A stretch of 52,550 nucleotides of DNA. Origin: Ahrensia sp. GTDB lineage: Bacteria > Pseudomonadota > Alphaproteobacteria > Rhizobiales > Rhizobiaceae. The stretch's first letter is position 1. Each line of letters begins with the position of its first letter. The notes under the pieces are model-generated. The model was given only the letters and a program-made list of their open reading frames with translations, searched no databases and was not told the origin of the DNA. Position numbers and translations under genes: made by a program. The DNA lies in the NCBI GenBank assembly GCA_002706335.1, contig PAKZ01000015.1, forward strand, positions 1-52,550, in the 5' to 3' direction. Of the stretch, positions 1-52,550 are shown piece after piece.

Positions 1-465
1 GGCCGCGAATACGAAGAACGCGGCATCGCCAAGGACGGCGCCAAGATGCTGATGGCGCAGGGCGGCTCGGTCGTGCCGAAGTTCACAGTAATCGCCAATG
101 CCTCTTACGGGGCCGGCAATTACGGCATGTGCGGGCGGGCCTGGGATGCGCGCACGCTGTTCATGTGGCCCCAGGCCGAGATCGGCGTGATGGGCGCGGA
201 TCAGGCCGCCAACACCATGGCGGACGTCAAGATCCGGCAGCTTCAGCGCGAAGGCAAGGAACTGACCGAAGAAGAAATCGCCGCGATCCGCGAACCGGTG
301 CTGGAAAAATACAAGCGCGATGTCGAGGCCTATACCTCGACCTCGGAATTGTGGGACGACGGCATCCTCGACCCGGCCGATACGCGCAATGCGTTGGGCA
401 TGTCGATCTCCGCGTCTTTGAACGCGCCGATCGACGAGCCGCATTACGGGATATTCCGGCTGTGA
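1..465 (+). CDS. Acyl-CoA carboxylase beta subunit (methylcrotonyl-CoA carboxylase type), 3' end only
   Basis: This is the C-terminal part of a carboxyltransferase subunit; the reading frame is open from the first base, so the N-terminus lies outside the window. The segment NASYGAGNYGMCGRAWDAR followed by FMWPQAEIGVMG is the acyl-CoA-binding oxyanion region typical of MCC/PCC-type beta subunits. The family transfers CO2 from carboxybiotin to an unsaturated or saturated acyl-CoA. A second, full-length beta gene lies at 4320-5918 and is related but not identical, so the locus holds two carboxyltransferases and only one alpha subunit within view. The missing N-terminus prevents any substrate call. 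Confidence 0.92.
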   Translation, partial: GREYEERGIAKDGAKMLMAQGGSVVPKFTVIANASYGAGNYGMCGRAWDARTLFMWPQAEIGVMGADQAANTMADVKIRQLQREGKELTEEEIAAIREPVLEKYKRDVEAYTSTSELWDDGILDPADTRNALGMSISASLNAPIDEPHYGIFRL

Positions 466-473
466 GGACCCGG

Positions 474-497
474 GGGGCGGCACTGTATCGCCGCCCC
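474..497. terminator. GC-rich hairpin between convergent genes
   Basis: GGGGCGGC and GCCGCCCC form an 8-bp perfect stem with an 8-nt loop. It sits between the stop of the carboxylase beta gene and the stop of the convergent paaY-like gene. There is no U-run, so intrinsic termination is only possible, not shown. Confidence 0.45.
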
Positions 498-519
498 GAC
501 AGAACAGGTCCCAAGCGCT

Positions 520-1131
520 TCAGTTGGGCTGGCGCCGTGCCTCTTGGATGGACACGACGTCCGAGGCTGCCATTTCGGGGCGGTTCTCTTCCACCGTTCT
601 TAAAGGCGCGACGGGCTTTAGCCCGGCCAGGCAATCCCGCGCAAGTTGCTGGTATTCCGCGGTGCCGCGCGTCTTCCATGCCACTTCCCTTTCGGTGACC
701 TCTCGGATCACCTTGGCCGGCGATCCGACCACCATCGAGCGCGGCGGGATCACCGTCTCGCCGCGCACAAAGGCTTGGGCGCCGACGATCGATTCCGCGC
801 CAAGGATCACCCCGTCCATGATGACGGCATTCATGCCGACCAGAGCGTTTCGTCCGATGGTGCAGCCATGTAGGATCGCGCCGTGGCCGATATGGCCGTC
901 CGGTTCCACCACCGCGTCGCGGCCAGGGAAGGAATGCAGGATGCAATTGTCCTGAACATTCGCGCCATCCCCGACCACGATCCGACCGAAATCGCCGCGC
1001 AGGCTGGCTCCGGGGCCGATGTAGCAGCCGTGACCGAGGATCACGTTTCCGATCAGCACCGCCTGGGGATGAACGAAAGTGTCCTCGGGAATGACCGGAA
1101 CGAAGCCTTTGAATTCGTAACAGTTCGCCAT
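520..1131 (-). CDS. paaY: PaaY/CaiE-type gamma-carbonic-anhydrase-fold protein (acyl-CoA thioesterase-like)
   Basis: About 203 residues with the left-handed beta-helix hexapeptide pattern ([20 protein letters not shown] and [14 protein letters not shown]) and the three metal histidines expected of the gamma-carbonic-anhydrase fold. PaaY in phenylacetate degradation is a thioesterase that rescues CoA from dead-end thioesters, and CaiE is its carnitine-cluster relative. The start at 1131 is preferred over the ATG at 1143 because GGAG lies six bases before it and the shorter N-terminus matches the family. The gene is transcribed away from the thiolase operon and has its own copy of the cluster palindrome in its promoter (1319-1334), so it probably belongs to the same regulon. 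A housekeeping role in CoA recycling is inferred; no other phenylacetate pathway enzymes are nearby. Confidence 0.85.
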
Positions 1132-1316
1132 GTCGTGCTCCATCGACTGCCGCGGTTATCCGTCAATACTGGACCCGTATGCAGGAGTTCTCTCAATTGC
1201 CTCGCCAGTCTTGTTCCCCTCCAGGCTCGCGGAATTTGCAAACGCTGACAACTGGGATGCTCCTGCTTTTGACCATAAAGCGCCAAACCGACTCCCTGAT
1301 TGGCTCATGCGACGTT

Positions 1317-1345
1317 ATCCAAACAGTTGTTAGAAAAATGATCAA
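1317..1345 (-). promoter_or_regulatory. Promoter of paaY-like gene with overlapping TetR-type operator
   Basis: On the minus strand, TTGATC (1340-1345) and TTGGAT (1317-1322) are separated by 17 bp. An imperfect copy of the palindrome lies at 1319-1334 (plus strand CCAAACA-GT-TGTTAGA), overlapping the -10. The arrangement is the same as at 13512 and 31318, which makes this degenerate copy credible. Confidence 0.6.
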
Positions 1346-1370
1346 GCACATCGCGCCCTAATGTAGGATA

Positions 1371-1416
1371 TTGACACGACTTCATTCCGGCATCTAAAAA
1401 TCTAACAATTGATAGA
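1371..1416 (+). promoter_or_regulatory. Promoter and operator of the thiolase/SDR operon
   Basis: TTGACA (1371-1376) is followed after 18 bp by TAAAAA (1395-1400). The palindrome TCTAACA-AT-TGATAGA (1401-1416) follows directly, where it would cover the transcription start. One base departs from perfect symmetry. The thiolase start is 52 bp downstream. Confidence 0.7.
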
Positions 1417-1468
1417 AAATGCGTGGCGCCGGTATCGGAGTGCCCCAAACGAAAAGGGAGCGAGAGAA

Positions 1469-2653
1469 ATGAAGGACAAAGCGTATGTCGCCGGCGTCGG
1501 GATGGTCCCGTTCCAGAAACCTGGGAAATCGGAAAGCTATGACGTGATGGCCGCGACTGCCACGCGCGCCGCGTTGGCCGATGCGGGGCTCGACTATGAC
1601 AAGGTGCAGCAGGCCTATGTGGGCTATGTCTATGGCGACAGCACCTGCGGCCAACGGTCGCTGTATCAGGTCGGCATGACCGGAATTCCGGTCGTGAACG
1701 TGAACAACAACTGCTCGACCGGATCCTCGGCGCTGTTTCTGGCGCGCCAAGCGGTCGAGAGCGGCGCTGTGGACTGCGCCCTTGCGCTGGGTTTCGAGCA
1801 GATGCAGCCCGGCGCGATCGGCGCGATGTTCCACGACCGGGTCAGCCCCTTCGCCTCTTTCGACGAGGAAACCGACGAGCTCGTGGGCAACCCGGAGATC
1901 CCGCTGGCGCTGCGTTATTTCGGCGGCGCCGGCAAGGCGCATATGGAGGAGTTCGGCACCACGCTGGAAACCTTCGCCAAGATCCGCGCTAAGGCCAGCC
2001 GCCACGCCGCCAGGAACCCGGTTGCCCTGTTCCGGCAGGAAGTGACGCCCGAAGAAGTCATGGCGGCCCAGGTCGTCTGGCCGGGCGTGATGACAAGGCT
2101 GATGGCCTGCCCGCCCACCTGTGGCGCGGCCGCGGCGATCATCTGCTCCAAGGAGTTCGCCGACAGACACGGGCTCGACAGCTCGGTGCGGATCGCGGCG
2201 CAGGCGATGACGACGGACGGCCCCGAGACCTTCAACGCCCATGACATGCGCGAGGTGGTCGGCTTCTCGATGGCCAAGCGCGCGGCCGATCAGGTCTACG
2301 AGGCGGCGGGCATCGGGCCGCAGGATATTGACGTGGTCGAGCTGCACGACTGCTTTGCCCATAACGAGCTGATCACCTACGAGGCGCTCGGCCTTTGCGG
2401 GCGCGGCGATGCGGCGAAATTCGTCGATGATGGCGACAACACCTATGGCGGCAAATACGTGACCAACCCGTCCGGCGGTCTGTTGTCCAAGGGGCATCCG
2501 CTGGGGGCGACCGGCCTTGCGCAATGCACCGAGCTTGTCCAGCAGCTGCGCGGCCAGGCCGATGCGCGCCAGGTCGACGGCGCGCGCCTGGCGCTGCAGC
2601 ACAATCTGGGCCTCGGCGGGGCCTGCGTGACCACGCTTTATGAAAAAGCCTGA
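1469..2653 (+). CDS. Thiolase of the SCPx / lipid-transfer-protein class
   Basis: The product has 394 residues and the SCP2-thiolase layout. VNNNCSTGSSALF carries the acylated cysteine (Cys82), and SKGHPLGATG carries the C-terminal active-site histidine; GLGGACVTTLYEK closes the protein. These enzymes cleave 3-ketoacyl-CoA with CoA and in the SCPx branch accept bulky or 2-methyl-branched chains. The start at 1469 has the purine-rich leader GGGAGCGAGAG in front of it. The gene is followed after 24 bp by an SDR dehydrogenase, giving a plausible 3-hydroxyacyl-CoA oxidation and cleavage pair. Unlike the second thiolase-fold gene at 31738, this one keeps the nucleophilic cysteine and should be a true thiolase. 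Confidence 0.92.
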   Translation: MKDKAYVAGVGMVPFQKPGKSESYDVMAATATRAALADAGLDYDKVQQAYVGYVYGDSTCGQRSLYQVGMTGIPVVNVNNNCSTGSSALFLARQAVESGAVDCALALGFEQMQPGAIGAMFHDRVSPFASFDEETDELVGNPEIPLALRYFGGAGKAHMEEFGTTLETFAKIRAKASRHAARNPVALFRQEVTPEEVMAAQVVWPGVMTRLMACPPTCGAAAAIICSKEFADRHGLDSSVRIAAQAMTTDGPETFNAHDMREVVGFSMAKRAADQVYEAAGIGPQDIDVVELHDCFAHNELITYEALGLCGRGDAAKFVDDGDNTYGGKYVTNPSGGLLSKGHPLGATGLAQCTELVQQLRGQADARQVDGARLALQHNLGLGGACVTTLYEKA

Positions 2654-2677
2654 CGAAACGGATCGGGAGGAGACGTC

Positions 2678-3508
2678 ATGACGGGAAAACTCGACGGGCG
2701 CGTGGCGCTGGTTTCGGGGTCGGGCCGGGGGATCGGCCGGGAAATCGCGCTGAAACTGGCCTCGGAAGGGGCGCGCGTGGTGATCAACGATCTGGACGCC
2801 GATCCGGCCAATGAAACCGCCGAGGCGGTGCGCGCGATGGGTGCCGAGGCCGTGGTCTGCGCCGGTAGCGTCACCGAAGACGGGTTCGCCGAACGGTTCA
2901 TCAAGACCGGCGTAGACAGCTTTGGCGGGCTCGATATCATCGTGAACAACGCAGGCTACACTTGGGACAGCGTCGTTCAGAAGATGTCCGACGAACAGTG
3001 GCAGGCGATCATCGACGTCCACCTGACGGCACCCTTCAAGATCCTGCGCGCCGCCCAGCCGGTGATCAGCGCTAAGGCCAAGGAAGAAGCAGCCGCCGGG
3101 CAGGAAGTGTTCCGCAAAGTGGTGAACATTTCGTCCATCGCGGGGACCGGCGGCAATGCCGGTCAGATCAACTATTCCGCCGCCAAGGCAGGCATTCTGG
3201 GGGTCACCCGGACGATGGCCAAGGAATGGGGGCGCTACAAGGTGAATGTGAACGCGGTGGCGTTCGGTCCGATCCGCACCCGCCTGACCGAAGGCAGCGC
3301 AAAGGGTGACAGCACGATTAAGGTCGAGGACAAGGAGATCAAGGTCGGCGTGAATCCCGATCTTCTGTCGCAGATGGAGCGGATGATCCCGCTGGGTCGT
3401 GTGGGCACGCCGCAGGAGGCCGCCGGCGCCGTCTATCTGTTCTGCTCGCCGGAATCGAACTTTATCTCGGGCCAGCACATTATTTGTGGCGGCGGGTTCG
3501 TGATCTAG
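2678..3508 (+). CDS. SDR-family 3-hydroxyacyl-CoA dehydrogenase-like oxidoreductase
   Basis: The 276-residue protein has the classical SDR signature: a glycine-rich NAD(P) loop (SGSGRGIG, residues 13-20), NNAG, and a catalytic Tyr166-xxx-Lys170 in INYSAAKAG. ASP in the VINDLDAD stretch after the second strand suggests NAD preference. It follows the SCPx-type thiolase in the same operon, so oxidation of a 3-hydroxyacyl-CoA before thiolysis is the likely role. The acidic insertion around residues 205-225 (EVKDKEIK-like charge pattern) is longer than in FabG. FabG-like reductase activity is the main alternative. Confidence 0.88.
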   Translation: MTGKLDGRVALVSGSGRGIGREIALKLASEGARVVINDLDADPANETAEAVRAMGAEAVVCAGSVTEDGFAERFIKTGVDSFGGLDIIVNNAGYTWDSVVQKMSDEQWQAIIDVHLTAPFKILRAAQPVISAKAKEEAAAGQEVFRKVVNISSIAGTGGNAGQINYSAAKAGILGVTRTMAKEWGRYKVNVNAVAFGPIRTRLTEGSAKGDSTIKVEDKEIKVGVNPDLLSQMERMIPLGRVGTPQEAAGAVYLFCSPESNFISGQHIICGGGFVI

Positions 3509-3623
3509 AACTTCGACCCGGGCCCTGTAATTGGGTCCAATAAAGAACGTGCTCGTCCGGGCGGCCATAAGAGGTTTGCCCTGACGGATTTTTCCAAACT
3601 CCAATCCAACACGTTCAGGTCGG

Positions 3624-3660
3624 TTGACTCACTGGCTTCGTAAGCCTAACAGTCGTTAGT
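3624..3660 (+). promoter_or_regulatory. Promoter and autoregulatory operator of the TetR gene
   Basis: TTGACT (3624-3629) and a weak -10, TAACAG (3647-3652), are 17 bp apart. The palindrome CCTAACA-GT-CGTTAGT (3645-3660) overlaps the -10 and ends 26 bp before the TetR start. Two bases depart from the consensus on the outer edges of the arms. Placement directly before the regulator gene suggests autoregulation. Confidence 0.6.
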
Positions 3661-3686
3661 TAGGTATAGAGGTAAAAAGAAGGCCC

Positions 3687-4316
3687 ATGGCTGATATCAC
3701 TGCGAGCAAGGTCAACGAGACATCGCGCAGCGCGGTCGGGCGGGATGGCGTGTTGGATATTGCGGCCCGGCTTTTCCGTGAACAGGGCTACGGGTCCGTT
3801 TCGCTCAGAAAAATCGCCGAGGCCGCCGGGATCAAGGCGGGCAGCATATATTACCATTTCGGCTCCAAGGACGAGATCGTTGCGGCGATCCTCGATGCCG
3901 GCATCCAAGCGGTTCACGACCGGATGCGCCAGGCGGTGTCGGCACAGCCGGCCGGCGCAAGCGCCGAGGCCGTCCTGCGCGCCGCGATCGAAGCGCATCT
4001 GCGCGCGCTTCTGGATGTCAGCGATTATTCCTCGGCCAATGTGCGCATCTTCGGGCAGGTTCCACAATCGGTCCGCGATGCCAACCTTCCCACGCGCCGC
4101 GCCTACGAGGCCGAGTGGGACAGCCTGCTGGCGCGGCTCCGCGACAAGGGAGCGCTGAAACCGGATGTAGACATCCGCCGCCTGCGCCTGATGCTGATCG
4201 GCGCTCTCAATGCCACGCTGGAATGGTTCGATCCGAAACGCGGCAGCGCCAATGCGCTATCGCAATCCTATGCCGATGTTTTCCTGCACGGCATCCTAGA
4301 CGATACCGGGGGTTGA
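3687..4316 (+). CDS. TetR-family transcriptional regulator, probable local regulon repressor
   Basis: The protein has 209 residues. An N-terminal TetR DNA-binding domain is clear, with the helix-turn-helix about residues 37-58 (SLRKIAEAAGIKAGSIYYHF). The C-terminal domain lacks recognisable motifs, as usual for ligand-binding domains in this family; acyl-CoA-sensing TetR proteins such as FadR, PsrA and KstR share this architecture. The gene lies four bases before the carboxylase beta gene and heads that operon. It is the only TetR gene in the window, and the repeated TCTAACA-NN-TGTTAGA palindrome occurs before it and before most catabolic operons, so it is the obvious candidate to bind them. 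The ligand is not known. Confidence 0.9.
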   Translation: MADITASKVNETSRSAVGRDGVLDIAARLFREQGYGSVSLRKIAEAAGIKAGSIYYHFGSKDEIVAAILDAGIQAVHDRMRQAVSAQPAGASAEAVLRAAIEAHLRALLDVSDYSSANVRIFGQVPQSVRDANLPTRRAYEAEWDSLLARLRDKGALKPDVDIRRLRLMLIGALNATLEWFDPKRGSANALSQSYADVFLHGILDDTGG

Positions 4317-4319
4317 GGG

Positions 4320-5918
4320 TTGGCGCGACTTGAAACCGCGGTACTGACCGCATCCGAAGTCTTTACCCGCAACCACGCGGCGCAGCGCGCGCGGGTCCAG
4401 ATCCTACGCGACCGCGTCGCCGCGGCAACGGCGGGCGGACGTCCCGATATGGTCGCGCGGCACCGCGAGCGCGGCAAGCTTCTGGTGCGGGAACGGATCG
4501 ACCTGCTGGTCGATCCCGGCACGGCGTTTCTGGAACTGTCGTCGCTGGCCGCTTACGGGCAATACGGGGGCGAGGTGCCCGGCGCCGGGATCGTCACCGG
4601 CATCGGCATCGTCCACGGGTTGCCCTGCATGATGATCGCCAATGACGCCACCGTGAAGGGCGGCTCCTTCTACCACGAGACAGTGCAAAAACACATCCGC
4701 GCCCAGGAAATCGCGGCTGAAAACCGGCTGCCCTGTCTCTATCTGGTGGATTGCGGCGGGGCCTATCTGCCTGAACAGGACCGGGTCTTTCCCGATGCCC
4801 GCCATTTCGGCAATTCCTTTTATCGCCAGACCAACATGTCCGCCAGCGGCCTGCCGCAGATCTCGGCCGTGTTTGGCGGCTGCACGGCGGGCGGGGCCTA
4901 TATCCCGGCGCTGTCGGACGAGGTCATCATGGTGCGCGGCAACGCGCGGATCCATCTGGGCGGGCCCTCGATCGTCAAGGTGGCGATCAACGAAGAGGTC
5001 GATGGCGAAACGCTGGGCGGAGCCGAGATGCATTCGCGTGTTTCGGGCGTGTCCGACCATCTGGCCGAAGATGAGTACCACGCATTGGCACTCATGCGCG
5101 ACATCGTGGCCGAGCTGGGCCAGTCGCGCCCGATGCCGCCCGACGCGCCCCCCGCGCCGCCCGCACACGACCCTGAAGAGCTGCTGGGCGTGGTCAGCGC
5201 CGACCGCAAGCAGCCCTTCGAAATGCGCGAGGTCCTGTTGCGGATGATCGACGCGGGCAAGTTCCGCGAGTTCAAGCCGGGATGGGGCGAGACGCTGGTT
5301 TGCGGCACGGCGCGCATCCACGGCTATCGCGTTGGTATCCTGGCCAACAACGGGGCGCTTTTGTCCGACAGTTCGCTGAAAGGTGCGCAATTCGTGTCGA
5401 TGTGCGATCAGCGCAATATCCCGCTTCTGTTCCTGCACAACATCTCGGGTTTCATGGTCGGCACCGAGGCCGAGCGCGGCGGTATCGCCAAGGACAGCGC
5501 CAAGCTGGTCTATGCCATGTCCGTTGCCAAGGTGCCGCGCCTGTCGGTTCTGCTGGGCGGCTCTTACGGGGCCGGAAACTACGGCATGTGCGGGCGCGGT
5601 TTCGCGCCGAATTTCCTCTTTGCCTGGCCCACGGCGGAACTTGCCACCATGTCCGCGGACATCGCCACCAACGTGATGCTGGAACTGCGCCGCCAGAAGG
5701 GAGGCGAGCCGGAAAAGCTGGCGGCCGACCTTGCGAAGATCGAGGCTGAGGTGCGCGCCCAGTATGGCGAACAGTCCGATCCCTATTACGCCACTTCGCG
5801 GCTTTGGGATGACGGGTTGATCGAACCGGGCCAGACACGCGACATCCTCGGGCTTTGCCTGGCCATTGTCTCTTCGGTGCCCGAGGCCAGGCGCCATACC
5901 CCCGTATTCAGAATGTGA
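4320..5918 (+). CDS. Acyl-CoA carboxylase beta subunit (MCC/geranyl-CoA carboxylase type)
   Basis: A full-length carboxyltransferase of 532 residues. FGGCTAGGAYIPALSDE and GSYGAGNYGMCGRGF mark the two crotonase-fold halves with their oxyanion-hole glycines, and RHRERGKLLVRERI is the usual N-terminal beta-subunit motif. The start is TTG at 4320, directly after the TetR stop, with GGGGGTTGAGGG in front; no good ATG is available close by. Together with the alpha subunit at 6719 it should form a biotin-dependent 3-methylcrotonyl-type carboxylase. The order regulator, beta, hydratase, alpha, dehydrogenase resembles the liu (leucine/isovalerate) and atu (acyclic terpene) operons of pseudomonads, but no HMG-CoA lyase gene is present, so leucine degradation is not established. 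Confidence 0.93.
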   Translation: MARLETAVLTASEVFTRNHAAQRARVQILRDRVAAATAGGRPDMVARHRERGKLLVRERIDLLVDPGTAFLELSSLAAYGQYGGEVPGAGIVTGIGIVHGLPCMMIANDATVKGGSFYHETVQKHIRAQEIAAENRLPCLYLVDCGGAYLPEQDRVFPDARHFGNSFYRQTNMSASGLPQISAVFGGCTAGGAYIPALSDEVIMVRGNARIHLGGPSIVKVAINEEVDGETLGGAEMHSRVSGVSDHLAEDEYHALALMRDIVAELGQSRPMPPDAPPAPPAHDPEELLGVVSADRKQPFEMREVLLRMIDAGKFREFKPGWGETLVCGTARIHGYRVGILANNGALLSDSSLKGAQFVSMCDQRNIPLLFLHNISGFMVGTEAERGGIAKDSAKLVYAMSVAKVPRLSVLLGGSYGAGNYGMCGRGFAPNFLFAWPTAELATMSADIATNVMLELRRQKGGEPEKLAADLAKIEAEVRAQYGEQSDPYYATSRLWDDGLIEPGQTRDILGLCLAIVSSVPEARRHTPVFRM

Positions 5919-5927
5919 GGGCCGGAC

Positions 5928-6722
5928 GTGACCGAGAGCTATGAAACGATCCTTGTCGAAACAGATGCGCGCGGCGTCGCCACGGTAACGCTGAACCGCC
6001 CGGACAAGCACAATGCCCTGAACGGCGATCTGATCGCCGAGCTTTCGGACGCGGCCGAAAGGCTGGCCGCCGATGACACGGTGCGCATCGTGGTGCTGAC
6101 CGGCAACGGCAAGAGCTTCTGTGCCGGGGGGGATTTCAACTGGTTCGCCTCCAACGTCGAAAAATCCCGCGCCGAGCGGGTCGAACAGAGCGCCACGCTG
6201 GCGCAATTGCTGCGCCGCCTTGATACCCTGACCAAACCGCTGATCGGACGGATCAACGGACCGGCCTACGGCGGCGGGGTCGGCATGATATCGGTCTGCG
6301 ACTACACGATTGGTGCCGAAGGGTCGCGCTTTGGTCTGACCGAGGTAAAGCTGGGCCTTCTGCCTGCCAACATCTCGCCCTACCTGGTGGCCCGCATCGG
6401 CAAGGTGCATTCCCGCGAGACCATGCTGTCGGGCGCGCTCTTCGACACCGCGCGCGCCGAACGGATCGGGCTCCTGACCGAGGTCGTTGCCCCCGGCGAT
6501 CTGGACGACGCTGTAGAGCGGGTGGTCCGCGACCACCTTCAGGCCGCGCCGGGCGCGGTGGCCGACACCAAGGCGCTGATCGCCTATGTCGCGTCCCACG
6601 ATCTGGATACCAACATGATCTATACCGCCGACCGTCTGGCCGACGCCTGGGAAACAGAGGAAGGCATCGAGGGCATCAACAGCTTCATTAGCAAGGGCGT
6701 GCCCTCCTGGCGGGTGAAATGA
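5928..6722 (+). CDS. Enoyl-CoA hydratase (methylglutaconyl-CoA hydratase-like)
   Basis: The 264-residue crotonase has LNRPDKHNALN, the oxyanion-hole segments GKSFCAGGDF and GPAYGGGVGM, and the active-site loop LTEVKLGLLPA. The start is GTG at 5928, nine bases after the beta-subunit stop, and the stop overlaps the start of the alpha subunit (ATGA). By position it corresponds to LiuC or AtuE, which hydrate the 3-methylglutaconyl-type product of the carboxylase. That assignment is from context; the crotonase fold alone does not fix the substrate. Confidence 0.9.
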   Translation: MTESYETILVETDARGVATVTLNRPDKHNALNGDLIAELSDAAERLAADDTVRIVVLTGNGKSFCAGGDFNWFASNVEKSRAERVEQSATLAQLLRRLDTLTKPLIGRINGPAYGGGVGMISVCDYTIGAEGSRFGLTEVKLGLLPANISPYLVARIGKVHSRETMLSGALFDTARAERIGLLTEVVAPGDLDDAVERVVRDHLQAAPGAVADTKALIAYVASHDLDTNMIYTADRLADAWETEEGIEGINSFISKGVPSWRVK

Positions 6723-8722
6723 GCTTTACCCGCGTTCTGATCGCCAACCGCGGAGAGATCGCCCGGCGCATCCAGCGCGGGTGCCGCAGGTTGGGGCTGG
6801 AAAGCGTGGCGGTGTTTTCGGAGGCCGACCGCGACGCACCCTTCGTGACCGAGGCCGATCACGCCGTGTGCGTCGGTGGGGCCGCGCCGTCGGAGAGTTA
6901 TTTGAACGTCGATGCCATCCTGGACGCCGCCCGTGCGGCCGGGGCAGGGGCGGTGCATCCGGGCTATGGCTTTTTGTCGGAGAATGCCGCCTTTGCCGCT
7001 GCTGTCGAGGCGGCGGGCCTCGTGTTCATCGGGCCGGGACCTGACGCGATCGCCCGCATGGGATCCAAGATCGAGGCCAAGGCCGCCGCCGAAGCCGCGG
7101 GCGTACCCGTCCTGCCCGGCTATCGCGGCGCCGACCAGTCGGATGCGCGATTGCTGGCCGAGGCGGAGGCGCTCGGCACGCCGTTTCTGGTCAAGGCTAG
7201 CGCGGGCGGCGGCGGGCGCGGGATGCGGCTTGTCACCGACCTGAGGAACGCTGCAGAAGCCATCGCCGGCGCCCGGGCCGAGGCGAAAGGCGCCTTTGGC
7301 GACGCGACGGTGTTTCTGGAACGCTACGCCCCCCGCGCGCGCCATGTCGAGGTGCAGGTGCTCGGCGACAGCCACGGCACCGTGCTGCATCTGGGCGATC
7401 GCGACTGCTCGCTCCAGCGAAACCACCAGAAGCTGATCGAAGAGGCTCCCGCCGCCGATCTGCCCGAGGCTGTGCGCAACGACATGCGTGCGGCGGCGGT
7501 GCGGTTGGCGCAGGCGATCGGTTATCGCTCCGCCGGAACGGTGGAATACCTCTATGACCCCGGGCATGGCGAATACTACTTTCTTGAGATGAACACCCGG
7601 TTGCAGGTGGAACACCCCGTGACCGAGGCCATCACCGGCATCGACCTGGTCGAATGGCAGTTGCGCATCGCGCGGGGCGAGCCGTTGACGCTGACGCAAA
7701 CGGATGTGCAGTTTGACGGGCACGCCATTGAAATCCGCATCGCCGCCGAAAATCCGGCCGAGAATTTCCGCCCCGAGACGGGCCGGATCACCCTCTGGGC
7801 GCCGCCCTCAGGCGTGCGGCTGGACAGCGGGGTGGAGGCAGGATCGGTCGTCGGCTACCATTACGATTCAATGCTGGCCAAGCTCATCGTCCATGCGCCG
7901 GACCGGGCCGGGGCGATCCGTCAGGCAGTCGCCGCGATCGACACCTTCGTCGTGGGCGGCGTGGGGTTGAACCTGGCCTATCAGCGCGCGCTTCTGATCC
8001 ATCCCGATTTCCGGGCGTTCCGGCATCACACGTCGGGCTTGGCCGAAATGTTCCCCGACGGCTGGACGCACCCGGCCCCCGAGGCGCAGGACATGGCGCT
8101 CGCCGCGATGGCGTTGCATCTGCATCTCACCCCGGCGGGCGCATCGCCGTGGGAAAGCCTCGGGTCATGGCGGCTCACCGCGCCCGCAGGGCGAGCCGGC
8201 GCGGTGTCTTATTGGGACGCAGCCGACGAAGAGCCGATCCGCATGACCGGCTCAGGGGCAGAGCTTGCCGCCGGGCTGCCGGACGGCCAAACAGTCGCTG
8301 CCGAGGTCGCCGCCTTGGCCGGGGACCGCCTGCACGGACGTATCGGCGGCGTCCGGTTCTCGCGCATCGCTTATGTCGTGCGCGCGCCCGGTCACTGGCG
8401 GGTGCACCTGCAAACCCCTGCCGGAATGACCGCGACAGACCTGCGCACGCTGGAGGACCGGCACCTGAGCCGCGCCGCGGGCGGGTCCGCCGGAGCCGAC
8501 ACCCTGGTGGCACCGATGCCGGGCGCCGTGGCCGAGATTCGTGTCGCGCCCGGCGACCGTGTCGCCGCCGGCGACACGCTGGTGGTGCTGGAAGCGATGA
8601 AGCTCTTGCAGAGCCTGCGGGCGCCGGTCGCGGGCGTTGTGGCTGAAATCTATTGCGCGCCGGGCGACACTGTCGCCGGGCACGCCCCCCTCGTCAAACT
8701 CGATCCGGAGGACAAGAGATGA
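6719..8722 (+). CDS. Acyl-CoA carboxylase alpha subunit (biotin carboxylase plus biotin carrier)
   Basis: The 667-residue protein begins with the biotin carboxylase domain (VLIANRGEIARRI; ATP-grasp loop KASAGGGGRGMR; FLEMNTRLQVEHPVTE) to about residue 450. A linker domain follows, and a C-terminal biotinyl domain carries the lysine acceptor in VLEAMKLLQ (Lys628). Length and order match MCC/geranyl-CoA carboxylase alpha subunits. It overlaps its neighbours by ATGA at both ends, indicating translational coupling with the hydratase and the following dehydrogenase. It is the only biotin-carrying protein seen in the window and may have to serve both beta subunits. Confidence 0.95.
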   Translation: MSFTRVLIANRGEIARRIQRGCRRLGLESVAVFSEADRDAPFVTEADHAVCVGGAAPSESYLNVDAILDAARAAGAGAVHPGYGFLSENAAFAAAVEAAGLVFIGPGPDAIARMGSKIEAKAAAEAAGVPVLPGYRGADQSDARLLAEAEALGTPFLVKASAGGGGRGMRLVTDLRNAAEAIAGARAEAKGAFGDATVFLERYAPRARHVEVQVLGDSHGTVLHLGDRDCSLQRNHQKLIEEAPAADLPEAVRNDMRAAAVRLAQAIGYRSAGTVEYLYDPGHGEYYFLEMNTRLQVEHPVTEAITGIDLVEWQLRIARGEPLTLTQTDVQFDGHAIEIRIAAENPAENFRPETGRITLWAPPSGVRLDSGVEAGSVVGYHYDSMLAKLIVHAPDRAGAIRQAVAAIDTFVVGGVGLNLAYQRALLIHPDFRAFRHHTSGLAEMFPDGWTHPAPEAQDMALAAMALHLHLTPAGASPWESLGSWRLTAPAGRAGAVSYWDAADEEPIRMTGSGAELAAGLPDGQTVAAEVAALAGDRLHGRIGGVRFSRIAYVVRAPGHWRVHLQTPAGMTATDLRTLEDRHLSRAAGGSAGADTLVAPMPGAVAEIRVAPGDRVAAGDTLVVLEAMKLLQSLRAPVAGVVAEIYCAPGDTVAGHAPLVKLDPEDKR

Positions 8723-9885
8723 ACAGACAGGATGCAATCACCTCCGCCAGCAGGCCGTTCAGCCATGACCTCGAGATGATCCGCGGCCAGTTATGCCGCT
8801 TCATCGAGACCGAGGTGACGGCCAAGGCCGACGCCTGGGAAAGGGACGGCATGGTACCGCGCGACGTGCTGCGCCAGATGGGTGATCTGGGCGTACTCGG
8901 CATGCGCTATGACGAACGATACGGCGGCGCGGGGCTCGATGTGATGGCCAGCGTGATGCTGGCCGAAGAGGTGGGACGCTCCACCTTCGGCGGCTTCTCG
9001 GCCACAGTTCTGGTGCATACCGACATGGCCTCGCCGCATCTGGAAAACGCCGGCACTGCGGAGCAAAAAGCGCGCTGGATGCCGTCGATCACCTCGGGTG
9101 AGAAGATCACCGCCGTCGCCGTGACCGAACCGGGTGCGGGGTCCGACGTGGCTGGCATGCGCACCCGTGCAGTGCAGGACGGATCGGACTGGGTGTTGAA
9201 CGGCACCAAGATGTTCATCACCAACGGCGTGCACGGCGATCTCTATTTCGTCGGCGCCAAGACCGACCCCGATGCCAAGGGCTCGCGCGGGATCACCATG
9301 TTCGTGGTGGAAAAGGGCACGCCGGGCTTTTCGGTCGGCCGGGCGCTGAACAAGACCGGCTGGCTGTGCTCGGACACGGCCGAGCTGATCTTCGAGGATG
9401 TCCGCATCCCCGCCGAGAACGTGCTGGGCGAGGTTAACCGGGGCTTCTACTCGGTGATGAAGAACTTCCAGAACGAGCGCATCGTGCTGGGCGCGATGGC
9501 CTGCGCAGAAGCGCAGACCGCGCTGGACATGACGGTGGATTATGTCAAGCAGCGCAAGGCCTTTGGCGGCGTTTTGTGGGACAAGCAGGCGGTGCGTCTG
9601 CGCCTGGCCGATTGCCAGATCCGGATCGAGGCGGGCCGGCAGCTTGTCTATCATGCTGCCCGGCTGGACGTGGCGGGCCGCGACTGCGTGAAAGAGGTCT
9701 CGATGGTCAAAGCCTACTGCGGCGAGATGGTGAACAGCGTGCTCTACGACTGTGTGCAGTTCCACGGCGGCATGGGCTACATGCGCGAAACACCGGTGGA
9801 ACGCATGTCACGCGATGCTCGCGTTCAGGCCATTGGCGGCGGCGCCAGCGAAGTCATGCTGGGAGAAGTCGCCAAACGAATGTGA
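8719..9885 (+). CDS. Acyl-CoA dehydrogenase (isovaleryl/citronellyl-CoA dehydrogenase-like)
   Basis: An FAD-dependent acyl-CoA dehydrogenase of 388 residues. VTEPGAGSDVAGM and FITNG are the FAD/substrate-site motifs in the middle, and QFHGGMGYMRETPVERMSRD is the C-terminal family signature. The start at 8719 overlaps the stop of the carboxylase alpha subunit (ATGA) and has GGAGGACAAGAG in front of it. As the fourth enzyme of the carboxylase operon it probably makes the alpha,beta-unsaturated thioester that the carboxylase uses. Electrons would pass to the ETF encoded at 24303-25987. Chain-length preference cannot be read from the sequence. Confidence 0.93.
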   Translation: MNRQDAITSASRPFSHDLEMIRGQLCRFIETEVTAKADAWERDGMVPRDVLRQMGDLGVLGMRYDERYGGAGLDVMASVMLAEEVGRSTFGGFSATVLVHTDMASPHLENAGTAEQKARWMPSITSGEKITAVAVTEPGAGSDVAGMRTRAVQDGSDWVLNGTKMFITNGVHGDLYFVGAKTDPDAKGSRGITMFVVEKGTPGFSVGRALNKTGWLCSDTAELIFEDVRIPAENVLGEVNRGFYSVMKNFQNERIVLGAMACAEAQTALDMTVDYVKQRKAFGGVLWDKQAVRLRLADCQIRIEAGRQLVYHAARLDVAGRDCVKEVSMVKAYCGEMVNSVLYDCVQFHGGMGYMRETPVERMSRDARVQAIGGGASEVMLGEVAKRM

Positions 9886-9930
9886 ATGTACGCGCCATGG
9901 TTATGGGAAACTATTGAAAGGAAGAACGGC

Positions 9931-10509
9931 ATGCTTATTGAAGCAGGAAACCAGCGGTCTGTAATGAACCTCGCTCGCGATGTCGGCGTTATTATTCTAG
10001 GTACAATTCTTCTTGCAATCTCCGCCAAAGTCATGGTGCCGTTTTACCCGGTGCCTATGACAACCCAAACTCTCGTGGTCCTTTGTCTGGGACTGTTCCT
10101 CGGACCAGTTCGCGCCGGCGCGACCGTGGCGGTTTATCTCTTTGAGGGTATGATGGGGCTTCCGGTGTTCGCGGGCTCGCCGCCTGCCGTCGCCGGTCCA
10201 GCCTATCTTCTTGGGCCAACTGGCGGCTATCTGATTGGGTTCTTGCTTTGCGCAATTGTATCCGGCTTCGTCGCGAAGAGATTGAGCGGGACTCGACCTG
10301 TGTTCGGCGCCTTTCTGGCTGTCCTATCGGGTTCGATTGCCATCTACGTACCAGGACTTGCCTGGCTGGGAAGCTTCCTCGGCTATAATGAAAAGCTGCT
10401 CGGCGCCGGTCTGTATCCGTTCGTATCTGGGGATGTGACAAAAGCCGCAATTGCCTGCGTCCTGTTCATGATATTTCGCGATTATCATGTGATGCGGAGG
10501 ATCAGGTAG
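9931..10509 (+). CDS. bioY: BioY-type biotin transporter substrate-binding membrane protein
   Basis: About 192 residues, strongly hydrophobic, with five or six membrane spans. The BioY hallmarks are clear: AISAKVMVPFYPVPMTTQTL near the N-terminus, and PVFAG...GPTGGYLIGF in the centre. The start at 9931 is preceded by AAAGGAAG; an ATG at 9886 right after the dehydrogenase stop is possible but lacks a ribosome site. BioY is the S component of ECF biotin importers and can act alone in some bacteria; no bioMN genes are seen. It follows a biotin-dependent carboxylase operon, so it would supply that enzyme's cofactor. The gene is visibly less GC-rich than the genes before it. Confidence 0.93.
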   Translation: MLIEAGNQRSVMNLARDVGVIILGTILLAISAKVMVPFYPVPMTTQTLVVLCLGLFLGPVRAGATVAVYLFEGMMGLPVFAGSPPAVAGPAYLLGPTGGYLIGFLLCAIVSGFVAKRLSGTRPVFGAFLAVLSGSIAIYVPGLAWLGSFLGYNEKLLGAGLYPFVSGDVTKAAIACVLFMIFRDYHVMRRIR

Positions 10510-11027
10510 TTATCTGATTGGCGAGTTGCACAAAGGCCAGTTGCGGTCTGATTGCCAAACTCACTTACGCGCTACGACCAAGATGAGATGCGGCGTCTGT
10601 TCATATTGGTAGCTGCAGCGGCTGTGTAACGAAGGGTGGGCGTGCCCCGACACGGGGTCACGCCGCCACAACGTCTTTTCTTGGAGCTTTAACCGCGGTC
10701 GATCCGGCCTATTGATGAACGGATTGGAGAATCGTCTTTGAGCGGAGTTGTCACCCAACGGATCGTCGGACGAGCTTTTTCACCTTGCCGACACGACATT
10801 TCAATAGAGCCGCACGTCCTTATACGATCGAATATATTTTCGACGCCGAAACGAAGCCGAGAGGTCGTGCCATTGCATCCAACGGGAGATCGCGGCGTCA
10901 GTTTGAATTCTGCGTGGTGGCTTCCTTGATCTGAATGTCCACCGGAACCGCACGGCAGGGCGTTTTGGCAGGCTATTTGGGGCGCAGCGGGCAATTGTGT
11001 CTTGATTCTTTCGCGTTCGGCTGGATG
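10510..11027. other. Intergenic region after bioY, no gene recognised
   Basis: I see no convincing coding sequence here. The region holds a hairpin at 10639-10664 (GGCGTGCCCCG paired with CGGGGTCACGCC around an ACA loop, one bulge), about 130 bp after the bioY stop. It may terminate or stabilise the bioY transcript. Base composition stays lower in GC than in the carboxylase operon. Confidence 0.5.
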
Positions 11028-11057
11028 ATGACTTGAGATTCTAACAGATGTTAGAAT
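11028..11057 (+). promoter_or_regulatory. Promoter and perfect-palindrome operator of the CoA-transferase operon
   Basis: The operator TCTAACA-GA-TGTTAGA (11040-11055) is a perfect inverted repeat and extends one further base pair on each side. ATGACT (11028-11033) and TAGAAT (11052-11057) are 18 bp apart, so the operator fills the spacer and covers the -10. The gene start is 40 bp downstream. Confidence 0.75.
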
Positions 11058-11096
11058 AAGCTGACTGGGAGCTACCTTGGACGAAAGGTCGGAATA

Positions 11097-12311
11097 ATGA
11101 TTGGGCCACTGGAGAACCTCCGCATCGTTGAACTCGGGCATGTTATCGCCGGACCACTTGCCGCTTCTCTGCTTTCCGACTTCGGAGCGAAGGTCGTCAA
11201 GGTGGAGACGCCCGGACGTCCGGACATGATGCGTGACCTTGGCCCTACGGCGTCCGATGGCGTGGGGGTGTGGTGGAAGACACTCGCGCGCAACAAGCAA
11301 ATCCTTGGTCTCGACTGGAAACGCGAAGAGGGGTTGAAGGTACTCCGCAAGCTTGTGGAACGCTCGGATATGCTAGTCGAGAACTTCCGGCCTGGCGTGT
11401 TGGAGCGGGCCGGTATCGGCCCCGAGGTGCTGCACGGTTGGAATCCCGATCTTGTGATCCTCAGAGTGTCGGGATACGGCCAGGATGGTCCGATGCGCGA
11501 TACGCCAGCATTCGGACGTGCGGCGGAGGCGATGAGTGGTCTTGCGCATCTGACCGGTTTTGCCGATGGTTCGCCGATGCACCCTGGATTTCCCGCCGCT
11601 GACAGCACGACAGGGTTGATGGGGGCGCTTGGGCTGATGATCGCGCTATATGCGCGGGAACGCGGTGTGGTGCGCGGGCAGGTCGTGGATCTGGCCGTTT
11701 TTGAGGCGCTCTTGCGACTGATAGATTATCATGTACCCGCGGTCACGGGCGCCGGCATCGCGCCGATCCGCAATGGACTGCGACAACCAATGGATTTTGC
11801 GCCCGGCGGAATGTTTCGTACCCGCGACGGAATATGGGTCACCGTTTCCGCCGGCAGTGCCGAAACAGCGCGGCGTCTCCTGCGCGCGGTTGGCGGCGAC
11901 TCCTTGGCCGATGATCCGAGATTTGCGAGCCTGCACAGCATGTCACAACACATGACGGAGGTGTTTGACGCGCTTAATGCCTACATCACGGCGCGTGATT
12001 TCTCAGAGGTTGAAGCGGAGTTCGAACGTCACGATGCGGTGGCAGCTCCCGTTTTGTCGGTCGAGCAGATAATCGACGATCCGCAGATTTCCCATCGGGG
12101 AGATATAGCCTCGGTAGAAGACGACCCGACACATGTTGTTGGTCCGGTCCCGCATTTCAGCATCACACCAGGTGTCTTGCGCTGGCTCGGCCGCCCTCGA
12201 GGGGCGGATACTGCCGCCGTGCTGGAAGAGCTTGGTTATGACGACGTACAAATCGCCGATCTAGCGAGGACAGGATGTATTGAGACCGCCCTTGAGGAGG
12301 AACGGACATGA
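11097..12311 (+). CDS. Family III CoA-transferase (CaiB/BaiF)
   Basis: The 404-residue protein matches the formyl-CoA transferase/CaiB fold: GPLAASLLSDFGAKVVKVE, ENFRPGVLERAG, SGYGQDGPM. The residue equivalent to the catalytic aspartate of formyl-CoA transferase is Asp169 in GFPAADSTTG, at the expected position. It should move CoA between a short donor and the pathway acid. The downstream dehydrogenase overlaps it by ATGA, which suggests it activates the substrate that this dehydrogenase then oxidises. It is one of four family III proteins in the window; the one at 33781 is a racemase by its active site. Confidence 0.92.
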   Translation: MIGPLENLRIVELGHVIAGPLAASLLSDFGAKVVKVETPGRPDMMRDLGPTASDGVGVWWKTLARNKQILGLDWKREEGLKVLRKLVERSDMLVENFRPGVLERAGIGPEVLHGWNPDLVILRVSGYGQDGPMRDTPAFGRAAEAMSGLAHLTGFADGSPMHPGFPAADSTTGLMGALGLMIALYARERGVVRGQVVDLAVFEALLRLIDYHVPAVTGAGIAPIRNGLRQPMDFAPGGMFRTRDGIWVTVSAGSAETARRLLRAVGGDSLADDPRFASLHSMSQHMTEVFDALNAYITARDFSEVEAEFERHDAVAAPVLSVEQIIDDPQISHRGDIASVEDDPTHVVGPVPHFSITPGVLRWLGRPRGADTAAVLEELGYDDVQIADLARTGCIETALEEERT

Positions 12312-13474
12312 CATTCAGGATGTCTGAGCAACAGAGCGAAATCCGCGAAAGTATTCTGCGGATTTGCGCGCGTTTCGACGACGAGTACTGGCTTGAACGG
12401 GACAGCAAGGGAGGCTTTCCACACGATTTGCACCTGGCTATGGCGCAAGGTGGTTGGCTGGGAATCGCGATGCCCGAGGAGGTCGGCGGCGCGGGATTGG
12501 GGATCACAGAAGCGACGGTCATGATGCAGGCGATCGCAGAATCGGGTGGAGGCGCCAGCGCCGCTTCCGCCATTCACATGAACATTTTCGGGCTCAATCC
12601 GGTCGTGAAGTTCGGTTCGGCTGAGCAGAAAGCACGGATGCTGAAGCCCCTGATCGAAGGACGGGAGAAGGCGTGTTTTGCGGTAACCGAACCAACTACG
12701 GGCCTCGACACCACCAAGCTCAGGACCATGGCGGTGAAAAAGGGGGATCACTATGTGGTGCATGGCCAAAAGGTATGGATCTCGACCGCACAAGTTGCCG
12801 ACAAAATGTTACTTCTAGCGCGGACAACGCCGCTAGCGGATGTTGAGAAGCCAACCGAGGGACTGAGCCTGTTCTATACCGATCTCGACCGGAGATTCGT
12901 TGATGTACGCGAGATCGAAAAGATGGGTCGTAAGGCGGTTGATTCCAATGAAGTGTTCATCGACGGGCTGCCGATCCCGGCCAATCACCTGATTGGCGAA
13001 GAAGGGCAGGGTTTTCGTCAGATACTTCATGGCCTGAATCCCGAACGCATCCTGGTGGCCGGCGAATGTATCGGCATCGCGCGCAACGCAATCACCCGTG
13101 CAGCGGGGTATGCCAAGGAGCGCTCCGTATTTGGTCGTCCCATTGGTCAAAATCAGGGCGTCCAGCATCCGCTGGCCAAGGCTTGGGCGAAAGTCGAGGC
13201 AGCCAACCTCATGGTCATGCATGCTGCTGAGCTGTACGACTCACAACTGTCCTGCGGTGTGGAAGCCAATGCGGCAAAGCTCCTCGCCGCGGAGGCAGCC
13301 GTCGAGGCGACACAGGTCGCCCAATTGACCTTTGGCGGGTTTGGGTACGCCAAGGAATACCATGTTGAACGTCTCGTGCGCGAAGCGCTGTTGTTCCACA
13401 TCGTGCCTGTCACGCCTCACATGCTGATGTCTTTCATTGCGGAAAAAGCGCTCGGACTTCCAAAGTCCTATTAG
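12308..13474 (+). CDS. Acyl-CoA dehydrogenase
   Basis: The product has 388 residues with the acyl-CoA dehydrogenase fold. AVTEPTTGLDTTKL stands in place of the common EPGAGSD motif, and QKVWIST and LTFGGFGYAKEYHVER are the usual FAD and C-terminal segments. The start overlaps the CoA-transferase stop and is preceded by GAGGAGGAACGG. The altered central motif (TTGLD for AGSD) sets it apart from the other four dehydrogenases of the window and points to a distinct subfamily. Operon context links it to the acid activated by the preceding CoA-transferase. Confidence 0.92.
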   Translation: MTFRMSEQQSEIRESILRICARFDDEYWLERDSKGGFPHDLHLAMAQGGWLGIAMPEEVGGAGLGITEATVMMQAIAESGGGASAASAIHMNIFGLNPVVKFGSAEQKARMLKPLIEGREKACFAVTEPTTGLDTTKLRTMAVKKGDHYVVHGQKVWISTAQVADKMLLLARTTPLADVEKPTEGLSLFYTDLDRRFVDVREIEKMGRKAVDSNEVFIDGLPIPANHLIGEEGQGFRQILHGLNPERILVAGECIGIARNAITRAAGYAKERSVFGRPIGQNQGVQHPLAKAWAKVEAANLMVMHAAELYDSQLSCGVEANAAKLLAAEAAVEATQVAQLTFGGFGYAKEYHVERLVREALLFHIVPVTPHMLMSFIAEKALGLPKSY

Positions 13475-13511
13475 TTTCGAGCCTGATCTCTGTGCGTAGC
13501 ACGACGCAGGC

Positions 13512-13540
13512 TTGACCAGTTTTCTAACGCGTGTTAGATT
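13512..13540 (+). promoter_or_regulatory. Promoter and operator of the importer/SDR operon
   Basis: TTGACC (13512-13517) and TAGATT (13535-13540) are 17 bp apart. The palindrome TCTAACG-CG-TGTTAGA (13523-13538) overlaps the -10 and fills the spacer, a layout suited to repression. The first gene starts 38 bp downstream. This could serve a transcript running to the terminator at 26047. Confidence 0.75.
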
Positions 13541-13578
13541 AAATCTGAAAATGACCCTTACTGGGTACGGGAGGAGAC

Positions 13579-14436
13579 ATGACGGCGAAGGCTGTGTTCG
13601 GGTCGTCGATGGACGATCTGAAGCAACGACCAACTGTGTATGCGAGTGGCCTCTTTGCGGGCAAAGGTGTCGTGATCACAGGTGCAGGCGGGGGGCTTGG
13701 CTTCGCAATCGCGGTCTTGTTTGCGCGGCTTGGCGCCAACATTGCTATCAATGGCCGAAACGAAGAGAAGTTGGACGTAGCTGCAAAATACCTGCGCGGC
13801 TTCGGGGGCAAAGTGCTGTCGCAGTCCATGTCCATCCGAGATCCGGAGCAGGTAACATCGTTTGTGGAAGCGGCCGAGCGAGAGCTCGGGGGCATCGATG
13901 TCCTTGTCAACAATGCCGGCGGCCAATTCCCGCAGCCTGCCATCGAATATTCGGTGAAGGGTTGGAACGCCGTCATCGACACCAACCTCAACGGAACCTG
14001 GTGGATGATGCAGGCGACGGCGCGGCGATGGATTGAGGCAAAGCGGCCGGGTTCAATCATCAGCATCGTTGCCGATGTCTGGCGAGGCATGCCGGGAATC
14101 GCTCACAGTTGCGCTGCGCGAGCGGGCGTCATCTATTTGTCCAAATCGGTCGCCGTGGAATGGGCTCCCCACAACATCAGAGTGAACTGCGTCGCGCCCG
14201 GCTGTTGTGAAAGCAACGGGTTCCACAACTACACTGCTGAAGGCGCCGCAACCTTCGAAGAATCAAATCCGATGAGACATGCCGGTGACGAGTGGGACGT
14301 TGCCGAAGCAGTTGTTTATTTGGCTGCGTCGTCCGCCAAATTCATTACCGGAGAGGTCTTGAATGTCGATGGTGGGCAGCAATTGTGGGGTGATCCATGG
14401 CCGACGGGGCGCCCAGAATATTTCCGCATCGCCTAA
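13579..14436 (+). CDS. SDR-family reductase resembling 2,4-dienoyl-CoA reductase
   Basis: An SDR of 285 residues with the cofactor loop TGAGGGLGFAIA and LVNNAGGQFPQPA. The NNAGGQFPQPA and NLNGTWWMMQ segments are typical of the 2,4-dienoyl-CoA reductase branch. The usual Tyr-xxx-Lys pair is absent: where YxxxK is expected the sequence reads AHSCAARAGV. Dienoyl-CoA reductases also depart from the classical tetrad, which supports this branch rather than an inactive enzyme. Such a reductase would help remove double bonds from an unsaturated acyl chain. It heads the operon that carries the ABC importer. Confidence 0.82.
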   Translation: MTAKAVFGSSMDDLKQRPTVYASGLFAGKGVVITGAGGGLGFAIAVLFARLGANIAINGRNEEKLDVAAKYLRGFGGKVLSQSMSIRDPEQVTSFVEAAERELGGIDVLVNNAGGQFPQPAIEYSVKGWNAVIDTNLNGTWWMMQATARRWIEAKRPGSIISIVADVWRGMPGIAHSCAARAGVIYLSKSVAVEWAPHNIRVNCVAPGCCESNGFHNYTAEGAATFEESNPMRHAGDEWDVAEAVVYLAASSAKFITGEVLNVDGGQQLWGDPWPTGRPEYFRIA

Positions 14437-14477
14437 ATTTCTTTGGAGGTCTCGAACATGCCGGAAACGCAAAGCGG

Positions 14478-15284
14478 ATGAAATATATGCGACCTGAAAA
14501 ACACCAACCCCATGATGAAGCGATTCTGGAATGCGTCGGTATTGAGCGCCGATTCGGAGGTGTCGTCGCCGTAACTGGTGTGGACCTCGCCATCAATCCT
14601 GGTGAGATCTTTGGTCTTGTTGGCCCGAATGGAAGCGGCAAGACCACGATTACAAACGCGATTTCGGGATTTTATCCGCCGAACAAGGGTGTAGTTCGCA
14701 TAGCGGGAAAGGATGTCACCGGCGTGGCGCCACACAAGGTAGCCAAACTTGGTGTTGCACGGACGTTTCAGAATCTCGCCCTCTTCAACGGAATGAGTGT
14801 ACTCGACAACGTTCTATTGGGAAGACACATACATATGCATCCAGGTGTTCTTCCGACGGCGCTCTATTGGTGGATGGCCCGGCGCGAAGAAATCGCGAAC
14901 CGAATGATTGTCGAGGAAGTGATCGAGTTCCTTCAGCTTGAGAGTGTTCGCAACGAGTTGGTCGACGGCCTTCCCATCGGATTGAAGAAACGGGTCGAGC
15001 TCGCTCGAGCTTTGGTGTCGGAGCCGAGAATGTTGATTCTTGATGAGCCAATGGCCGGCATGAACCAGGAAGAGAAGGGGTATATGGCTCGCTTCATTCT
15101 GGATGCACGTGCCGAACGGGGAATCAGCGTTCTTCTGATCGAGCACCACATGGATGTGATTGTCGGAATTTGCGACAGAATGCTCGCGCTCAATTACGGC
15201 GAGATGATCGCCGGGGGCATTCCGAGGGAGGTTGTCAAGGATCCGCGGGTCATCGAAGCCTACATCGGAGGTGCGCATGGCTGA
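14478..15284 (+). CDS. Branched-chain-type ABC transporter ATP-binding protein (LivG-like)
   Basis: About 268 residues. The Walker A motif GPNGSGKTT and Walker B LILDEPMAGMN are intact, and LLIEHHMDVI is the H-loop. The signature motif is LPIGLKKR instead of LSGGQ. The start at 14478 was chosen because it overlaps the stop of a tiny upstream frame (14458-14481, MPETQSG) that has the good ribosome site TTGGAGG, so translation may be coupled; ATG at 14487 is also possible. Together with the genes to 22598 it forms a LivG-ligase-LivH-LivM-LivF-LivK-type importer that probably brings in a carboxylic acid rather than an amino acid. Confidence 0.9.
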   Translation: MKYMRPEKHQPHDEAILECVGIERRFGGVVAVTGVDLAINPGEIFGLVGPNGSGKTTITNAISGFYPPNKGVVRIAGKDVTGVAPHKVAKLGVARTFQNLALFNGMSVLDNVLLGRHIHMHPGVLPTALYWWMARREEIANRMIVEEVIEFLQLESVRNELVDGLPIGLKKRVELARALVSEPRMLILDEPMAGMNQEEKGYMARFILDARAERGISVLLIEHHMDVIVGICDRMLALNYGEMIAGGIPREVVKDPRVIEAYIGGAHG

Positions 15285-17196
15285 TTCTGTTCTTGATCGG
15301 CCGATCGCGGCTGAAACCATCGGAACTGTACTAGCGCGAAACGCAGACAAGCACGGGTCGGATATTGCTATTCGAGAGAAGGAGCTTGGTATATGGAAAG
15401 AGACCAACTGGGCTGAATACACTGAGGAAGTTCTCGCCTGTTCAGCCGGCCTCGAGAAAATCGGTATAAAACCCGGTCAGGCAGTCCTGATTCTGGGTGA
15501 CAACAGAGCGCGCTTGTACGCAGGAATGACCGCGCTCGCGTTGATCGGTGCCTACGCGATGCCCGCTTATCCTGGCGTAACACTAGACGAGCTCCGGCAT
15601 TTTGTGGGCGAGGTCGAGATCGTCGCTGCCTTTGCCGAAGATCAGGAACAGGTGGATAAGATCCTGGAGCTGCGCGATGCTGGAGCGAAGGGAATTCTTC
15701 ATATTATATATGTCGAAGAACGTGGGCTCGGATTCTATGAAGCCGACGGGCTGATGTCATGGGAACACCTGACCCAGGTCGGCAGGCATCATCTCAACGA
15801 AGACCCGAAGCGGCGTGATGAACTCATTCACCGGACCAAGCCGGACGACCCGGCGGTGTTCCTGCATTCGTCAGGTACTACCGGAAAGCCTAAAGGCGTC
15901 GTTCTCAGTCAGAAGAACGTCTTAGCCGCAGCGCGCAACGGTTTCGCTGCCGGTGCATTCGATATCGGCGAAGAGGTTCTGGCCTATTTGCCGATGGCGT
16001 GGGTCGGCGACTACGCAATAACTGTCGCGGCCGCGTTGCTTCTACGTTTCACCGTCAGTGTACCAGAGCGGCAGGAGACCGTTATTCGGGACATGCGCGA
16101 GATTGCTCCCACATTCTACCTGGCCGCGCCCAGGAGCTGGGACAACATCCTGACCACGATACAGGTTGGTATTGAAAATTCGACACCGTTGAAGAAGTGG
16201 TTGTACCACTTCTTCATGAACAGGGCGGTGGCCGTGGAAACGCGCAAGCTCGCCGGCAAAGACGGCGGTGTGCTGGAACCCCTGATTCGGCTGTTGGGCG
16301 AGGCACTCATATTCGGACCAATCAAAGACCAGTTCGGCATGAATCGACTGAACAACGCATTTACTGGTGGCGAAGCCATTGGTGAGGATACGTTCGTCTT
16401 CTACCGTGCAATCGGCATCAAACTGCGCCAGCTTTACGGTCAGACCGAAAACAGCGCGATCAATACGATCCAGTCACGGAGTGAAGTGCGCCTTCACTCC
16501 GTCGGCAAGCCGGCTCCGGGTGTAGAGGTTGCAATCGCGGATGACGGCGAGATCCTCTTGCGATCCGAAAGCGTGTTCGAGGGCTATTACAACAACCCCG
16601 AGGCCTCGGCCGAGGCTCTGAGGGACGGTTGGCTGCGCACGGGCGACGCCGGGTATCTCGAAGAAGACGGGCATCTTGTGGTCTTGGGTCGCGTTTCGGA
16701 GGTGATGTATACTGCCGGGGGCGAGCGTTACGTGCCCAACTACATCGAAAACCGCCTGAAATTCAGCCCTTACATAAAGGATGCCGCCGTGATCGGCGCC
16801 GGGCGGGAGGAATTGACCGCGATGGTTTGCATCGATTTCGATGCTGTCGGGCATTGGGCCGAGGTCAATGGTGTGCCTTATGTCTCATTTGCCGATCTCT
16901 CGCAGCGCGACGAGGTTGCCACGCTTCTCCACGAAGCCTTTCGGCGGGTGAACGCCGTGATATCCGAACCACTGCAAGTCAAGCGTTTCGTAAGTCTGCC
17001 CAAGGAGTTCGATCCCGACGACGGCGAAATAACCCGGACGCGCAAGTTGCGCCGGAGTGTGGTCGAGGATCGTTACGACATCGTGATCAGGGCGTTTTAC
17101 GATGGCTCCAGCGAAGTTCGAATGAGTGCCCAAGTGACTTACGAGTCCGGCGAAATCGGGAAGGTCGAGCGAACCCTCCCCATCAGGGAGGTATAG
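15277..17196 (+). CDS. AMP-forming acyl-CoA ligase (long-chain type) embedded in the importer operon
   Basis: The 639-residue adenylate-forming enzyme has the phosphate loop LHSSGTTGKPKGV, LYGQTE, and the hinge region WLRTGDAGYLEEDGHLVVLGR. It activates a carboxylic acid to its CoA ester through an acyl-AMP. The start at 15277 is preceded by CGGAGG and overlaps the LivG-like stop by eight bases. Its place inside the transporter operon suggests coupled import and activation. Length and C-terminal insertions match long-chain/very-long-chain ligases. The exact acid is unknown. Confidence 0.92.
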   Translation: MADSVLDRPIAAETIGTVLARNADKHGSDIAIREKELGIWKETNWAEYTEEVLACSAGLEKIGIKPGQAVLILGDNRARLYAGMTALALIGAYAMPAYPGVTLDELRHFVGEVEIVAAFAEDQEQVDKILELRDAGAKGILHIIYVEERGLGFYEADGLMSWEHLTQVGRHHLNEDPKRRDELIHRTKPDDPAVFLHSSGTTGKPKGVVLSQKNVLAAARNGFAAGAFDIGEEVLAYLPMAWVGDYAITVAAALLLRFTVSVPERQETVIRDMREIAPTFYLAAPRSWDNILTTIQVGIENSTPLKKWLYHFFMNRAVAVETRKLAGKDGGVLEPLIRLLGEALIFGPIKDQFGMNRLNNAFTGGEAIGEDTFVFYRAIGIKLRQLYGQTENSAINTIQSRSEVRLHSVGKPAPGVEVAIADDGEILLRSESVFEGYYNNPEASAEALRDGWLRTGDAGYLEEDGHLVVLGRVSEVMYTAGGERYVPNYIENRLKFSPYIKDAAVIGAGREELTAMVCIDFDAVGHWAEVNGVPYVSFADLSQRDEVATLLHEAFRRVNAVISEPLQVKRFVSLPKEFDPDDGEITRTRKLRRSVVEDRYDIVIRAFYDGSSEVRMSAQVTYESGEIGKVERTLPIREV

Positions 17197-18084
17197 ATGG
17201 ATCCGGTTTTCCTAGCTGAACTCGCGATCAACGGGGCCCTCACAGGATTGCTTTACTCGCTTTTCGCGATCGGTCTTGTGCTGATCTACAAGGCTTCCTC
17301 GGTGCCAAACCTTGCCCAAGGCGGGCTGACCATGGTTGGCGCCTATGTGGTGCTGGCATTGGCGCGAGACGTCGGTATGCCGCTGTGGCTGGCGATACCG
17401 ATCGCCGTTGCCATCATGTTCGGACTTGGCTTTGGGATTGAACGTGTTGCGCTACGGCGCCTCGCGGGGCGCCCTGTCGTGATGATCCTGATGATTACGC
17501 TTGGCCTCGACATCTTCCTGCGTGGGACGACACTTGCGGTCTGGGGAGGGACGTCGAGATCGATGGAGCTGGGCGTCAGTTATGAACCGCTTTTTCTCGG
17601 TGATATCCTAGTCAGCAGGATTCATCTCGTCGGAGCGTTCGTCGCGGTGATGTTCTTCGCCGCTTTCCTCCTCTTCTTCCGCACCCGCCTAGGCATCAAG
17701 CTTCGCGCGATAGCCGACGATTACATGGCGTCATGGTCAGTTGGAATTTCGGTTGAGCGAGGGATCGGGCTTTCCTGGGGCTTGGCATCTGTCGTCGCGG
17801 TTTCCGCCGGGGTGATCTGGGGCGAGATACAGGGTGTGGACCAAGCTCTTTCGCTGCTGCTGCTGAAAGGCCTGACGGTGGCTGTCCTGGGCGGGCTAGA
17901 CAGCATCCTGGGCGCCATAGTCGCGGGCATCATTCTCGGCGTAGTGGAAAACGTCGGAGCAGACTTCTTGGATCCGCTTGTGGGTGGCGGAAGTCGTGAA
18001 CTGATTGTAGCCGCGGTTCTCATTCTCACAATCATGATCCGTCCGCACGGCTTGTTCGGACGCCACGACATAGAAAGGGTGTAA
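17197..18084 (+). CDS. Branched-chain-type ABC transporter permease (LivH-like)
   Basis: The 295-residue membrane protein has about eight hydrophobic spans and the LivH features ALTGLLYSLFAIGLVLIYKA, NLAQGGLTMVGAY and GLDSILGAIVAGIILG. It directly abuts the ligase stop. With the LivM-like protein that follows it would form the membrane channel of the importer. Confidence 0.93.
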   Translation: MDPVFLAELAINGALTGLLYSLFAIGLVLIYKASSVPNLAQGGLTMVGAYVVLALARDVGMPLWLAIPIAVAIMFGLGFGIERVALRRLAGRPVVMILMITLGLDIFLRGTTLAVWGGTSRSMELGVSYEPLFLGDILVSRIHLVGAFVAVMFFAAFLLFFRTRLGIKLRAIADDYMASWSVGISVERGIGLSWGLASVVAVSAGVIWGEIQGVDQALSLLLLKGLTVAVLGGLDSILGAIVAGIILGVVENVGADFLDPLVGGGSRELIVAAVLILTIMIRPHGLFGRHDIERV

Positions 18085-18088
18085 TTGA

Positions 18089-19162
18089 ATGTTCTACCGC
18101 CTTTCTGGTGTGTATCACACCAATTACATCTCGGACAGCCGTATTTACAAGGTTCCCGCTGACCGGAACCTGGCTCTGGCCTTGCTTGTACTTGGCGTGG
18201 CTGCGCCGTTTATCGCTCCGTCGCTATACGTTAACAGCTACATGTTGCCTTGGCTTATCTGGACTTCGGCGGCGCTTGGGTTGAACCTTGTGACCGGCTG
18301 GGCGGGACAGCTGCATTTGGGTTACGCGGCGGTCATGGCGGTGGGCGCATATTCGGCGATCCACGCAGCCCGCTTTGGGGTGCCGTGGGAATTCGCGCTG
18401 ATCATCGGCGGGCTTTCCGCTTCGGTAATTGGCAGCTTGTTCGCGTTCGCGGCATTGCGGGCCAAGGGCCTCTATCTTGCACTGACGACATTGGCCATGC
18501 AGTTCATCATGGACTGGGTGCTGACGCACTCCCCGGCGATTTCGGGCGGTTCGCATGCCTCACTGCAGGCGCCAACGCTGAAATTGCTTGGCCAGGAAAT
18601 CACGTCGGATACAGGTCTGTACTATGTGGCGCTCGCCTGGTGTCTGTTGGTCACCATCTTCATGCTGAACCTCAAGCGCACCGGCCTTGGACGCGCCTTG
18701 GTTGCGGTTCGCGAAAAGGATTATGCAGCTGCCATTCTGGGCGTGCACAGCTTTTACTACAAAATCGTGGCGTTTGCGATGTCGTCCTTTATCGGCGGCG
18801 TTAGTGGCGCCTTGCTCGTCGCGACCTTCTTCTTCCTGGCTGCACCAGAGCAGTTCTCGGTGGCGGTTTCAATCCAGGCGCTGGCGATGGTTATCGTTGG
18901 CGGTTTGGGGAGCATCATTGGATCCTATTTTGGTGTCGCGCTAATTCTCTTGGTTCCAGGACTCGTCAACGGGGTGGTGGTCACCGCCTCTGAGCAGTTG
19001 GGGATGCAAATCAACGTCGAAACACTCGCGCATATCCCCAACGCTGTCTACGGCGCGCTGATTGTCATCATACTTCTAATCGAACCTCTTGGTCTTGGAA
19101 AACTCTACGGCAACATCCGGGATTACCTAATGGTTTGGCCGTTTGATCAGCTTAGGAAATAG
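18089..19162 (+). CDS. Branched-chain-type ABC transporter permease (LivM-like)
   Basis: The product has 357 residues, with LivM features LGLNLVTGWAGQLHLGYAAVMAVGAY in two adjoining stretches and a conserved cytoplasmic loop RTGLGRALVAVREKDYAAAILG that contacts the ATPases. An N-terminal extension of about 35 residues precedes the first span. It is four bases from the LivH-like stop and shares its operon. Confidence 0.93.
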   Translation: MFYRLSGVYHTNYISDSRIYKVPADRNLALALLVLGVAAPFIAPSLYVNSYMLPWLIWTSAALGLNLVTGWAGQLHLGYAAVMAVGAYSAIHAARFGVPWEFALIIGGLSASVIGSLFAFAALRAKGLYLALTTLAMQFIMDWVLTHSPAISGGSHASLQAPTLKLLGQEITSDTGLYYVALAWCLLVTIFMLNLKRTGLGRALVAVREKDYAAAILGVHSFYYKIVAFAMSSFIGGVSGALLVATFFFLAAPEQFSVAVSIQALAMVIVGGLGSIIGSYFGVALILLVPGLVNGVVVTASEQLGMQINVETLAHIPNAVYGALIVIILLIEPLGLGKLYGNIRDYLMVWPFDQLRK

Positions 19163-19167
19163 AATTC

Positions 19168-19986
19168 ATGTCGATGGAAGACCAGACTGTCGCCGAGCCC
19201 ATTTTGTCGATGAACAGTGTCGAAGTGCTGTACGACAACGTTCTATTGGCAATCAAAGGCGTCTCAATCGAGGTTCCCAAGGGCAAGATGGTCGCTCTTT
19301 TGGGATCTAACGGGGCCGGCAAAAGCACGACACTCAAGGCAATAAGCGGCCTGTTGAAAGCCGAGCGCGGTCATATCAGCCGCGGTGAGATCCGCTTTCG
19401 CGGGACTGCTATTACCGAGGTTCTCGCCCAAAATAGAGTGGAGATGGGCATTTGCCATGTCATTGAAGGTCGTCGTGTTTTCGAACATCTCACACCCGAT
19501 GAAAACCTGATAGCCGCGGCGCCACTTGGCATGAATAGGGCCGCGTTGAATGCGGAAAAAGACAGGATCTACAACTATTTTCCCCGACTGGCCGAGCGTC
19601 GCAACTCCCTTGCGGGCTATCTCTCGGGTGGCGAACAGCAGATGCTAGCCATCGGACGGGCTTTGGTGACGCAACCGGACCTGTTGATGCTTGACGAGCC
19701 AAGCCTTGGACTTGCGCCGTTCCTGGTGGCCGAGATCTTCGACATGATCAAGAAGATCAACCGCGAGGAGGGTTTGTCAGTTCTTCTTGTGGAGCAAAAC
19801 GCACTCGCGGCGCTTGAGGTCGTGTCCGACGGATACCTGATCGAGAACGGCCGAGTTGTCATGCATGACACGGCCGAGGCGCTCAAGGCGAATTCCGATA
19901 TTCAGGACTTCTACCTTGGTGGCAAAGAAGGAAGCAATTTCCACAACGTGAAACATTACAGTCGGCGTAAACGGTGGTTGAGTTGA
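19168..19986 (+). CDS. Branched-chain-type ABC transporter ATP-binding protein (LivF-like)
   Basis: The 272-residue ATPase has Walker A GSNGAGKSTT, the canonical signature YLSGGEQQM and Walker B LLMLDEPSLGLAP. In contrast to the LivG-like partner, all motifs are canonical. The C-terminus ends with a basic tail after the usual FYLGG closing motif. It completes the energising pair of the importer. Confidence 0.93.
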   Translation: MSMEDQTVAEPILSMNSVEVLYDNVLLAIKGVSIEVPKGKMVALLGSNGAGKSTTLKAISGLLKAERGHISRGEIRFRGTAITEVLAQNRVEMGICHVIEGRRVFEHLTPDENLIAAAPLGMNRAALNAEKDRIYNYFPRLAERRNSLAGYLSGGEQQMLAIGRALVTQPDLLMLDEPSLGLAPFLVAEIFDMIKKINREEGLSVLLVEQNALAALEVVSDGYLIENGRVVMHDTAEALKANSDIQDFYLGGKEGSNFHNVKHYSRRKRWLS

Positions 19987-20020
19987 CCGGGCACCGCGGT
20001 CGTTTCTATGGGAGGAAAAC

Positions 20021-21265
20021 ATGAAATTACTCAGTAGAGCCGCACTTATTCATGCTATTATGTTCGGGATGGCTATGTCCATACCTGCAACTGTAATGGC
20101 CAAACCATTCAGGATCGGTGTCTGCTACGATCTTAGCAAGGCCTATACTTTCGCAACGCCGCAGGTTGCTCAAGCCGCGAAGGATTTGGCAGAGCTTGTG
20201 AACCGCAAAGGTGGGATCGGAGGCGAGCAGGTCGAAGTGATCGTTCGCGATCACGGCAACGAGCCGCAGCGAGGCGTAGAATGCTACGAACAGTTGAGCC
20301 GCGAAGGTGTGTTTGTATTCGATACGTTGTCGACGCCCGTATCGCTCGCGGTTCTGCCGCGGGCAATGGAAGACGGACGCGTCCTCATGCAGTCCCTTGT
20401 TGGGCGAGGCGACGCGGTTGATGGAACTGTCTTCGATTGGGTCTATCCGATCGGGCCTACCTATTGGGGCCAGGCGGCAAATGACATCGCATATATTAAA
20501 CAACTGCACGACGGCGACTTATCGAATGTCAAGGTCGGCTTCGTCTACTTTGACTATCCTTTCGGCCAGGAGCCGATCGAGATTCTGAAGACGCTTTCAA
20601 AAAAGGAAGGTTTCGAGCTTTTGCTCTACCCGGTGCCGCTTCCCGGCAATGACCAGTCAGGTGTCTGGTCCAAAGTACGCCGCGACAAGCCCGATCAAAT
20701 TGTCGTCTGGATGCTTGGCGGTGCACATGTCGTCGCTTCAAAGGAAATGAAGCGGAACGGTATTCCGATGGACAAATACATTTCGGTCAACTGGTTGAAC
20801 GAAGTAGATATTGCCAACATCGGTGCAAAGAACGCCATTGGTATCAAGCGCGGGACGAACGTGGTCGGCGGACAGGACATACCGCTCTACAAAGAAATCA
20901 TGGCCGAGCTCTATGACAAGGGCAACGGGAACGGTCCGATCGAAAAGACCCAAGACGTTTTCTATAATACAGGCCTCGCGATGTATTCGATCATGTTCGA
21001 GGCCGCGCGCAAGGCAGTTGAACTGCAAGGGCTTCCCCTAACGCCCGATTCATACCGTGCCGGATTAGAGTCGCTGCGCGACTTTGATGCGAACGGGTTG
21101 ATGGCTCCGATCACTGTTACTGCGCAAGACCACGGAGGCGGCGGAGCAACGAGGATCGAAATGTGGGACGGCGCAGCCTGGGTACCACAGACTGACTGGA
21201 TTTCTGAATACTCGGATCAAGTGTGGGCGGTAGTCAAGGAAAGCTCATCTAAGTTCGGCAAATGA
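20021..21265 (+). CDS. Periplasmic substrate-binding protein of the importer (LivK-like), copy 1
   Basis: The 414-residue protein starts with a signal peptide (about residues 1-27, ending ATVMA). The mature part has the type I periplasmic binding fold of LivK relatives, with RDHGNEPQRGVECYEQ and FDYPFGQEPIEILKTL as long conserved stretches shared with copy 2. A clear ribosome site (GGGAGGAAAAC) precedes the ATG. It would capture the substrate outside the inner membrane and deliver it to the LivH/LivM-like permeases. Confidence 0.93.
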   Translation: MKLLSRAALIHAIMFGMAMSIPATVMAKPFRIGVCYDLSKAYTFATPQVAQAAKDLAELVNRKGGIGGEQVEVIVRDHGNEPQRGVECYEQLSREGVFVFDTLSTPVSLAVLPRAMEDGRVLMQSLVGRGDAVDGTVFDWVYPIGPTYWGQAANDIAYIKQLHDGDLSNVKVGFVYFDYPFGQEPIEILKTLSKKEGFELLLYPVPLPGNDQSGVWSKVRRDKPDQIVVWMLGGAHVVASKEMKRNGIPMDKYISVNWLNEVDIANIGAKNAIGIKRGTNVVGGQDIPLYKEIMAELYDKGNGNGPIEKTQDVFYNTGLAMYSIMFEAARKAVELQGLPLTPDSYRAGLESLRDFDANGLMAPITVTAQDHGGGGATRIEMWDGAAWVPQTDWISEYSDQVWAVVKESSSKFGK

Positions 21266-21347
21266 CGCAGCATCAATCCAGCCTGTTCGGTGTCCGACGG
21301 AGAAGACGCAGGGCGACCGGACATAATCACAACCAGGGAGAACTGAA

Positions 21348-22598
21348 ATGAAACTTCTATCCACTGTTACGACGGTAGCCTTCACCACAATGTTGGCGTT
21401 AGGGGCTACGGAGGTGTCCGCACAAGACAAAGAGCCGGTGCGGTTCGGTCTATGCTTCGATCTCAGCAAGTCCTATACGTTCATCTCACCGCAGGTGGCA
21501 CAGGCGGCGCAGGACTTGGCGAAGTACGTCAATTCAAATGGCGGTCTGGAAGGGCATCCTGTTGAGGCTGTAGTCCGCGACCACGGTAATGAACCGCAGC
21601 GGGGCGTGGAGTGTTATGAACAGCTCAAACGTGAAGGTATTTTCATCTTCAACTTCCTCTCGACTCCGGTGACGAATGCCGTGTTGCCTCGGGTGATGAA
21701 GGACGGAAACATATTGATGCAGTCCTTCGTCGGTCGCGGTGATGCCGTCGACGGCGACGTGTTCAAGTGGGTCTTTCCTGTTGGTCCGACCTATTGGCAG
21801 CAGGCCGCAAACGATGTCGCCTTCATCAAAGGCCAGATGGACGGCGATCTGAGCAAAGCAAAGATCGGGTTTATTTACCTGGATTATCCCTTCGGCCAAG
21901 AACCTATCGAGATTCTCAAGACATTGGCCGAGAAGGAGGGCTTCCAACTCGAACTCTATCCGGTTCCGCTGCCCGGTTCGGACCAGTCCGGCGCCTGGAG
22001 TAAAATTCGCCGCGACAAACCGGACTATGCGATCAGCTGGCTGCTAGCCGGTGGCCACGTGGTTGCCGCAAAGGAAATGCGGCGCAACGGATTCCCTATC
22101 GATCGTTATCTGTCGGTGAACTGGCTGAACGAAGTAGATATCAACAACATTGGCGCGGCCGACGCCAAGGGCATTCTACGCGGGACCAATGTGGCTGGCG
22201 GCCAGGAAGTGCCGATCGTGAAAACCATGCTTGAGACGTATTATGCGAAAGGTGAAGGTAGCGGCCCGGAATCCCTTGTCCGTGACGTGTACTACAATAC
22301 CGGCATGGCGATCTATTCGGTTGGTTTCGAAGCCGCCCGTTTGGCAATCAAGCAAAACGGTTGGCCGCTGACGCCGGAGAGCATGAAGACCGCCTATGAA
22401 TCGATCTCCGATTTTGACGGTAACGGGCTTATGGCTCCGGTTACGGTGACCGCATCCGATCACGGCGGGGGCGGCAAAACCCGTGTCGAGCAGTGGAATG
22501 GCGAAACCTGGGTTCCGCTGACCGATTGGAGCGCTGACTACACTGATGTGGTGTGGGAGATTATCAAGGAAAGCTCCGCGAAGTTCACGGTCAAATAA
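21348..22598 (+). CDS. Periplasmic substrate-binding protein of the importer (LivK-like), copy 2
   Basis: This 416-residue protein is a clear paralogue of the preceding one and aligns along its whole length, including RDHGNEPQRGVECYEQ, VGRGDAVDG, SVNWLNEVDI and GNGLMAPVTVT. It has its own signal peptide (cleavage near VSA-QD). Differences are scattered, so the duplication is not recent. Two receptors for one permease pair could widen or shift the substrate range. The gene is followed by a strong hairpin at 22607-22634. Confidence 0.93.
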   Translation: MKLLSTVTTVAFTTMLALGATEVSAQDKEPVRFGLCFDLSKSYTFISPQVAQAAQDLAKYVNSNGGLEGHPVEAVVRDHGNEPQRGVECYEQLKREGIFIFNFLSTPVTNAVLPRVMKDGNILMQSFVGRGDAVDGDVFKWVFPVGPTYWQQAANDVAFIKGQMDGDLSKAKIGFIYLDYPFGQEPIEILKTLAEKEGFQLELYPVPLPGSDQSGAWSKIRRDKPDYAISWLLAGGHVVAAKEMRRNGFPIDRYLSVNWLNEVDINNIGAADAKGILRGTNVAGGQEVPIVKTMLETYYAKGEGSGPESLVRDVYYNTGMAIYSVGFEAARLAIKQNGWPLTPESMKTAYESISDFDGNGLMAPVTVTASDHGGGGKTRVEQWNGETWVPLTDWSADYTDVVWEIIKESSAKFTVK

Positions 22599-22606
22599 TA
22601 TCAGTC

Positions 22607-22634
22607 CTCCCCGCGGCCCTTGTGCCGCGGGGAG
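22607..22634 (+). terminator. Strong hairpin after the second binding-protein gene
   Basis: CTCCCCGCGGC and GCCGCGGGGAG form an 11-bp perfect stem with a 6-nt loop, nine bases after the stop codon. There is no U-run. It may be a partial terminator or a 3' stabiliser that raises binding-protein mRNA relative to the hydratase and ETF genes downstream. Confidence 0.55.
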
Positions 22635-22687
22635 CCCCCGGCTATCCGCTGGCCGAAAGCGGTTCTCAGATCAAGATAGGCAGGAAC

Positions 22688-23464
22688 ATGAACCCGATCG
22701 AAGTGACGGTTGAAGAAGGGATTGCGACGGTTTGCATCAACCGTCCAGAGCGCAAGAATGCTCTTTCCGTGGCGGCCACCAACGGGCTGACCGAGGCTTG
22801 GGAAAGGGTCGAGGCCGACAATGCGATCCGCGTGGCGATTCTAACCTCTGCAGATTGCGGCGTGTTCAGCGCCGGGCTCGACCTTAAGGAAGCCACCCAG
22901 ATCGCGCGCGACGAAGGCGTGGATATCCTGACCAAAATGCGCGATCCCTTTCACGAGACCATGCGTGCCTGCAAGAAACCGATCATCGCAGCGATGACCG
23001 GATCGCTGATGGCAGGCGGCATGATGCTGACCCTGAACTGCGATTTGCGTGTCGGTTTGAAGGGCACCAAGGTCGGCATTACCGAAGTCAAGATCGGCCG
23101 CGGTTCGCCCTGGGCGTCGCCGGCGCTATCGATGCTGCCGCAACCCGTGTTGATGGAGATCGTCCTGACCGGCGACCTGTTTCCGATCGAGCGGCTGCAC
23201 GAATACGGATTCACCAACTATATCGAAGATACGCCCGACGCCGTGCGCGCCCGCGCCCGGGATCTGGCAACGCGGATCGCCAAGGGCGCGCCATTATCGG
23301 TGATCGCCGCGAAGGCGAGCGTACGCGCCACAATGGATCTGGGCTGCGCGGGCGGCTTGGAAGAGGGCAAGCGCCTGCACGAAGTGGTCTATGCCAGCAA
23401 TGACGCCATCGAAGGTCCCAAGGCATTTGCCGAAAAGCGCGAGCCGGTCTGGACCGGAACCTGA
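22688..23464 (+). CDS. Enoyl-CoA hydratase/isomerase family protein
   Basis: A crotonase-fold protein of about 258 residues: INRPERKNALS, GVFSAGLDLKEA and ITEVKIGRGSPWASP. The ATG at 22688 has GGCAGG in front and gives the family's normal N-terminus; the frame is open upstream to the end of the previous gene. The active-site loop EVKIGRGSPW differs from the hydratase norm (LGL-P) and could mean isomerase or another crotonase activity. It forms a pair with the next gene, 12 bp downstream. Confidence 0.88.
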   Translation: MNPIEVTVEEGIATVCINRPERKNALSVAATNGLTEAWERVEADNAIRVAILTSADCGVFSAGLDLKEATQIARDEGVDILTKMRDPFHETMRACKKPIIAAMTGSLMAGGMMLTLNCDLRVGLKGTKVGITEVKIGRGSPWASPALSMLPQPVLMEIVLTGDLFPIERLHEYGFTNYIEDTPDAVRARARDLATRIAKGAPLSVIAAKASVRATMDLGCAGGLEEGKRLHEVVYASNDAIEGPKAFAEKREPVWTGT

Positions 23465-23475
23465 AGGAGACCACT

Positions 23476-24258
23476 ATGAGCGAGCTGATGCGCCTGGACA
23501 GGGATGGACCGATCGGCATTCTGCGATTTCTCCAACCCGGGAAGCGGAACCCGTACAGCATTGCCTTTGTCGACGCGCTGATCGAGAACCTGCGCGAGGC
23601 TGATCGGGACGACGGCGTTCGCGCCGTGGTGATGACCGGCGGCGATCATTTCAGCAGTGGTGGCGATCTGGTCGGGTTCCAGTCGGAAATCGCCAAAGGG
23701 GCCAGGGCAACATCGGAAATGGTCGAAAAAGTCCACGATGGCGGGCGCGCCGCCTATCTCTTTCGCAAGCCCCTGATCGCGGCGGTGAATGGCGTTGCCT
23801 ATGGGGCCGGATTGAGCCTTGCGCTGTCGGCCGACATTGTCGTTGCCGCAGAAGATGCACGGCTCTGCGAGGTGTTTGCCCGCGTTGGAGGCTGCCCTGA
23901 TACCGGGTCGAGCTGGCTGTTGCAGCAAAGGGCTGGCGCGGGCATTGCCCGGATGCTGGTGCTGACGGGGCGTGAAATCGACGGGCGTACGGCACGAGAG
24001 CTTCGCGTGGTCGAGGAATGCGTTCCCTCGGGGCAGGTCGAAAGCCGCGCAGTGGAGATCGCGCGGGAGATTGCGGCGCATCCGATGTTCGGTGTGCAGA
24101 CGGCCAAGCGCGTCATGCGCGCTTCGGCCGAATGCAGCTACATCGAGGCGCTGGACATCGAGCGCGATACTCAAAGCGTTCTGCTTTGCGCGCATGACTT
24201 TCCAGAGGCCATGTTGGCTTTCTCGGAGAAAAGAAAACCAGAGTTCAAAGACCGCTGA
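23476..24258 (+). CDS. Enoyl-CoA hydratase/isomerase family protein
   Basis: The 260-residue crotonase has [14 protein letters not shown] as the first oxyanion-hole segment and [17 protein letters not shown] as the second. The following loop reads [17 protein letters not shown], which is the pattern of many 1,2-enoyl-CoA hydratases of the PaaG/EchA type. A ribosome site (AAGGAGA) precedes the ATG. It is the third crotonase of the window and the last enzyme before the ETF genes. Confidence 0.9.
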
Positions 24259-24302
24259 CACGGTCGAGACCACATCAAGAGACTTATGGAGAGACCACAG
24301 TT

Positions 24303-25061
24303 ATGAAGGTGCTTGTGCCCGTCAAACGCGTGATCGACTATAACGTGAAAGTCCGCGTAAAGGCGGATGGATCAGGTGTCGATCTTGCCAATGTGAAGAT
24401 GTCAATGAATCCGTTCGATGAGATTGCCGTGGAAGAGGCGATCCGGTTGAAAGAGATGGGAAAGGCGGAAGAGATCGTTGTCGTTTCTGTAGGTGTCAAG
24501 CAGGCGCAGGAAACGTTGCGTACCGCCTTGGCCATGGGTGCCGACCGGGCGATTTTGGTGGTTGCCGCCAAAGACGTTCATACGGATATCGAACCTCTGG
24601 CCGTGGCCAAGATCCTCAAGAGCATTATCGACGAAGAAAGGCCGGGAATCGTGCTGGCCGGCAAACAGGCGATCGACAATGACATGAATGCGACTGGCCA
24701 GATGCTTTCGGCATTGCTGGGCTGGAGCCAGGCGACTTTTGCCTCGAAAGTCGAGATTGACGGCAATCATGCGGTGGTCACCCGCGAGGTCGATGGCGGT
24801 CTACAGGCGATCAAAGTGAAGATGCCGGCCGTCGTGACTGTCGATCTGCGCCTGAACGAGCCGCGCTATGCCTCACTGCCCAACATCATGAAGGCGAAGA
24901 AGAAGCCTTTGGATGAAAAGACCCCGGAAGACTATGGCGTCGATGTAAACCCGCGCCTCGAGGTCGTTTTGATAGCCGAGCCAAAGGCACGCAAGGCGGG
25001 CGAAATGGTCGACTCGGTCGACATGCTCGTTTCGAAACTCAAAGAGGCAGGAGCAATCTGA
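24303..25061 (+). CDS. etfB: Electron transfer flavoprotein beta subunit
   Basis: The 252-residue protein has the EtfB opening [37 protein letters not shown] and the recognition-loop region [12 protein letters not shown]. With EtfA it carries electrons from acyl-CoA dehydrogenases to ETF-quinone oxidoreductase. The stop overlaps the etfA start (TGATG). Five dehydrogenases in this window need such an acceptor, so a dedicated ETF is functionally expected. Confidence 0.96.
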
Positions 25062-25987
25062 TGGCAGTCCTACTACTGGCAGAAGTGAACAATGGCGAAC
25101 TCGCCTTCGACGCTACAGCAAAGGCGGTTACCGCTGCCAAGGCGCTTGGCGATGTCACGGTGCTTTGCGCCGGCGCTTCGGCAGCTGCGGCGGGTGAAGC
25201 CGCGGCCAGGATCAACGATGTCGCCAAGGTGCTTGTGGCCGAAGATGCCTCGCTCGGACACCGCCTATCCGAACCGACAGCAGCTCTGATCACTTCACTA
25301 GCCGGTGACTTTTCCCATATTTGCGCACCGGCCACGACTGATGCCAAAAACATCATGCCCCGTGTGGCTGCATTGCTTGATGTCATGGTTATCTCAGATG
25401 TCTCCGGGGTCGTTGACGCCGATACTTTCGAGCGCCCCATCTACGCAGGCAACGCAGTACAGACCGTGAGGTCAAAGGATGTAACCAAGGTTGTGACCTT
25501 CCGGACATCGACATTCGACGCTGCCGGCGATGGCGGCTCGGCGAGCATTGAAACAATCGGTGCCGCGCACAACCCAGGGCTATCTGAATGGGTTGAAGAC
25601 AAGGTTGCCGAGAGCGACCGCCCTGAACTCACCTCGGCCGGCGTGGTCGTTTCCGGCGGTCGCGGTGTCGGCTCCAAAGACGATTTTGCGTTGATCGAGA
25701 AGCTGGCCGACAAACTGGGCGCCGCCGTCGGCGCGTCGCGTGCTGCAGTGGACTCGGGCTTTGCACCGAATGACTGGCAGGTCGGACAGACCGGCAAGGT
25801 GGTGGCTCCTGACCTTTATGTCGCAGTGGGCATTTCCGGCGCCATCCAGCATCTCGCGGGAATGAAGGACAGTAAGATTATCGTGGCGATCAACAAGGAT
25901 GAAGAAGCGCCGATCTTCCAGGTCGCCGACTTCGGCCTCGCCGCCGACCTCTTTTCCGCTGTACCCGAGCTGATCGAAAAGCTGTAA
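25061..25987 (+). CDS. etfA: Electron transfer flavoprotein alpha subunit
   Basis: The 308-residue EtfA ends with the FAD-binding domain: [51 protein letters not shown] and the closing [14 protein letters not shown]. Start and stop place it directly behind etfB. A canonical terminator follows at 26047, marking the end of the importer transcript. Confidence 0.96.
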
Positions 25988-26046
25988 GTCCAGTTTCACG
26001 TCGAATATGAAAAGGCCCGCCATCCCGGCCTGTGTGGAAACGATTG

Positions 26047-26075
26047 GAGGCTCCGGCAAGACCGGGGCCTCTTTT
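26047..26075 (+). terminator. Rho-independent terminator after etfA
   Basis: GAGGCTCCGG and CCGGGGCCTC pair over 10 bp (one G-T) around the loop CAAGA, followed at once by TTTT. It lies 59 bp after the etfA stop. Confidence 0.85.
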
Positions 26076-26149
26076 GGTTTCAGAGTAAGCGCCCACCGGA
26101 TCTGACCTGAGACCCGGCTTCCCTCCAGTTGTTTGGAGAGTCCTGGGTT

Positions 26150-26539
26150 TCATTGAGGTGCTCCCGAAGATGCCAGCGACCAGCGGGCATCGGGCCGCGC
26201 CTCGACCAGGATCGGGGCGCGTGTACCCACCGCTCTTCGTCGTGCCCGGCGCTTGCGCACTGTGAGCCCTTCCTCGCGATAGAGTCTATAGATGCGGTTG
26301 ATGCCGGACGGCTCGCCCTCGCGCCTGAGCAGGATGAACAGCCGCTGGTAGCCGAAACGCCGGCGTTCCGCGGCGACCTCCTTCATTGCAGCTCTCACCG
26401 CGGCATCGTTCGGACGGACGCTGCGATAACGCACGCTCGACCGGTCGACTGCCGGCACATTACACGCCCGACGCTGGCTCACACCGTGCACTGCGCACAG
26501 GTAAGCCACCGCATCCCGCCTGGCATCGGGCGTCACCAT
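26150..26539 (-). pseudogene. IS3-family transposase OrfB fragment (N-terminal part)
   Basis: The frame encodes the helix-rich N-terminal half of an IS3-type OrfB: VSQRRACNVPAVDRSSVRYR and RRRFGYQRLFILLRREG are diagnostic. It breaks off after DARWSL, just where the DDE catalytic domain should begin, so the remaining two-thirds are missing. The remnant is on the minus strand, opposite to the two remnants that follow. Confidence 0.88.
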
Positions 26540-26604
26540 TAATGGGATGGTCGGTCCCGTCCTCCCGCAGCATCATCCGAGTGGCCACTCCAAAGGAGGT
26601 TGCA

Positions 26605-26951
26605 ATGTCCACACGCAAAGCGCCGCGTCCTGCGGAAGTTTTGTGGAGTCGATTTCGGCAAGAATATCTTCCATGTCGTCGGACTGGACCGCGGGGGCGA
26701 GCCGGCCCAGCGAGCTCGCTTTCGGCGGGAACCGCTACGTCCGCAAACTCCTCGTTCATGGCGCGCGATCCTGCTTCCGACATCTTGATCGAACCCGGGA
26801 TCGCCTTGGAAGCTGGCTCGACGGGCTGCAGAGCAGAATGCATGCGAACAAGGCGGTTTTCGCACTCGCCGCCAAGATGGCGCGCATTGTCTGGGTTGTC
26901 TTGACCAAGCCAGGAGCACTCTACGAACGTAGGGATCCTGCATTCGCCTAA
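26605..26951 (+). pseudogene. IS110-family transposase remnant, frameshifted and internally deleted
   Basis: A perfect ribosome site (AAAGGAGG) stands before ATG 26605. The start of an IS110 DEDD domain, CGVDFGKNIFHVVGLDRGGEP, lies in another frame, so a one-base change near the T-run at 26638-26641 broke the gene. After about 26720 the sequence jumps to the C-terminal end of the same family (GGNRYVRKLLVHGAR ... LAAKMARIVWVVL), again in a different frame. About two-thirds of the usual 300-plus residues are lost. Confidence 0.8.
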
Positions 26952-26997
26952 AGCTTCCGGCTCGATTACAAGGCTCGGGAATAGCGATGACGAAACA

Positions 26998-27486
26998 GTG
27001 GATCAGCATTCGCCGGAGTTCAAGGCGAAGGACGCCTTTGAAGCTGTGAAGGGCGAGGAGACGGTATCGGAACTGGCCGGCCGTTTCGGAGTTCATCCGA
27101 CGATGATCCATCGGTGGAAGTGTGCACTGCTTGATGGCGCCTCGAGCGCGCGGGCCGACCGAAGCCGGAGATCGACGAGGATCAGGTCAACGGTTATGCA
27201 AGTTGCGGACGACTTGGGGATCGGATTATCGAGCCTGACGCGCTGGAAGCGGCAATACCGGGAAGCTGATTTGTTGGCCGGTCCGCACGAGGATACGGCC
27301 AAGGAACTGGCACGACTTCGCAAGGAGAACGAACTGGTCTGGAGAACGATCTTCCAGACCCGCATCGCCGCAGAACTGGCTCTTGGCCGATATATCGACG
27401 GATTCTACAATCCACGTCGGCGGCATTCCGCTCTGGGATACGAATCGCTGGTATCATTCGAGGCTGAAATGGCCATCGCAGAATGA
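26998..27486 (+). pseudogene. Chimeric IS3-family transposase remnant
   Basis: A single 162-codon frame joins three transposase pieces. An OrfA start (HSPEFKAKDAFEAVKGEETV, WKCALLDGAS) is followed by part of a different OrfA (VADDLGIGLSSLTRWKRQYRE, ELARLRKENEL). The last piece is the extreme C-terminus of an OrfB (YIDGFYNPRRRHSALGYESL). The catalytic core is absent. The open frame is a product of deletions, not evidence of function. Confidence 0.82.
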
Positions 27487-27684
27487 AAACCTCTCCACTA
27501 AATCCGGGCAAGTCCAAACACATCAAGACCGGCGAAGGGGCATAATGTTATTTTCTACGGCGAACCGCGAGCACGGCGGGTGCTGAAGCCCAACAACTCC
27601 CGTGAGGACCTGCATGTCGCGAAAGCTCATTTCGCTGCCGATGAGAAAGCGCGTGACACGGCGTTTTTCCACGGGTCAGGTCGG

Positions 27685-27713
27685 TTGCTGAAAAATTAAA
27701 CATTTGTTAGATT
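27685..27713 (+). promoter_or_regulatory. Promoter and operator of the acyl-CoA dehydrogenase gene
   Basis: TTGCTG (27685-27690) and TAGATT (27708-27713) are 17 bp apart. The palindrome copy TTAAACA-TT-TGTTAGA (27696-27711) has one perfect arm and one degenerate arm and overlaps the -10 exactly as at 13512. The gene starts 34 bp downstream. Confidence 0.65.
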
Positions 27714-27747
27714 TTTACAACGCAACCGCAAACATTCGGGTTTCACA

Positions 27748-28905
27748 ATGTCGCTGATCACGAATTCCTCGGCCTGGGCTTCGGACGAACACAGGATGTT
27801 CGCCGAAACGACGCGCAAGCTGTTCGACGCCGAGATGGCGCCGAATGTCGACAAATGGGCCGAACAGGGGATCGTCGACCGCGAATTCTGGCGCAAGGTT
27901 GGAGAACAGGGCGTCATGGGCGGTTCCATCGCCGAGGAATATGGCGGGTTCGGCGGCGGCATCGGTTTCGACGCGCTTACTGTCTACGAACAGGGGCGCA
28001 CCGGCGACACCGGCTGGGGGTACGGTATCCAGAGCATCGTAATCCATTACCTGGACGCCTATGGCAGCGAAGAGCAGAAGAAGAAGTGGCTGCCCCGGCT
28101 GATCAGCGGCGAGAGCGTGGCGGCGATCGCCATGACCGAACCGGGAACGGGTTCGGACCTGCAGAACGTCCAGACCTATGCGGAGAAGGACGGCAATCAC
28201 TACAAAATCAACGGCTCGAAGATATTCATCACCAACGGGCACACCGCCGACATCATCGTGATCGTGACCAAGACCGACCGCAGCGCCGGGGCCAAGGGCG
28301 TGTCGCTGATCGTCCTGGAAACCGAGGACGCCGAAGGGTTTCGCCGCGGGCGAAACCTGAAGAAACTCGGCATGAAGGGGTCGGATACGGCCGAGCTGTT
28401 CTTCGAGGATGTGCGGGTGCCGACGGCGAACCTGCTGGGCCAGGAGGAGGGGCAGGGGTTCTATCAACTGATGAAGCAACTACCCTGGGAACGGCTGATG
28501 ATCGGCATCACCGCGCTTGGCTTCATCGACTTCGCCATCGCCGAGACGGTGAAATACGTCCAGGACCGCAAGGCGTTCGGCAGCCGGATCATGGATTTTC
28601 AGAACACCCGGTTCAAGCTGGCGGAATGCAAGACGAAGGTCGAATTGCTGCGCAGCTTCGTCAATGACGGGATCGCCCGCCTGGAAACCGGCAGGCTGGA
28701 TGCAGCTACCGCGTCGATGGCGAAATGGTGGGGCAGCCAGACCCAGAACGAGGTCATGCACGAATGCCTGCAACTGCATGGCGGCTATGGCTTCATGATG
28801 GAGTTCCCGATCGCACGGCTCTACGCCGACAGCCGGGTGCAGATGATCTATGGCGGCACCAACGAGATCATGAAGGAACTGATCGCGCGGTCGATAGACA
28901 TCTGA
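27748..28905 (+). CDS. Acyl-CoA dehydrogenase
   Basis: The product has 385 residues. MTEPGTGSDLQNVQT, SKIFITNG and LQLHGGYGFMMEFPIARLYADSR are the standard family motifs. It is a single-gene unit with its own operator, and its stop lies 24 bp from the stop of a convergent CoA-transferase gene. GC content returns here to the high level of the 1-10 kb block after the IS remnants. Confidence 0.94.
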   Translation: MSLITNSSAWASDEHRMFAETTRKLFDAEMAPNVDKWAEQGIVDREFWRKVGEQGVMGGSIAEEYGGFGGGIGFDALTVYEQGRTGDTGWGYGIQSIVIHYLDAYGSEEQKKKWLPRLISGESVAAIAMTEPGTGSDLQNVQTYAEKDGNHYKINGSKIFITNGHTADIIVIVTKTDRSAGAKGVSLIVLETEDAEGFRRGRNLKKLGMKGSDTAELFFEDVRVPTANLLGQEEGQGFYQLMKQLPWERLMIGITALGFIDFAIAETVKYVQDRKAFGSRIMDFQNTRFKLAECKTKVELLRSFVNDGIARLETGRLDAATASMAKWWGSQTQNEVMHECLQLHGGYGFMMEFPIARLYADSRVQMIYGGTNEIMKELIARSIDI

Positions 28906-28929
28906 CCCGCGCCACCGGGCCGGTGCGGC

Positions 28930-30096
28930 TTAGTCGTCGCCGGCCCCCAGGATCTCGGCGGTATGCTCGCCCAGGCGGGGCGCCGGGCGGTGGTCGGACC
29001 GCGCCGGCGTGGCCGAGAACCGCACCGGCGGGCGTGTCGCCCAGATCGTGCCCTCGCTGGGGTGGTCCAGCCGCTGAAAGAAGCTTGTCGCGGCAAGATG
29101 CGGATCGGCTGGAAGATCGGCGAGGGTGCGCACCGGCATCGCCGGGATGTCGGCCTGTTGCATCAGCTCCATCCATTCATCGGTGGTCCGGGTCGGTGCC
29201 AGTTCGGCCACCATGTCGTAGACCGCGCCGATATTGCGGCTGCGCGCATCCATGTCCGTCACCCAAGGATGATCGACCATGTCGGTGCGGCCGACCGCCT
29301 GGAAAAAGCGTGCCCATTGGACATTGGTATAGGGCAGGATGGTGATGTAGCCGTCCCGTGTCTGCACTGGTCGGCGGTGCGGCACCAGCATACGGGCATA
29401 GCCGAAATCCTGCGGAGTTTCCTCGAACGTGGCACCGTCGAGATGCTCGACCAGAAGGAAGGAAGAAAGCGTTTCGAACATCGGCACTTCGACATGCTGT
29501 GCCTCGCCGGTGCGTTCGCGGTGAAACAGCGCCGCCATCACCGCATAGGCCGCAGTCACGCCGCCCAGCTTGTCGGCCATGATTGTCGGCGCATAGGCAG
29601 GCGGCGCGTCGGGGTCGCGCAGGGCGGCAAGGCTGGCCAGCCCCGAAACCGACTGCACGATGTCGTCGAAGGCGGGCCGATCGGCATAGGGCCCGTCCTG
29701 GCCGTAGCCTGTGGCCGAAACGGTGATCAGGTTCGGGTTCTCGCGCCGCAGGGTCTCGGGGTCGAGAGACAGGCGCGCGAGCGCGGCGGGCCGGATGCTC
29801 GAAATCATCACATCCGCATCGGCAAGCAACCTGCGCAGGCGACCCTGATCGTCTACGGTCTTTAGATCGAGAACGACGCTGCGTTTGTTGCGGTTGGTGC
29901 CGAGAAAGGCCGCGCCCATTTTCTTGTTCCGCGACGGCTGGACCTGCCGCAACAGATCGCCTTCCGGACTTTCGACTTTGATCACATCGGCGCCCAGCTC
30001 ACCGAGCATCTGTGTCGCCAGCGGGCCGAACACAACCGAGGTCAGGTCGACAATTCTTACCCCGCCAAGAATTGATGCCTTGCGTTCTTTCTTCAT
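28930..30096 (-). CDS. Family III CoA-transferase (CaiB/BaiF)
   Basis: The 388-residue protein has GPLATQMLGELGADVIKVE, ATGYGQDGPY and the catalytic-aspartate segment TIMADKLGG (Asp175), close to Asp169 of formyl-CoA transferase. The N-terminus KKERKASILGG is slightly longer than usual. Its start overlaps the stop of the next minus-strand CoA-transferase, so the two are co-transcribed from the divergent promoter at 31295-31323. Substrate unknown. Confidence 0.92.
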   Translation of the reverse strand: MKKERKASILGGVRIVDLTSVVFGPLATQMLGELGADVIKVESPEGDLLRQVQPSRNKKMGAAFLGTNRNKRSVVLDLKTVDDQGRLRRLLADADVMISSIRPAALARLSLDPETLRRENPNLITVSATGYGQDGPYADRPAFDDIVQSVSGLASLAALRDPDAPPAYAPTIMADKLGGVTAAYAVMAALFHRERTGEAQHVEVPMFETLSSFLLVEHLDGATFEETPQDFGYARMLVPHRRPVQTRDGYITILPYTNVQWARFFQAVGRTDMVDHPWVTDMDARSRNIGAVYDMVAELAPTRTTDEWMELMQQADIPAMPVRTLADLPADPHLAATSFFQRLDHPSEGTIWATRPPVRFSATPARSDHRPAPRLGEHTAEILGAGDD

Positions 30097-31259
30097 TTCT
30101 GCAGAATACTTTCCTCAGCAGTCTCACCGAACTCTGCCCGGATCGCCGCGCCATCCGCGTCGAAGGCGGGCGAAGGGCCGAGCCCGGGGTTTCCGCCGCT
30201 GCGCCTGATCGGCGGCGCGGGCAGACGGATTTCGCCGGCGGACGACGCTATCGTCGCACGGTCGAGTTGGGGATGTTCGGACAAGGCCGCGACATCGTTG
30301 ACCGCGCCATAGGCGATATCGGCTTGCGCAAGCAGATCGAGCATATCGGGGCGGTCATGCGCAGCAAAGGCGGCTTCGATCATCGGCTGAAGTATGCCCC
30401 GGTTGCTGTTGCGGCTGTCATTGCTGACAAAGCGCGGATCTGTCGCCAATTCTGGCCGTGAAAGCACTGCCGCGCAGAACCGCCCCCACTCTCGTTCATT
30501 CTGGATCGATATCACGATCTGTTCGCCGTCGCGGCAGGTATATGCGCCGTAGGGGCATATTACTGGGTGGCTGAGACCAACCCGAGGGGTTGGGCGGTCT
30601 GCGTAGTCGTGAAACACAAGGGGTACCGCCATCCAGTCTGCAAGCGTATCGAACATTGCAACCGAAACTCCGCTTCCCTTCGCTGTGCGGTTGCGTTCGA
30701 ACAGTGCCTCGCAGATCGCGGCATGGGCCGTCATGCCGGTCGCGATATCGCAAACCGACACTCCCACCCGGCCGGGACCGTCTGGCGTACCGGTGACCGA
30801 TGCCAGGCCGCTTTCGCATTGGATCAGAAGGTCATAGGCTTTGGCGTTCCGCATCGGTCCATCGGAGCCATATCCGGTGATGTCACAGGTGATCAGCCGT
30901 GGAAACCGTTCGCGAAGCGTCGCCGAATCGAGCCCGAACTTTTCCAGCGCTCCGGGTAGTAGGTTCTGGATGAACACATCAGCGCGTTCCAGCATCGAGA
31001 GCAGAAGCGCTCGGTCCTCGCCGGACTTGATGTCCAGAGCAACCGATTCCTTGCCGCGGTTCAGCCAGATAAAATAGGCGCTTTCGCCGTGTGCTGCGGT
31101 GTCGTAGCCGCGGGCGAAGTCGCCGGCCCCCTTGCGCTCGATCTTGATCACCCGGGCGCCGGCGTCGGCCAGCCGCGATGTGCAGAACGGCGCCGCGACG
31201 GCCTGTTCCAGCGCGACGATCAGCGTGCCCGCGAGAGGGCCCGAATTCGGAGGAGTCAT
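30093..31259 (-). CDS. Family III CoA-transferase, of a type seen with C5-dicarboxylate (itaconate/mesaconate) acids
   Basis: About 388 residues. The opening LIVALEQAVAAPFCTSRLAD with GARVIKIERKGAGDFARGYD, plus NRGKESVALDIK and SVTGTPDGPGRVGVSVCDIATGM (two adjacent stretches), belong to the CaiB/BaiF branch that in my recollection includes itaconate and mesaconyl-CoA transferases. Asp in VCDIATG is the presumed acyl-accepting residue. The ATG at 31259 was chosen because AGGAG is absent further upstream and it gives the family N-terminus; longer versions would run into the promoter. The HTD2-like hydratase and CitE-like lyase at 40708-42362 would fit the same C5 pathway. Confidence 0.85.
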   Translation of the reverse strand: MTPPNSGPLAGTLIVALEQAVAAPFCTSRLADAGARVIKIERKGAGDFARGYDTAAHGESAYFIWLNRGKESVALDIKSGEDRALLLSMLERADVFIQNLLPGALEKFGLDSATLRERFPRLITCDITGYGSDGPMRNAKAYDLLIQCESGLASVTGTPDGPGRVGVSVCDIATGMTAHAAICEALFERNRTAKGSGVSVAMFDTLADWMAVPLVFHDYADRPTPRVGLSHPVICPYGAYTCRDGEQIVISIQNEREWGRFCAAVLSRPELATDPRFVSNDSRNSNRGILQPMIEAAFAAHDRPDMLDLLAQADIAYGAVNDVAALSEHPQLDRATIASSAGEIRLPAPPIRRSGGNPGLGPSPAFDADGAAIRAEFGETAEESILQK

Positions 31260-31286
31260 AATCGTCTCACTTTCGGCAATACCGGG

Positions 31287-31323
31287 TTGAAAAAAATCTA
31301 ACATCTGTTAGAAACAAGGTCAA
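31287..31323. promoter_or_regulatory. Divergent promoters sharing one perfect palindromic operator
   Basis: The operator TCTAACA-TC-TGTTAGA (31297-31312) is a perfect inverted repeat. On the minus strand TTGACC (31318-31323) and TAGATT (31295-31300) are 17 bp apart and overlap it, driving the two CoA-transferases. On the plus strand TTGAAA (31287-31292) and TAGAAA (31309-31314), 16 bp apart, could drive the DUF35 operon. One bound repressor would silence both directions. Confidence 0.72.
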
Positions 31324-31356
31324 CACACTCGGATTGCAACCAAAAGAAGGGCAACA

Positions 31357-31734
31357 ATGCAAGAAATTACCGGATCGGATCAGACATTCCGGCGCGCGCT
31401 GGCGAATGGCGAGATCGCGCTCCCAAAATGCGACAGCTGCGGAAAATTTCATTTCTTCCCGCGCGTCGTCTGTCCGCATTGCCATGAAACGGCGTTGTCT
31501 TGGCGCAGGGCAAGCGGCCGCGGAGAGGTTTACACCACGACCGTAGTCCGCCGCAGGTCCGAGCAGGGCGGGGATTACAACATTTGCATGGTCGAGCTGG
31601 AAGAAGGCGTGCGGATGATGAGTCGGGTCGAGGGGATCGCGCCTGCGGATGTAACGATCGGTATGGCTGTCACCGTCTATGTCGGCGAGATCGACGGACA
31701 GCCGGCGGTGCTGTGCAGGCCGGTGGAGGGCTGA
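31357..31734 (+). CDS. DUF35 / OB-fold zinc-ribbon protein, partner of thiolase-fold enzymes
   Basis: The 125-residue protein has a rubredoxin-like zinc ribbon with Cys25, Cys28, Cys39 and Cys42 (CDSCG ... CPHC) followed by an OB-fold (GEVYTTTVV ... MVELEEGVRMMSRV). Such proteins form complexes with SCP2-type thiolases; in actinobacterial steroid degradation the DUF35 domain of ChsH2 is the required partner of the aldolase Ltp2. The thiolase-fold gene starts three bases after its stop, so the same complex is likely here. Confidence 0.9.
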   Translation: MQEITGSDQTFRRALANGEIALPKCDSCGKFHFFPRVVCPHCHETALSWRRASGRGEVYTTTVVRRRSEQGGDYNICMVELEEGVRMMSRVEGIAPADVTIGMAVTVYVGEIDGQPAVLCRPVEG

Positions 31735-31737
31735 GCG

Positions 31738-32889
31738 ATGACGGGAGATTTGCGGGGAAAGGCTGCCATCGTGGGCACTGGCCATGCCGGATTCGGCGAG
31801 GCGCGTGGCCTGACCGCCTATGACGTCATGGCCCAGGCGGGGCTGGCGGCGGTGGCCGACGCGGGGCTGTCGCTGGCCGATGTCGACGGGCTGTTCTGCA
31901 CCATGATGGAAGACAGCATGCCGGCGCTGATGGCGGCCGAGTATCTTGGTATCCAGCCGCGATTCGTGGATGGCACGATGACGGGCGGGTCGTCCTTCGT
32001 GAATTACTTGACCTCGGCGGCGATGGCGCTCGATGTCGGGCTGTGCGACGTGGCGCTGATCGTGTATGGCTCGAACCAGAGAACCGCGTCGGGGCGGCTG
32101 GTGACTGCTTCGCGCCCGCCAGAGTACGAGGCCCCGTACAAGCCGCGCTATCCGATATCTGCCTATGCCATGGCAGCGGCGCGACACATGCACGAATACG
32201 GCACCACCCGTGAACAATTGGCTGACGTGGCCGTAGCCGCTCGCGCCTGGGCGCAGCACAACCCGGAAGCGTTTGAGCGGGGCCCGTTGAGCCGCGAAGA
32301 CGTGCTCGCCGCACGCATGGTGGGCGATCCGCTGACGGTGCGCGACTGTTGCCTGGTGACCGACGGCGGCGGTGCAATCGTGATGGTGCGTGCAGACCGT
32401 GCCAGGGATTGCCCGAAGCCGCCAGTCTATCTGCTGGGCAGCGCCGCGGCCAGTTCGCACCGGCAGATATCCCAGATGCGGGATTTCAGCACTACGGCGG
32501 CCCGCGAATCCGGCGCGCAAGCCTTCGCGGCGGCCGGAGTGGCGCCGGGCGATATAGACCTGGTTGAGCTCTATGACGCGTTCACGATCAATACAATCCT
32601 GTTCCTGGAGGATCTCGGGTTCTGCGCCAAGGGCGAAGGGGGCGCCTTTGTCGAGGGTGGACGCATCGCCCCGGGCGGGGTGCTGCCGGTGAACACCAAT
32701 GGCGGCGGGCTGTCCTGCGTGCATCCGGGGATGTACGGCATCTTTACCGTGATCGAAGCCGCGCGGCAGATCCGTGGCGACGCGCCCGGACAGCAGCTAG
32801 AGAATATCGACCTGGCGCTTGCCCACGGCAATGGCGGCGTTCTGTCCAGCCAGGTCACGGCGATCTTGGGATCGGGAAACACGCTGTAG
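31738..32889 (+). CDS. Thiolase-fold protein lacking the nucleophilic cysteine; Ltp2-type aldolase candidate
   Basis: The 383-residue protein has the SCP2-thiolase fold (HGNGGVLSSQ near the end), but where the true thiolase at 1469 has NNNCSTGSS it reads DGTMTGGSS, with no cysteine. Ltp2, a retro-aldolase of steroid side-chain degradation, shows the same loss and relies on two tyrosines. Here Tyr279 (ELYDAF) and Tyr333 (HPGMYG) stand at comparable positions and spacing. The preceding DUF35 gene and the following MaoC hydratase complete the set used for hydration and retro-aldol cleavage. The aldolase call is inference from these features. Confidence 0.85.
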   Translation: MTGDLRGKAAIVGTGHAGFGEARGLTAYDVMAQAGLAAVADAGLSLADVDGLFCTMMEDSMPALMAAEYLGIQPRFVDGTMTGGSSFVNYLTSAAMALDVGLCDVALIVYGSNQRTASGRLVTASRPPEYEAPYKPRYPISAYAMAAARHMHEYGTTREQLADVAVAARAWAQHNPEAFERGPLSREDVLAARMVGDPLTVRDCCLVTDGGGAIVMVRADRARDCPKPPVYLLGSAAASSHRQISQMRDFSTTAARESGAQAFAAAGVAPGDIDLVELYDAFTINTILFLEDLGFCAKGEGGAFVEGGRIAPGGVLPVNTNGGGLSCVHPGMYGIFTVIEAARQIRGDAPGQQLENIDLALAHGNGGVLSSQVTAILGSGNTL

Positions 32890-32911
32890 GGCGTTCCAGG
32901 GAGGAAGAAAC

Positions 32912-33769
32912 ATGCCGCTGGATTTCGAGGCGCTTTCGAATTGGGATTTCGAGGAAATCGAACAGACGCTGAGCGAAAGAGACACGATTCTCTATGCGCT
33001 CGGGCTGGGTTTCGGCGAAGACCCTACCGACAGGAAGGAGTTGGCCTATGTCTACGAGGACGGGCTGAAGGCGGTGCCGTCCATGGCGGTCACGATGGGC
33101 TATCCGGGGTTCTGGCTGCGCGATCCGAGAACCGGGGTGAACTGGCGGAAGGTTCTGCATGGCGAGCAGTGGCTGGACATCTACAAGCCGCTGCCGGTGA
33201 AGGGCAATATCGTCGGCCGCAGCAAGATCGACTTCATCTCCGACAAGGGGGAGGGCAAGGGCGCCGTCATCTATCAAAGCCGCGAGATCATCGACGCCGA
33301 TACGGGCGAAAAGCTGGCCCGCGTAGCGATGTCGGCCTTCTGCCGTGGTGACGGCGGCTTCGGCGGAGAAAACCTCCCCGGACCGACGCCTGCCGAGCTG
33401 CCCGACCGCGCACCCGATTATGTCTGTGACATTGAAACGCTGCCGCGGCAGGCGTTAATCTATCGGCTCAGCGGGGATTACAACCCGCTGCACGCCGACC
33501 CGGATGTGGCGCTCTCGATCGGGTTCGACCGGCCGATCCTGCATGGGCTGGCCACCTATGGCTTGGCGGCGCGCGCGATCCTCAAGTCGCTGCTGGACTA
33601 CGACGCCAGCAGTCTCGTCGGGCTGGATGTGCGGTTCTCGGCGCCGGTCTATCCGGGTGAAACCGTGCGGTTCGAGATCTGGGAACACGGGGGCGAGGCC
33701 CGGTTCCGCGCCTCGGTCCCTGTACGCGAGGTGGTGGTCCTGAACAATGGGGCCGCCAGGTTCGCGTGA
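32912..33769 (+). CDS. MaoC-type double-hotdog (R)-specific 2-enoyl-CoA hydratase
   Basis: About 285 residues in two hotdog halves. The C-terminal half has the hydratase-2 motif RLSGDYNPLHADPDVA with the catalytic Asp and His, and FDRPILHGLATYG. This pattern is that of eukaryotic MFE-2 hydratase 2, which makes (3R)-hydroxyacyl-CoA. The start at 32912 has GGGAGGAAG in front. Placed after the aldolase-like gene, it would supply the 3-hydroxyacyl-CoA to be cleaved. Confidence 0.92.
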   Translation: MPLDFEALSNWDFEEIEQTLSERDTILYALGLGFGEDPTDRKELAYVYEDGLKAVPSMAVTMGYPGFWLRDPRTGVNWRKVLHGEQWLDIYKPLPVKGNIVGRSKIDFISDKGEGKGAVIYQSREIIDADTGEKLARVAMSAFCRGDGGFGGENLPGPTPAELPDRAPDYVCDIETLPRQALIYRLSGDYNPLHADPDVALSIGFDRPILHGLATYGLAARAILKSLLDYDASSLVGLDVRFSAPVYPGETVRFEIWEHGGEARFRASVPVREVVVLNNGAARFA

Positions 33770-33780
33770 GGGCGGGGAAG

Positions 33781-34914
33781 ATGCGGCCGCTTGACGATAT
33801 CCTGGTGCTCGATTTCAGCACCCTTCTTCCGGGTCCGATGGCGACGTTAATGTTGGCCGAGGCTGGCGCTGAGGTGATCAAGTTCGAACGCCCCGGTATA
33901 GGCGAGGACGCGCGCCATACGTATCCCAAATTAAATGGTGAAAGCATCGGCTTTGCCGTGCTGAACCATGGGAAGCGGTCGGTAGCAATTGATCTGAAGG
34001 TAGAGGGCGCGGTGGAATCCCTGCGCCCCCTGATCGAGAAGGCCGATGTGCTGGTCGAACAGTTCCGCCCGGGCGTCATGGATCGGCTGGGGCTGGGGTA
34101 TGACGCCCTTCGCCGGATCAATCCGGGGCTCATCTATTGCTCGATCACCGGCTATGGCCAGACCGGGCCAAAGGCGGCGTCCGCCGGGCACGATCTGAAT
34201 TATGCAGGCGATTCGGGCGTACTGTCGCTCAGCCGGGGCCCCGACGATAATCCGACGATGCCATCTGGTCTGATCGCCGATGTTGGCGGCGGCACCTATC
34301 CAGCCGTGATGAACATCCTGCTGGCGCTTCGGGCTCGCGACCGGAACGGGCAGGGGATCCATCTGGATATCGCGATGGCCGAGGGCGCCTTTGCCTTTGC
34401 TTATTGGGCTCATGCCGAAGGCGTGATCGCTGGCCAGGACATAGACAGCGGCGGCAGTCGGCTGACAGGCGGGCTTGCGCGCTACCGGCTCTATACTGCG
34501 GGCGACGGACGGCAGGTCGCGGTTGGCGCGCTGGAAGAGAAATTCTGGCAGGCCTTCTGCGACGTGATCGGCCAGCCGGCCGATCTGCGCGACGATTGGG
34601 TTGATCCGGAAACCTGCGCCGCAGAAGTGGCGCGGCGTCTGGCAGAGAGGCCTTCGTCCGATTGGGCGCCGCTTCTGGAGGCGGCGGATTGTTGCTGTAC
34701 GGTTGTGAAAACCCCTGCCGAGGCCGCCGCAGACCCGCATTTCGCGGCGCGCGGGGTGTTCGGCCGGAAGCTGGCGATTGCCGGCACCAAGGTATCGGCC
34801 CTGCCATTGCCAATCGCCCCCGGATTTCGTGGTCCGGCGGATCAAATCGGTCGCGCGCCATCTTTGGGAGAAGACAATGCGCGCCATGGTGTGGTGGAAC
34901 TTGAGCCGAAATGA
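33781..34914 (+). CDS. Alpha-methylacyl-CoA racemase (AMACR/MCR)
   Basis: About 377 residues of the family III CoA-transferase fold, but with the racemase active site. His137 (AGHDLNY), Asp167 (IADVGGG) and Glu252 (ALEEKFW) are spaced 30 and 115 residues from the histidine, exactly as His126, Asp156 and Glu241 of Mycobacterium tuberculosis MCR. The enzyme epimerises 2-methyl-branched acyl-CoAs so that stereospecific oxidases can act. ATG 33781 (GCGGGGAAG in front) is chosen over GTG 33766, which overlaps the previous stop. Its presence is the best single pointer to a 2-methyl-branched substrate. Confidence 0.92.
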   Translation: MRPLDDILVLDFSTLLPGPMATLMLAEAGAEVIKFERPGIGEDARHTYPKLNGESIGFAVLNHGKRSVAIDLKVEGAVESLRPLIEKADVLVEQFRPGVMDRLGLGYDALRRINPGLIYCSITGYGQTGPKAASAGHDLNYAGDSGVLSLSRGPDDNPTMPSGLIADVGGGTYPAVMNILLALRARDRNGQGIHLDIAMAEGAFAFAYWAHAEGVIAGQDIDSGGSRLTGGLARYRLYTAGDGRQVAVGALEEKFWQAFCDVIGQPADLRDDWVDPETCAAEVARRLAERPSSDWAPLLEAADCCCTVVKTPAEAAADPHFAARGVFGRKLAIAGTKVSALPLPIAPGFRGPADQIGRAPSLGEDNARHGVVELEPK

Positions 34915-34920
34915 ATCCCG

Positions 34921-34962
34921 TTGACGCATGGACTTTCGGGCATTATTCTAACATTTGTTAGA
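34921..34962 (+). promoter_or_regulatory. Promoter and perfect-palindrome operator of the transglutaminase-headed operon
   Basis: TTGACG (34921-34926) and TATTCT (34944-34949) are 17 bp apart. The operator TCTAACA-TT-TGTTAGA (34947-34962) is a perfect inverted repeat that overlaps the end of the -10 and the likely transcription start. The first gene starts 19 bp downstream with GGGAG as ribosome site. Confidence 0.75.
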
Positions 34963-34981
34963 AATATAAGGGAGAGTTGCG

Positions 34982-35701
34982 ATGGCACAGTCCAAGGAGG
35001 GCTTGTCTGCTGAGGCCGGTCAGTATGTGATGCCATCGCGCTTTGTTGAGAGCGACAGCGTGGAAGTGCAGCATTTCGTTTCCTCAGCATTGCGTGATCT
35101 GCCTGCCGATGCAACCGGCCGGGACAAGGCGATCCGCCTTTTCGAGGCGGTACGCGATGGCATTCGTTACGACCCATATTGTTTTGCATTGGATGAAGAA
35201 TCTTATCGAGCCAGTCGGATCGCGGGCGCCGAGGCGGCGTTCTGCGTCCCCAAGGCCATTCTCCTAGCGGCTTGTCTTCGGGCGGCGGGCATACCGGCGG
35301 CGCTGGGTTTTGCCGATGTCCGCAACCACCTGAACACACCCAAACTGCAAGAGTTGATGGGCACGGATTTGTTCATCTATCACGGCTATGTCCAGCTGTG
35401 GCTGGATGGCGAGGTCTACAAGGTCACTCCAGCCTTCAATATCGAGCTGTGCGAAAGGTTCGAGGTGAAACCGCTGGTCTTCGACGGCCATCACGATGCC
35501 CTGTTCCACGAGTTCGACGAAAAGAATAATCGGCACATGGAATATGTGAACGACCGTGGTCTCTTTTTCGATGCGCCGATAACCGAGTTCCTGCGCGTTT
35601 TCCGTGAAACTTATCCCAAGCTGGAGGAGTTCAACCGCGTTCGCATTGCCAACGGGTCCAAGGGCTATGATGCCGGGTTCTCGGTAGAAGGCGGGTCATG
35701 A
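34982..35701 (+). CDS. Transglutaminase-like superfamily protein heading a beta-oxidation operon
   Basis: The 239-residue protein has a papain-like transglutaminase core: Cys88 at the start of a helix (AAFCVPKAILLAACLRAAGI), His134 in YHGYVQLWLDG, and a third strand VYKVTPAFN where the usual catalytic Asp is replaced by Thr149. No signal peptide or membrane span is seen, so it should be cytoplasmic. It is the first gene of an operator-controlled operon and overlaps the MaoC gene by ATGA, so a direct role in the pathway is likely. It might hydrolyse or form an amide or thioester of the substrate; this is a guess, and the reaction is unknown. Confidence 0.85.
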   Translation: MAQSKEGLSAEAGQYVMPSRFVESDSVEVQHFVSSALRDLPADATGRDKAIRLFEAVRDGIRYDPYCFALDEESYRASRIAGAEAAFCVPKAILLAACLRAAGIPAALGFADVRNHLNTPKLQELMGTDLFIYHGYVQLWLDGEVYKVTPAFNIELCERFEVKPLVFDGHHDALFHEFDEKNNRHMEYVNDRGLFFDAPITEFLRVFRETYPKLEEFNRVRIANGSKGYDAGFSVEGGS

Positions 35702-36147
35702 AATATTTGGAGGATTTTCATCCAGGCCAGGTGTTTCACTTTCGAAGTGCGCCGATGAGCGCGGAGTCGATAAAGGCCTTTGCTCTGGAATGGGACCCGC
35801 AGCGGCTGCACACCGACGAGGATTATGCCGCCGCCATGCACGGAAGCCTGATTGCCTCCGGTTTTCAGACCGTGCTTGAGGTGTTCAAGCCCGTCATGAT
35901 CGACATGATGGTCGATGTGGCCAATATCGGCGGCATGGGCTTTGACAATCTGCGCTGGTTGCGCCCGGTCCGTCCCGATGAACCGCTCGATATCGAGATG
36001 CAGGTCAACTCGGTAACGCCGTCGCGCAGCAAACCCGACCGGGGTGTGCTCCACTATACGTTGCGGGCCAGGAACCCGGCGGGCGAAGTCGTCTTTTCCA
36101 CCGACACGCCTGCCATGATCAAGCGGAAGCCAAATGAAACAGACTGA
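35698..36147 (+). CDS. MaoC-family single-hotdog dehydratase/hydratase
   Basis: The 149-residue hotdog protein has ALEWDPQRLHTDEDYAA, the degenerate form of the MaoC motif in which the Asp/His pair is kept (DP...LH), followed by GSLIASGFQT. Single-hotdog MaoC proteins work as dimers and hydrate enoyl-CoAs. It overlaps both neighbours (ATGA with the transglutaminase-like gene, 14 bp with the dehydrogenase), indicating tight coupling. Confidence 0.88.
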   Translation: MKYLEDFHPGQVFHFRSAPMSAESIKAFALEWDPQRLHTDEDYAAAMHGSLIASGFQTVLEVFKPVMIDMMVDVANIGGMGFDNLRWLRPVRPDEPLDIEMQVNSVTPSRSKPDRGVLHYTLRARNPAGEVVFSTDTPAMIKRKPNETD

Positions 36148-37261
36148 AGAAAACACCCAGGATCAGGAAGACCTCCGCCTGCTGAGGGAAAGCGCCCGAA
36201 CCCTGTTCGACCGGGCGGGCGGCAACGATCGCGCCAGGAAACTGCGCGATGCCGGTGGTCGCTGGAGCGCCGGCATGATTACCGAACTAGCCGGCGCGGG
36301 CGTCTTCGGCGTCGCGGTGCCGGATGAAAACGGCGGCCTGGGCATGGGTCTCGCTGCTGCCGGGGTGCTGGCCGAAGAGGTCGGCCGTGTCATTGCCCCC
36401 GAACCTATCGTGGCAACAATCGGGCTGACGATCGGTCTCTTGCACCGTCTTTGCCCGGATCACGGGATGTTGAAAAAGGCCATCGGCGGCGAAACCGTGC
36501 TGGCAACGGCCTGGCAGGAACGTGGCCCGACCGGGGTCGCGCCGGGGCGGAGCTGTCGCTTTGCGGGTGGTAAGCTGACCGGTGCGAAAGCCTGGGTTTC
36601 CGGTGCCGTCGGGGTCGAAGGCTATCTGGTGGTGGCCGAAGGGGACGATGGCGCGGTTCTTACCTATGTTGAAGCGGGCGCGGCCGGCCTGAACGTCGAT
36701 GGCCGCCGCCAGGCCGATGGCAGCGCGTTGGGCGAGCTATCCTTCTCGGCAACGCCGGCCGAGCTCCTGGCCGAGGGGGCGGCGGTCGAGGCGGCGCTGG
36801 CCGACGCGGTCAGCGACACAACCGCACTGGCTGCGGCTGAGCTTGTCGGGCTCAGCGGTCGTGCCTTCGAGATCGTGCTTGACTACATCAAGACCCGCGA
36901 ACAGTTCGACAAGCCCATCGGCGCCTTTCAGGTCATCCAGCACCGCGCGACCGACCTGCATGTGATGCAGGAGGTTGCCCAGGCGACCGTGCGCGAGGCG
37001 CTCTCGTGGATGGACTGCGCCGGGACTGACGCCCAGGCGCGCGCGCGCCTGGCCAGCCGCGCCAAGGCCCGCGCCGGCGTGGCGGCAAAGAAGATCACCC
37101 GCGATGCGGTCCAGATGCACGGGGCGGTCGGATACACCGACGAGTTCGACATCGGGCTTTTCCTTAACCGGGCGCTGGTGCTGTCGGCTTGGCTCGGGGA
37201 CGACACCTATCACCGGCGGCTCTGGCTTGATGCCCGCGACAAGGAGGGGGCGGAAAGATGA
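36134..37261 (+). CDS. Acyl-CoA dehydrogenase, small-subunit type of a heteromeric pair
   Basis: The product has 375 residues. The N-terminal half is divergent (no EPGAGSD; AWQERGPTG instead), while the C-terminal half keeps YIKTREQFDKPIGAFQVIQH and QMHGAVGYTDEFDIGLFLNRAL. This profile is that of FadE28-like partners in actinobacterial steroid degradation, where two adjacent genes make an alpha2-beta2 dehydrogenase. The stop overlaps the next dehydrogenase start by ATGA. The heteromeric assembly is inferred. Confidence 0.88.
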   Translation: MKQTEENTQDQEDLRLLRESARTLFDRAGGNDRARKLRDAGGRWSAGMITELAGAGVFGVAVPDENGGLGMGLAAAGVLAEEVGRVIAPEPIVATIGLTIGLLHRLCPDHGMLKKAIGGETVLATAWQERGPTGVAPGRSCRFAGGKLTGAKAWVSGAVGVEGYLVVAEGDDGAVLTYVEAGAAGLNVDGRRQADGSALGELSFSATPAELLAEGAAVEAALADAVSDTTALAAAELVGLSGRAFEIVLDYIKTREQFDKPIGAFQVIQHRATDLHVMQEVAQATVREALSWMDCAGTDAQARARLASRAKARAGVAAKKITRDAVQMHGAVGYTDEFDIGLFLNRALVLSAWLGDDTYHRRLWLDARDKEGAER

Positions 37262-38409
37262 CGGACTGGAATGCGATGACCGACGAGGATTTCCGCCGCG
37301 AGGTCCATCAGTTCTTTGAATCCGAGTACCCCGAGGAATTGCGCCACCTTCCGCACCGCCCGACCTTTGCCGAGGTCGAGCATTGGCATCGCAAGCTCCA
37401 TGCTAAGGGCTGGGTCGCTCCGGCCTGGCCCGCCGAGTATGGCGGCATGGGGCTCAGCGCCGCGAAACTGCTGATCTTCTATGAAGAACAGCAACGCTGG
37501 GGCGTGAACCGTGGGCGCGACATGGGTGTGCAGATGGTCGGCCCACTCATCATCAAGTTCGGTACCCAGACGCAAAAGGACTATTGGCTGCCGCGGATCC
37601 TGAGCTGTGAAGACATCTGGTGTCAGGGCTATTCCGAGCCAGGCGCCGGGTCCGATCTGGCCAACTTGCGCACCCGCGCAGAGATCGACGGGGATGACTT
37701 TGTCATCAATGGCCAGAAGATCTGGACCACCATGGCGCATGACGCCACGCATATCTTCATGCTGGTGCGGACCGATCCCGACGCGCCGAAAAAGCAGCAG
37801 GGCATTAGTTTTATTCTGGCGCCGATGGACCAGCCCGGTGTCGAGGTGCGCACGATCCGGACGCTCGCCGGCGAAACTGAGTTCTGCGAGGTATTCTTCG
37901 ACGGTGCCCGCACGCCGCGCGAAAACCTCGTGGGCGAGCTGAACAAGGGCTGGACGATGGCCAAGGCCCTCCTGAGCTTCGAGCGCATCTTCATTGGCTC
38001 ACCCAGCCTTGCGCAGAACGCTCTGGGTCAACTGGAAAGCTTTGCGCGCGGCCGCGGCGCCTTTAACGATCCGGTGTTCCGCGACCGCTTCGCCCAAGCC
38101 GCGCTCGACGTGGAAGACCACGCTGCGCTCTATGCCCGTTACGCCGATCAGCTTAAGCGCGGCGAGACGCTGGGCGCGGATGTCTCGATGCTCAAGATCT
38201 GGGTTACTGAGTGCTTCCAGCGCATCACCGAGTTGATGATCGAGGCCGCGGGGCCCGATGGCGGCACCATCGGTCCACTTCAGGTCGGCAATGTCAGCGT
38301 CGATGTCCTGGCTAGCTTCTACAAGGCCCGGCCGACCACGATCTATGGCGGATCGAACGAGATCCAGCGCAACATCCTGTCTAAAGCAGTCCTCGGGCTG
38401 CCGGGTTGA
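37258..38409 (+). CDS. Acyl-CoA dehydrogenase, large-subunit type of a heteromeric pair
   Basis: The 383-residue protein has the complete motifs WCQGYSEPGAGSDLANLRT, INGQKIWTT and TTIYGGSNEIQRNILSKAVLG. WCQGYSEPGAGSDLA is typical of the FadE-type enzymes that pair with a degenerate partner. It directly follows the small-subunit-type gene with an ATGA overlap. The pair probably oxidises a bulky or branched acyl-CoA bound between unlike subunits. Confidence 0.92.
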   Translation: MTDWNAMTDEDFRREVHQFFESEYPEELRHLPHRPTFAEVEHWHRKLHAKGWVAPAWPAEYGGMGLSAAKLLIFYEEQQRWGVNRGRDMGVQMVGPLIIKFGTQTQKDYWLPRILSCEDIWCQGYSEPGAGSDLANLRTRAEIDGDDFVINGQKIWTTMAHDATHIFMLVRTDPDAPKKQQGISFILAPMDQPGVEVRTIRTLAGETEFCEVFFDGARTPRENLVGELNKGWTMAKALLSFERIFIGSPSLAQNALGQLESFARGRGAFNDPVFRDRFAQAALDVEDHAALYARYADQLKRGETLGADVSMLKIWVTECFQRITELMIEAAGPDGGTIGPLQVGNVSVDVLASFYKARPTTIYGGSNEIQRNILSKAVLGLPG

Positions 38410-38441
38410 ACACAAAGGGAAAACCAACAAGGAACTAGGAT

Positions 38442-39251
38442 ATGTCCAACCGTTACGCGAAATATAACAAGCTGAAATTTGACTACCCGGCGGATCGCGT
38501 CCTGCGCATCACCTTCGATCGGCCCGAGAGCTTCAACTCGGTCGATGCAGAAACCCATACCCAGATGACCGATATGTGGATCGACATCGATCGCGACCCC
38601 GATATCAACGCGGTCATCGTGACCGGCGCGGGCAAGGCGTTTTCGGCCGGCGGCGATTTCAGCCTGATCGAAAGCATGATCGGCAATTCGCACGAGATCA
38701 TGAAGACGTGGAAAGAGGCCAAGGACCTCGTCTACAACATCATCAATTGCAATAAGCCGATCATCTCCGCCATCAACGGCCCGGCCGCCGGCGCGGGTCT
38801 GGTGGTCGCAATTTTGGCCGACATCTCGATCGCGGGCAAACGGGCCAAGATCGTCGACGGACACCCGCGGCTGGGCGTGGCCGCGGGCGACGTCGCGGCG
38901 ATCATCTGGCCGCTGCTGACCTCGATGGCCAAGGCCAAATACTATCTGATGACCTGCAAGCCGGTTTCGGGCGAAGAGGCCGAACGCATCGGGCTGGTCT
39001 CGATGTGCGTCGAGGATGACGAGCTGCAGCAGATCGCCCTGGATACGGCTGTCGAACTGGCCAACGGGTCGCAAAGCGCGATCCGCTGGACCAAGTATTC
39101 GCTGAACAACTGGCTTCGTCAGGCCGGGCCGATCTTCGATGCCTCGACCGCGCTTGAAATGCTTGGCTTCATGAGCGAGGACGTCAAGGAAGGCGTTCTG
39201 TCGCACCGCGAGAAGCGGGCGCCGAACTTTCGCAAGGACTGTCCGCTTTAA
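38442..39251 (+). CDS. Enoyl-CoA hydratase/isomerase family protein
   Basis: The 269-residue crotonase has [25 protein letters not shown] and [17 protein letters not shown]. The loop after the second oxyanion segment reads [21 protein letters not shown], with GD at the place where hydratases usually have a glutamate-bearing motif. This variant is a recognisable crotonase branch; whether it hydrates or cleaves is not evident. It is the fifth gene of the transglutaminase-headed operon, 32 bp after the dehydrogenase. Confidence 0.9.
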
Positions 39252-39278
39252 GGGGCGCAGGGTCGAGGAGGTATGGTC

Positions 39279-40475
39279 ATGTCCGAGAGCATCTATCAAG
39301 ACATCGCGCAAGCCTATGCCGTCGCGGCCGAAAAGGCCCCGGGCCTGAAATCGCGATTTGCGGCGGCCGGGTTCGATCCGGCAGCCATGACATCGCTGGA
39401 GGACCTGTCGCGTCTGCCGGTGATGACGAAGGAGGAGCTTCTGAAGCTTCAGCGGGACAACCCGCCTTTTGGCGGGTTCCTGGCCGCGGACATGAAGGAT
39501 ATCGGGCGGATCTATGTTTCTCCCGGTCCAATCTTTGAGCCGGCGCTGCCGGGCGGTGGCGGCCATGGGCTGGACCTGCTGTTCAAATCCGCCGGGGTCG
39601 GGGCGGGCGACATCATCCTGAATACCTGGATGTATCACCTGGTGCCGGCGGGTCTGCTCTTTGATGAGGCGGCGCAGGCCGCAGGCGCCACGGTGATCCC
39701 CGGCGGGGTTGGCAACACCGAGCTTCAGGCGCAGATCGTCGTTGAAACCGGCGTGACCTCGATCTGTGCCTCGACCGCGTTCTTTCTAACCCTGGCGGAC
39801 AAGGTGATCGAAACCTATGGCCGCGATGCCTGGAAGGTGAAGACCGCCTTTCTTGGCGGCGAAATGGGCGACTGGATGGCCAAGCGCCGCCGGATCGAGG
39901 CCGATTATGGCGTGTCAACCTGGGCGGCCTATGCCACCGCGGATCTCGGTTTGGTGGCCTATGAAGATGGGGGCGAGGGCTATGTCGTGCATCCGGATCG
40001 CGTGGTGCAGATCTGCGATCCGGTCAGCGGCGAACAGCTGCCTCAGGGCGCGCGGGGCGAGATCGTTGTGACCGCACGACACGCAACCTGGCCGATGATC
40101 CGGTTTGGCACCGGCGACAGCGCCTATGCGCTGGACAGCAACGCGGATGGCAGTGTCAGCCGCCTGTCGGCGTTGCAGGGTCGGGTCGGAGCGGCGGTGA
40201 AGGTGCGCGAGATCTTCGTCTATCCGCGCGTGGTCGAGGAGGTTGTCATCGCCACGCCGGGTGCCAAGGCGGCTCAAGCCATCGTGACCCGCGAGAACGA
40301 CCGCGACACGGTCCGCCTGTCCCTAGTGCTGGAAGAGGGCGCGGACGAGCAAGCCGGCCGTGAGGCCGCCAACGAAGCGTTTAAGTTGCATGCCCGCATT
40401 CGCGCCGACGACGTCGCTGTTGTTCAGTCGCTGCCGGAAAACGCTCCACTAATCGTCAACCAGAAGGATGGTTGA
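39279..40475 (+). CDS. Phenylacetate-CoA ligase (PaaK)-like adenylate-forming protein with altered phosphate loop
   Basis: About 398 residues related to PaaK: LSRLPVMTKEEL at the N-terminus, TAFLGGEMG and YATADLGLVAYE in the middle, and MIRFGTGDSAYALD plus GRVGAAVKVREIFVYPRVVEE at the end. The glycine-rich phosphate loop (SSGTTG type) is missing; the corresponding place reads YVSPGPIFEPALPG. ATG 39279 is chosen because GAGGAGG lies seven bases before it; ATG 39273 would be one base from that site. It may be a ligase with an unusual loop or have another role. Confidence 0.85.
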   Translation: MSESIYQDIAQAYAVAAEKAPGLKSRFAAAGFDPAAMTSLEDLSRLPVMTKEELLKLQRDNPPFGGFLAADMKDIGRIYVSPGPIFEPALPGGGGHGLDLLFKSAGVGAGDIILNTWMYHLVPAGLLFDEAAQAAGATVIPGGVGNTELQAQIVVETGVTSICASTAFFLTLADKVIETYGRDAWKVKTAFLGGEMGDWMAKRRRIEADYGVSTWAAYATADLGLVAYEDGGEGYVVHPDRVVQICDPVSGEQLPQGARGEIVVTARHATWPMIRFGTGDSAYALDSNADGSVSRLSALQGRVGAAVKVREIFVYPRVVEEVVIATPGAKAAQAIVTRENDRDTVRLSLVLEEGADEQAGREAANEAFKLHARIRADDVAVVQSLPENAPLIVNQKDG

Positions 40476-40707
40476 TGGCGCAGACTTCGCCATACAGGAC
40501 TGTAATGTTAAAGCTCAAGGCTGGCTCAGCACCAAGACCTGATCAGGGCGTAAATGTGACACAGGTTTTCATATGCGGAGAACCACCCGATGTCGGGGAC
40601 AGCAGTCGTGGCAGGTGACGCGATGCGAGTTGTAACATCAGAAGAAACATGTCGCGTCCAATGTCCTGCCCGTATTTATCCTGCGAAGCGCGAGAACTTC
40701 ATATGAT

Positions 40708-41577
40708 ATGCGCGGATTCAATGTTGTAGCGATGATCATTCCTGTCGAAATTGAACAATTGCGAAAATGGATTGGCCGGGAACAAACCGATACAGAAGTG
40801 TTGACTCCAGCATTTGTAAGGCGATTCAACGCCACGTTCGATCGGGATGCGCCTACCGAGATCGGCGATCGTGCGCCGATGCTCATACACTATTGTCTGA
40901 CCCAGCCAAGTGCACCGTGTGCGAGTCTCGGTCCTGACGGTCATCCCGAACGCGGCGACTTTCTGCCCCCGGTGCCACTCCCGCGAAGGATGTGGGCTGG
41001 CAGTTCGTTAACGTTCCACGGGGAGATCAATGTCGGTGATCTCTTGCATCGTAGATCGACTGTCAAGAACGCAGAGTTGAAGCAGGGCCGGAGCGGACGG
41101 CTGTGTTTTGTCACCGTTGAGCACGAAATATCCTGTAGAGGACATTTGGTTGTGAGTGAGTGCCAGGACATTGTCTATCGCGATGGCGACACAGCTGCAG
41201 GTGTGACGGCCTTTGCGTCCCAAATAGCGCCTGCTGGTTCGTATAGTCGGCGAGTCGTCCCTTCGGCACCAATGTTGTTCCGATATTCGGCGATTACATT
41301 CAATAGTCATCGTATTCACTATGACAAGCCATATGCCATTGAGACGGAGGGTTATCCAGGTCTCGTCATTCACGGTCCATTGCAGGCCACCCTGCTTTGC
41401 CAAATGGCGGCGGATCTCAAAGGAAGAACGCCCCGGATGTTCCGTTTCCGTAGTCAGTCTCCGATTTTCGATGACACGGATTTCGCGATCAATGCACAGG
41501 AGGATATCAAAGGACTACGATTGTGGACCTCACGTCGCGATGGTCCAATAGCAATGGAGGCGTTCGCTGAATGGTAG
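40708..41577 (+). CDS. HTD2/mesaconyl-CoA hydratase-like double-hotdog protein
   Basis: The 289-residue protein has an N-terminal FAS1-dehydratase-like hotdog and a C-terminal half with FRYSAITFNSHRIHYDKPYA, the HTD2/MaoC motif with its catalytic His. Relatives include mesaconyl-C4-CoA and itaconyl-CoA hydratases. No clear ribosome site marks the start; ATG 40732 is an alternative. The stop overlaps the CitE-like lyase start (ATGGTAG), so hydration followed by C-C cleavage is a natural reading. The gene is more AT-rich than the operon before it. Confidence 0.85.
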   Translation: MRGFNVVAMIIPVEIEQLRKWIGREQTDTEVLTPAFVRRFNATFDRDAPTEIGDRAPMLIHYCLTQPSAPCASLGPDGHPERGDFLPPVPLPRRMWAGSSLTFHGEINVGDLLHRRSTVKNAELKQGRSGRLCFVTVEHEISCRGHLVVSECQDIVYRDGDTAAGVTAFASQIAPAGSYSRRVVPSAPMLFRYSAITFNSHRIHYDKPYAIETEGYPGLVIHGPLQATLLCQMAADLKGRTPRMFRFRSQSPIFDDTDFAINAQEDIKGLRLWTSRRDGPIAMEAFAEW

Positions 41578-42362
41578 GCTTTATACAAGCGCCGCTGTTT
41601 GTCCCCGCGTCACGGCCCACGCTATTTCCCAAAGCAGTGCTTTCGCGTCCAGACGCGGTAATCCTCGATCTTGAGGACGCCGTGGCGGAACATCACAAGG
41701 AGGTCGCGCGGGCGAACATTGGCTGCGATTTCACCAGTCTTCCGGTCATCGTCCGGATAAACGGCAGAGGCACGAAATGGCACGAGGCCGATATCGCCGC
41801 AGTGAGCAACTTGCGTGGAGTGGCAGTCATGCTGCCCAAATCGGAGTATCCCGAGGAAGTGGCAGGCGTTGTTTCCAAATTGAACGGCAGTCCACTAATA
41901 GCACTTATCGAGACGGCGCGGGGTGTGGCGCAGGCTCGCGCCATTGCGGCGCAGAAAGGGGTGGTTCGTCTCGCATTCGGGTCGATCGATTTCTGCGCTG
42001 ATATGGGGTGCGGACACCTGCGCGAAGTCCTCTTGCCGGCAAGGTCCGAGTTGGTTCTGGCATCGCGTCTTGCCGGAATCATGGCGCCAATCGATGGAGT
42101 AACGATGCAGTTGAATGATAGAGCACTTGCCTATGACGACGCAGCGCACGCGCGCAATCTTGGTATGACCGGAAAGCTCTGTATTCATCCGAGCCAAATC
42201 GCGGAAGTAAAACGCGCATTCGCGCCAACAGAGTCGGAAATTGACTGGGCGCATCGGGTAATAGCTACCGGCGATGGTGCTGTCTCTATTGACGGTATCA
42301 TGGTGGACGAACCTGCGCGCGCCCGGGCCCGAACCGTTCTTGCGACCGTGGAGCGGAGATAA
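41571..42362 (+). CDS. CitE-like (HpcH/HpaI family) acyl-CoA lyase
   Basis: A 263-residue TIM-barrel protein with LFVPASRPTLFPKA, VILDLEDAV (Mg-binding acidic residues), VIVRINGRGTKW, PLIALIETARGV and GKLCIHPSQI. The family includes citramalyl-CoA, malyl-CoA and citrate lyase beta subunits. It overlaps the hydratase gene, which fits the order hydratase then citramalyl-CoA lyase of itaconate or mesaconate breakdown (products acetyl-CoA and pyruvate). Other 3-hydroxy-acid CoA lyase substrates are possible. Confidence 0.9.
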   Translation: MVGFIQAPLFVPASRPTLFPKAVLSRPDAVILDLEDAVAEHHKEVARANIGCDFTSLPVIVRINGRGTKWHEADIAAVSNLRGVAVMLPKSEYPEEVAGVVSKLNGSPLIALIETARGVAQARAIAAQKGVVRLAFGSIDFCADMGCGHLREVLLPARSELVLASRLAGIMAPIDGVTMQLNDRALAYDDAAHARNLGMTGKLCIHPSQIAEVKRAFAPTESEIDWAHRVIATGDGAVSIDGIMVDEPARARARTVLATVERR

Positions 42363-42603
42363 TGTTATCGTCGAAGCTTACAAAAAGGATATGGCTAGAA
42401 TAAATACGCCATGTCGTAAGCAGCCAACGATGATAAAACTTAGTTACGGCATATATCTCAAGCCAATATATAGTATTCTTATTCGTGCGTCCTCAACACT
42501 GTATAAATTGGTGGACTAAACATTATAAAAATTACATTAGTATAATTATAGAGCAATGTGATCTGCTCAGTTCTGGTGGCAGGGATAGCAAGGAGGATTT
42601 GCT
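42363..42603. other. AT-rich intergenic stretch, nothing recognised
   Basis: This part is strikingly AT-rich compared with the flanking catabolic genes, with runs such as TATAAAAATTACATTAGTATAA. I see no gene, palindrome operator or RNA signature. The composition suggests imported or decaying DNA at the boundary between the catabolic island and the pan block. Confidence 0.5.
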
Positions 42604-42858
42604 ATGGAAGCAGCGAGCCTGCAGAGAGGAATGTCAAGGGCTGGGTATATGAATTCATCTGAACCGCGCTCTTTTCTTGGGCACCGCAGGAGTACACCAG
42701 AGAGAGTCAGTGATGTACCGAGCTCCTCGCGATTTTCACCTGTAGGCGATTGGATGTGCCAATCGGGGGTGGGAGAGCTTCTCAGCGGAATCTCGGGTCC
42801 GACCGCGCTCAATGATCCAGATAGACAGAACACCATTATACAGGCGATGGAATTATGA
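42604..42858 (+). CDS. Small hypothetical protein, 84 residues
   Basis: I do not recognise this product. It has a near-perfect ribosome site (AAGGAGG, seven bases before ATG) and a serine/arginine-rich sequence without membrane spans. Its stop overlaps the next small frame by ATGA, which in turn overlaps panB by ATGA. The ribosome site and the coupling argue for translation; the odd composition argues for caution. It might be a leader for pan expression or a leftover of mobile DNA. Confidence 0.4.
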   Translation: MEAASLQRGMSRAGYMNSSEPRSFLGHRRSTPERVSDVPSSSRFSPVGDWMCQSGVGELLSGISGPTALNDPDRQNTIIQAMEL

Positions 42859-43049
42859 AATATAAATTACTTATCAGACTCCGACCAGGGCAAAAAAATC
42901 GATCGTTCTTGAACCTAGGACTTGTTATCTTAAGAATAATATCAGAGCCGCTATATTTTCATACCTTGAACGAGAGCCTCGTTCTCTCTGTGGGCATGGC
43001 GATGGGCGGAGAATCATCAATTCAATCCTGTTTTGTATTTGACATATGA
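42855..43049 (+). CDS. Small hypothetical protein, 64 residues, coupled to panB
   Basis: Unrecognised product with a basic N-terminus ([15 protein letters not shown]) and a hydrophobic middle ([11 protein letters not shown]). The start overlaps the upstream small frame (ATGA) and the stop overlaps the panB start (ATGA). It is AT-rich, unlike panB. Ribosomes leaving it could restart on panB, which lacks an obvious ribosome site of its own. Confidence 0.35.
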
Positions 43050-43891
43050 GCGTTCCAGGTAAGTCGAGGCCCGTCTCGGTGCCTAACATCATCGCGCGCA
43101 AGGGTGGAGCGCCGCTGGTGTGTCTGACGGCATACACGACCCCGGTCGCGAAGCTTTGCGACGCGCATTGCGACATCGTCCTGGTCGGCGACAGCGTCGG
43201 CATGGTTCTGCACGGGCTCCCGTCGACGCTCGGCGTGACCATGGAGATGATGGTGTTGCACGGCAAGGCAGCGCGGCGCGGCGTGGAGACAGCGCTGCTG
43301 GTCATAGACATGCCGTTCGGTTCCTACGAGGAAACCCCCGAGCAGGCGTTCCGCAACGCGGCGCGGCTGATGGCCGAAACCGGCTGCGCGGCGGTCAAGC
43401 TGGAGGGCGGGGAGAGCATGCGCGAAACGATCCGCTTTCTCACCGCGCGCGGCATCCCTGTGATGGGGCACGTGGGGCTGACGCCGCAGGCGGTCAACGC
43501 CTTCGGTGGCTACAAGGTGCAGGGACGCGGCGAGGGCGCCGAACGTATCCGGCGCGATGCCCGTGCGGTCGCTGAGGCCGGCGCGTTCGCCGTGGTGCTG
43601 GAAAAGGTGACGGAACCCCTTGCCCGCTCGATCACGCAGGAAATTCCCGTGCCGACGATCGGCATCGGCGCGTCGCCGGCCTGCGACGGACAGGTGCTGG
43701 TCGTTGACGACATGCTCGGCATGTTCAGCGACTTCCGGCCGAAGTTCGTCAAGCGCTACGCCGAACTGGGGAGTGAAGCGGATGCGGCGATCGAGTCCTA
43801 CGCCGAGGAGGTGGCCGCGCGGCGGTTTCCGGGCGGGGAGCACGTGTTCGTGGAGGCCGCGCCGGGCGCGTCAGTGGGAGGAAACAGATGA
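43046..43891 (+). CDS. panB: 3-methyl-2-oxobutanoate hydroxymethyltransferase (ketopantoate synthase)
   Basis: The 281-residue TIM-barrel enzyme has [46 protein letters not shown] (metal and ligand residues) and [20 protein letters not shown]. It makes ketopantoate, the first committed step of pantothenate and CoA synthesis. panC follows with an ATGA overlap. panB and panC on a plasmid are known from Rhizobium etli, so the location is unusual but not unprecedented. Confidence 0.96.
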
Positions 43892-44751
43892 GCGTACCGA
43901 TCGCCAGAACGGTCGACGAGTTGAAGCGAACCGTGGCCGAGTGGCGCTCCAAAGGAGAGAGCATTGCCGTCGTGCCGACGATGGGGGCGTTGCACGCGGG
44001 GCATTTGAGCCTGGTACAGGCGGCGCTGGACACCGCCGACCGGGTGATCGTGACGCTTTTCGTTAACCCGAAGCAGTTCAACAGCGCGGCAGATCTCGCG
44101 GCCTATCCGCGCACCGAAAAGGAAGACGCAGCGAAGCTTACGCCGCTCGGCGCGCATCTCCTCTATTGTCCCGACGGTGAAGAGATGTATCCAGCGGGTT
44201 TCGCGACGACGGTCTCAGTCTCCGGTGTCAGTGAGGGCCTGTGCGGCGCGTATCGTCCGGGCCATTTCGACGGCGTCGCGACGGTCGTTGCAAAGCTGCT
44301 TATGCAGACGGACGCGGATTTCGCCTTCTTCGGCGAGAAGGACTTCCAGCAGTTGCAGGTGGTGCGGCGGCTCGTCGCCGATCTCGACATACCTGTCGCG
44401 ATCATTGGCTGTCCGACCGTGCGCGAAGAAGATGGGCTAGCGATGTCGTCCAGGAACTTACGTTTATCGGCTAGCGAAAGGGCAATTGCGCCGATTCTCG
44501 CCAGACAGCTCTTTCAAGCAGCAGACAGGATTGTTGCAGGCGAGCCGATTGCACAATGTTTAAACCGTGCGCGCTCGTGTATTCTTGAGCAAGGGTTTCA
44601 ATCTGTCGAATATTTAGAGCTATGCGATGAATATAAACTTATTCCATTGGTAAAAGCTGATCAGCCCGCTCGGATACTATCGGCGGTTTGGCTTGGCGGA
44701 ATAAGGTTAATTGACAATGTCATAGTCACTAAAACGGAGACATCAAAGTAG
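43888..44751 (+). CDS. panC: Pantothenate synthetase
   Basis: The 287-residue enzyme has the HIGH-type motif [13 protein letters not shown] (His36, His39), [17 protein letters not shown] and the SSRN motif near residue 190. It joins pantoate and beta-alanine with ATP. The last third, from about 44450, shifts abruptly to AT-rich codons while the frame and family match continue, so the gene looks like a mosaic of two sources. No panE or panD is seen in the window. Confidence 0.95.
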
Positions 44752-44861
44752 AGATAGAAGACTTTTGTTATTATGACATACTTCATTCCGGCATTGGGTT
44801 GGGATAATTCTTGGAACCCGCGGGGAGGGATTCAGCAGAGCAAGCTAGTGGAGAGACCGAA

Positions 44862-46559
44862 ATGAAAACCGAACCGCGCGAAAGCATGGAATTCGACGTG
44901 GTGATCGTCGGTGCCGGCCCGGCCGGTCTTGCCGCCGCGATCCGGTTGAAACAGGCCAATACCGAGTTGACCGTCGTCGTTCTGGAAAAGGGCGCCGAAG
45001 TCGGCGCGCATATCCTGTCGGGCGCCGTCGTCGATCCGGTCGGCATCGACAAGCTCATCCCCGACTGGCGCGACGATCCGGACCATCCGTTCAAGACCGA
45101 GGTCAAGGAAGACCAGTTCCTGTTCCTCGGACCGGCCGGCTCCATTCGTCTGCCGAATTTCGCGATGCCGCCGCTGATGAACAATCACGGCAACTACATC
45201 GTCTCGCTCGGCAATGTCTGCCGCTGGCTGGCGGGCAAGGCGGAGGCGCTCGGCGTAGAGATCTATCCGGGCTTCGCCGCCGCCGAAGTGCTCTACAACG
45301 AGGACGGTTCGGTCAAGGGCGTCGCCACCGGCGACATGGGCGTCGAGCGCGACGGCACGCCGGGCCCGATGTATGCCCGCGGCATGGAGCTGCACGGCAA
45401 ATATACGCTCATCGGGGAGGGGGTCCGCGGCTCTCTCGCCAAGCAGCTGATCGCCAATTTCTCGCTGGACGCGCATAGCGACTACCCGAAATTCGGCATC
45501 GGCATCAAGGAACTCTGGGAGGTCAAGCCGGAGAAGCATCGCCAGGGGCTGGTGCAGCACTCCTTCGGTTGGCCGCTCGACATGAAGACCGGCGGCGGGT
45601 CCTTCCTCTATCACCTGGAGGACAATCTGGTCGCGGTGGGCTTCGTCGTCCACCTCAACTACAAGAACCCCTATCTCTATCCCTTCGAGGAATTCCAGCG
45701 CTTCAAGACGCATCCGGCGATCCGCGACACTTTCGAGGGCGCAAAGCGCATCGCCTATGGCGCCCGCGCCATCACGGAAGGCGGCTGGCAGTCCGTGCCG
45801 AAAGTATCCTTCCCGGGCGGCGCGCTGATCGGCTGTTCCGCCGGTTTCGTGAACGTGCCGCGTATCAAGGGATCGCACAATGCGGTCCTGTCGGGCATCC
45901 TGGCTGCCGACACGGTTGCCGAGGCGCTCGCCGTCGGAAAGGCAAATGACGACGCGCTCGACGCCTACGAGAATGAATGGCGTGGAAGCGAGATCGGCAA
46001 GGACCTGAAGCGCGTGCGCAACGTCAAGCCGCTCTGGTCGCGGTTCGGCACGGCGCTTGGCGTCGGCATCGGCGGCATCGATATGTGGATCAACCAGATC
46101 GCCGGAGGCTGGTCGCCGCTCGGCACGCTGAAACACGGCAAGCCGGACTACGCGGCAACGCAAAAGGCCTCGCATTTCAAGCCGATCGCCTATCCGAAGC
46201 CGGACGGCGTGTTGACCTTCGACCGCCTGTCCTCTGTGTTCCTGTCGAACACCAACCACGAGGAAGACCAGCCGGTTCACCTGAAGGTCAAGGACATGGA
46301 CCTTCAGAAGTCTTCCGAATACGCTGAATTCGCAGGACTTTCCGCTCGCTATTGCCCGGCCGGCGTCTATGAGTGGATCGATGCCGACGGAAACTCCGTG
46401 CCGGCCGACGCGATCCGCAAGCCGGGCGACAGCGTCCGCTTCCAGATCAACGCGCAGAACTGCGTCCACTGCAAGACCTGCGACATCAAGGATCCGAAAC
46501 AGAACATCAACTGGACGGTGCCGCAGGGCGGGGAAGGGCCGGTTTACAGCGTTATGTGA
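44862..46559 (+). CDS. Electron transfer flavoprotein-ubiquinone oxidoreductase
   Basis: About 565 residues. The FAD loop VVIVGAGPAGLAAAIRLKQ lies near the N-terminus, the ubiquinone-binding region in the centre, and a C-terminal 4Fe-4S ligand set (YCPAGVYEW ... NCVHCKTCDIKDPKQNINW). It passes electrons from ETF to ubiquinone at the inner membrane. ATG 44862 has GTGGAGAG in front; an in-frame ATG upstream has none. With etfBA at 24303 the island encodes the whole electron path from its dehydrogenases to the respiratory chain. Confidence 0.95.
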   Translation: MKTEPRESMEFDVVIVGAGPAGLAAAIRLKQANTELTVVVLEKGAEVGAHILSGAVVDPVGIDKLIPDWRDDPDHPFKTEVKEDQFLFLGPAGSIRLPNFAMPPLMNNHGNYIVSLGNVCRWLAGKAEALGVEIYPGFAAAEVLYNEDGSVKGVATGDMGVERDGTPGPMYARGMELHGKYTLIGEGVRGSLAKQLIANFSLDAHSDYPKFGIGIKELWEVKPEKHRQGLVQHSFGWPLDMKTGGGSFLYHLEDNLVAVGFVVHLNYKNPYLYPFEEFQRFKTHPAIRDTFEGAKRIAYGARAITEGGWQSVPKVSFPGGALIGCSAGFVNVPRIKGSHNAVLSGILAADTVAEALAVGKANDDALDAYENEWRGSEIGKDLKRVRNVKPLWSRFGTALGVGIGGIDMWINQIAGGWSPLGTLKHGKPDYAATQKASHFKPIAYPKPDGVLTFDRLSSVFLSNTNHEEDQPVHLKVKDMDLQKSSEYAEFAGLSARYCPAGVYEWIDADGNSVPADAIRKPGDSVRFQINAQNCVHCKTCDIKDPKQNINWTVPQGGEGPVYSVM

Positions 46560-46581
46560 ATGCTCAAGGGAGTAATCGGCG

Positions 46582-47592
46582 ATGTTGATGGACCGGGTCG
46601 ACAAGAGAAGCGGAATCCCGACGCAATCGCGCCCATCTGACCAGCTTTCCGGCTTGGAGTTATCGCCGTACCGCCGCTTCCCAGCGGCGATGTGGGCGGA
46701 ATTCCGAGCTGACACGCCGCTAACGCTTGACGAGGATGAGGTCATGCGGCTGCGCTCGCTCGACGACCCGGTCGATCTCGACGAGGTGCGGCGCATCTAT
46801 CTGTCCATGTCGCGGCTGCTCTATTCGCATGTCGAGGCCTCGCAAAGCCTGTTCGAGCAGCGCCAGCAGTTCCTCAACATCGACGGGGCGATCAAGACGC
46901 CCTTTATCATTGGCATCGCCGGCTCGGTCTCCGTCGGCAAGTCGACCACAGCGCGTATCCTTAAGGAGTTGCTGGGACGCTGGCCGTCGAGCCCGAAGGT
47001 CGATCTGGTCACCACAGACGGCTTTCTGCTGCCCAACGCCGTGTTGCGCGAACAGGGGCTGATGGAGCGCAAGGGTTTTCCCGAGAGCTACGATGTCGGC
47101 GCGGTGCTGCGTTTCCTCTCGGCGATCAAGGCAGGTGAACACTCGGTGCGTGCGCCGCTTTATTCGCACATGGTCTATGACGTGCTGCCGGACGAATATG
47201 TCACCATCGACCGGCCGGACATCCTGATCTTCGAGGGCATTAATGTGCTGCAGGTGCGCGACCTGCCGGAAGATGGCAAGATGGTGCCCTTCGTGTCGGA
47301 CTATTTCGACTTTTCGATCTATATCGATGCCGATGAGGCGCTGATCCACGACTGGTACGTGACCCGGTTCATGCATCTGCGGCAAACGGCGTTCAAGGAT
47401 CCGAAGAGTTTCTTCCATCGCTATTCGGAGCTTTCGGAAACCTCCGCACGGGCAATTGCGGAAGGGCTGTGGGCCAATATCAACCTGAAGAACCTGAAGG
47501 AAAACATCCAGCCGACGCGCCCGCGCGCCGATCTGATCCTGAAGAAGAGCTCCGACCACCTCGTCGAGGAAGTGTTGTTACGAAAACTCTAG
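46582..47592 (+). CDS. coaA: Type I pantothenate kinase
   Basis: The 336-residue kinase has the P-loop [12 protein letters not shown] (residues 111-122), [35 protein letters not shown] (adjoining stretches) and [20 protein letters not shown]. It commits pantothenate to CoA and is normally the regulated step. A ribosome site (AGGGAG) precedes ATG 46582. Next to panBC it raises the CoA supply theme of the block; a chromosomal copy would be expected as well. Confidence 0.95.
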
Positions 47593-47703
47593 CGTTGAAC
47601 AGGCAATTGATGGATGGCACACCGCGATTTTGCGCAGATTGTCTTCGAGTTTTTGCGAGGGATCAGATAGTTTATAGACTACCTGTTAGGATAGGTTCGC
47701 TTT

Positions 47704-48744
47704 ATGTATAGGTTTCCGTTTTCTAAACCACCGTTTCCCGGCGAGATGACCGAGATTGCCCTTGGCATAAAATGGTTGCGGTTCCCATTGCCGTACCGTC
47801 TCGATCACATAAACATCTATTTGATTGAAGATGATGGCGGTTGGTGCGTGCTGGACGCGGGCATCCATGACGAACATACGCTCAAGCTCTGGAAAGCCGT
47901 TCTGTCCGGTCCGCTCTCGGACTCCCATTTGACCCGGCTGATCGTCACGCATCATCATCCGGATCATATTGGGGCTGCGGGTTGGCTCTGCCATGAAGCG
48001 GGCATTCCGCTTTCGATTTCCCAGACTGCCTATCTAGCCTGTGCAAATATCTCTCTCGATCCCGGTTCCCCGCAGGACCGACAGTTCTATGACTTTTACC
48101 TTAGTCACGGTATGGCCCCCGAGGTCGCCGAGCTCATGGGTACAAACGGCCTCGAATATCTGCGCAAAGTGTCACCCTTGCCGAATACCTTTTTACGGCT
48201 TCTATCGGGTGACACACTAACAATAGGTGCTCGAAAGTTCCGGGTCCTGACTGGCGATGGGCATGCACCGGAACAAGTCATGCTCTATTGTGCGGAAGAT
48301 TGTCTGTTTTTCTCGGCCGATCAGGTCATCGCAAAGATCTCACCCAATGTCAGCGTCTGGCCAAGCGAGCCCGATGGGGATCCTCTCGGCCATTTTCTTC
48401 GCACCGCGCGACGGATCCGCGAGAATCTGCCGGACGACGTTCTGGTCTTGCCGGGCCACCAATTGCCGTTCTATGGCCTGCACGAGCGTTGTAACGATCT
48501 GGTCGAACATCACGAGCACCGTTGTGACCTGATCGGCGAGGCATGTTCCGGTAAACACCTGACTGTGAGCGATTTAGTGCCCGTGGTGTTTCCGCGTGAA
48601 CTCAATATCCACCAGCTCGGATTTGCCTTTAGCGAAACACTTGCCCATGTCAACCGCATGCTGCGGCGTGCGGAACTGACGAAAGCCGTCGCTGATGACG
48701 GCGTAATCCGATACTGTAAAGCTGATCATCCTGGCTCTTCATAG
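47704..48744 (+). CDS. Metallo-beta-lactamase-fold hydrolase
   Basis: The 346-residue protein has the HxHxDH motif in VTHHHPDHIG (His83, His85, Asp87, His88), a later histidine in GDGHAPEQV, Asp in SADQVI and His in LPGHQLP, a full dinuclear metal site. It is longer than AiiA-type AHL lactonases, with a C-terminal helical extension. Position between coaA and the luxR gene allows two readings: a thioester hydrolase for the catabolic island or a lactonase acting on the AHL signal. Neither is proven. Confidence 0.85.
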   Translation: MYRFPFSKPPFPGEMTEIALGIKWLRFPLPYRLDHINIYLIEDDGGWCVLDAGIHDEHTLKLWKAVLSGPLSDSHLTRLIVTHHHPDHIGAAGWLCHEAGIPLSISQTAYLACANISLDPGSPQDRQFYDFYLSHGMAPEVAELMGTNGLEYLRKVSPLPNTFLRLLSGDTLTIGARKFRVLTGDGHAPEQVMLYCAEDCLFFSADQVIAKISPNVSVWPSEPDGDPLGHFLRTARRIRENLPDDVLVLPGHQLPFYGLHERCNDLVEHHEHRCDLIGEACSGKHLTVSDLVPVVFPRELNIHQLGFAFSETLAHVNRMLRRAELTKAVADDGVIRYCKADHPGSS

Positions 48745-48826
48745 CGCGGTTTGACTGGCAAAGCCCTGAAGTGTTCCTCGATCGCCGGCGCACACTCGAT
48801 TTGTAAAAAAATACCGACATCAGGAC

Positions 48827-49564
48827 ATGGATATTACGGGCAACGCTGAACTTTTCGTCACACTCTCGGAAGTCGCTGCCGCCGCTTCCGGTGGGGCACT
48901 GAAGAACGCGATCAGCGCTCTGGCTATCCGCCACGGTGTACGGTCTGCGGCCTATCTTGGCACCCGCATTTCGGATATGGTGCCGGAAGAGCCTTATATT
49001 GCCGTCGCATACTCGTCGGATTGGATCGAGCATTACAAACGACGCGGTTATTTCGAAATCGATCCTGTCATTCGAATTGGGATGCGCCGGCTTCTCCCTT
49101 TGGACTGGGAACAGTTCGGTGAACCGGAAGGCATGCTCAAGACTTTCTTCAGAGAGGCGTCGGAATTCGGCCTCGGGCACCGCGGGTTGACGATCCCAGT
49201 TCATGGCAGGTCTGGTGACCACGCCCTGTTCACCATCACTTCGGATCTGCCTGAACGGGAATGGAAGCAAGAAAAGCTCGAATACATGCGCGATTTCCAG
49301 CTCTTGGCTGTTCATCTGCATGACAAGATACTTGAACTCCACGGACGGCCAGTCACCCGCGCAAACCTTTCTCCGCGGGAATTGGAATGCCTCCAGTGGG
49401 TCTCGGATGGCAAGACAGCGTGGGAGTGTTCGGTTATCTTGGGTCTCCCGGAACACACGGTCCGTTGCTACCTCGAAAGCGCCCGCTACAAACTCAATGC
49501 CAGCAGCAATACGCACGCTGTATCCATTGCGCATCGCACCGGCTTGTTCTCCCCGGTCCTGTAA
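48827..49564 (+). CDS. LuxR-family quorum-sensing regulator
   Basis: The 245-residue protein has an AHL-binding domain with the conserved aromatic and acidic residues (DWIEHYKRRGYFEIDPV, PLDWEQF) and a C-terminal GerE helix-turn-helix (LSPRELECLQWVSDGKTAWECS, split around residues 185-210). It lies directly upstream of the AHL synthase gene on the same strand, the usual arrangement of a cognate pair. It is distinct from the TraR-like regulator at 51056. Confidence 0.92.
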   Translation: MDITGNAELFVTLSEVAAAASGGALKNAISALAIRHGVRSAAYLGTRISDMVPEEPYIAVAYSSDWIEHYKRRGYFEIDPVIRIGMRRLLPLDWEQFGEPEGMLKTFFREASEFGLGHRGLTIPVHGRSGDHALFTITSDLPEREWKQEKLEYMRDFQLLAVHLHDKILELHGRPVTRANLSPRELECLQWVSDGKTAWECSVILGLPEHTVRCYLESARYKLNASSNTHAVSIAHRTGLFSPVL

Positions 49565-49610
49565 ATCCGGCAATCTAGCCGGATAACGGCGCCGGCTATC
49601 TGCCGATACT
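49565..49610 (+). promoter_or_regulatory. Lux-box-like dyad and -10 of the AHL synthase gene
   Basis: ATCCGGC-AATCTA-GCCGGAT (49565-49584) is a perfect 7-bp dyad with a 6-bp centre, 20 bp in all, starting right after the luxR stop. GATACT (49605-49610) follows after 20 bp, the distance expected between a lux box in the -35 position and the -10. The sequence does not match the classical lux box, so the call rests on symmetry and spacing. It could also act as a weak hairpin. Confidence 0.45.
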
Positions 49611-49646
49611 TGGTTCTCCGTCGTCAACAAACGAATGGAGACCAAA

Positions 49647-50294
49647 ATGATCCTGACAATCGAGACTATCGATCTGCAAAAGCATCCTAGGTTTATCGAT
49701 CAGATGTTCTGCATGCGCGCTGAAGTGTTTGCTGACAGGCTAGGATGGGAGGTGAGTGTCGTCGACGGTCGCGAGACCGACCGATTTGACGACGAGGGTC
49801 CCCTCTATCTGCTATCGGTCAGCGAAGAGACGGGCGCGCTTCAAGGCGCCGTCCGCTTGCTGCCGACAACCGGACCTTACATGTTGCGCGACGTGTTTTC
49901 GGTGTTGGTTCCCGGTGGCGCCCCGGAGAGTCCGCTGATCTGGGAAAGCTCGCGCTTTACCATCAATCCCCATGTCTTCTCGGTTGCCGAATGCGCTAAA
50001 GCAAACCACATTGTTCACCGGACGACCCTTGAACTGCTCTTTGGCATCGTTGAGGTCTGCCAGAAGGCAGGTGTCGACCAAATTGTCTCAGTCTTCGATG
50101 CCCGAATGGCGCGGATCTTCCGCGCCTGCGATTGCGCCTATGAGGTGATCGGCACGCCGACGCGCATCGGCAAGACTATGACCTATGCTGGCTTGTTCGA
50201 GATGACGGATACGATGCGTGCTCGGCTTGGCGCCGTCGGCAAACTTCCATCGTCTGTACTTGCTGATCCGTCGTGGAAAGCGGAAGAAGGATGA
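49647..50294 (+). CDS. Acyl-homoserine-lactone synthase (LuxI family)
   Basis: About 215 residues with the LuxI core: MRAEVFADRLGWEV, DRFDDEGPLYLL, GAVRLLPTTGPYML and WESSRFTINP (conserved Arg, Phe, Trp, Asp/Glu and Ser-Arg-Phe). ATG 49647 is preferred because GGAGA lies in front of it; ATG 49635 has no ribosome site. It makes the AHL signal from S-adenosylmethionine and an acyl donor. LuxI relatives that use acyl-CoA instead of acyl-ACP exist (BjaI, RpaI), and the acyl-CoA-rich setting makes this worth asking here. Confidence 0.94.
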   Translation: MILTIETIDLQKHPRFIDQMFCMRAEVFADRLGWEVSVVDGRETDRFDDEGPLYLLSVSEETGALQGAVRLLPTTGPYMLRDVFSVLVPGGAPESPLIWESSRFTINPHVFSVAECAKANHIVHRTTLELLFGIVEVCQKAGVDQIVSVFDARMARIFRACDCAYEVIGTPTRIGKTMTYAGLFEMTDTMRARLGAVGKLPSSVLADPSWKAEEG

Positions 50295-50611
50295 GCGGAA
50301 CGACACGTCGCTTGACACGATGATGTAGCGTTTTGGCCGGCGTGGCTGGTAAGCGGCGGCCGGATGGAATAGAAGGTCCCGGGGCGGTACGCGCCGTCCC
50401 GGGGCTTGGAAACCCCACCACGGCGGTTTGGTGCCGGCCGATGCGGCACCGAGGATCCTCTGGCCAACGGCCGGGGGCCTGTGACGCATGTCCAGGTGCC
50501 TCGGTGCTAAAGGTCGCAGGACCGTCTGTGGCGGTTTTCCAACCCCCGGCTTGGGGTCGAGATCTTTCCTCTGTCGCGGGGGCGCACCGCGGCTCAAGCC
50601 GCGGGACTTGC
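50295..50611 (+). promoter_or_regulatory. Structured leader region between luxI and traM
   Basis: This 317-bp stretch has no credible gene but many inverted repeats. GGTGCC (50430-50435) can pair with GGCACC (50445-50450), while GCACCGAGG (50446-50454) can instead pair with CCTCGGTGC (50499-50507); the two pairings exclude each other. Further stems are GGCC/GGCC near 50462 and ACCCC/GGGGT near 50542. This is the layout of a switching RNA leader, but no known riboswitch class is recognised. Confidence 0.45.
50587..50604 (+). promoter_or_regulatory. Hairpin that may mask the traM ribosome site
   Basis: CCGCGGCT-CA-AGCCGCGG is an 8-bp perfect inverted repeat ending eight bases before the traM ATG. 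The only purine-rich candidate ribosome site (GCGGGA) lies in its 3' arm, so the folded form would limit translation. Confidence 0.5.
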
Positions 50612-50938
50612 ATGCCGGACCAGACACCGATCAGCCATTCTGTTCCAGGTCGCATCAACGACCGGCCCATACGCACCATTCTTGGTGAGTTATCGGCCGA
50701 CGAGCTGTCGCGGCTCGCTGTGGATGTTCTCCGGGAGAATAGACGCCGACTTGAGCAGACCCAGTCGTTGTTCGAGAAGCTTGAGGAAGCGCTCGCGGAA
50801 GGCAACAAGGATGAGAAACTTCGCCAGGCCTACCGCCTGGCCTTGGTCGAACTGAAGATCTACCACGAACTGGTGCGGATCGTTTTAGATGTCCTAGGTT
50901 TTGTTCCGAAAATGCCGCGGGAATCGGACTTTCATTAG
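50612..50938 (+). CDS. traM: TraM-type antiactivator of TraR
   Basis: The 108-residue helical protein resembles Agrobacterium/Rhizobium TraM: RPIRTILGELSADELSRLAV near the start, RENRRRLEQTQSLFEKL in the middle and the closing VLGFVPK, matching ILGFIPK of TraM. TraM binds TraR and blocks it until the signal is high enough. The start at 50612 gives the family length; the frame is open further upstream but that part is non-conserved and structured. It is convergent with the TraR-like gene, as on rhizobial symbiotic plasmids. Confidence 0.85.
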   Translation: MPDQTPISHSVPGRINDRPIRTILGELSADELSRLAVDVLRENRRRLEQTQSLFEKLEEALAEGNKDEKLRQAYRLALVELKIYHELVRIVLDVLGFVPKMPRESDFH

Positions 50939-51055
50939 GTTTGCAGTTCCATAACGAAACTTACGCGACATGCGCACCGGAAAAGGCAGGAAGATGTTCC
51001 CCTCTCACACTTCCATTGCTCGTTTGTGACTTTGTTCCGTAGCGGATCGTTCTTT

Positions 51056-51760
51056 TCAAATAAGCCCAATACGTATTGCCATGGACGCGGCCTGGCGGGT
51101 ATTGGCAGCTCCGAGCTTCTGCGTTGCCGCATCGAGATATGAGCGCACTGACGAATAGGAGACGCCCACTGTCAGTGCGATATCTGGCATTGTTACGCCT
51201 TCCGCAAACCATCTAAGGCATTCCGCCTCTCTTGGCGAAAGACGAATATCAGTTGCTAGAGACACATCCTGGTTCGCGCCGGCGAGCCGCGCGTGAACAA
51301 AGGCAACGCAAACGGCCGCGGTCACAGGGTCGACCTTCCGCGCGTCGAGTGGGTCCGCGCGGTCTGTAACCATCGTAAAAATCATCCGATTCTTGAAGCC
51401 AACAGGCACCGATATTGAGAGACCGGACCGAATGCCGAACTCCGCCGCAGCCGCGAACATTTGCGAGACATCGCGCCGGCCCATGCGCCTTGCTTCCGAC
51501 GCGGACCATGTGAAGACCGGGGGGCCATGTTTTGCGCGGGTAACGACGGGATCGACATGGAGATAACCGTCGCGGACATAACGCTCTTGCCACTTCTGGG
51601 GATAATTAGAGACCGCAAAGCTCCCCTTCCCGCACAGATGAACATAGGCGTAATAGTTGAAACCAGCGCCGGAGGCAAAATCCCGGAGCGTGCGCCGCGC
51701 TGCAGCATCATCCAGCGGCAGCGAGAGTTTGTCGATCAGACCTATCAGAATATCGTTCAA
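51056..51760 (-). CDS. traR: TraR-type LuxR-family regulator of conjugation
   Basis: The 234-residue protein follows TraR along its length: NYPQKWQERYVRDGYLHVDP, PVFTWSASEARR, EFGIRSGLSISVPV and a C-terminal GerE domain (LSPREAECLRWFAEGVTM). Trp, Tyr and Asp of the AHL pocket are present. It lies 81 bp downstream of trbI on the same strand and faces traM, the order seen in rhizobial Ti/Sym-type plasmids. It would activate tra/trb genes with AHL; whether it uses the signal from the luxI at 49647 or from a traI outside the window is open. Confidence 0.9.
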   Translation of the reverse strand: MNDILIGLIDKLSLPLDDAAARRTLRDFASGAGFNYYAYVHLCGKGSFAVSNYPQKWQERYVRDGYLHVDPVVTRAKHGPPVFTWSASEARRMGRRDVSQMFAAAAEFGIRSGLSISVPVGFKNRMIFTMVTDRADPLDARKVDPVTAAVCVAFVHARLAGANQDVSLATDIRLSPREAECLRWFAEGVTMPDIALTVGVSYSSVRSYLDAATQKLGAANTRQAASMAIRIGLI

Positions 51761-51841
51761 ATGCCTGACCAGATGGAAGTATAAGGACTATTTGATGGAT
51801 TTATAGGGGAAACTTGGGCGGGCAGAAAGCCAAAGCCAAGT

Positions 51842-52550
51842 TTACCGGTAAGCGTTCGGGAAGACGATGTCTTGGTCGACCAGGACGTTGAAGCTATAGC
51901 CCGGCCGAATCTCCAGGGTCGGCTGCACATTGAGGTTTTTCGACACGGTCTGCTCCGAAATCTGGCTGAAGGTCTCGGCGAAGGAACGGCGCGCCGCGTC
52001 GCTGGCGCTGTCCACTGTCGTCGACGTGCTGTTGTCGGCGGGGAGCAGCATCTCGGTGCCGGCGCCGATGAGCGCCACGAGGATCGCCGATCCGAAGGTG
52101 CGCAGATAGTGGTTGTCGACCTGATCGTGGAAACCGCCATAGCCGGCGCCGTCCGTTCCGGCCATGCCCCCGATCTGCAGGGTCGAACCGTCCGGGAAGA
52201 TGATGTCGGTCCAAACGACGAGTACCCGGTTCTGCCCGAACGTCACCTCCGAATCGTATCGACCGAAGAGCTTCGCGCCCTGCGGGATCAACAGGCGCCG
52301 ACCCGTCGCGCTGTCATAGACATTCTGCGACACCTGCGCGGTGATGCGGCCGGGAAGATCGGAATTGATGCCGGTGATAAGCGTGGCCGGAATGACCGAT
52401 CCGCGCTTGAGCTCGAACGGCGACATTTGCGGCACTACGGAGTTCGGCAGATAGCCGAGGTCGGCGATGTCCTGGTTGAAGAATTGCTGCTTAGACGCCT
52501 GCCCGTTCGGATCGGCGTTCTGCCCGATGCCGGACTGGAGAGCGGCGCTA
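51842..52550 (-). CDS. trbI: Conjugative transfer protein TrbI (VirB10-like), 3' part
   Basis: The frame is open to the window edge, so the N-terminus (cytoplasmic tail and membrane span) is missing. The visible part is the periplasmic/outer-membrane VirB10-type domain: RGSVIPATLITGINSDLPG, VYDSATGRRLLIPQG, LVVWTDIIFPDGSTLQI, and the C-terminal VQPTLEIRPGYSFNVLVDQD. TrbI bridges the two membranes in the P-type mating channel. It identifies the replicon as self-transmissible or derived from such an element. Confidence 0.93.
   Translation of the reverse strand, partial: SAALQSGIGQNADPNGQASKQQFFNQDIADLGYLPNSVVPQMSPFELKRGSVIPATLITGINSDLPGRITAQVSQNVYDSATGRRLLIPQGAKLFGRYDSEVTFGQNRVLVVWTDIIFPDGSTLQIGGMAGTDGAGYGGFHDQVDNHYLRTFGSAILVALIGAGTEMLLPADNSTSTTVDSASDAARRSFAETFSQISEQTVSKNLNVQPTLEIRPGYSFNVLVDQDIVFPNAYR

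Follow-up and report, generated by a model that had tools for sequence, protein, structure and literature searches.

A palindromic putative operator of TetR-type regulators across a catabolic island of Ahrensia sp., probably shared by a fused double TetR

The window analysed here is a stretch of 52,550 nucleotides of Ahrensia sp. (contig PAKZ01000015.1) carrying a catabolic island. A leftward gene for a PaaY-like hexapeptide protein (520-1143, minus strand; 288.7 bits, below the PaaY cut-off of 319.6) is followed on the plus strand by genes for a lipid-transfer (SCP2-type) thiolase and an SDR (1469-3508) and by the gene for a single TetR repressor of 209 aa (3687-4316), whose TetR_N and TetR_C_24 domains score above the Pfam cut-offs. 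Downstream of TetR lie carboxyltransferase, enoyl-CoA hydratase, biotin carboxylase/BCCP, acyl-CoA dehydrogenase and BioY genes (4320-10509), then those for a class III CoA-transferase family protein and an acyl-CoA dehydrogenase (11097-13474). One operon within 13579-25987 (plus strand) codes for an SDR, a branched-chain-type ABC importer with AMP-ligase and two binding proteins, as well as two enoyl-CoA hydratases and ETF beta/alpha. An acyl-CoA dehydrogenase gene (27748-28905, plus strand) precedes two genes for class III CoA-transferase family proteins (28930-31259, minus strand), which diverge from genes for a ChsH2-type OB-fold protein, a thiolase, a MaoC hydratase and a further class III CoA-transferase family protein (31357-34914, plus strand). 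A last plus-strand operon, within 34982-40475, holds genes for a transglutaminase-fold protein, MaoC, two acyl-CoA dehydrogenases and an enoyl-CoA hydratase, together with 39273-40475, whose product has no Pfam match and whose syntenic Sagittula gene is annotated as phenylacetate--CoA ligase. By synteny, the window contig is the neighbour of a second contig, C4, which carries AtuA (C4 41746-43665). With AtuA, carboxylases, beta-oxidation and two importers, the content is of the isoprenoid type, and judged from its genes the island looks built for the breakdown of branched, terpene-like molecules.

A preliminary description had reported eight copies of the palindrome TCTAACANNTGTTAGA in the window, and our re-scan returned every coordinate exactly; the list is complete at three mismatches. 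Three copies, at 11040, 31297 and 34947, match fully and have perfect 7-bp arms, as had been claimed; those at 1401 and 13523 have one mismatch, those at 1319 and 27696 two, and that at 3645, the poorest match in the window, three. We found eight sites in the window against a mean of 0.50 and a maximum of 2 in 100 dinucleotide shuffles. Corresponding results came from permuted palindromes: the true motif had 31 sites in four records, while up to 60 random permutations gave at most 2 and on average 0.2.

All eight copies lie upstream of genes, in agreement with the preliminary description. One detail concerns 31297-31312, which runs into the 5' end of the mechanically called ORF 30093-31304 (minus strand). 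For this ORF a later start is likely, given an in-frame ATG at 31259 and the Sagittula orthologue; at the orthologous Sagittula locus, the counterpart of the 31297 site sits in a 104-bp intergenic gap.

From their positions, putative targets can be given for all eight. The site at 1319-1334 (minus strand) would be the operator of the PaaY-like gene, with TTGATC 17 bp before TTGGAT on that strand, and a site is also present at this place in many relatives. That at 1401-1416 (plus strand) would control the thiolase/SDR operon, with a likely ATG at 1469, and that at 3645-3660 (plus strand) would be both the autoregulatory operator of TetR and the head of the carboxylase operon. On the plus strand, 11040-11055 would govern the CoA-transferase/acyl-CoA dehydrogenase operon, 13523-13538 the operon of the importer (with TTGACC placed 17 bp ahead of TAGATT), 27696-27711 the acyl-CoA dehydrogenase gene 27748-28905 (TTGCTG 17 bp before TAGATT) and 34947-34962 the transglutaminase/MaoC/acyl-CoA dehydrogenase operon. 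The site at 31297-31312 lies between the divergent CoA-transferase genes (minus) and the OB-fold protein/thiolase genes (plus), and is flanked on either side by a -35-like hexamer.

We then scanned the 5.1-Mb genome and found that all 11 sites with at most two mismatches are on two contigs, seven in the window and four on C4 (12930, 25886, 34532 and 40972), although these island contigs make up only 1.9% of the genome. The preliminary description had held that a similar density of the motif elsewhere in the genome would refute its reading; this is not what the scan shows, as none of the 11 sites lies outside the island contigs. With at least 12 sites, several of them between divergent genes, the operon heads number more than the eight first proposed. 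At three mismatches the scan is unspecific (50 places for the motif and 170 for the reversed pattern, which is commoner through composition), and hence the 3645 site rests on its conservation in relatives and not on its score. In 20 relatives (about 87 Mb) chosen for the absence of a close TetR relative, we found 2 sites in all at one mismatch or fewer versus 9 in the Ahrensia genome; in the same relatives the reversed pattern had 18 places against 2 for the motif. The shuffles, the whole-genome scan, the permuted palindromes and these 20 relatives together rule out chance or composition as the origin of the sites.

In all of the 80 loci kept, which are the top 80 among 182 confirmed and include many close kin, a site is found upstream of TetR, and in 76 of these the exact core CTAAC-N4-GTTAG lies within 110 bp, the two central bases varying. 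Hence, the palindrome is strongly supported by conservation as a TetR operator, and the proposal of TetR-type regulation of one catabolic regulon through one operator is supported, as is autoregulation. In the TetR's own site, position 1 is C in 73 of the 80 loci and position 16 is T or G in 74.

Plasmids of Rhodobacterales, Roseibium and Nitratireductor carry the island. Seventeen plasmids whose TetR is at least 64% identical were listed, and 12 of them were fetched and searched (H6, H8, H10, H12 and H17 were left out); 8-12 sites were found on each of 11 plasmids and 3 on the remaining one. In 14 plasmid records, at two mismatches or fewer, the motif was found in 12 and the reversed pattern 0-2 times; plasmids W13 and W14, whose TetRs are 45 and 38% identical, have no sites. 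On Sagittula p5, all 8 sites tested avoid the annotated genes, in a stretch of which 6% is free of annotation; because gene entries are missing from the PLSDB table, this is no proof that they are noncoding. P values for this comparison and for the concentration on the two island contigs take the sites to be independent. Whole genomes often hold more places for the reversed pattern than for the motif, so the argument there is clustering by the TetR gene and not number. Nine of 19 genomes with more distant homologues of the single TetR were searched, and G061, G087, G157 and G383 have no site at two mismatches or fewer by TetR; among five relatives, the single site of G060 is on a contig other than that of TetR, and the sites of G040 are at least 11 kb from it. 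That the sites belong to a global factor outside the TetR family, or to a repeat element, is scarcely credible: no site with at most two mismatches occurs elsewhere in the Ahrensia genome, and the sites move together with TetR genes among the plasmids and contigs of several orders.

The window TetR had been called the only TetR gene, and it is the sole one found in the window; the adjoining C4 codes for a fused double TetR of about 453 aa whose promoter bears the same site. This protein has two stretches each of TetR_N and TetR_C_24, all above the Pfam cut-offs. Its recognition helices, EAGSIYYHF and EAGSVYYHF, are nearly identical and also nearly match that of the single TetR. On plasmids W15, W16 and W18, which carry the double TetR and no single orthologue, there are 10 sites each at two mismatches or fewer, four of them perfect; in the genome G402, which encodes two double TetRs and lacks a close single one, one double TetR gene is preceded at about 57 bp by a site, with two more within 4 kb, and the other double TetR gene has none next to it. 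From the 25 records listed for the double TetR, 4 new ones were fetched. Conversely, the single TetR occurs without the double on the Frigidibacter plasmid W02 (3 sites, two perfect ones elsewhere on the plasmid than TetR) and in the genomes G005, where all 6 sites are on TetR's contig, and G035, where 6 of 9 are. In the plasmid records W15, W16, W18 and W02, the missing regulator may sit elsewhere in the same cell. Since the motif is kept in single-only and double-only records, both regulators probably read the palindrome, and the double TetR probably shares the regulon. The proposal of one regulator for the whole island is thus kept as regards one operator and one regulon, with the double TetR as a probable co-regulator.

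It is possible, if unlikely, that only the single TetR binds the palindrome and that the double regulates something else, its gene being just another target. The copy upstream of single TetR in every kept locus, the site clusters of G005 and G035, the second double TetR of G402 and the non-palindromic operator of the double TetR Mce3R fit such an arrangement; the sites retained on W15, W16 and W18, and those of G402 by and near one double TetR gene, argue against it. The opposite arrangement, a regulon ruled by the double TetR alone with the single as a local regulator of the carboxylase operon at a variant operator, is improbable. It would account for the consistent deviation of the single TetR's own site at the outer pair and for its rank as the poorest match in the window. 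However, W02 has two perfect sites with a single TetR alone, the single-only genomes G254 and G347 show T1 and A16 at the TetR promoter site, and the recognition helices of both regulators match.

We stacked 83 sites with at most two mismatches from nine sources (the two island contigs and eight plasmids, six of the plasmids partly fetched). Because the sites were picked in this way, the 16-bp consensus is biased to the pattern, while the flanks and the TTG signal are unbiased. At position 7, 77 of the 83 sites have A and 5 have G, while 12 have C at position 10, and the outer flanks are conserved; as read from this stack, the fuller, longer operator is WWTCTAACANNTGTTAGAWW. At the AtuA side, with the site about 0.8 kb upstream of the gene, the variant TCAAACA-NN-TGTTAGA is kept in 10 of 10 records with AtuA. 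We found TTG at -11/-10 in 50 of 83 sites, compared with a mean of 7.4 and a maximum of 21 for other offset pairs. This promoter geometry is visible only once the sites are stacked; scanning 1150-3720 with a sigma-70 consensus gave no hit at any of the three sites in that stretch. A -10 box can be supplied by the right half of the operator, TAGAWW, with TTG standing 16-17 bp before it, and this implies repression by occlusion; as a -10 box, TAGAWW is of modest quality. Activators exist within the TetR family. Nevertheless, we consider it very improbable that these proteins are activators or dual regulators, because an operator overlapping a -10-like region, with that upstream TTG, is in a repressor's place, and most characterised TetR proteins are repressors (PMC3511530).

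Among known systems, KstR and KstR2 are TetR repressors of CoA-dependent lipid catabolism, and their operators have other half-sites or spacing. The preliminary description had also set the operator apart from that of PaaR. This does not hold for Thermus thermophilus PaaR (TTHA0973), whose reported site, quoted from Sakamoto et al. in PMC6651687 as CNAACGNNCGTTNG, shares both half-site and spacing with the island sites; the two systems are alike in a TetR-type repressor, an acyl-CoA catabolic regulon and a CNAAC half-site with 4-bp spacing, and the minority of island sites with G at position 7 or C at position 10 adds to the likeness. Hence, the operator architecture is already known. The island sites differ in the A at position 7 and the conserved outer flanks, and the island in its pathway and its second, fused regulator. 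The pattern CNAACGNNCGTTNG has two matches in the window at one mismatch, both members of our set and no more than chance; the architecture is similar and the pattern is not the same. The selected consensus quoted for PaaR in PMC6651687, AACnAACGTTnGTT, is spaced differently. In Pseudomonas, the TetR protein AtuR (acyclic terpene utilisation) likewise represses a cluster that includes AtuA, which is also in the putatively regulated island cluster; the two 13-bp repeats bound by AtuR, AGCAAGCGCTTGG (PMC9973270), have 0 matches in the window at two mismatches or fewer, and the AtuR operator was therefore rejected for the window. LiuQ, FadP and Burkholderia PaaR regulate acyl-CoA catabolism, LiuQ and FadP being TetR proteins or listed beside them (PMC5343134, PMC2770484).

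Mce3R of Mycobacterium tuberculosis resembles the double TetR in having two TetR units per polypeptide, and is the only double TetR with a structure that we found. It (9b7y) is the best PDB sequence match of the single TetR, with KstR2 also among the matches, and only the fifth of the double. PMC11667970 links Mce3R to cholesterol and lipid-transport genes and gives it two nonidentical HTHs and 25-bp non-palindromic sites; in contrast, the recognition helices of the double TetR are alike and its associated sites palindromic, which speaks against an Mce3R-like mode of binding. In the open-access literature, six spellings of the site returned no paper; among the matches listed, nothing fitted for atu/isoprenoid catabolism in roseobacters, only the Mce3R work fitted for double TetRs, and no report was found of the island regulon or a two-repressor design.

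Taken as a whole, we consider it likely that a TetR_C_24-type repressor clade uses the palindrome as its operator and silences the AtuA-containing island by promoter occlusion, with the double TetR probably sharing the operator. The window TetR would bind the palindrome as a homodimer and repress the island and itself, and the double TetR would probably bind the same operator as a single-chain pseudo-dimer. With the left half of the operator filling the promoter spacer and the right half, TAGAWW, as the -10 box, a bound repressor would block RNA polymerase and, at some of the divergent sites, would do so in either direction; an acyl-CoA of the pathway would probably release the repressor. More tentatively, the homodimeric TetR and the covalent, single-chain double TetR sharing one operator and -10 box could form a graded, plasmid-mobile two-input switch, in which the halves of the double may hold different ligands and the conserved promoter-specific deviations of the operator, as by AtuA and at the single TetR, would provide the grading.

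With these results, a large catabolic island that occurs, on plasmids and on contigs, in numerous marine Rhodobacterales, Roseibium and further Alphaproteobacteria acquires a regulon, a putative operator and two candidate regulators. The operator and regulators would give an immediate handle on the island's substrate via the releasing acyl-CoA, and may provide a natural case in which to ask what advantage the fusion of two TetR units brings compared with a homodimer at one and the same site.

The preliminary description had placed eight copies of the palindrome TCTAACA-NN-TGTTAGA at 1319, 1401, 3645, 11040, 13523, 27696, 31297 and 34947, and we found every position to be exact; shuffled sequence gave a mean of 0.50 copies and a maximum of 2. 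With the core CTAAC-N4-GTTAG at up to one mismatch, seven of the eight were recovered (27696 drops out) versus 0.27 expected. The window is one entire contig (C15) of a 5.115-Mb genome in 46 contigs. At up to two mismatches the genome held 11 sites, all on C15 (7) or on a second contig, C4 (12930, 25886, 34532 and 40972), and these two contigs together make up 1.9% of the genome; a scan at three mismatches was unspecific (50 places versus 170 for the reversed pattern). At up to one mismatch, 20 relatives without a close relative of the window's TetR gene (~87 Mb) had 2 sites, both in one genome, versus 9 in Ahrensia.

The site is conserved upstream of this TetR (3687-4316, + strand; the single TetR). 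One scan of genome contigs gave 182 confirmed relatives, and the best 80 of 182 were kept (55-99% identity). Within 300 bp 5' of TetR, a copy with 1-4 mismatches is present in every one of the 80 (locus L107 has its better match 236 bp from TetR and a weaker one 56 bp away), 76 have the exact core in the 110 bp nearest TetR, and positions 8 and 9 vary. Sites at up to two mismatches occur on 12 of the 14 plasmid records searched: 11 carry 8-12 each and the Frigidibacter record W02 carries 3, whereas the Polaromonas and Cupriavidus records (W13 and W14), whose TetRs are only 45 and 38% identical, have zero. Matches to the reversed pattern numbered 0-2 on each record. On Sagittula p5, all eight tested sites lie outside annotated genes in a stretch that is 6% unannotated; a ninth (51815) lies outside the fetched stretch.

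Three further features of these plasmids were seen. An IS5 transposase gene (Sagittula p5, L067:18443-19287) separates an operator copy from a nitronate monooxygenase gene that the copy may formerly have served. On W11 (NZ_CP030943.1), two perfect operators at 1634 and 5299 recur with equal spacing at 200811 and 204476, which suggests a duplicated segment. The Frigidibacter plasmid pcai42C bears Type I-E CRISPR-Cas genes (L070:2496-10863) as well as a single-TetR carboxylase operon.

We stacked 83 sites selected for similarity to the pattern; 3645 fell below the cut. The two bases on each side are A or T in 83/83 and 82/83 sites (64/64 and 63/64 after removal of near-copies). TTG stands 11 or 10 bases 5' of the operator, in at least one orientation, at 50 of 83 sites (other offset pairs: mean 7.4, maximum 21) and at 39 of 64 non-redundant sites (mean 5.8, maximum 16). 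Hence, TAGAWW is placed as a -10-like box with 16-17 bp spacing. A second TTG peak near -26 fits a register with the left half over -10, as at 34947. In Ahrensia, promoter orientation matches the adjacent gene at 1319 (-), 13523 (+), 27696 (+) and C4:12930 (-, 18 bp), and 31297 and C4:40972 have promoter-like geometry in both directions; 1401 and 11040 lack the TTG/-10 geometry in this register. Given this geometry, a repressor on the operator would likely occlude RNA polymerase.

Individual promoters carry their own variants. The site on the AtuA side reads TCAAACA-NN-TGTTAGA, in equal orientation, in all 10 records where AtuA was found (17 stretches searched). At the single TetR's own site, position 1 is C in 73 and position 16 is T or G in 74 of the best 80 of 182 relatives; by contrast, the stacked sites have T1 in 71/83 and A16 in 74/83. 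That these departures are conserved while the central bases vary suggests set affinities, a signal that kinship of the sequences inflates.

Judged by synteny, C4 and the window appear to be neighbours. Sagittula sp. MA-2 p5 has the order AtuA, biotin carboxylase, BCCP, carboxyltransferase, PaaY-like, lipid-transfer protein, SDR, TetR, carboxyltransferase and further genes, and the end of C4 and the start of the window both fall inside this AtuA-to-carboxyltransferase run. The distance from the AtuA-side site to the 1319-equivalent site is 7,234 bp in Ahrensia if the contigs abut, 7,164 bp on W01 and 7,119 bp on W09. Because it is 10,013 bp on W03, the plasmid closest in sequence, the two contigs may be separated by as much as a few kilobases. 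W03 (NZ_CP114787.1, 116602-126630) has ~2.8 kb more between two adjacent operators than the other measured plasmids, where the Ahrensia contigs break.

Besides a double TetR, C4 encodes AtuA (PF07287), five acyl-CoA dehydrogenases, two biotin carboxylases and another branched-chain-type importer, which has an AMP-ligase. To these the window contributes one more carboxylase module, thiolases that are SCP2-type and ChsH2-linked, MaoC hydratases, ETF, the first importer and members of the class III CoA-transferase family, to which alpha-methylacyl-CoA racemases also belong; HMG-CoA lyase is annotated on Sagittula p5. From pathway knowledge, this content suits the breakdown of methyl-branched isoprenoid acids, the putative substrate. 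BioY (9886-10509) follows the TetR/carboxylase genes, which ties biotin uptake to the biotin-dependent carboxylases. At 43046-44751, panB and panC (pantoate pathway) adjoin an ETF-QO gene with no operator copy there, a CoA-supply pair beside a CoA-hungry island. An AMP-ligase on C4 is split into two ORFs (L017:7989-8696 and L017:8703-9515), possibly by a frameshift or assembly error; it is a single gene at the equivalent place on Sagittula p5. Within the island, the ETF genes are separated from the 27696 operator by a transposase-like ORF (26998-27486). Outside the regulon and close to the contig end, consecutive LuxR-type receptor, LuxI-type synthase and TraM-like genes (48827-50938) form a plasmid-style quorum-sensing module.

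The two regulators are built differently. The single TetR has TetR_N and TetR_C_24 domains, and the C4 ORF 34095-35954 has two stretches of each; its true start is probably near 34593, ~45 bp past site 34532. Across five proteins, the halves of the double TetR share 42-47% identity with one another and 34-41% with the single TetR. The recognition helix is KAGSIYYHF in the single TetR, EAGSIYYHF and EAGSVYYHF in the Ahrensia halves, and KAGSVYYHF in the second half of four plasmid copies. A tree of 43 rows groups the 17 single TetR orthologues in one clade (100/98), and the N halves and the C halves each in a clade of their own (100/99 and 100/100). Both half clades group with TetR units of genome G045, one of them also double, and the single TetRs of G005 and G035 fall outside; several long branches make the deeper joins unsure, and row L162 was read through a stop.

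The double TetR is present on plasmids W15, W16 and W18, which have no single-TetR orthologue (best matches are the double TetR halves, 35-40%) yet each bear 10 sites at up to two mismatches, four of them perfect. At three mismatches they have 13, 12 and 13 sites versus 5, 7 and 5 for the reversed pattern. W17 likewise has the double without the single, with 4 one-mismatch sites (5 at three mismatches versus 4 reversed), in a strain that also carries p5. W02, with the single TetR alone, keeps that TetR's own site and two perfect sites.

Since plasmids leave room for another TetR gene elsewhere in the cell, we examined whole genomes. Among 385 class members at E 1e-40, the double query has 10 matches and the single 21, and the sets overlap because the two TetRs are kin. 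These genomes usually hold more copies of the reversed pattern than of the motif, so the argument draws on where the sites lie and not on how many there are. In G402, which has two double TetRs and, at E 1e-15, one other, distant TetR, 3 of the 6 sites are found within 4 kb next to one of the doubles, between CoA-ligase-like, SDR and hydratase genes; the second double TetR has no adjacent site. In G325, with one double and two single homologues, a run of sites surrounds the double. At E 1e-15, searches of G005 and G035 gave a single TetR but no double. The 61-kb contig that bears the G005 TetR holds all 6 sites of that genome, close to genes for acyl-CoA dehydrogenase, CoA-transferase, hydratase and ETF; in G035 the TetR-bearing contig holds 6 of 9. 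Both G045 sites share a contig with a TetR, one ~120 bp 5' of it; the sole G060 site is on a different contig from TetR, and the G040 sites are at least 11 kb away. Nine further genomes were searched of 19 with a single homologue: five have a site within ~115 bp of the TetR gene (G101, G254, G347, G117 and G341) and four have no such site (G061, G087, G157 and G383). The simplest reading is that the predicted binding specificity is old in the clade, kept by both TetR builds and drifting in distant members.

In architecture the present site is closest to that of Thermus PaaR (PMC6651687), not to that of AtuR (PMC9973270). In kind, the double TetR comes nearest to Mce3R (PMC11667970), but it seems distinct in having two similar HTHs and palindromic sites. 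The palindrome set reads as a real regulon of a kind already known; the new variant is that two repressor builds are predicted to share a single operator, embedded in the promoters of a mobile island.
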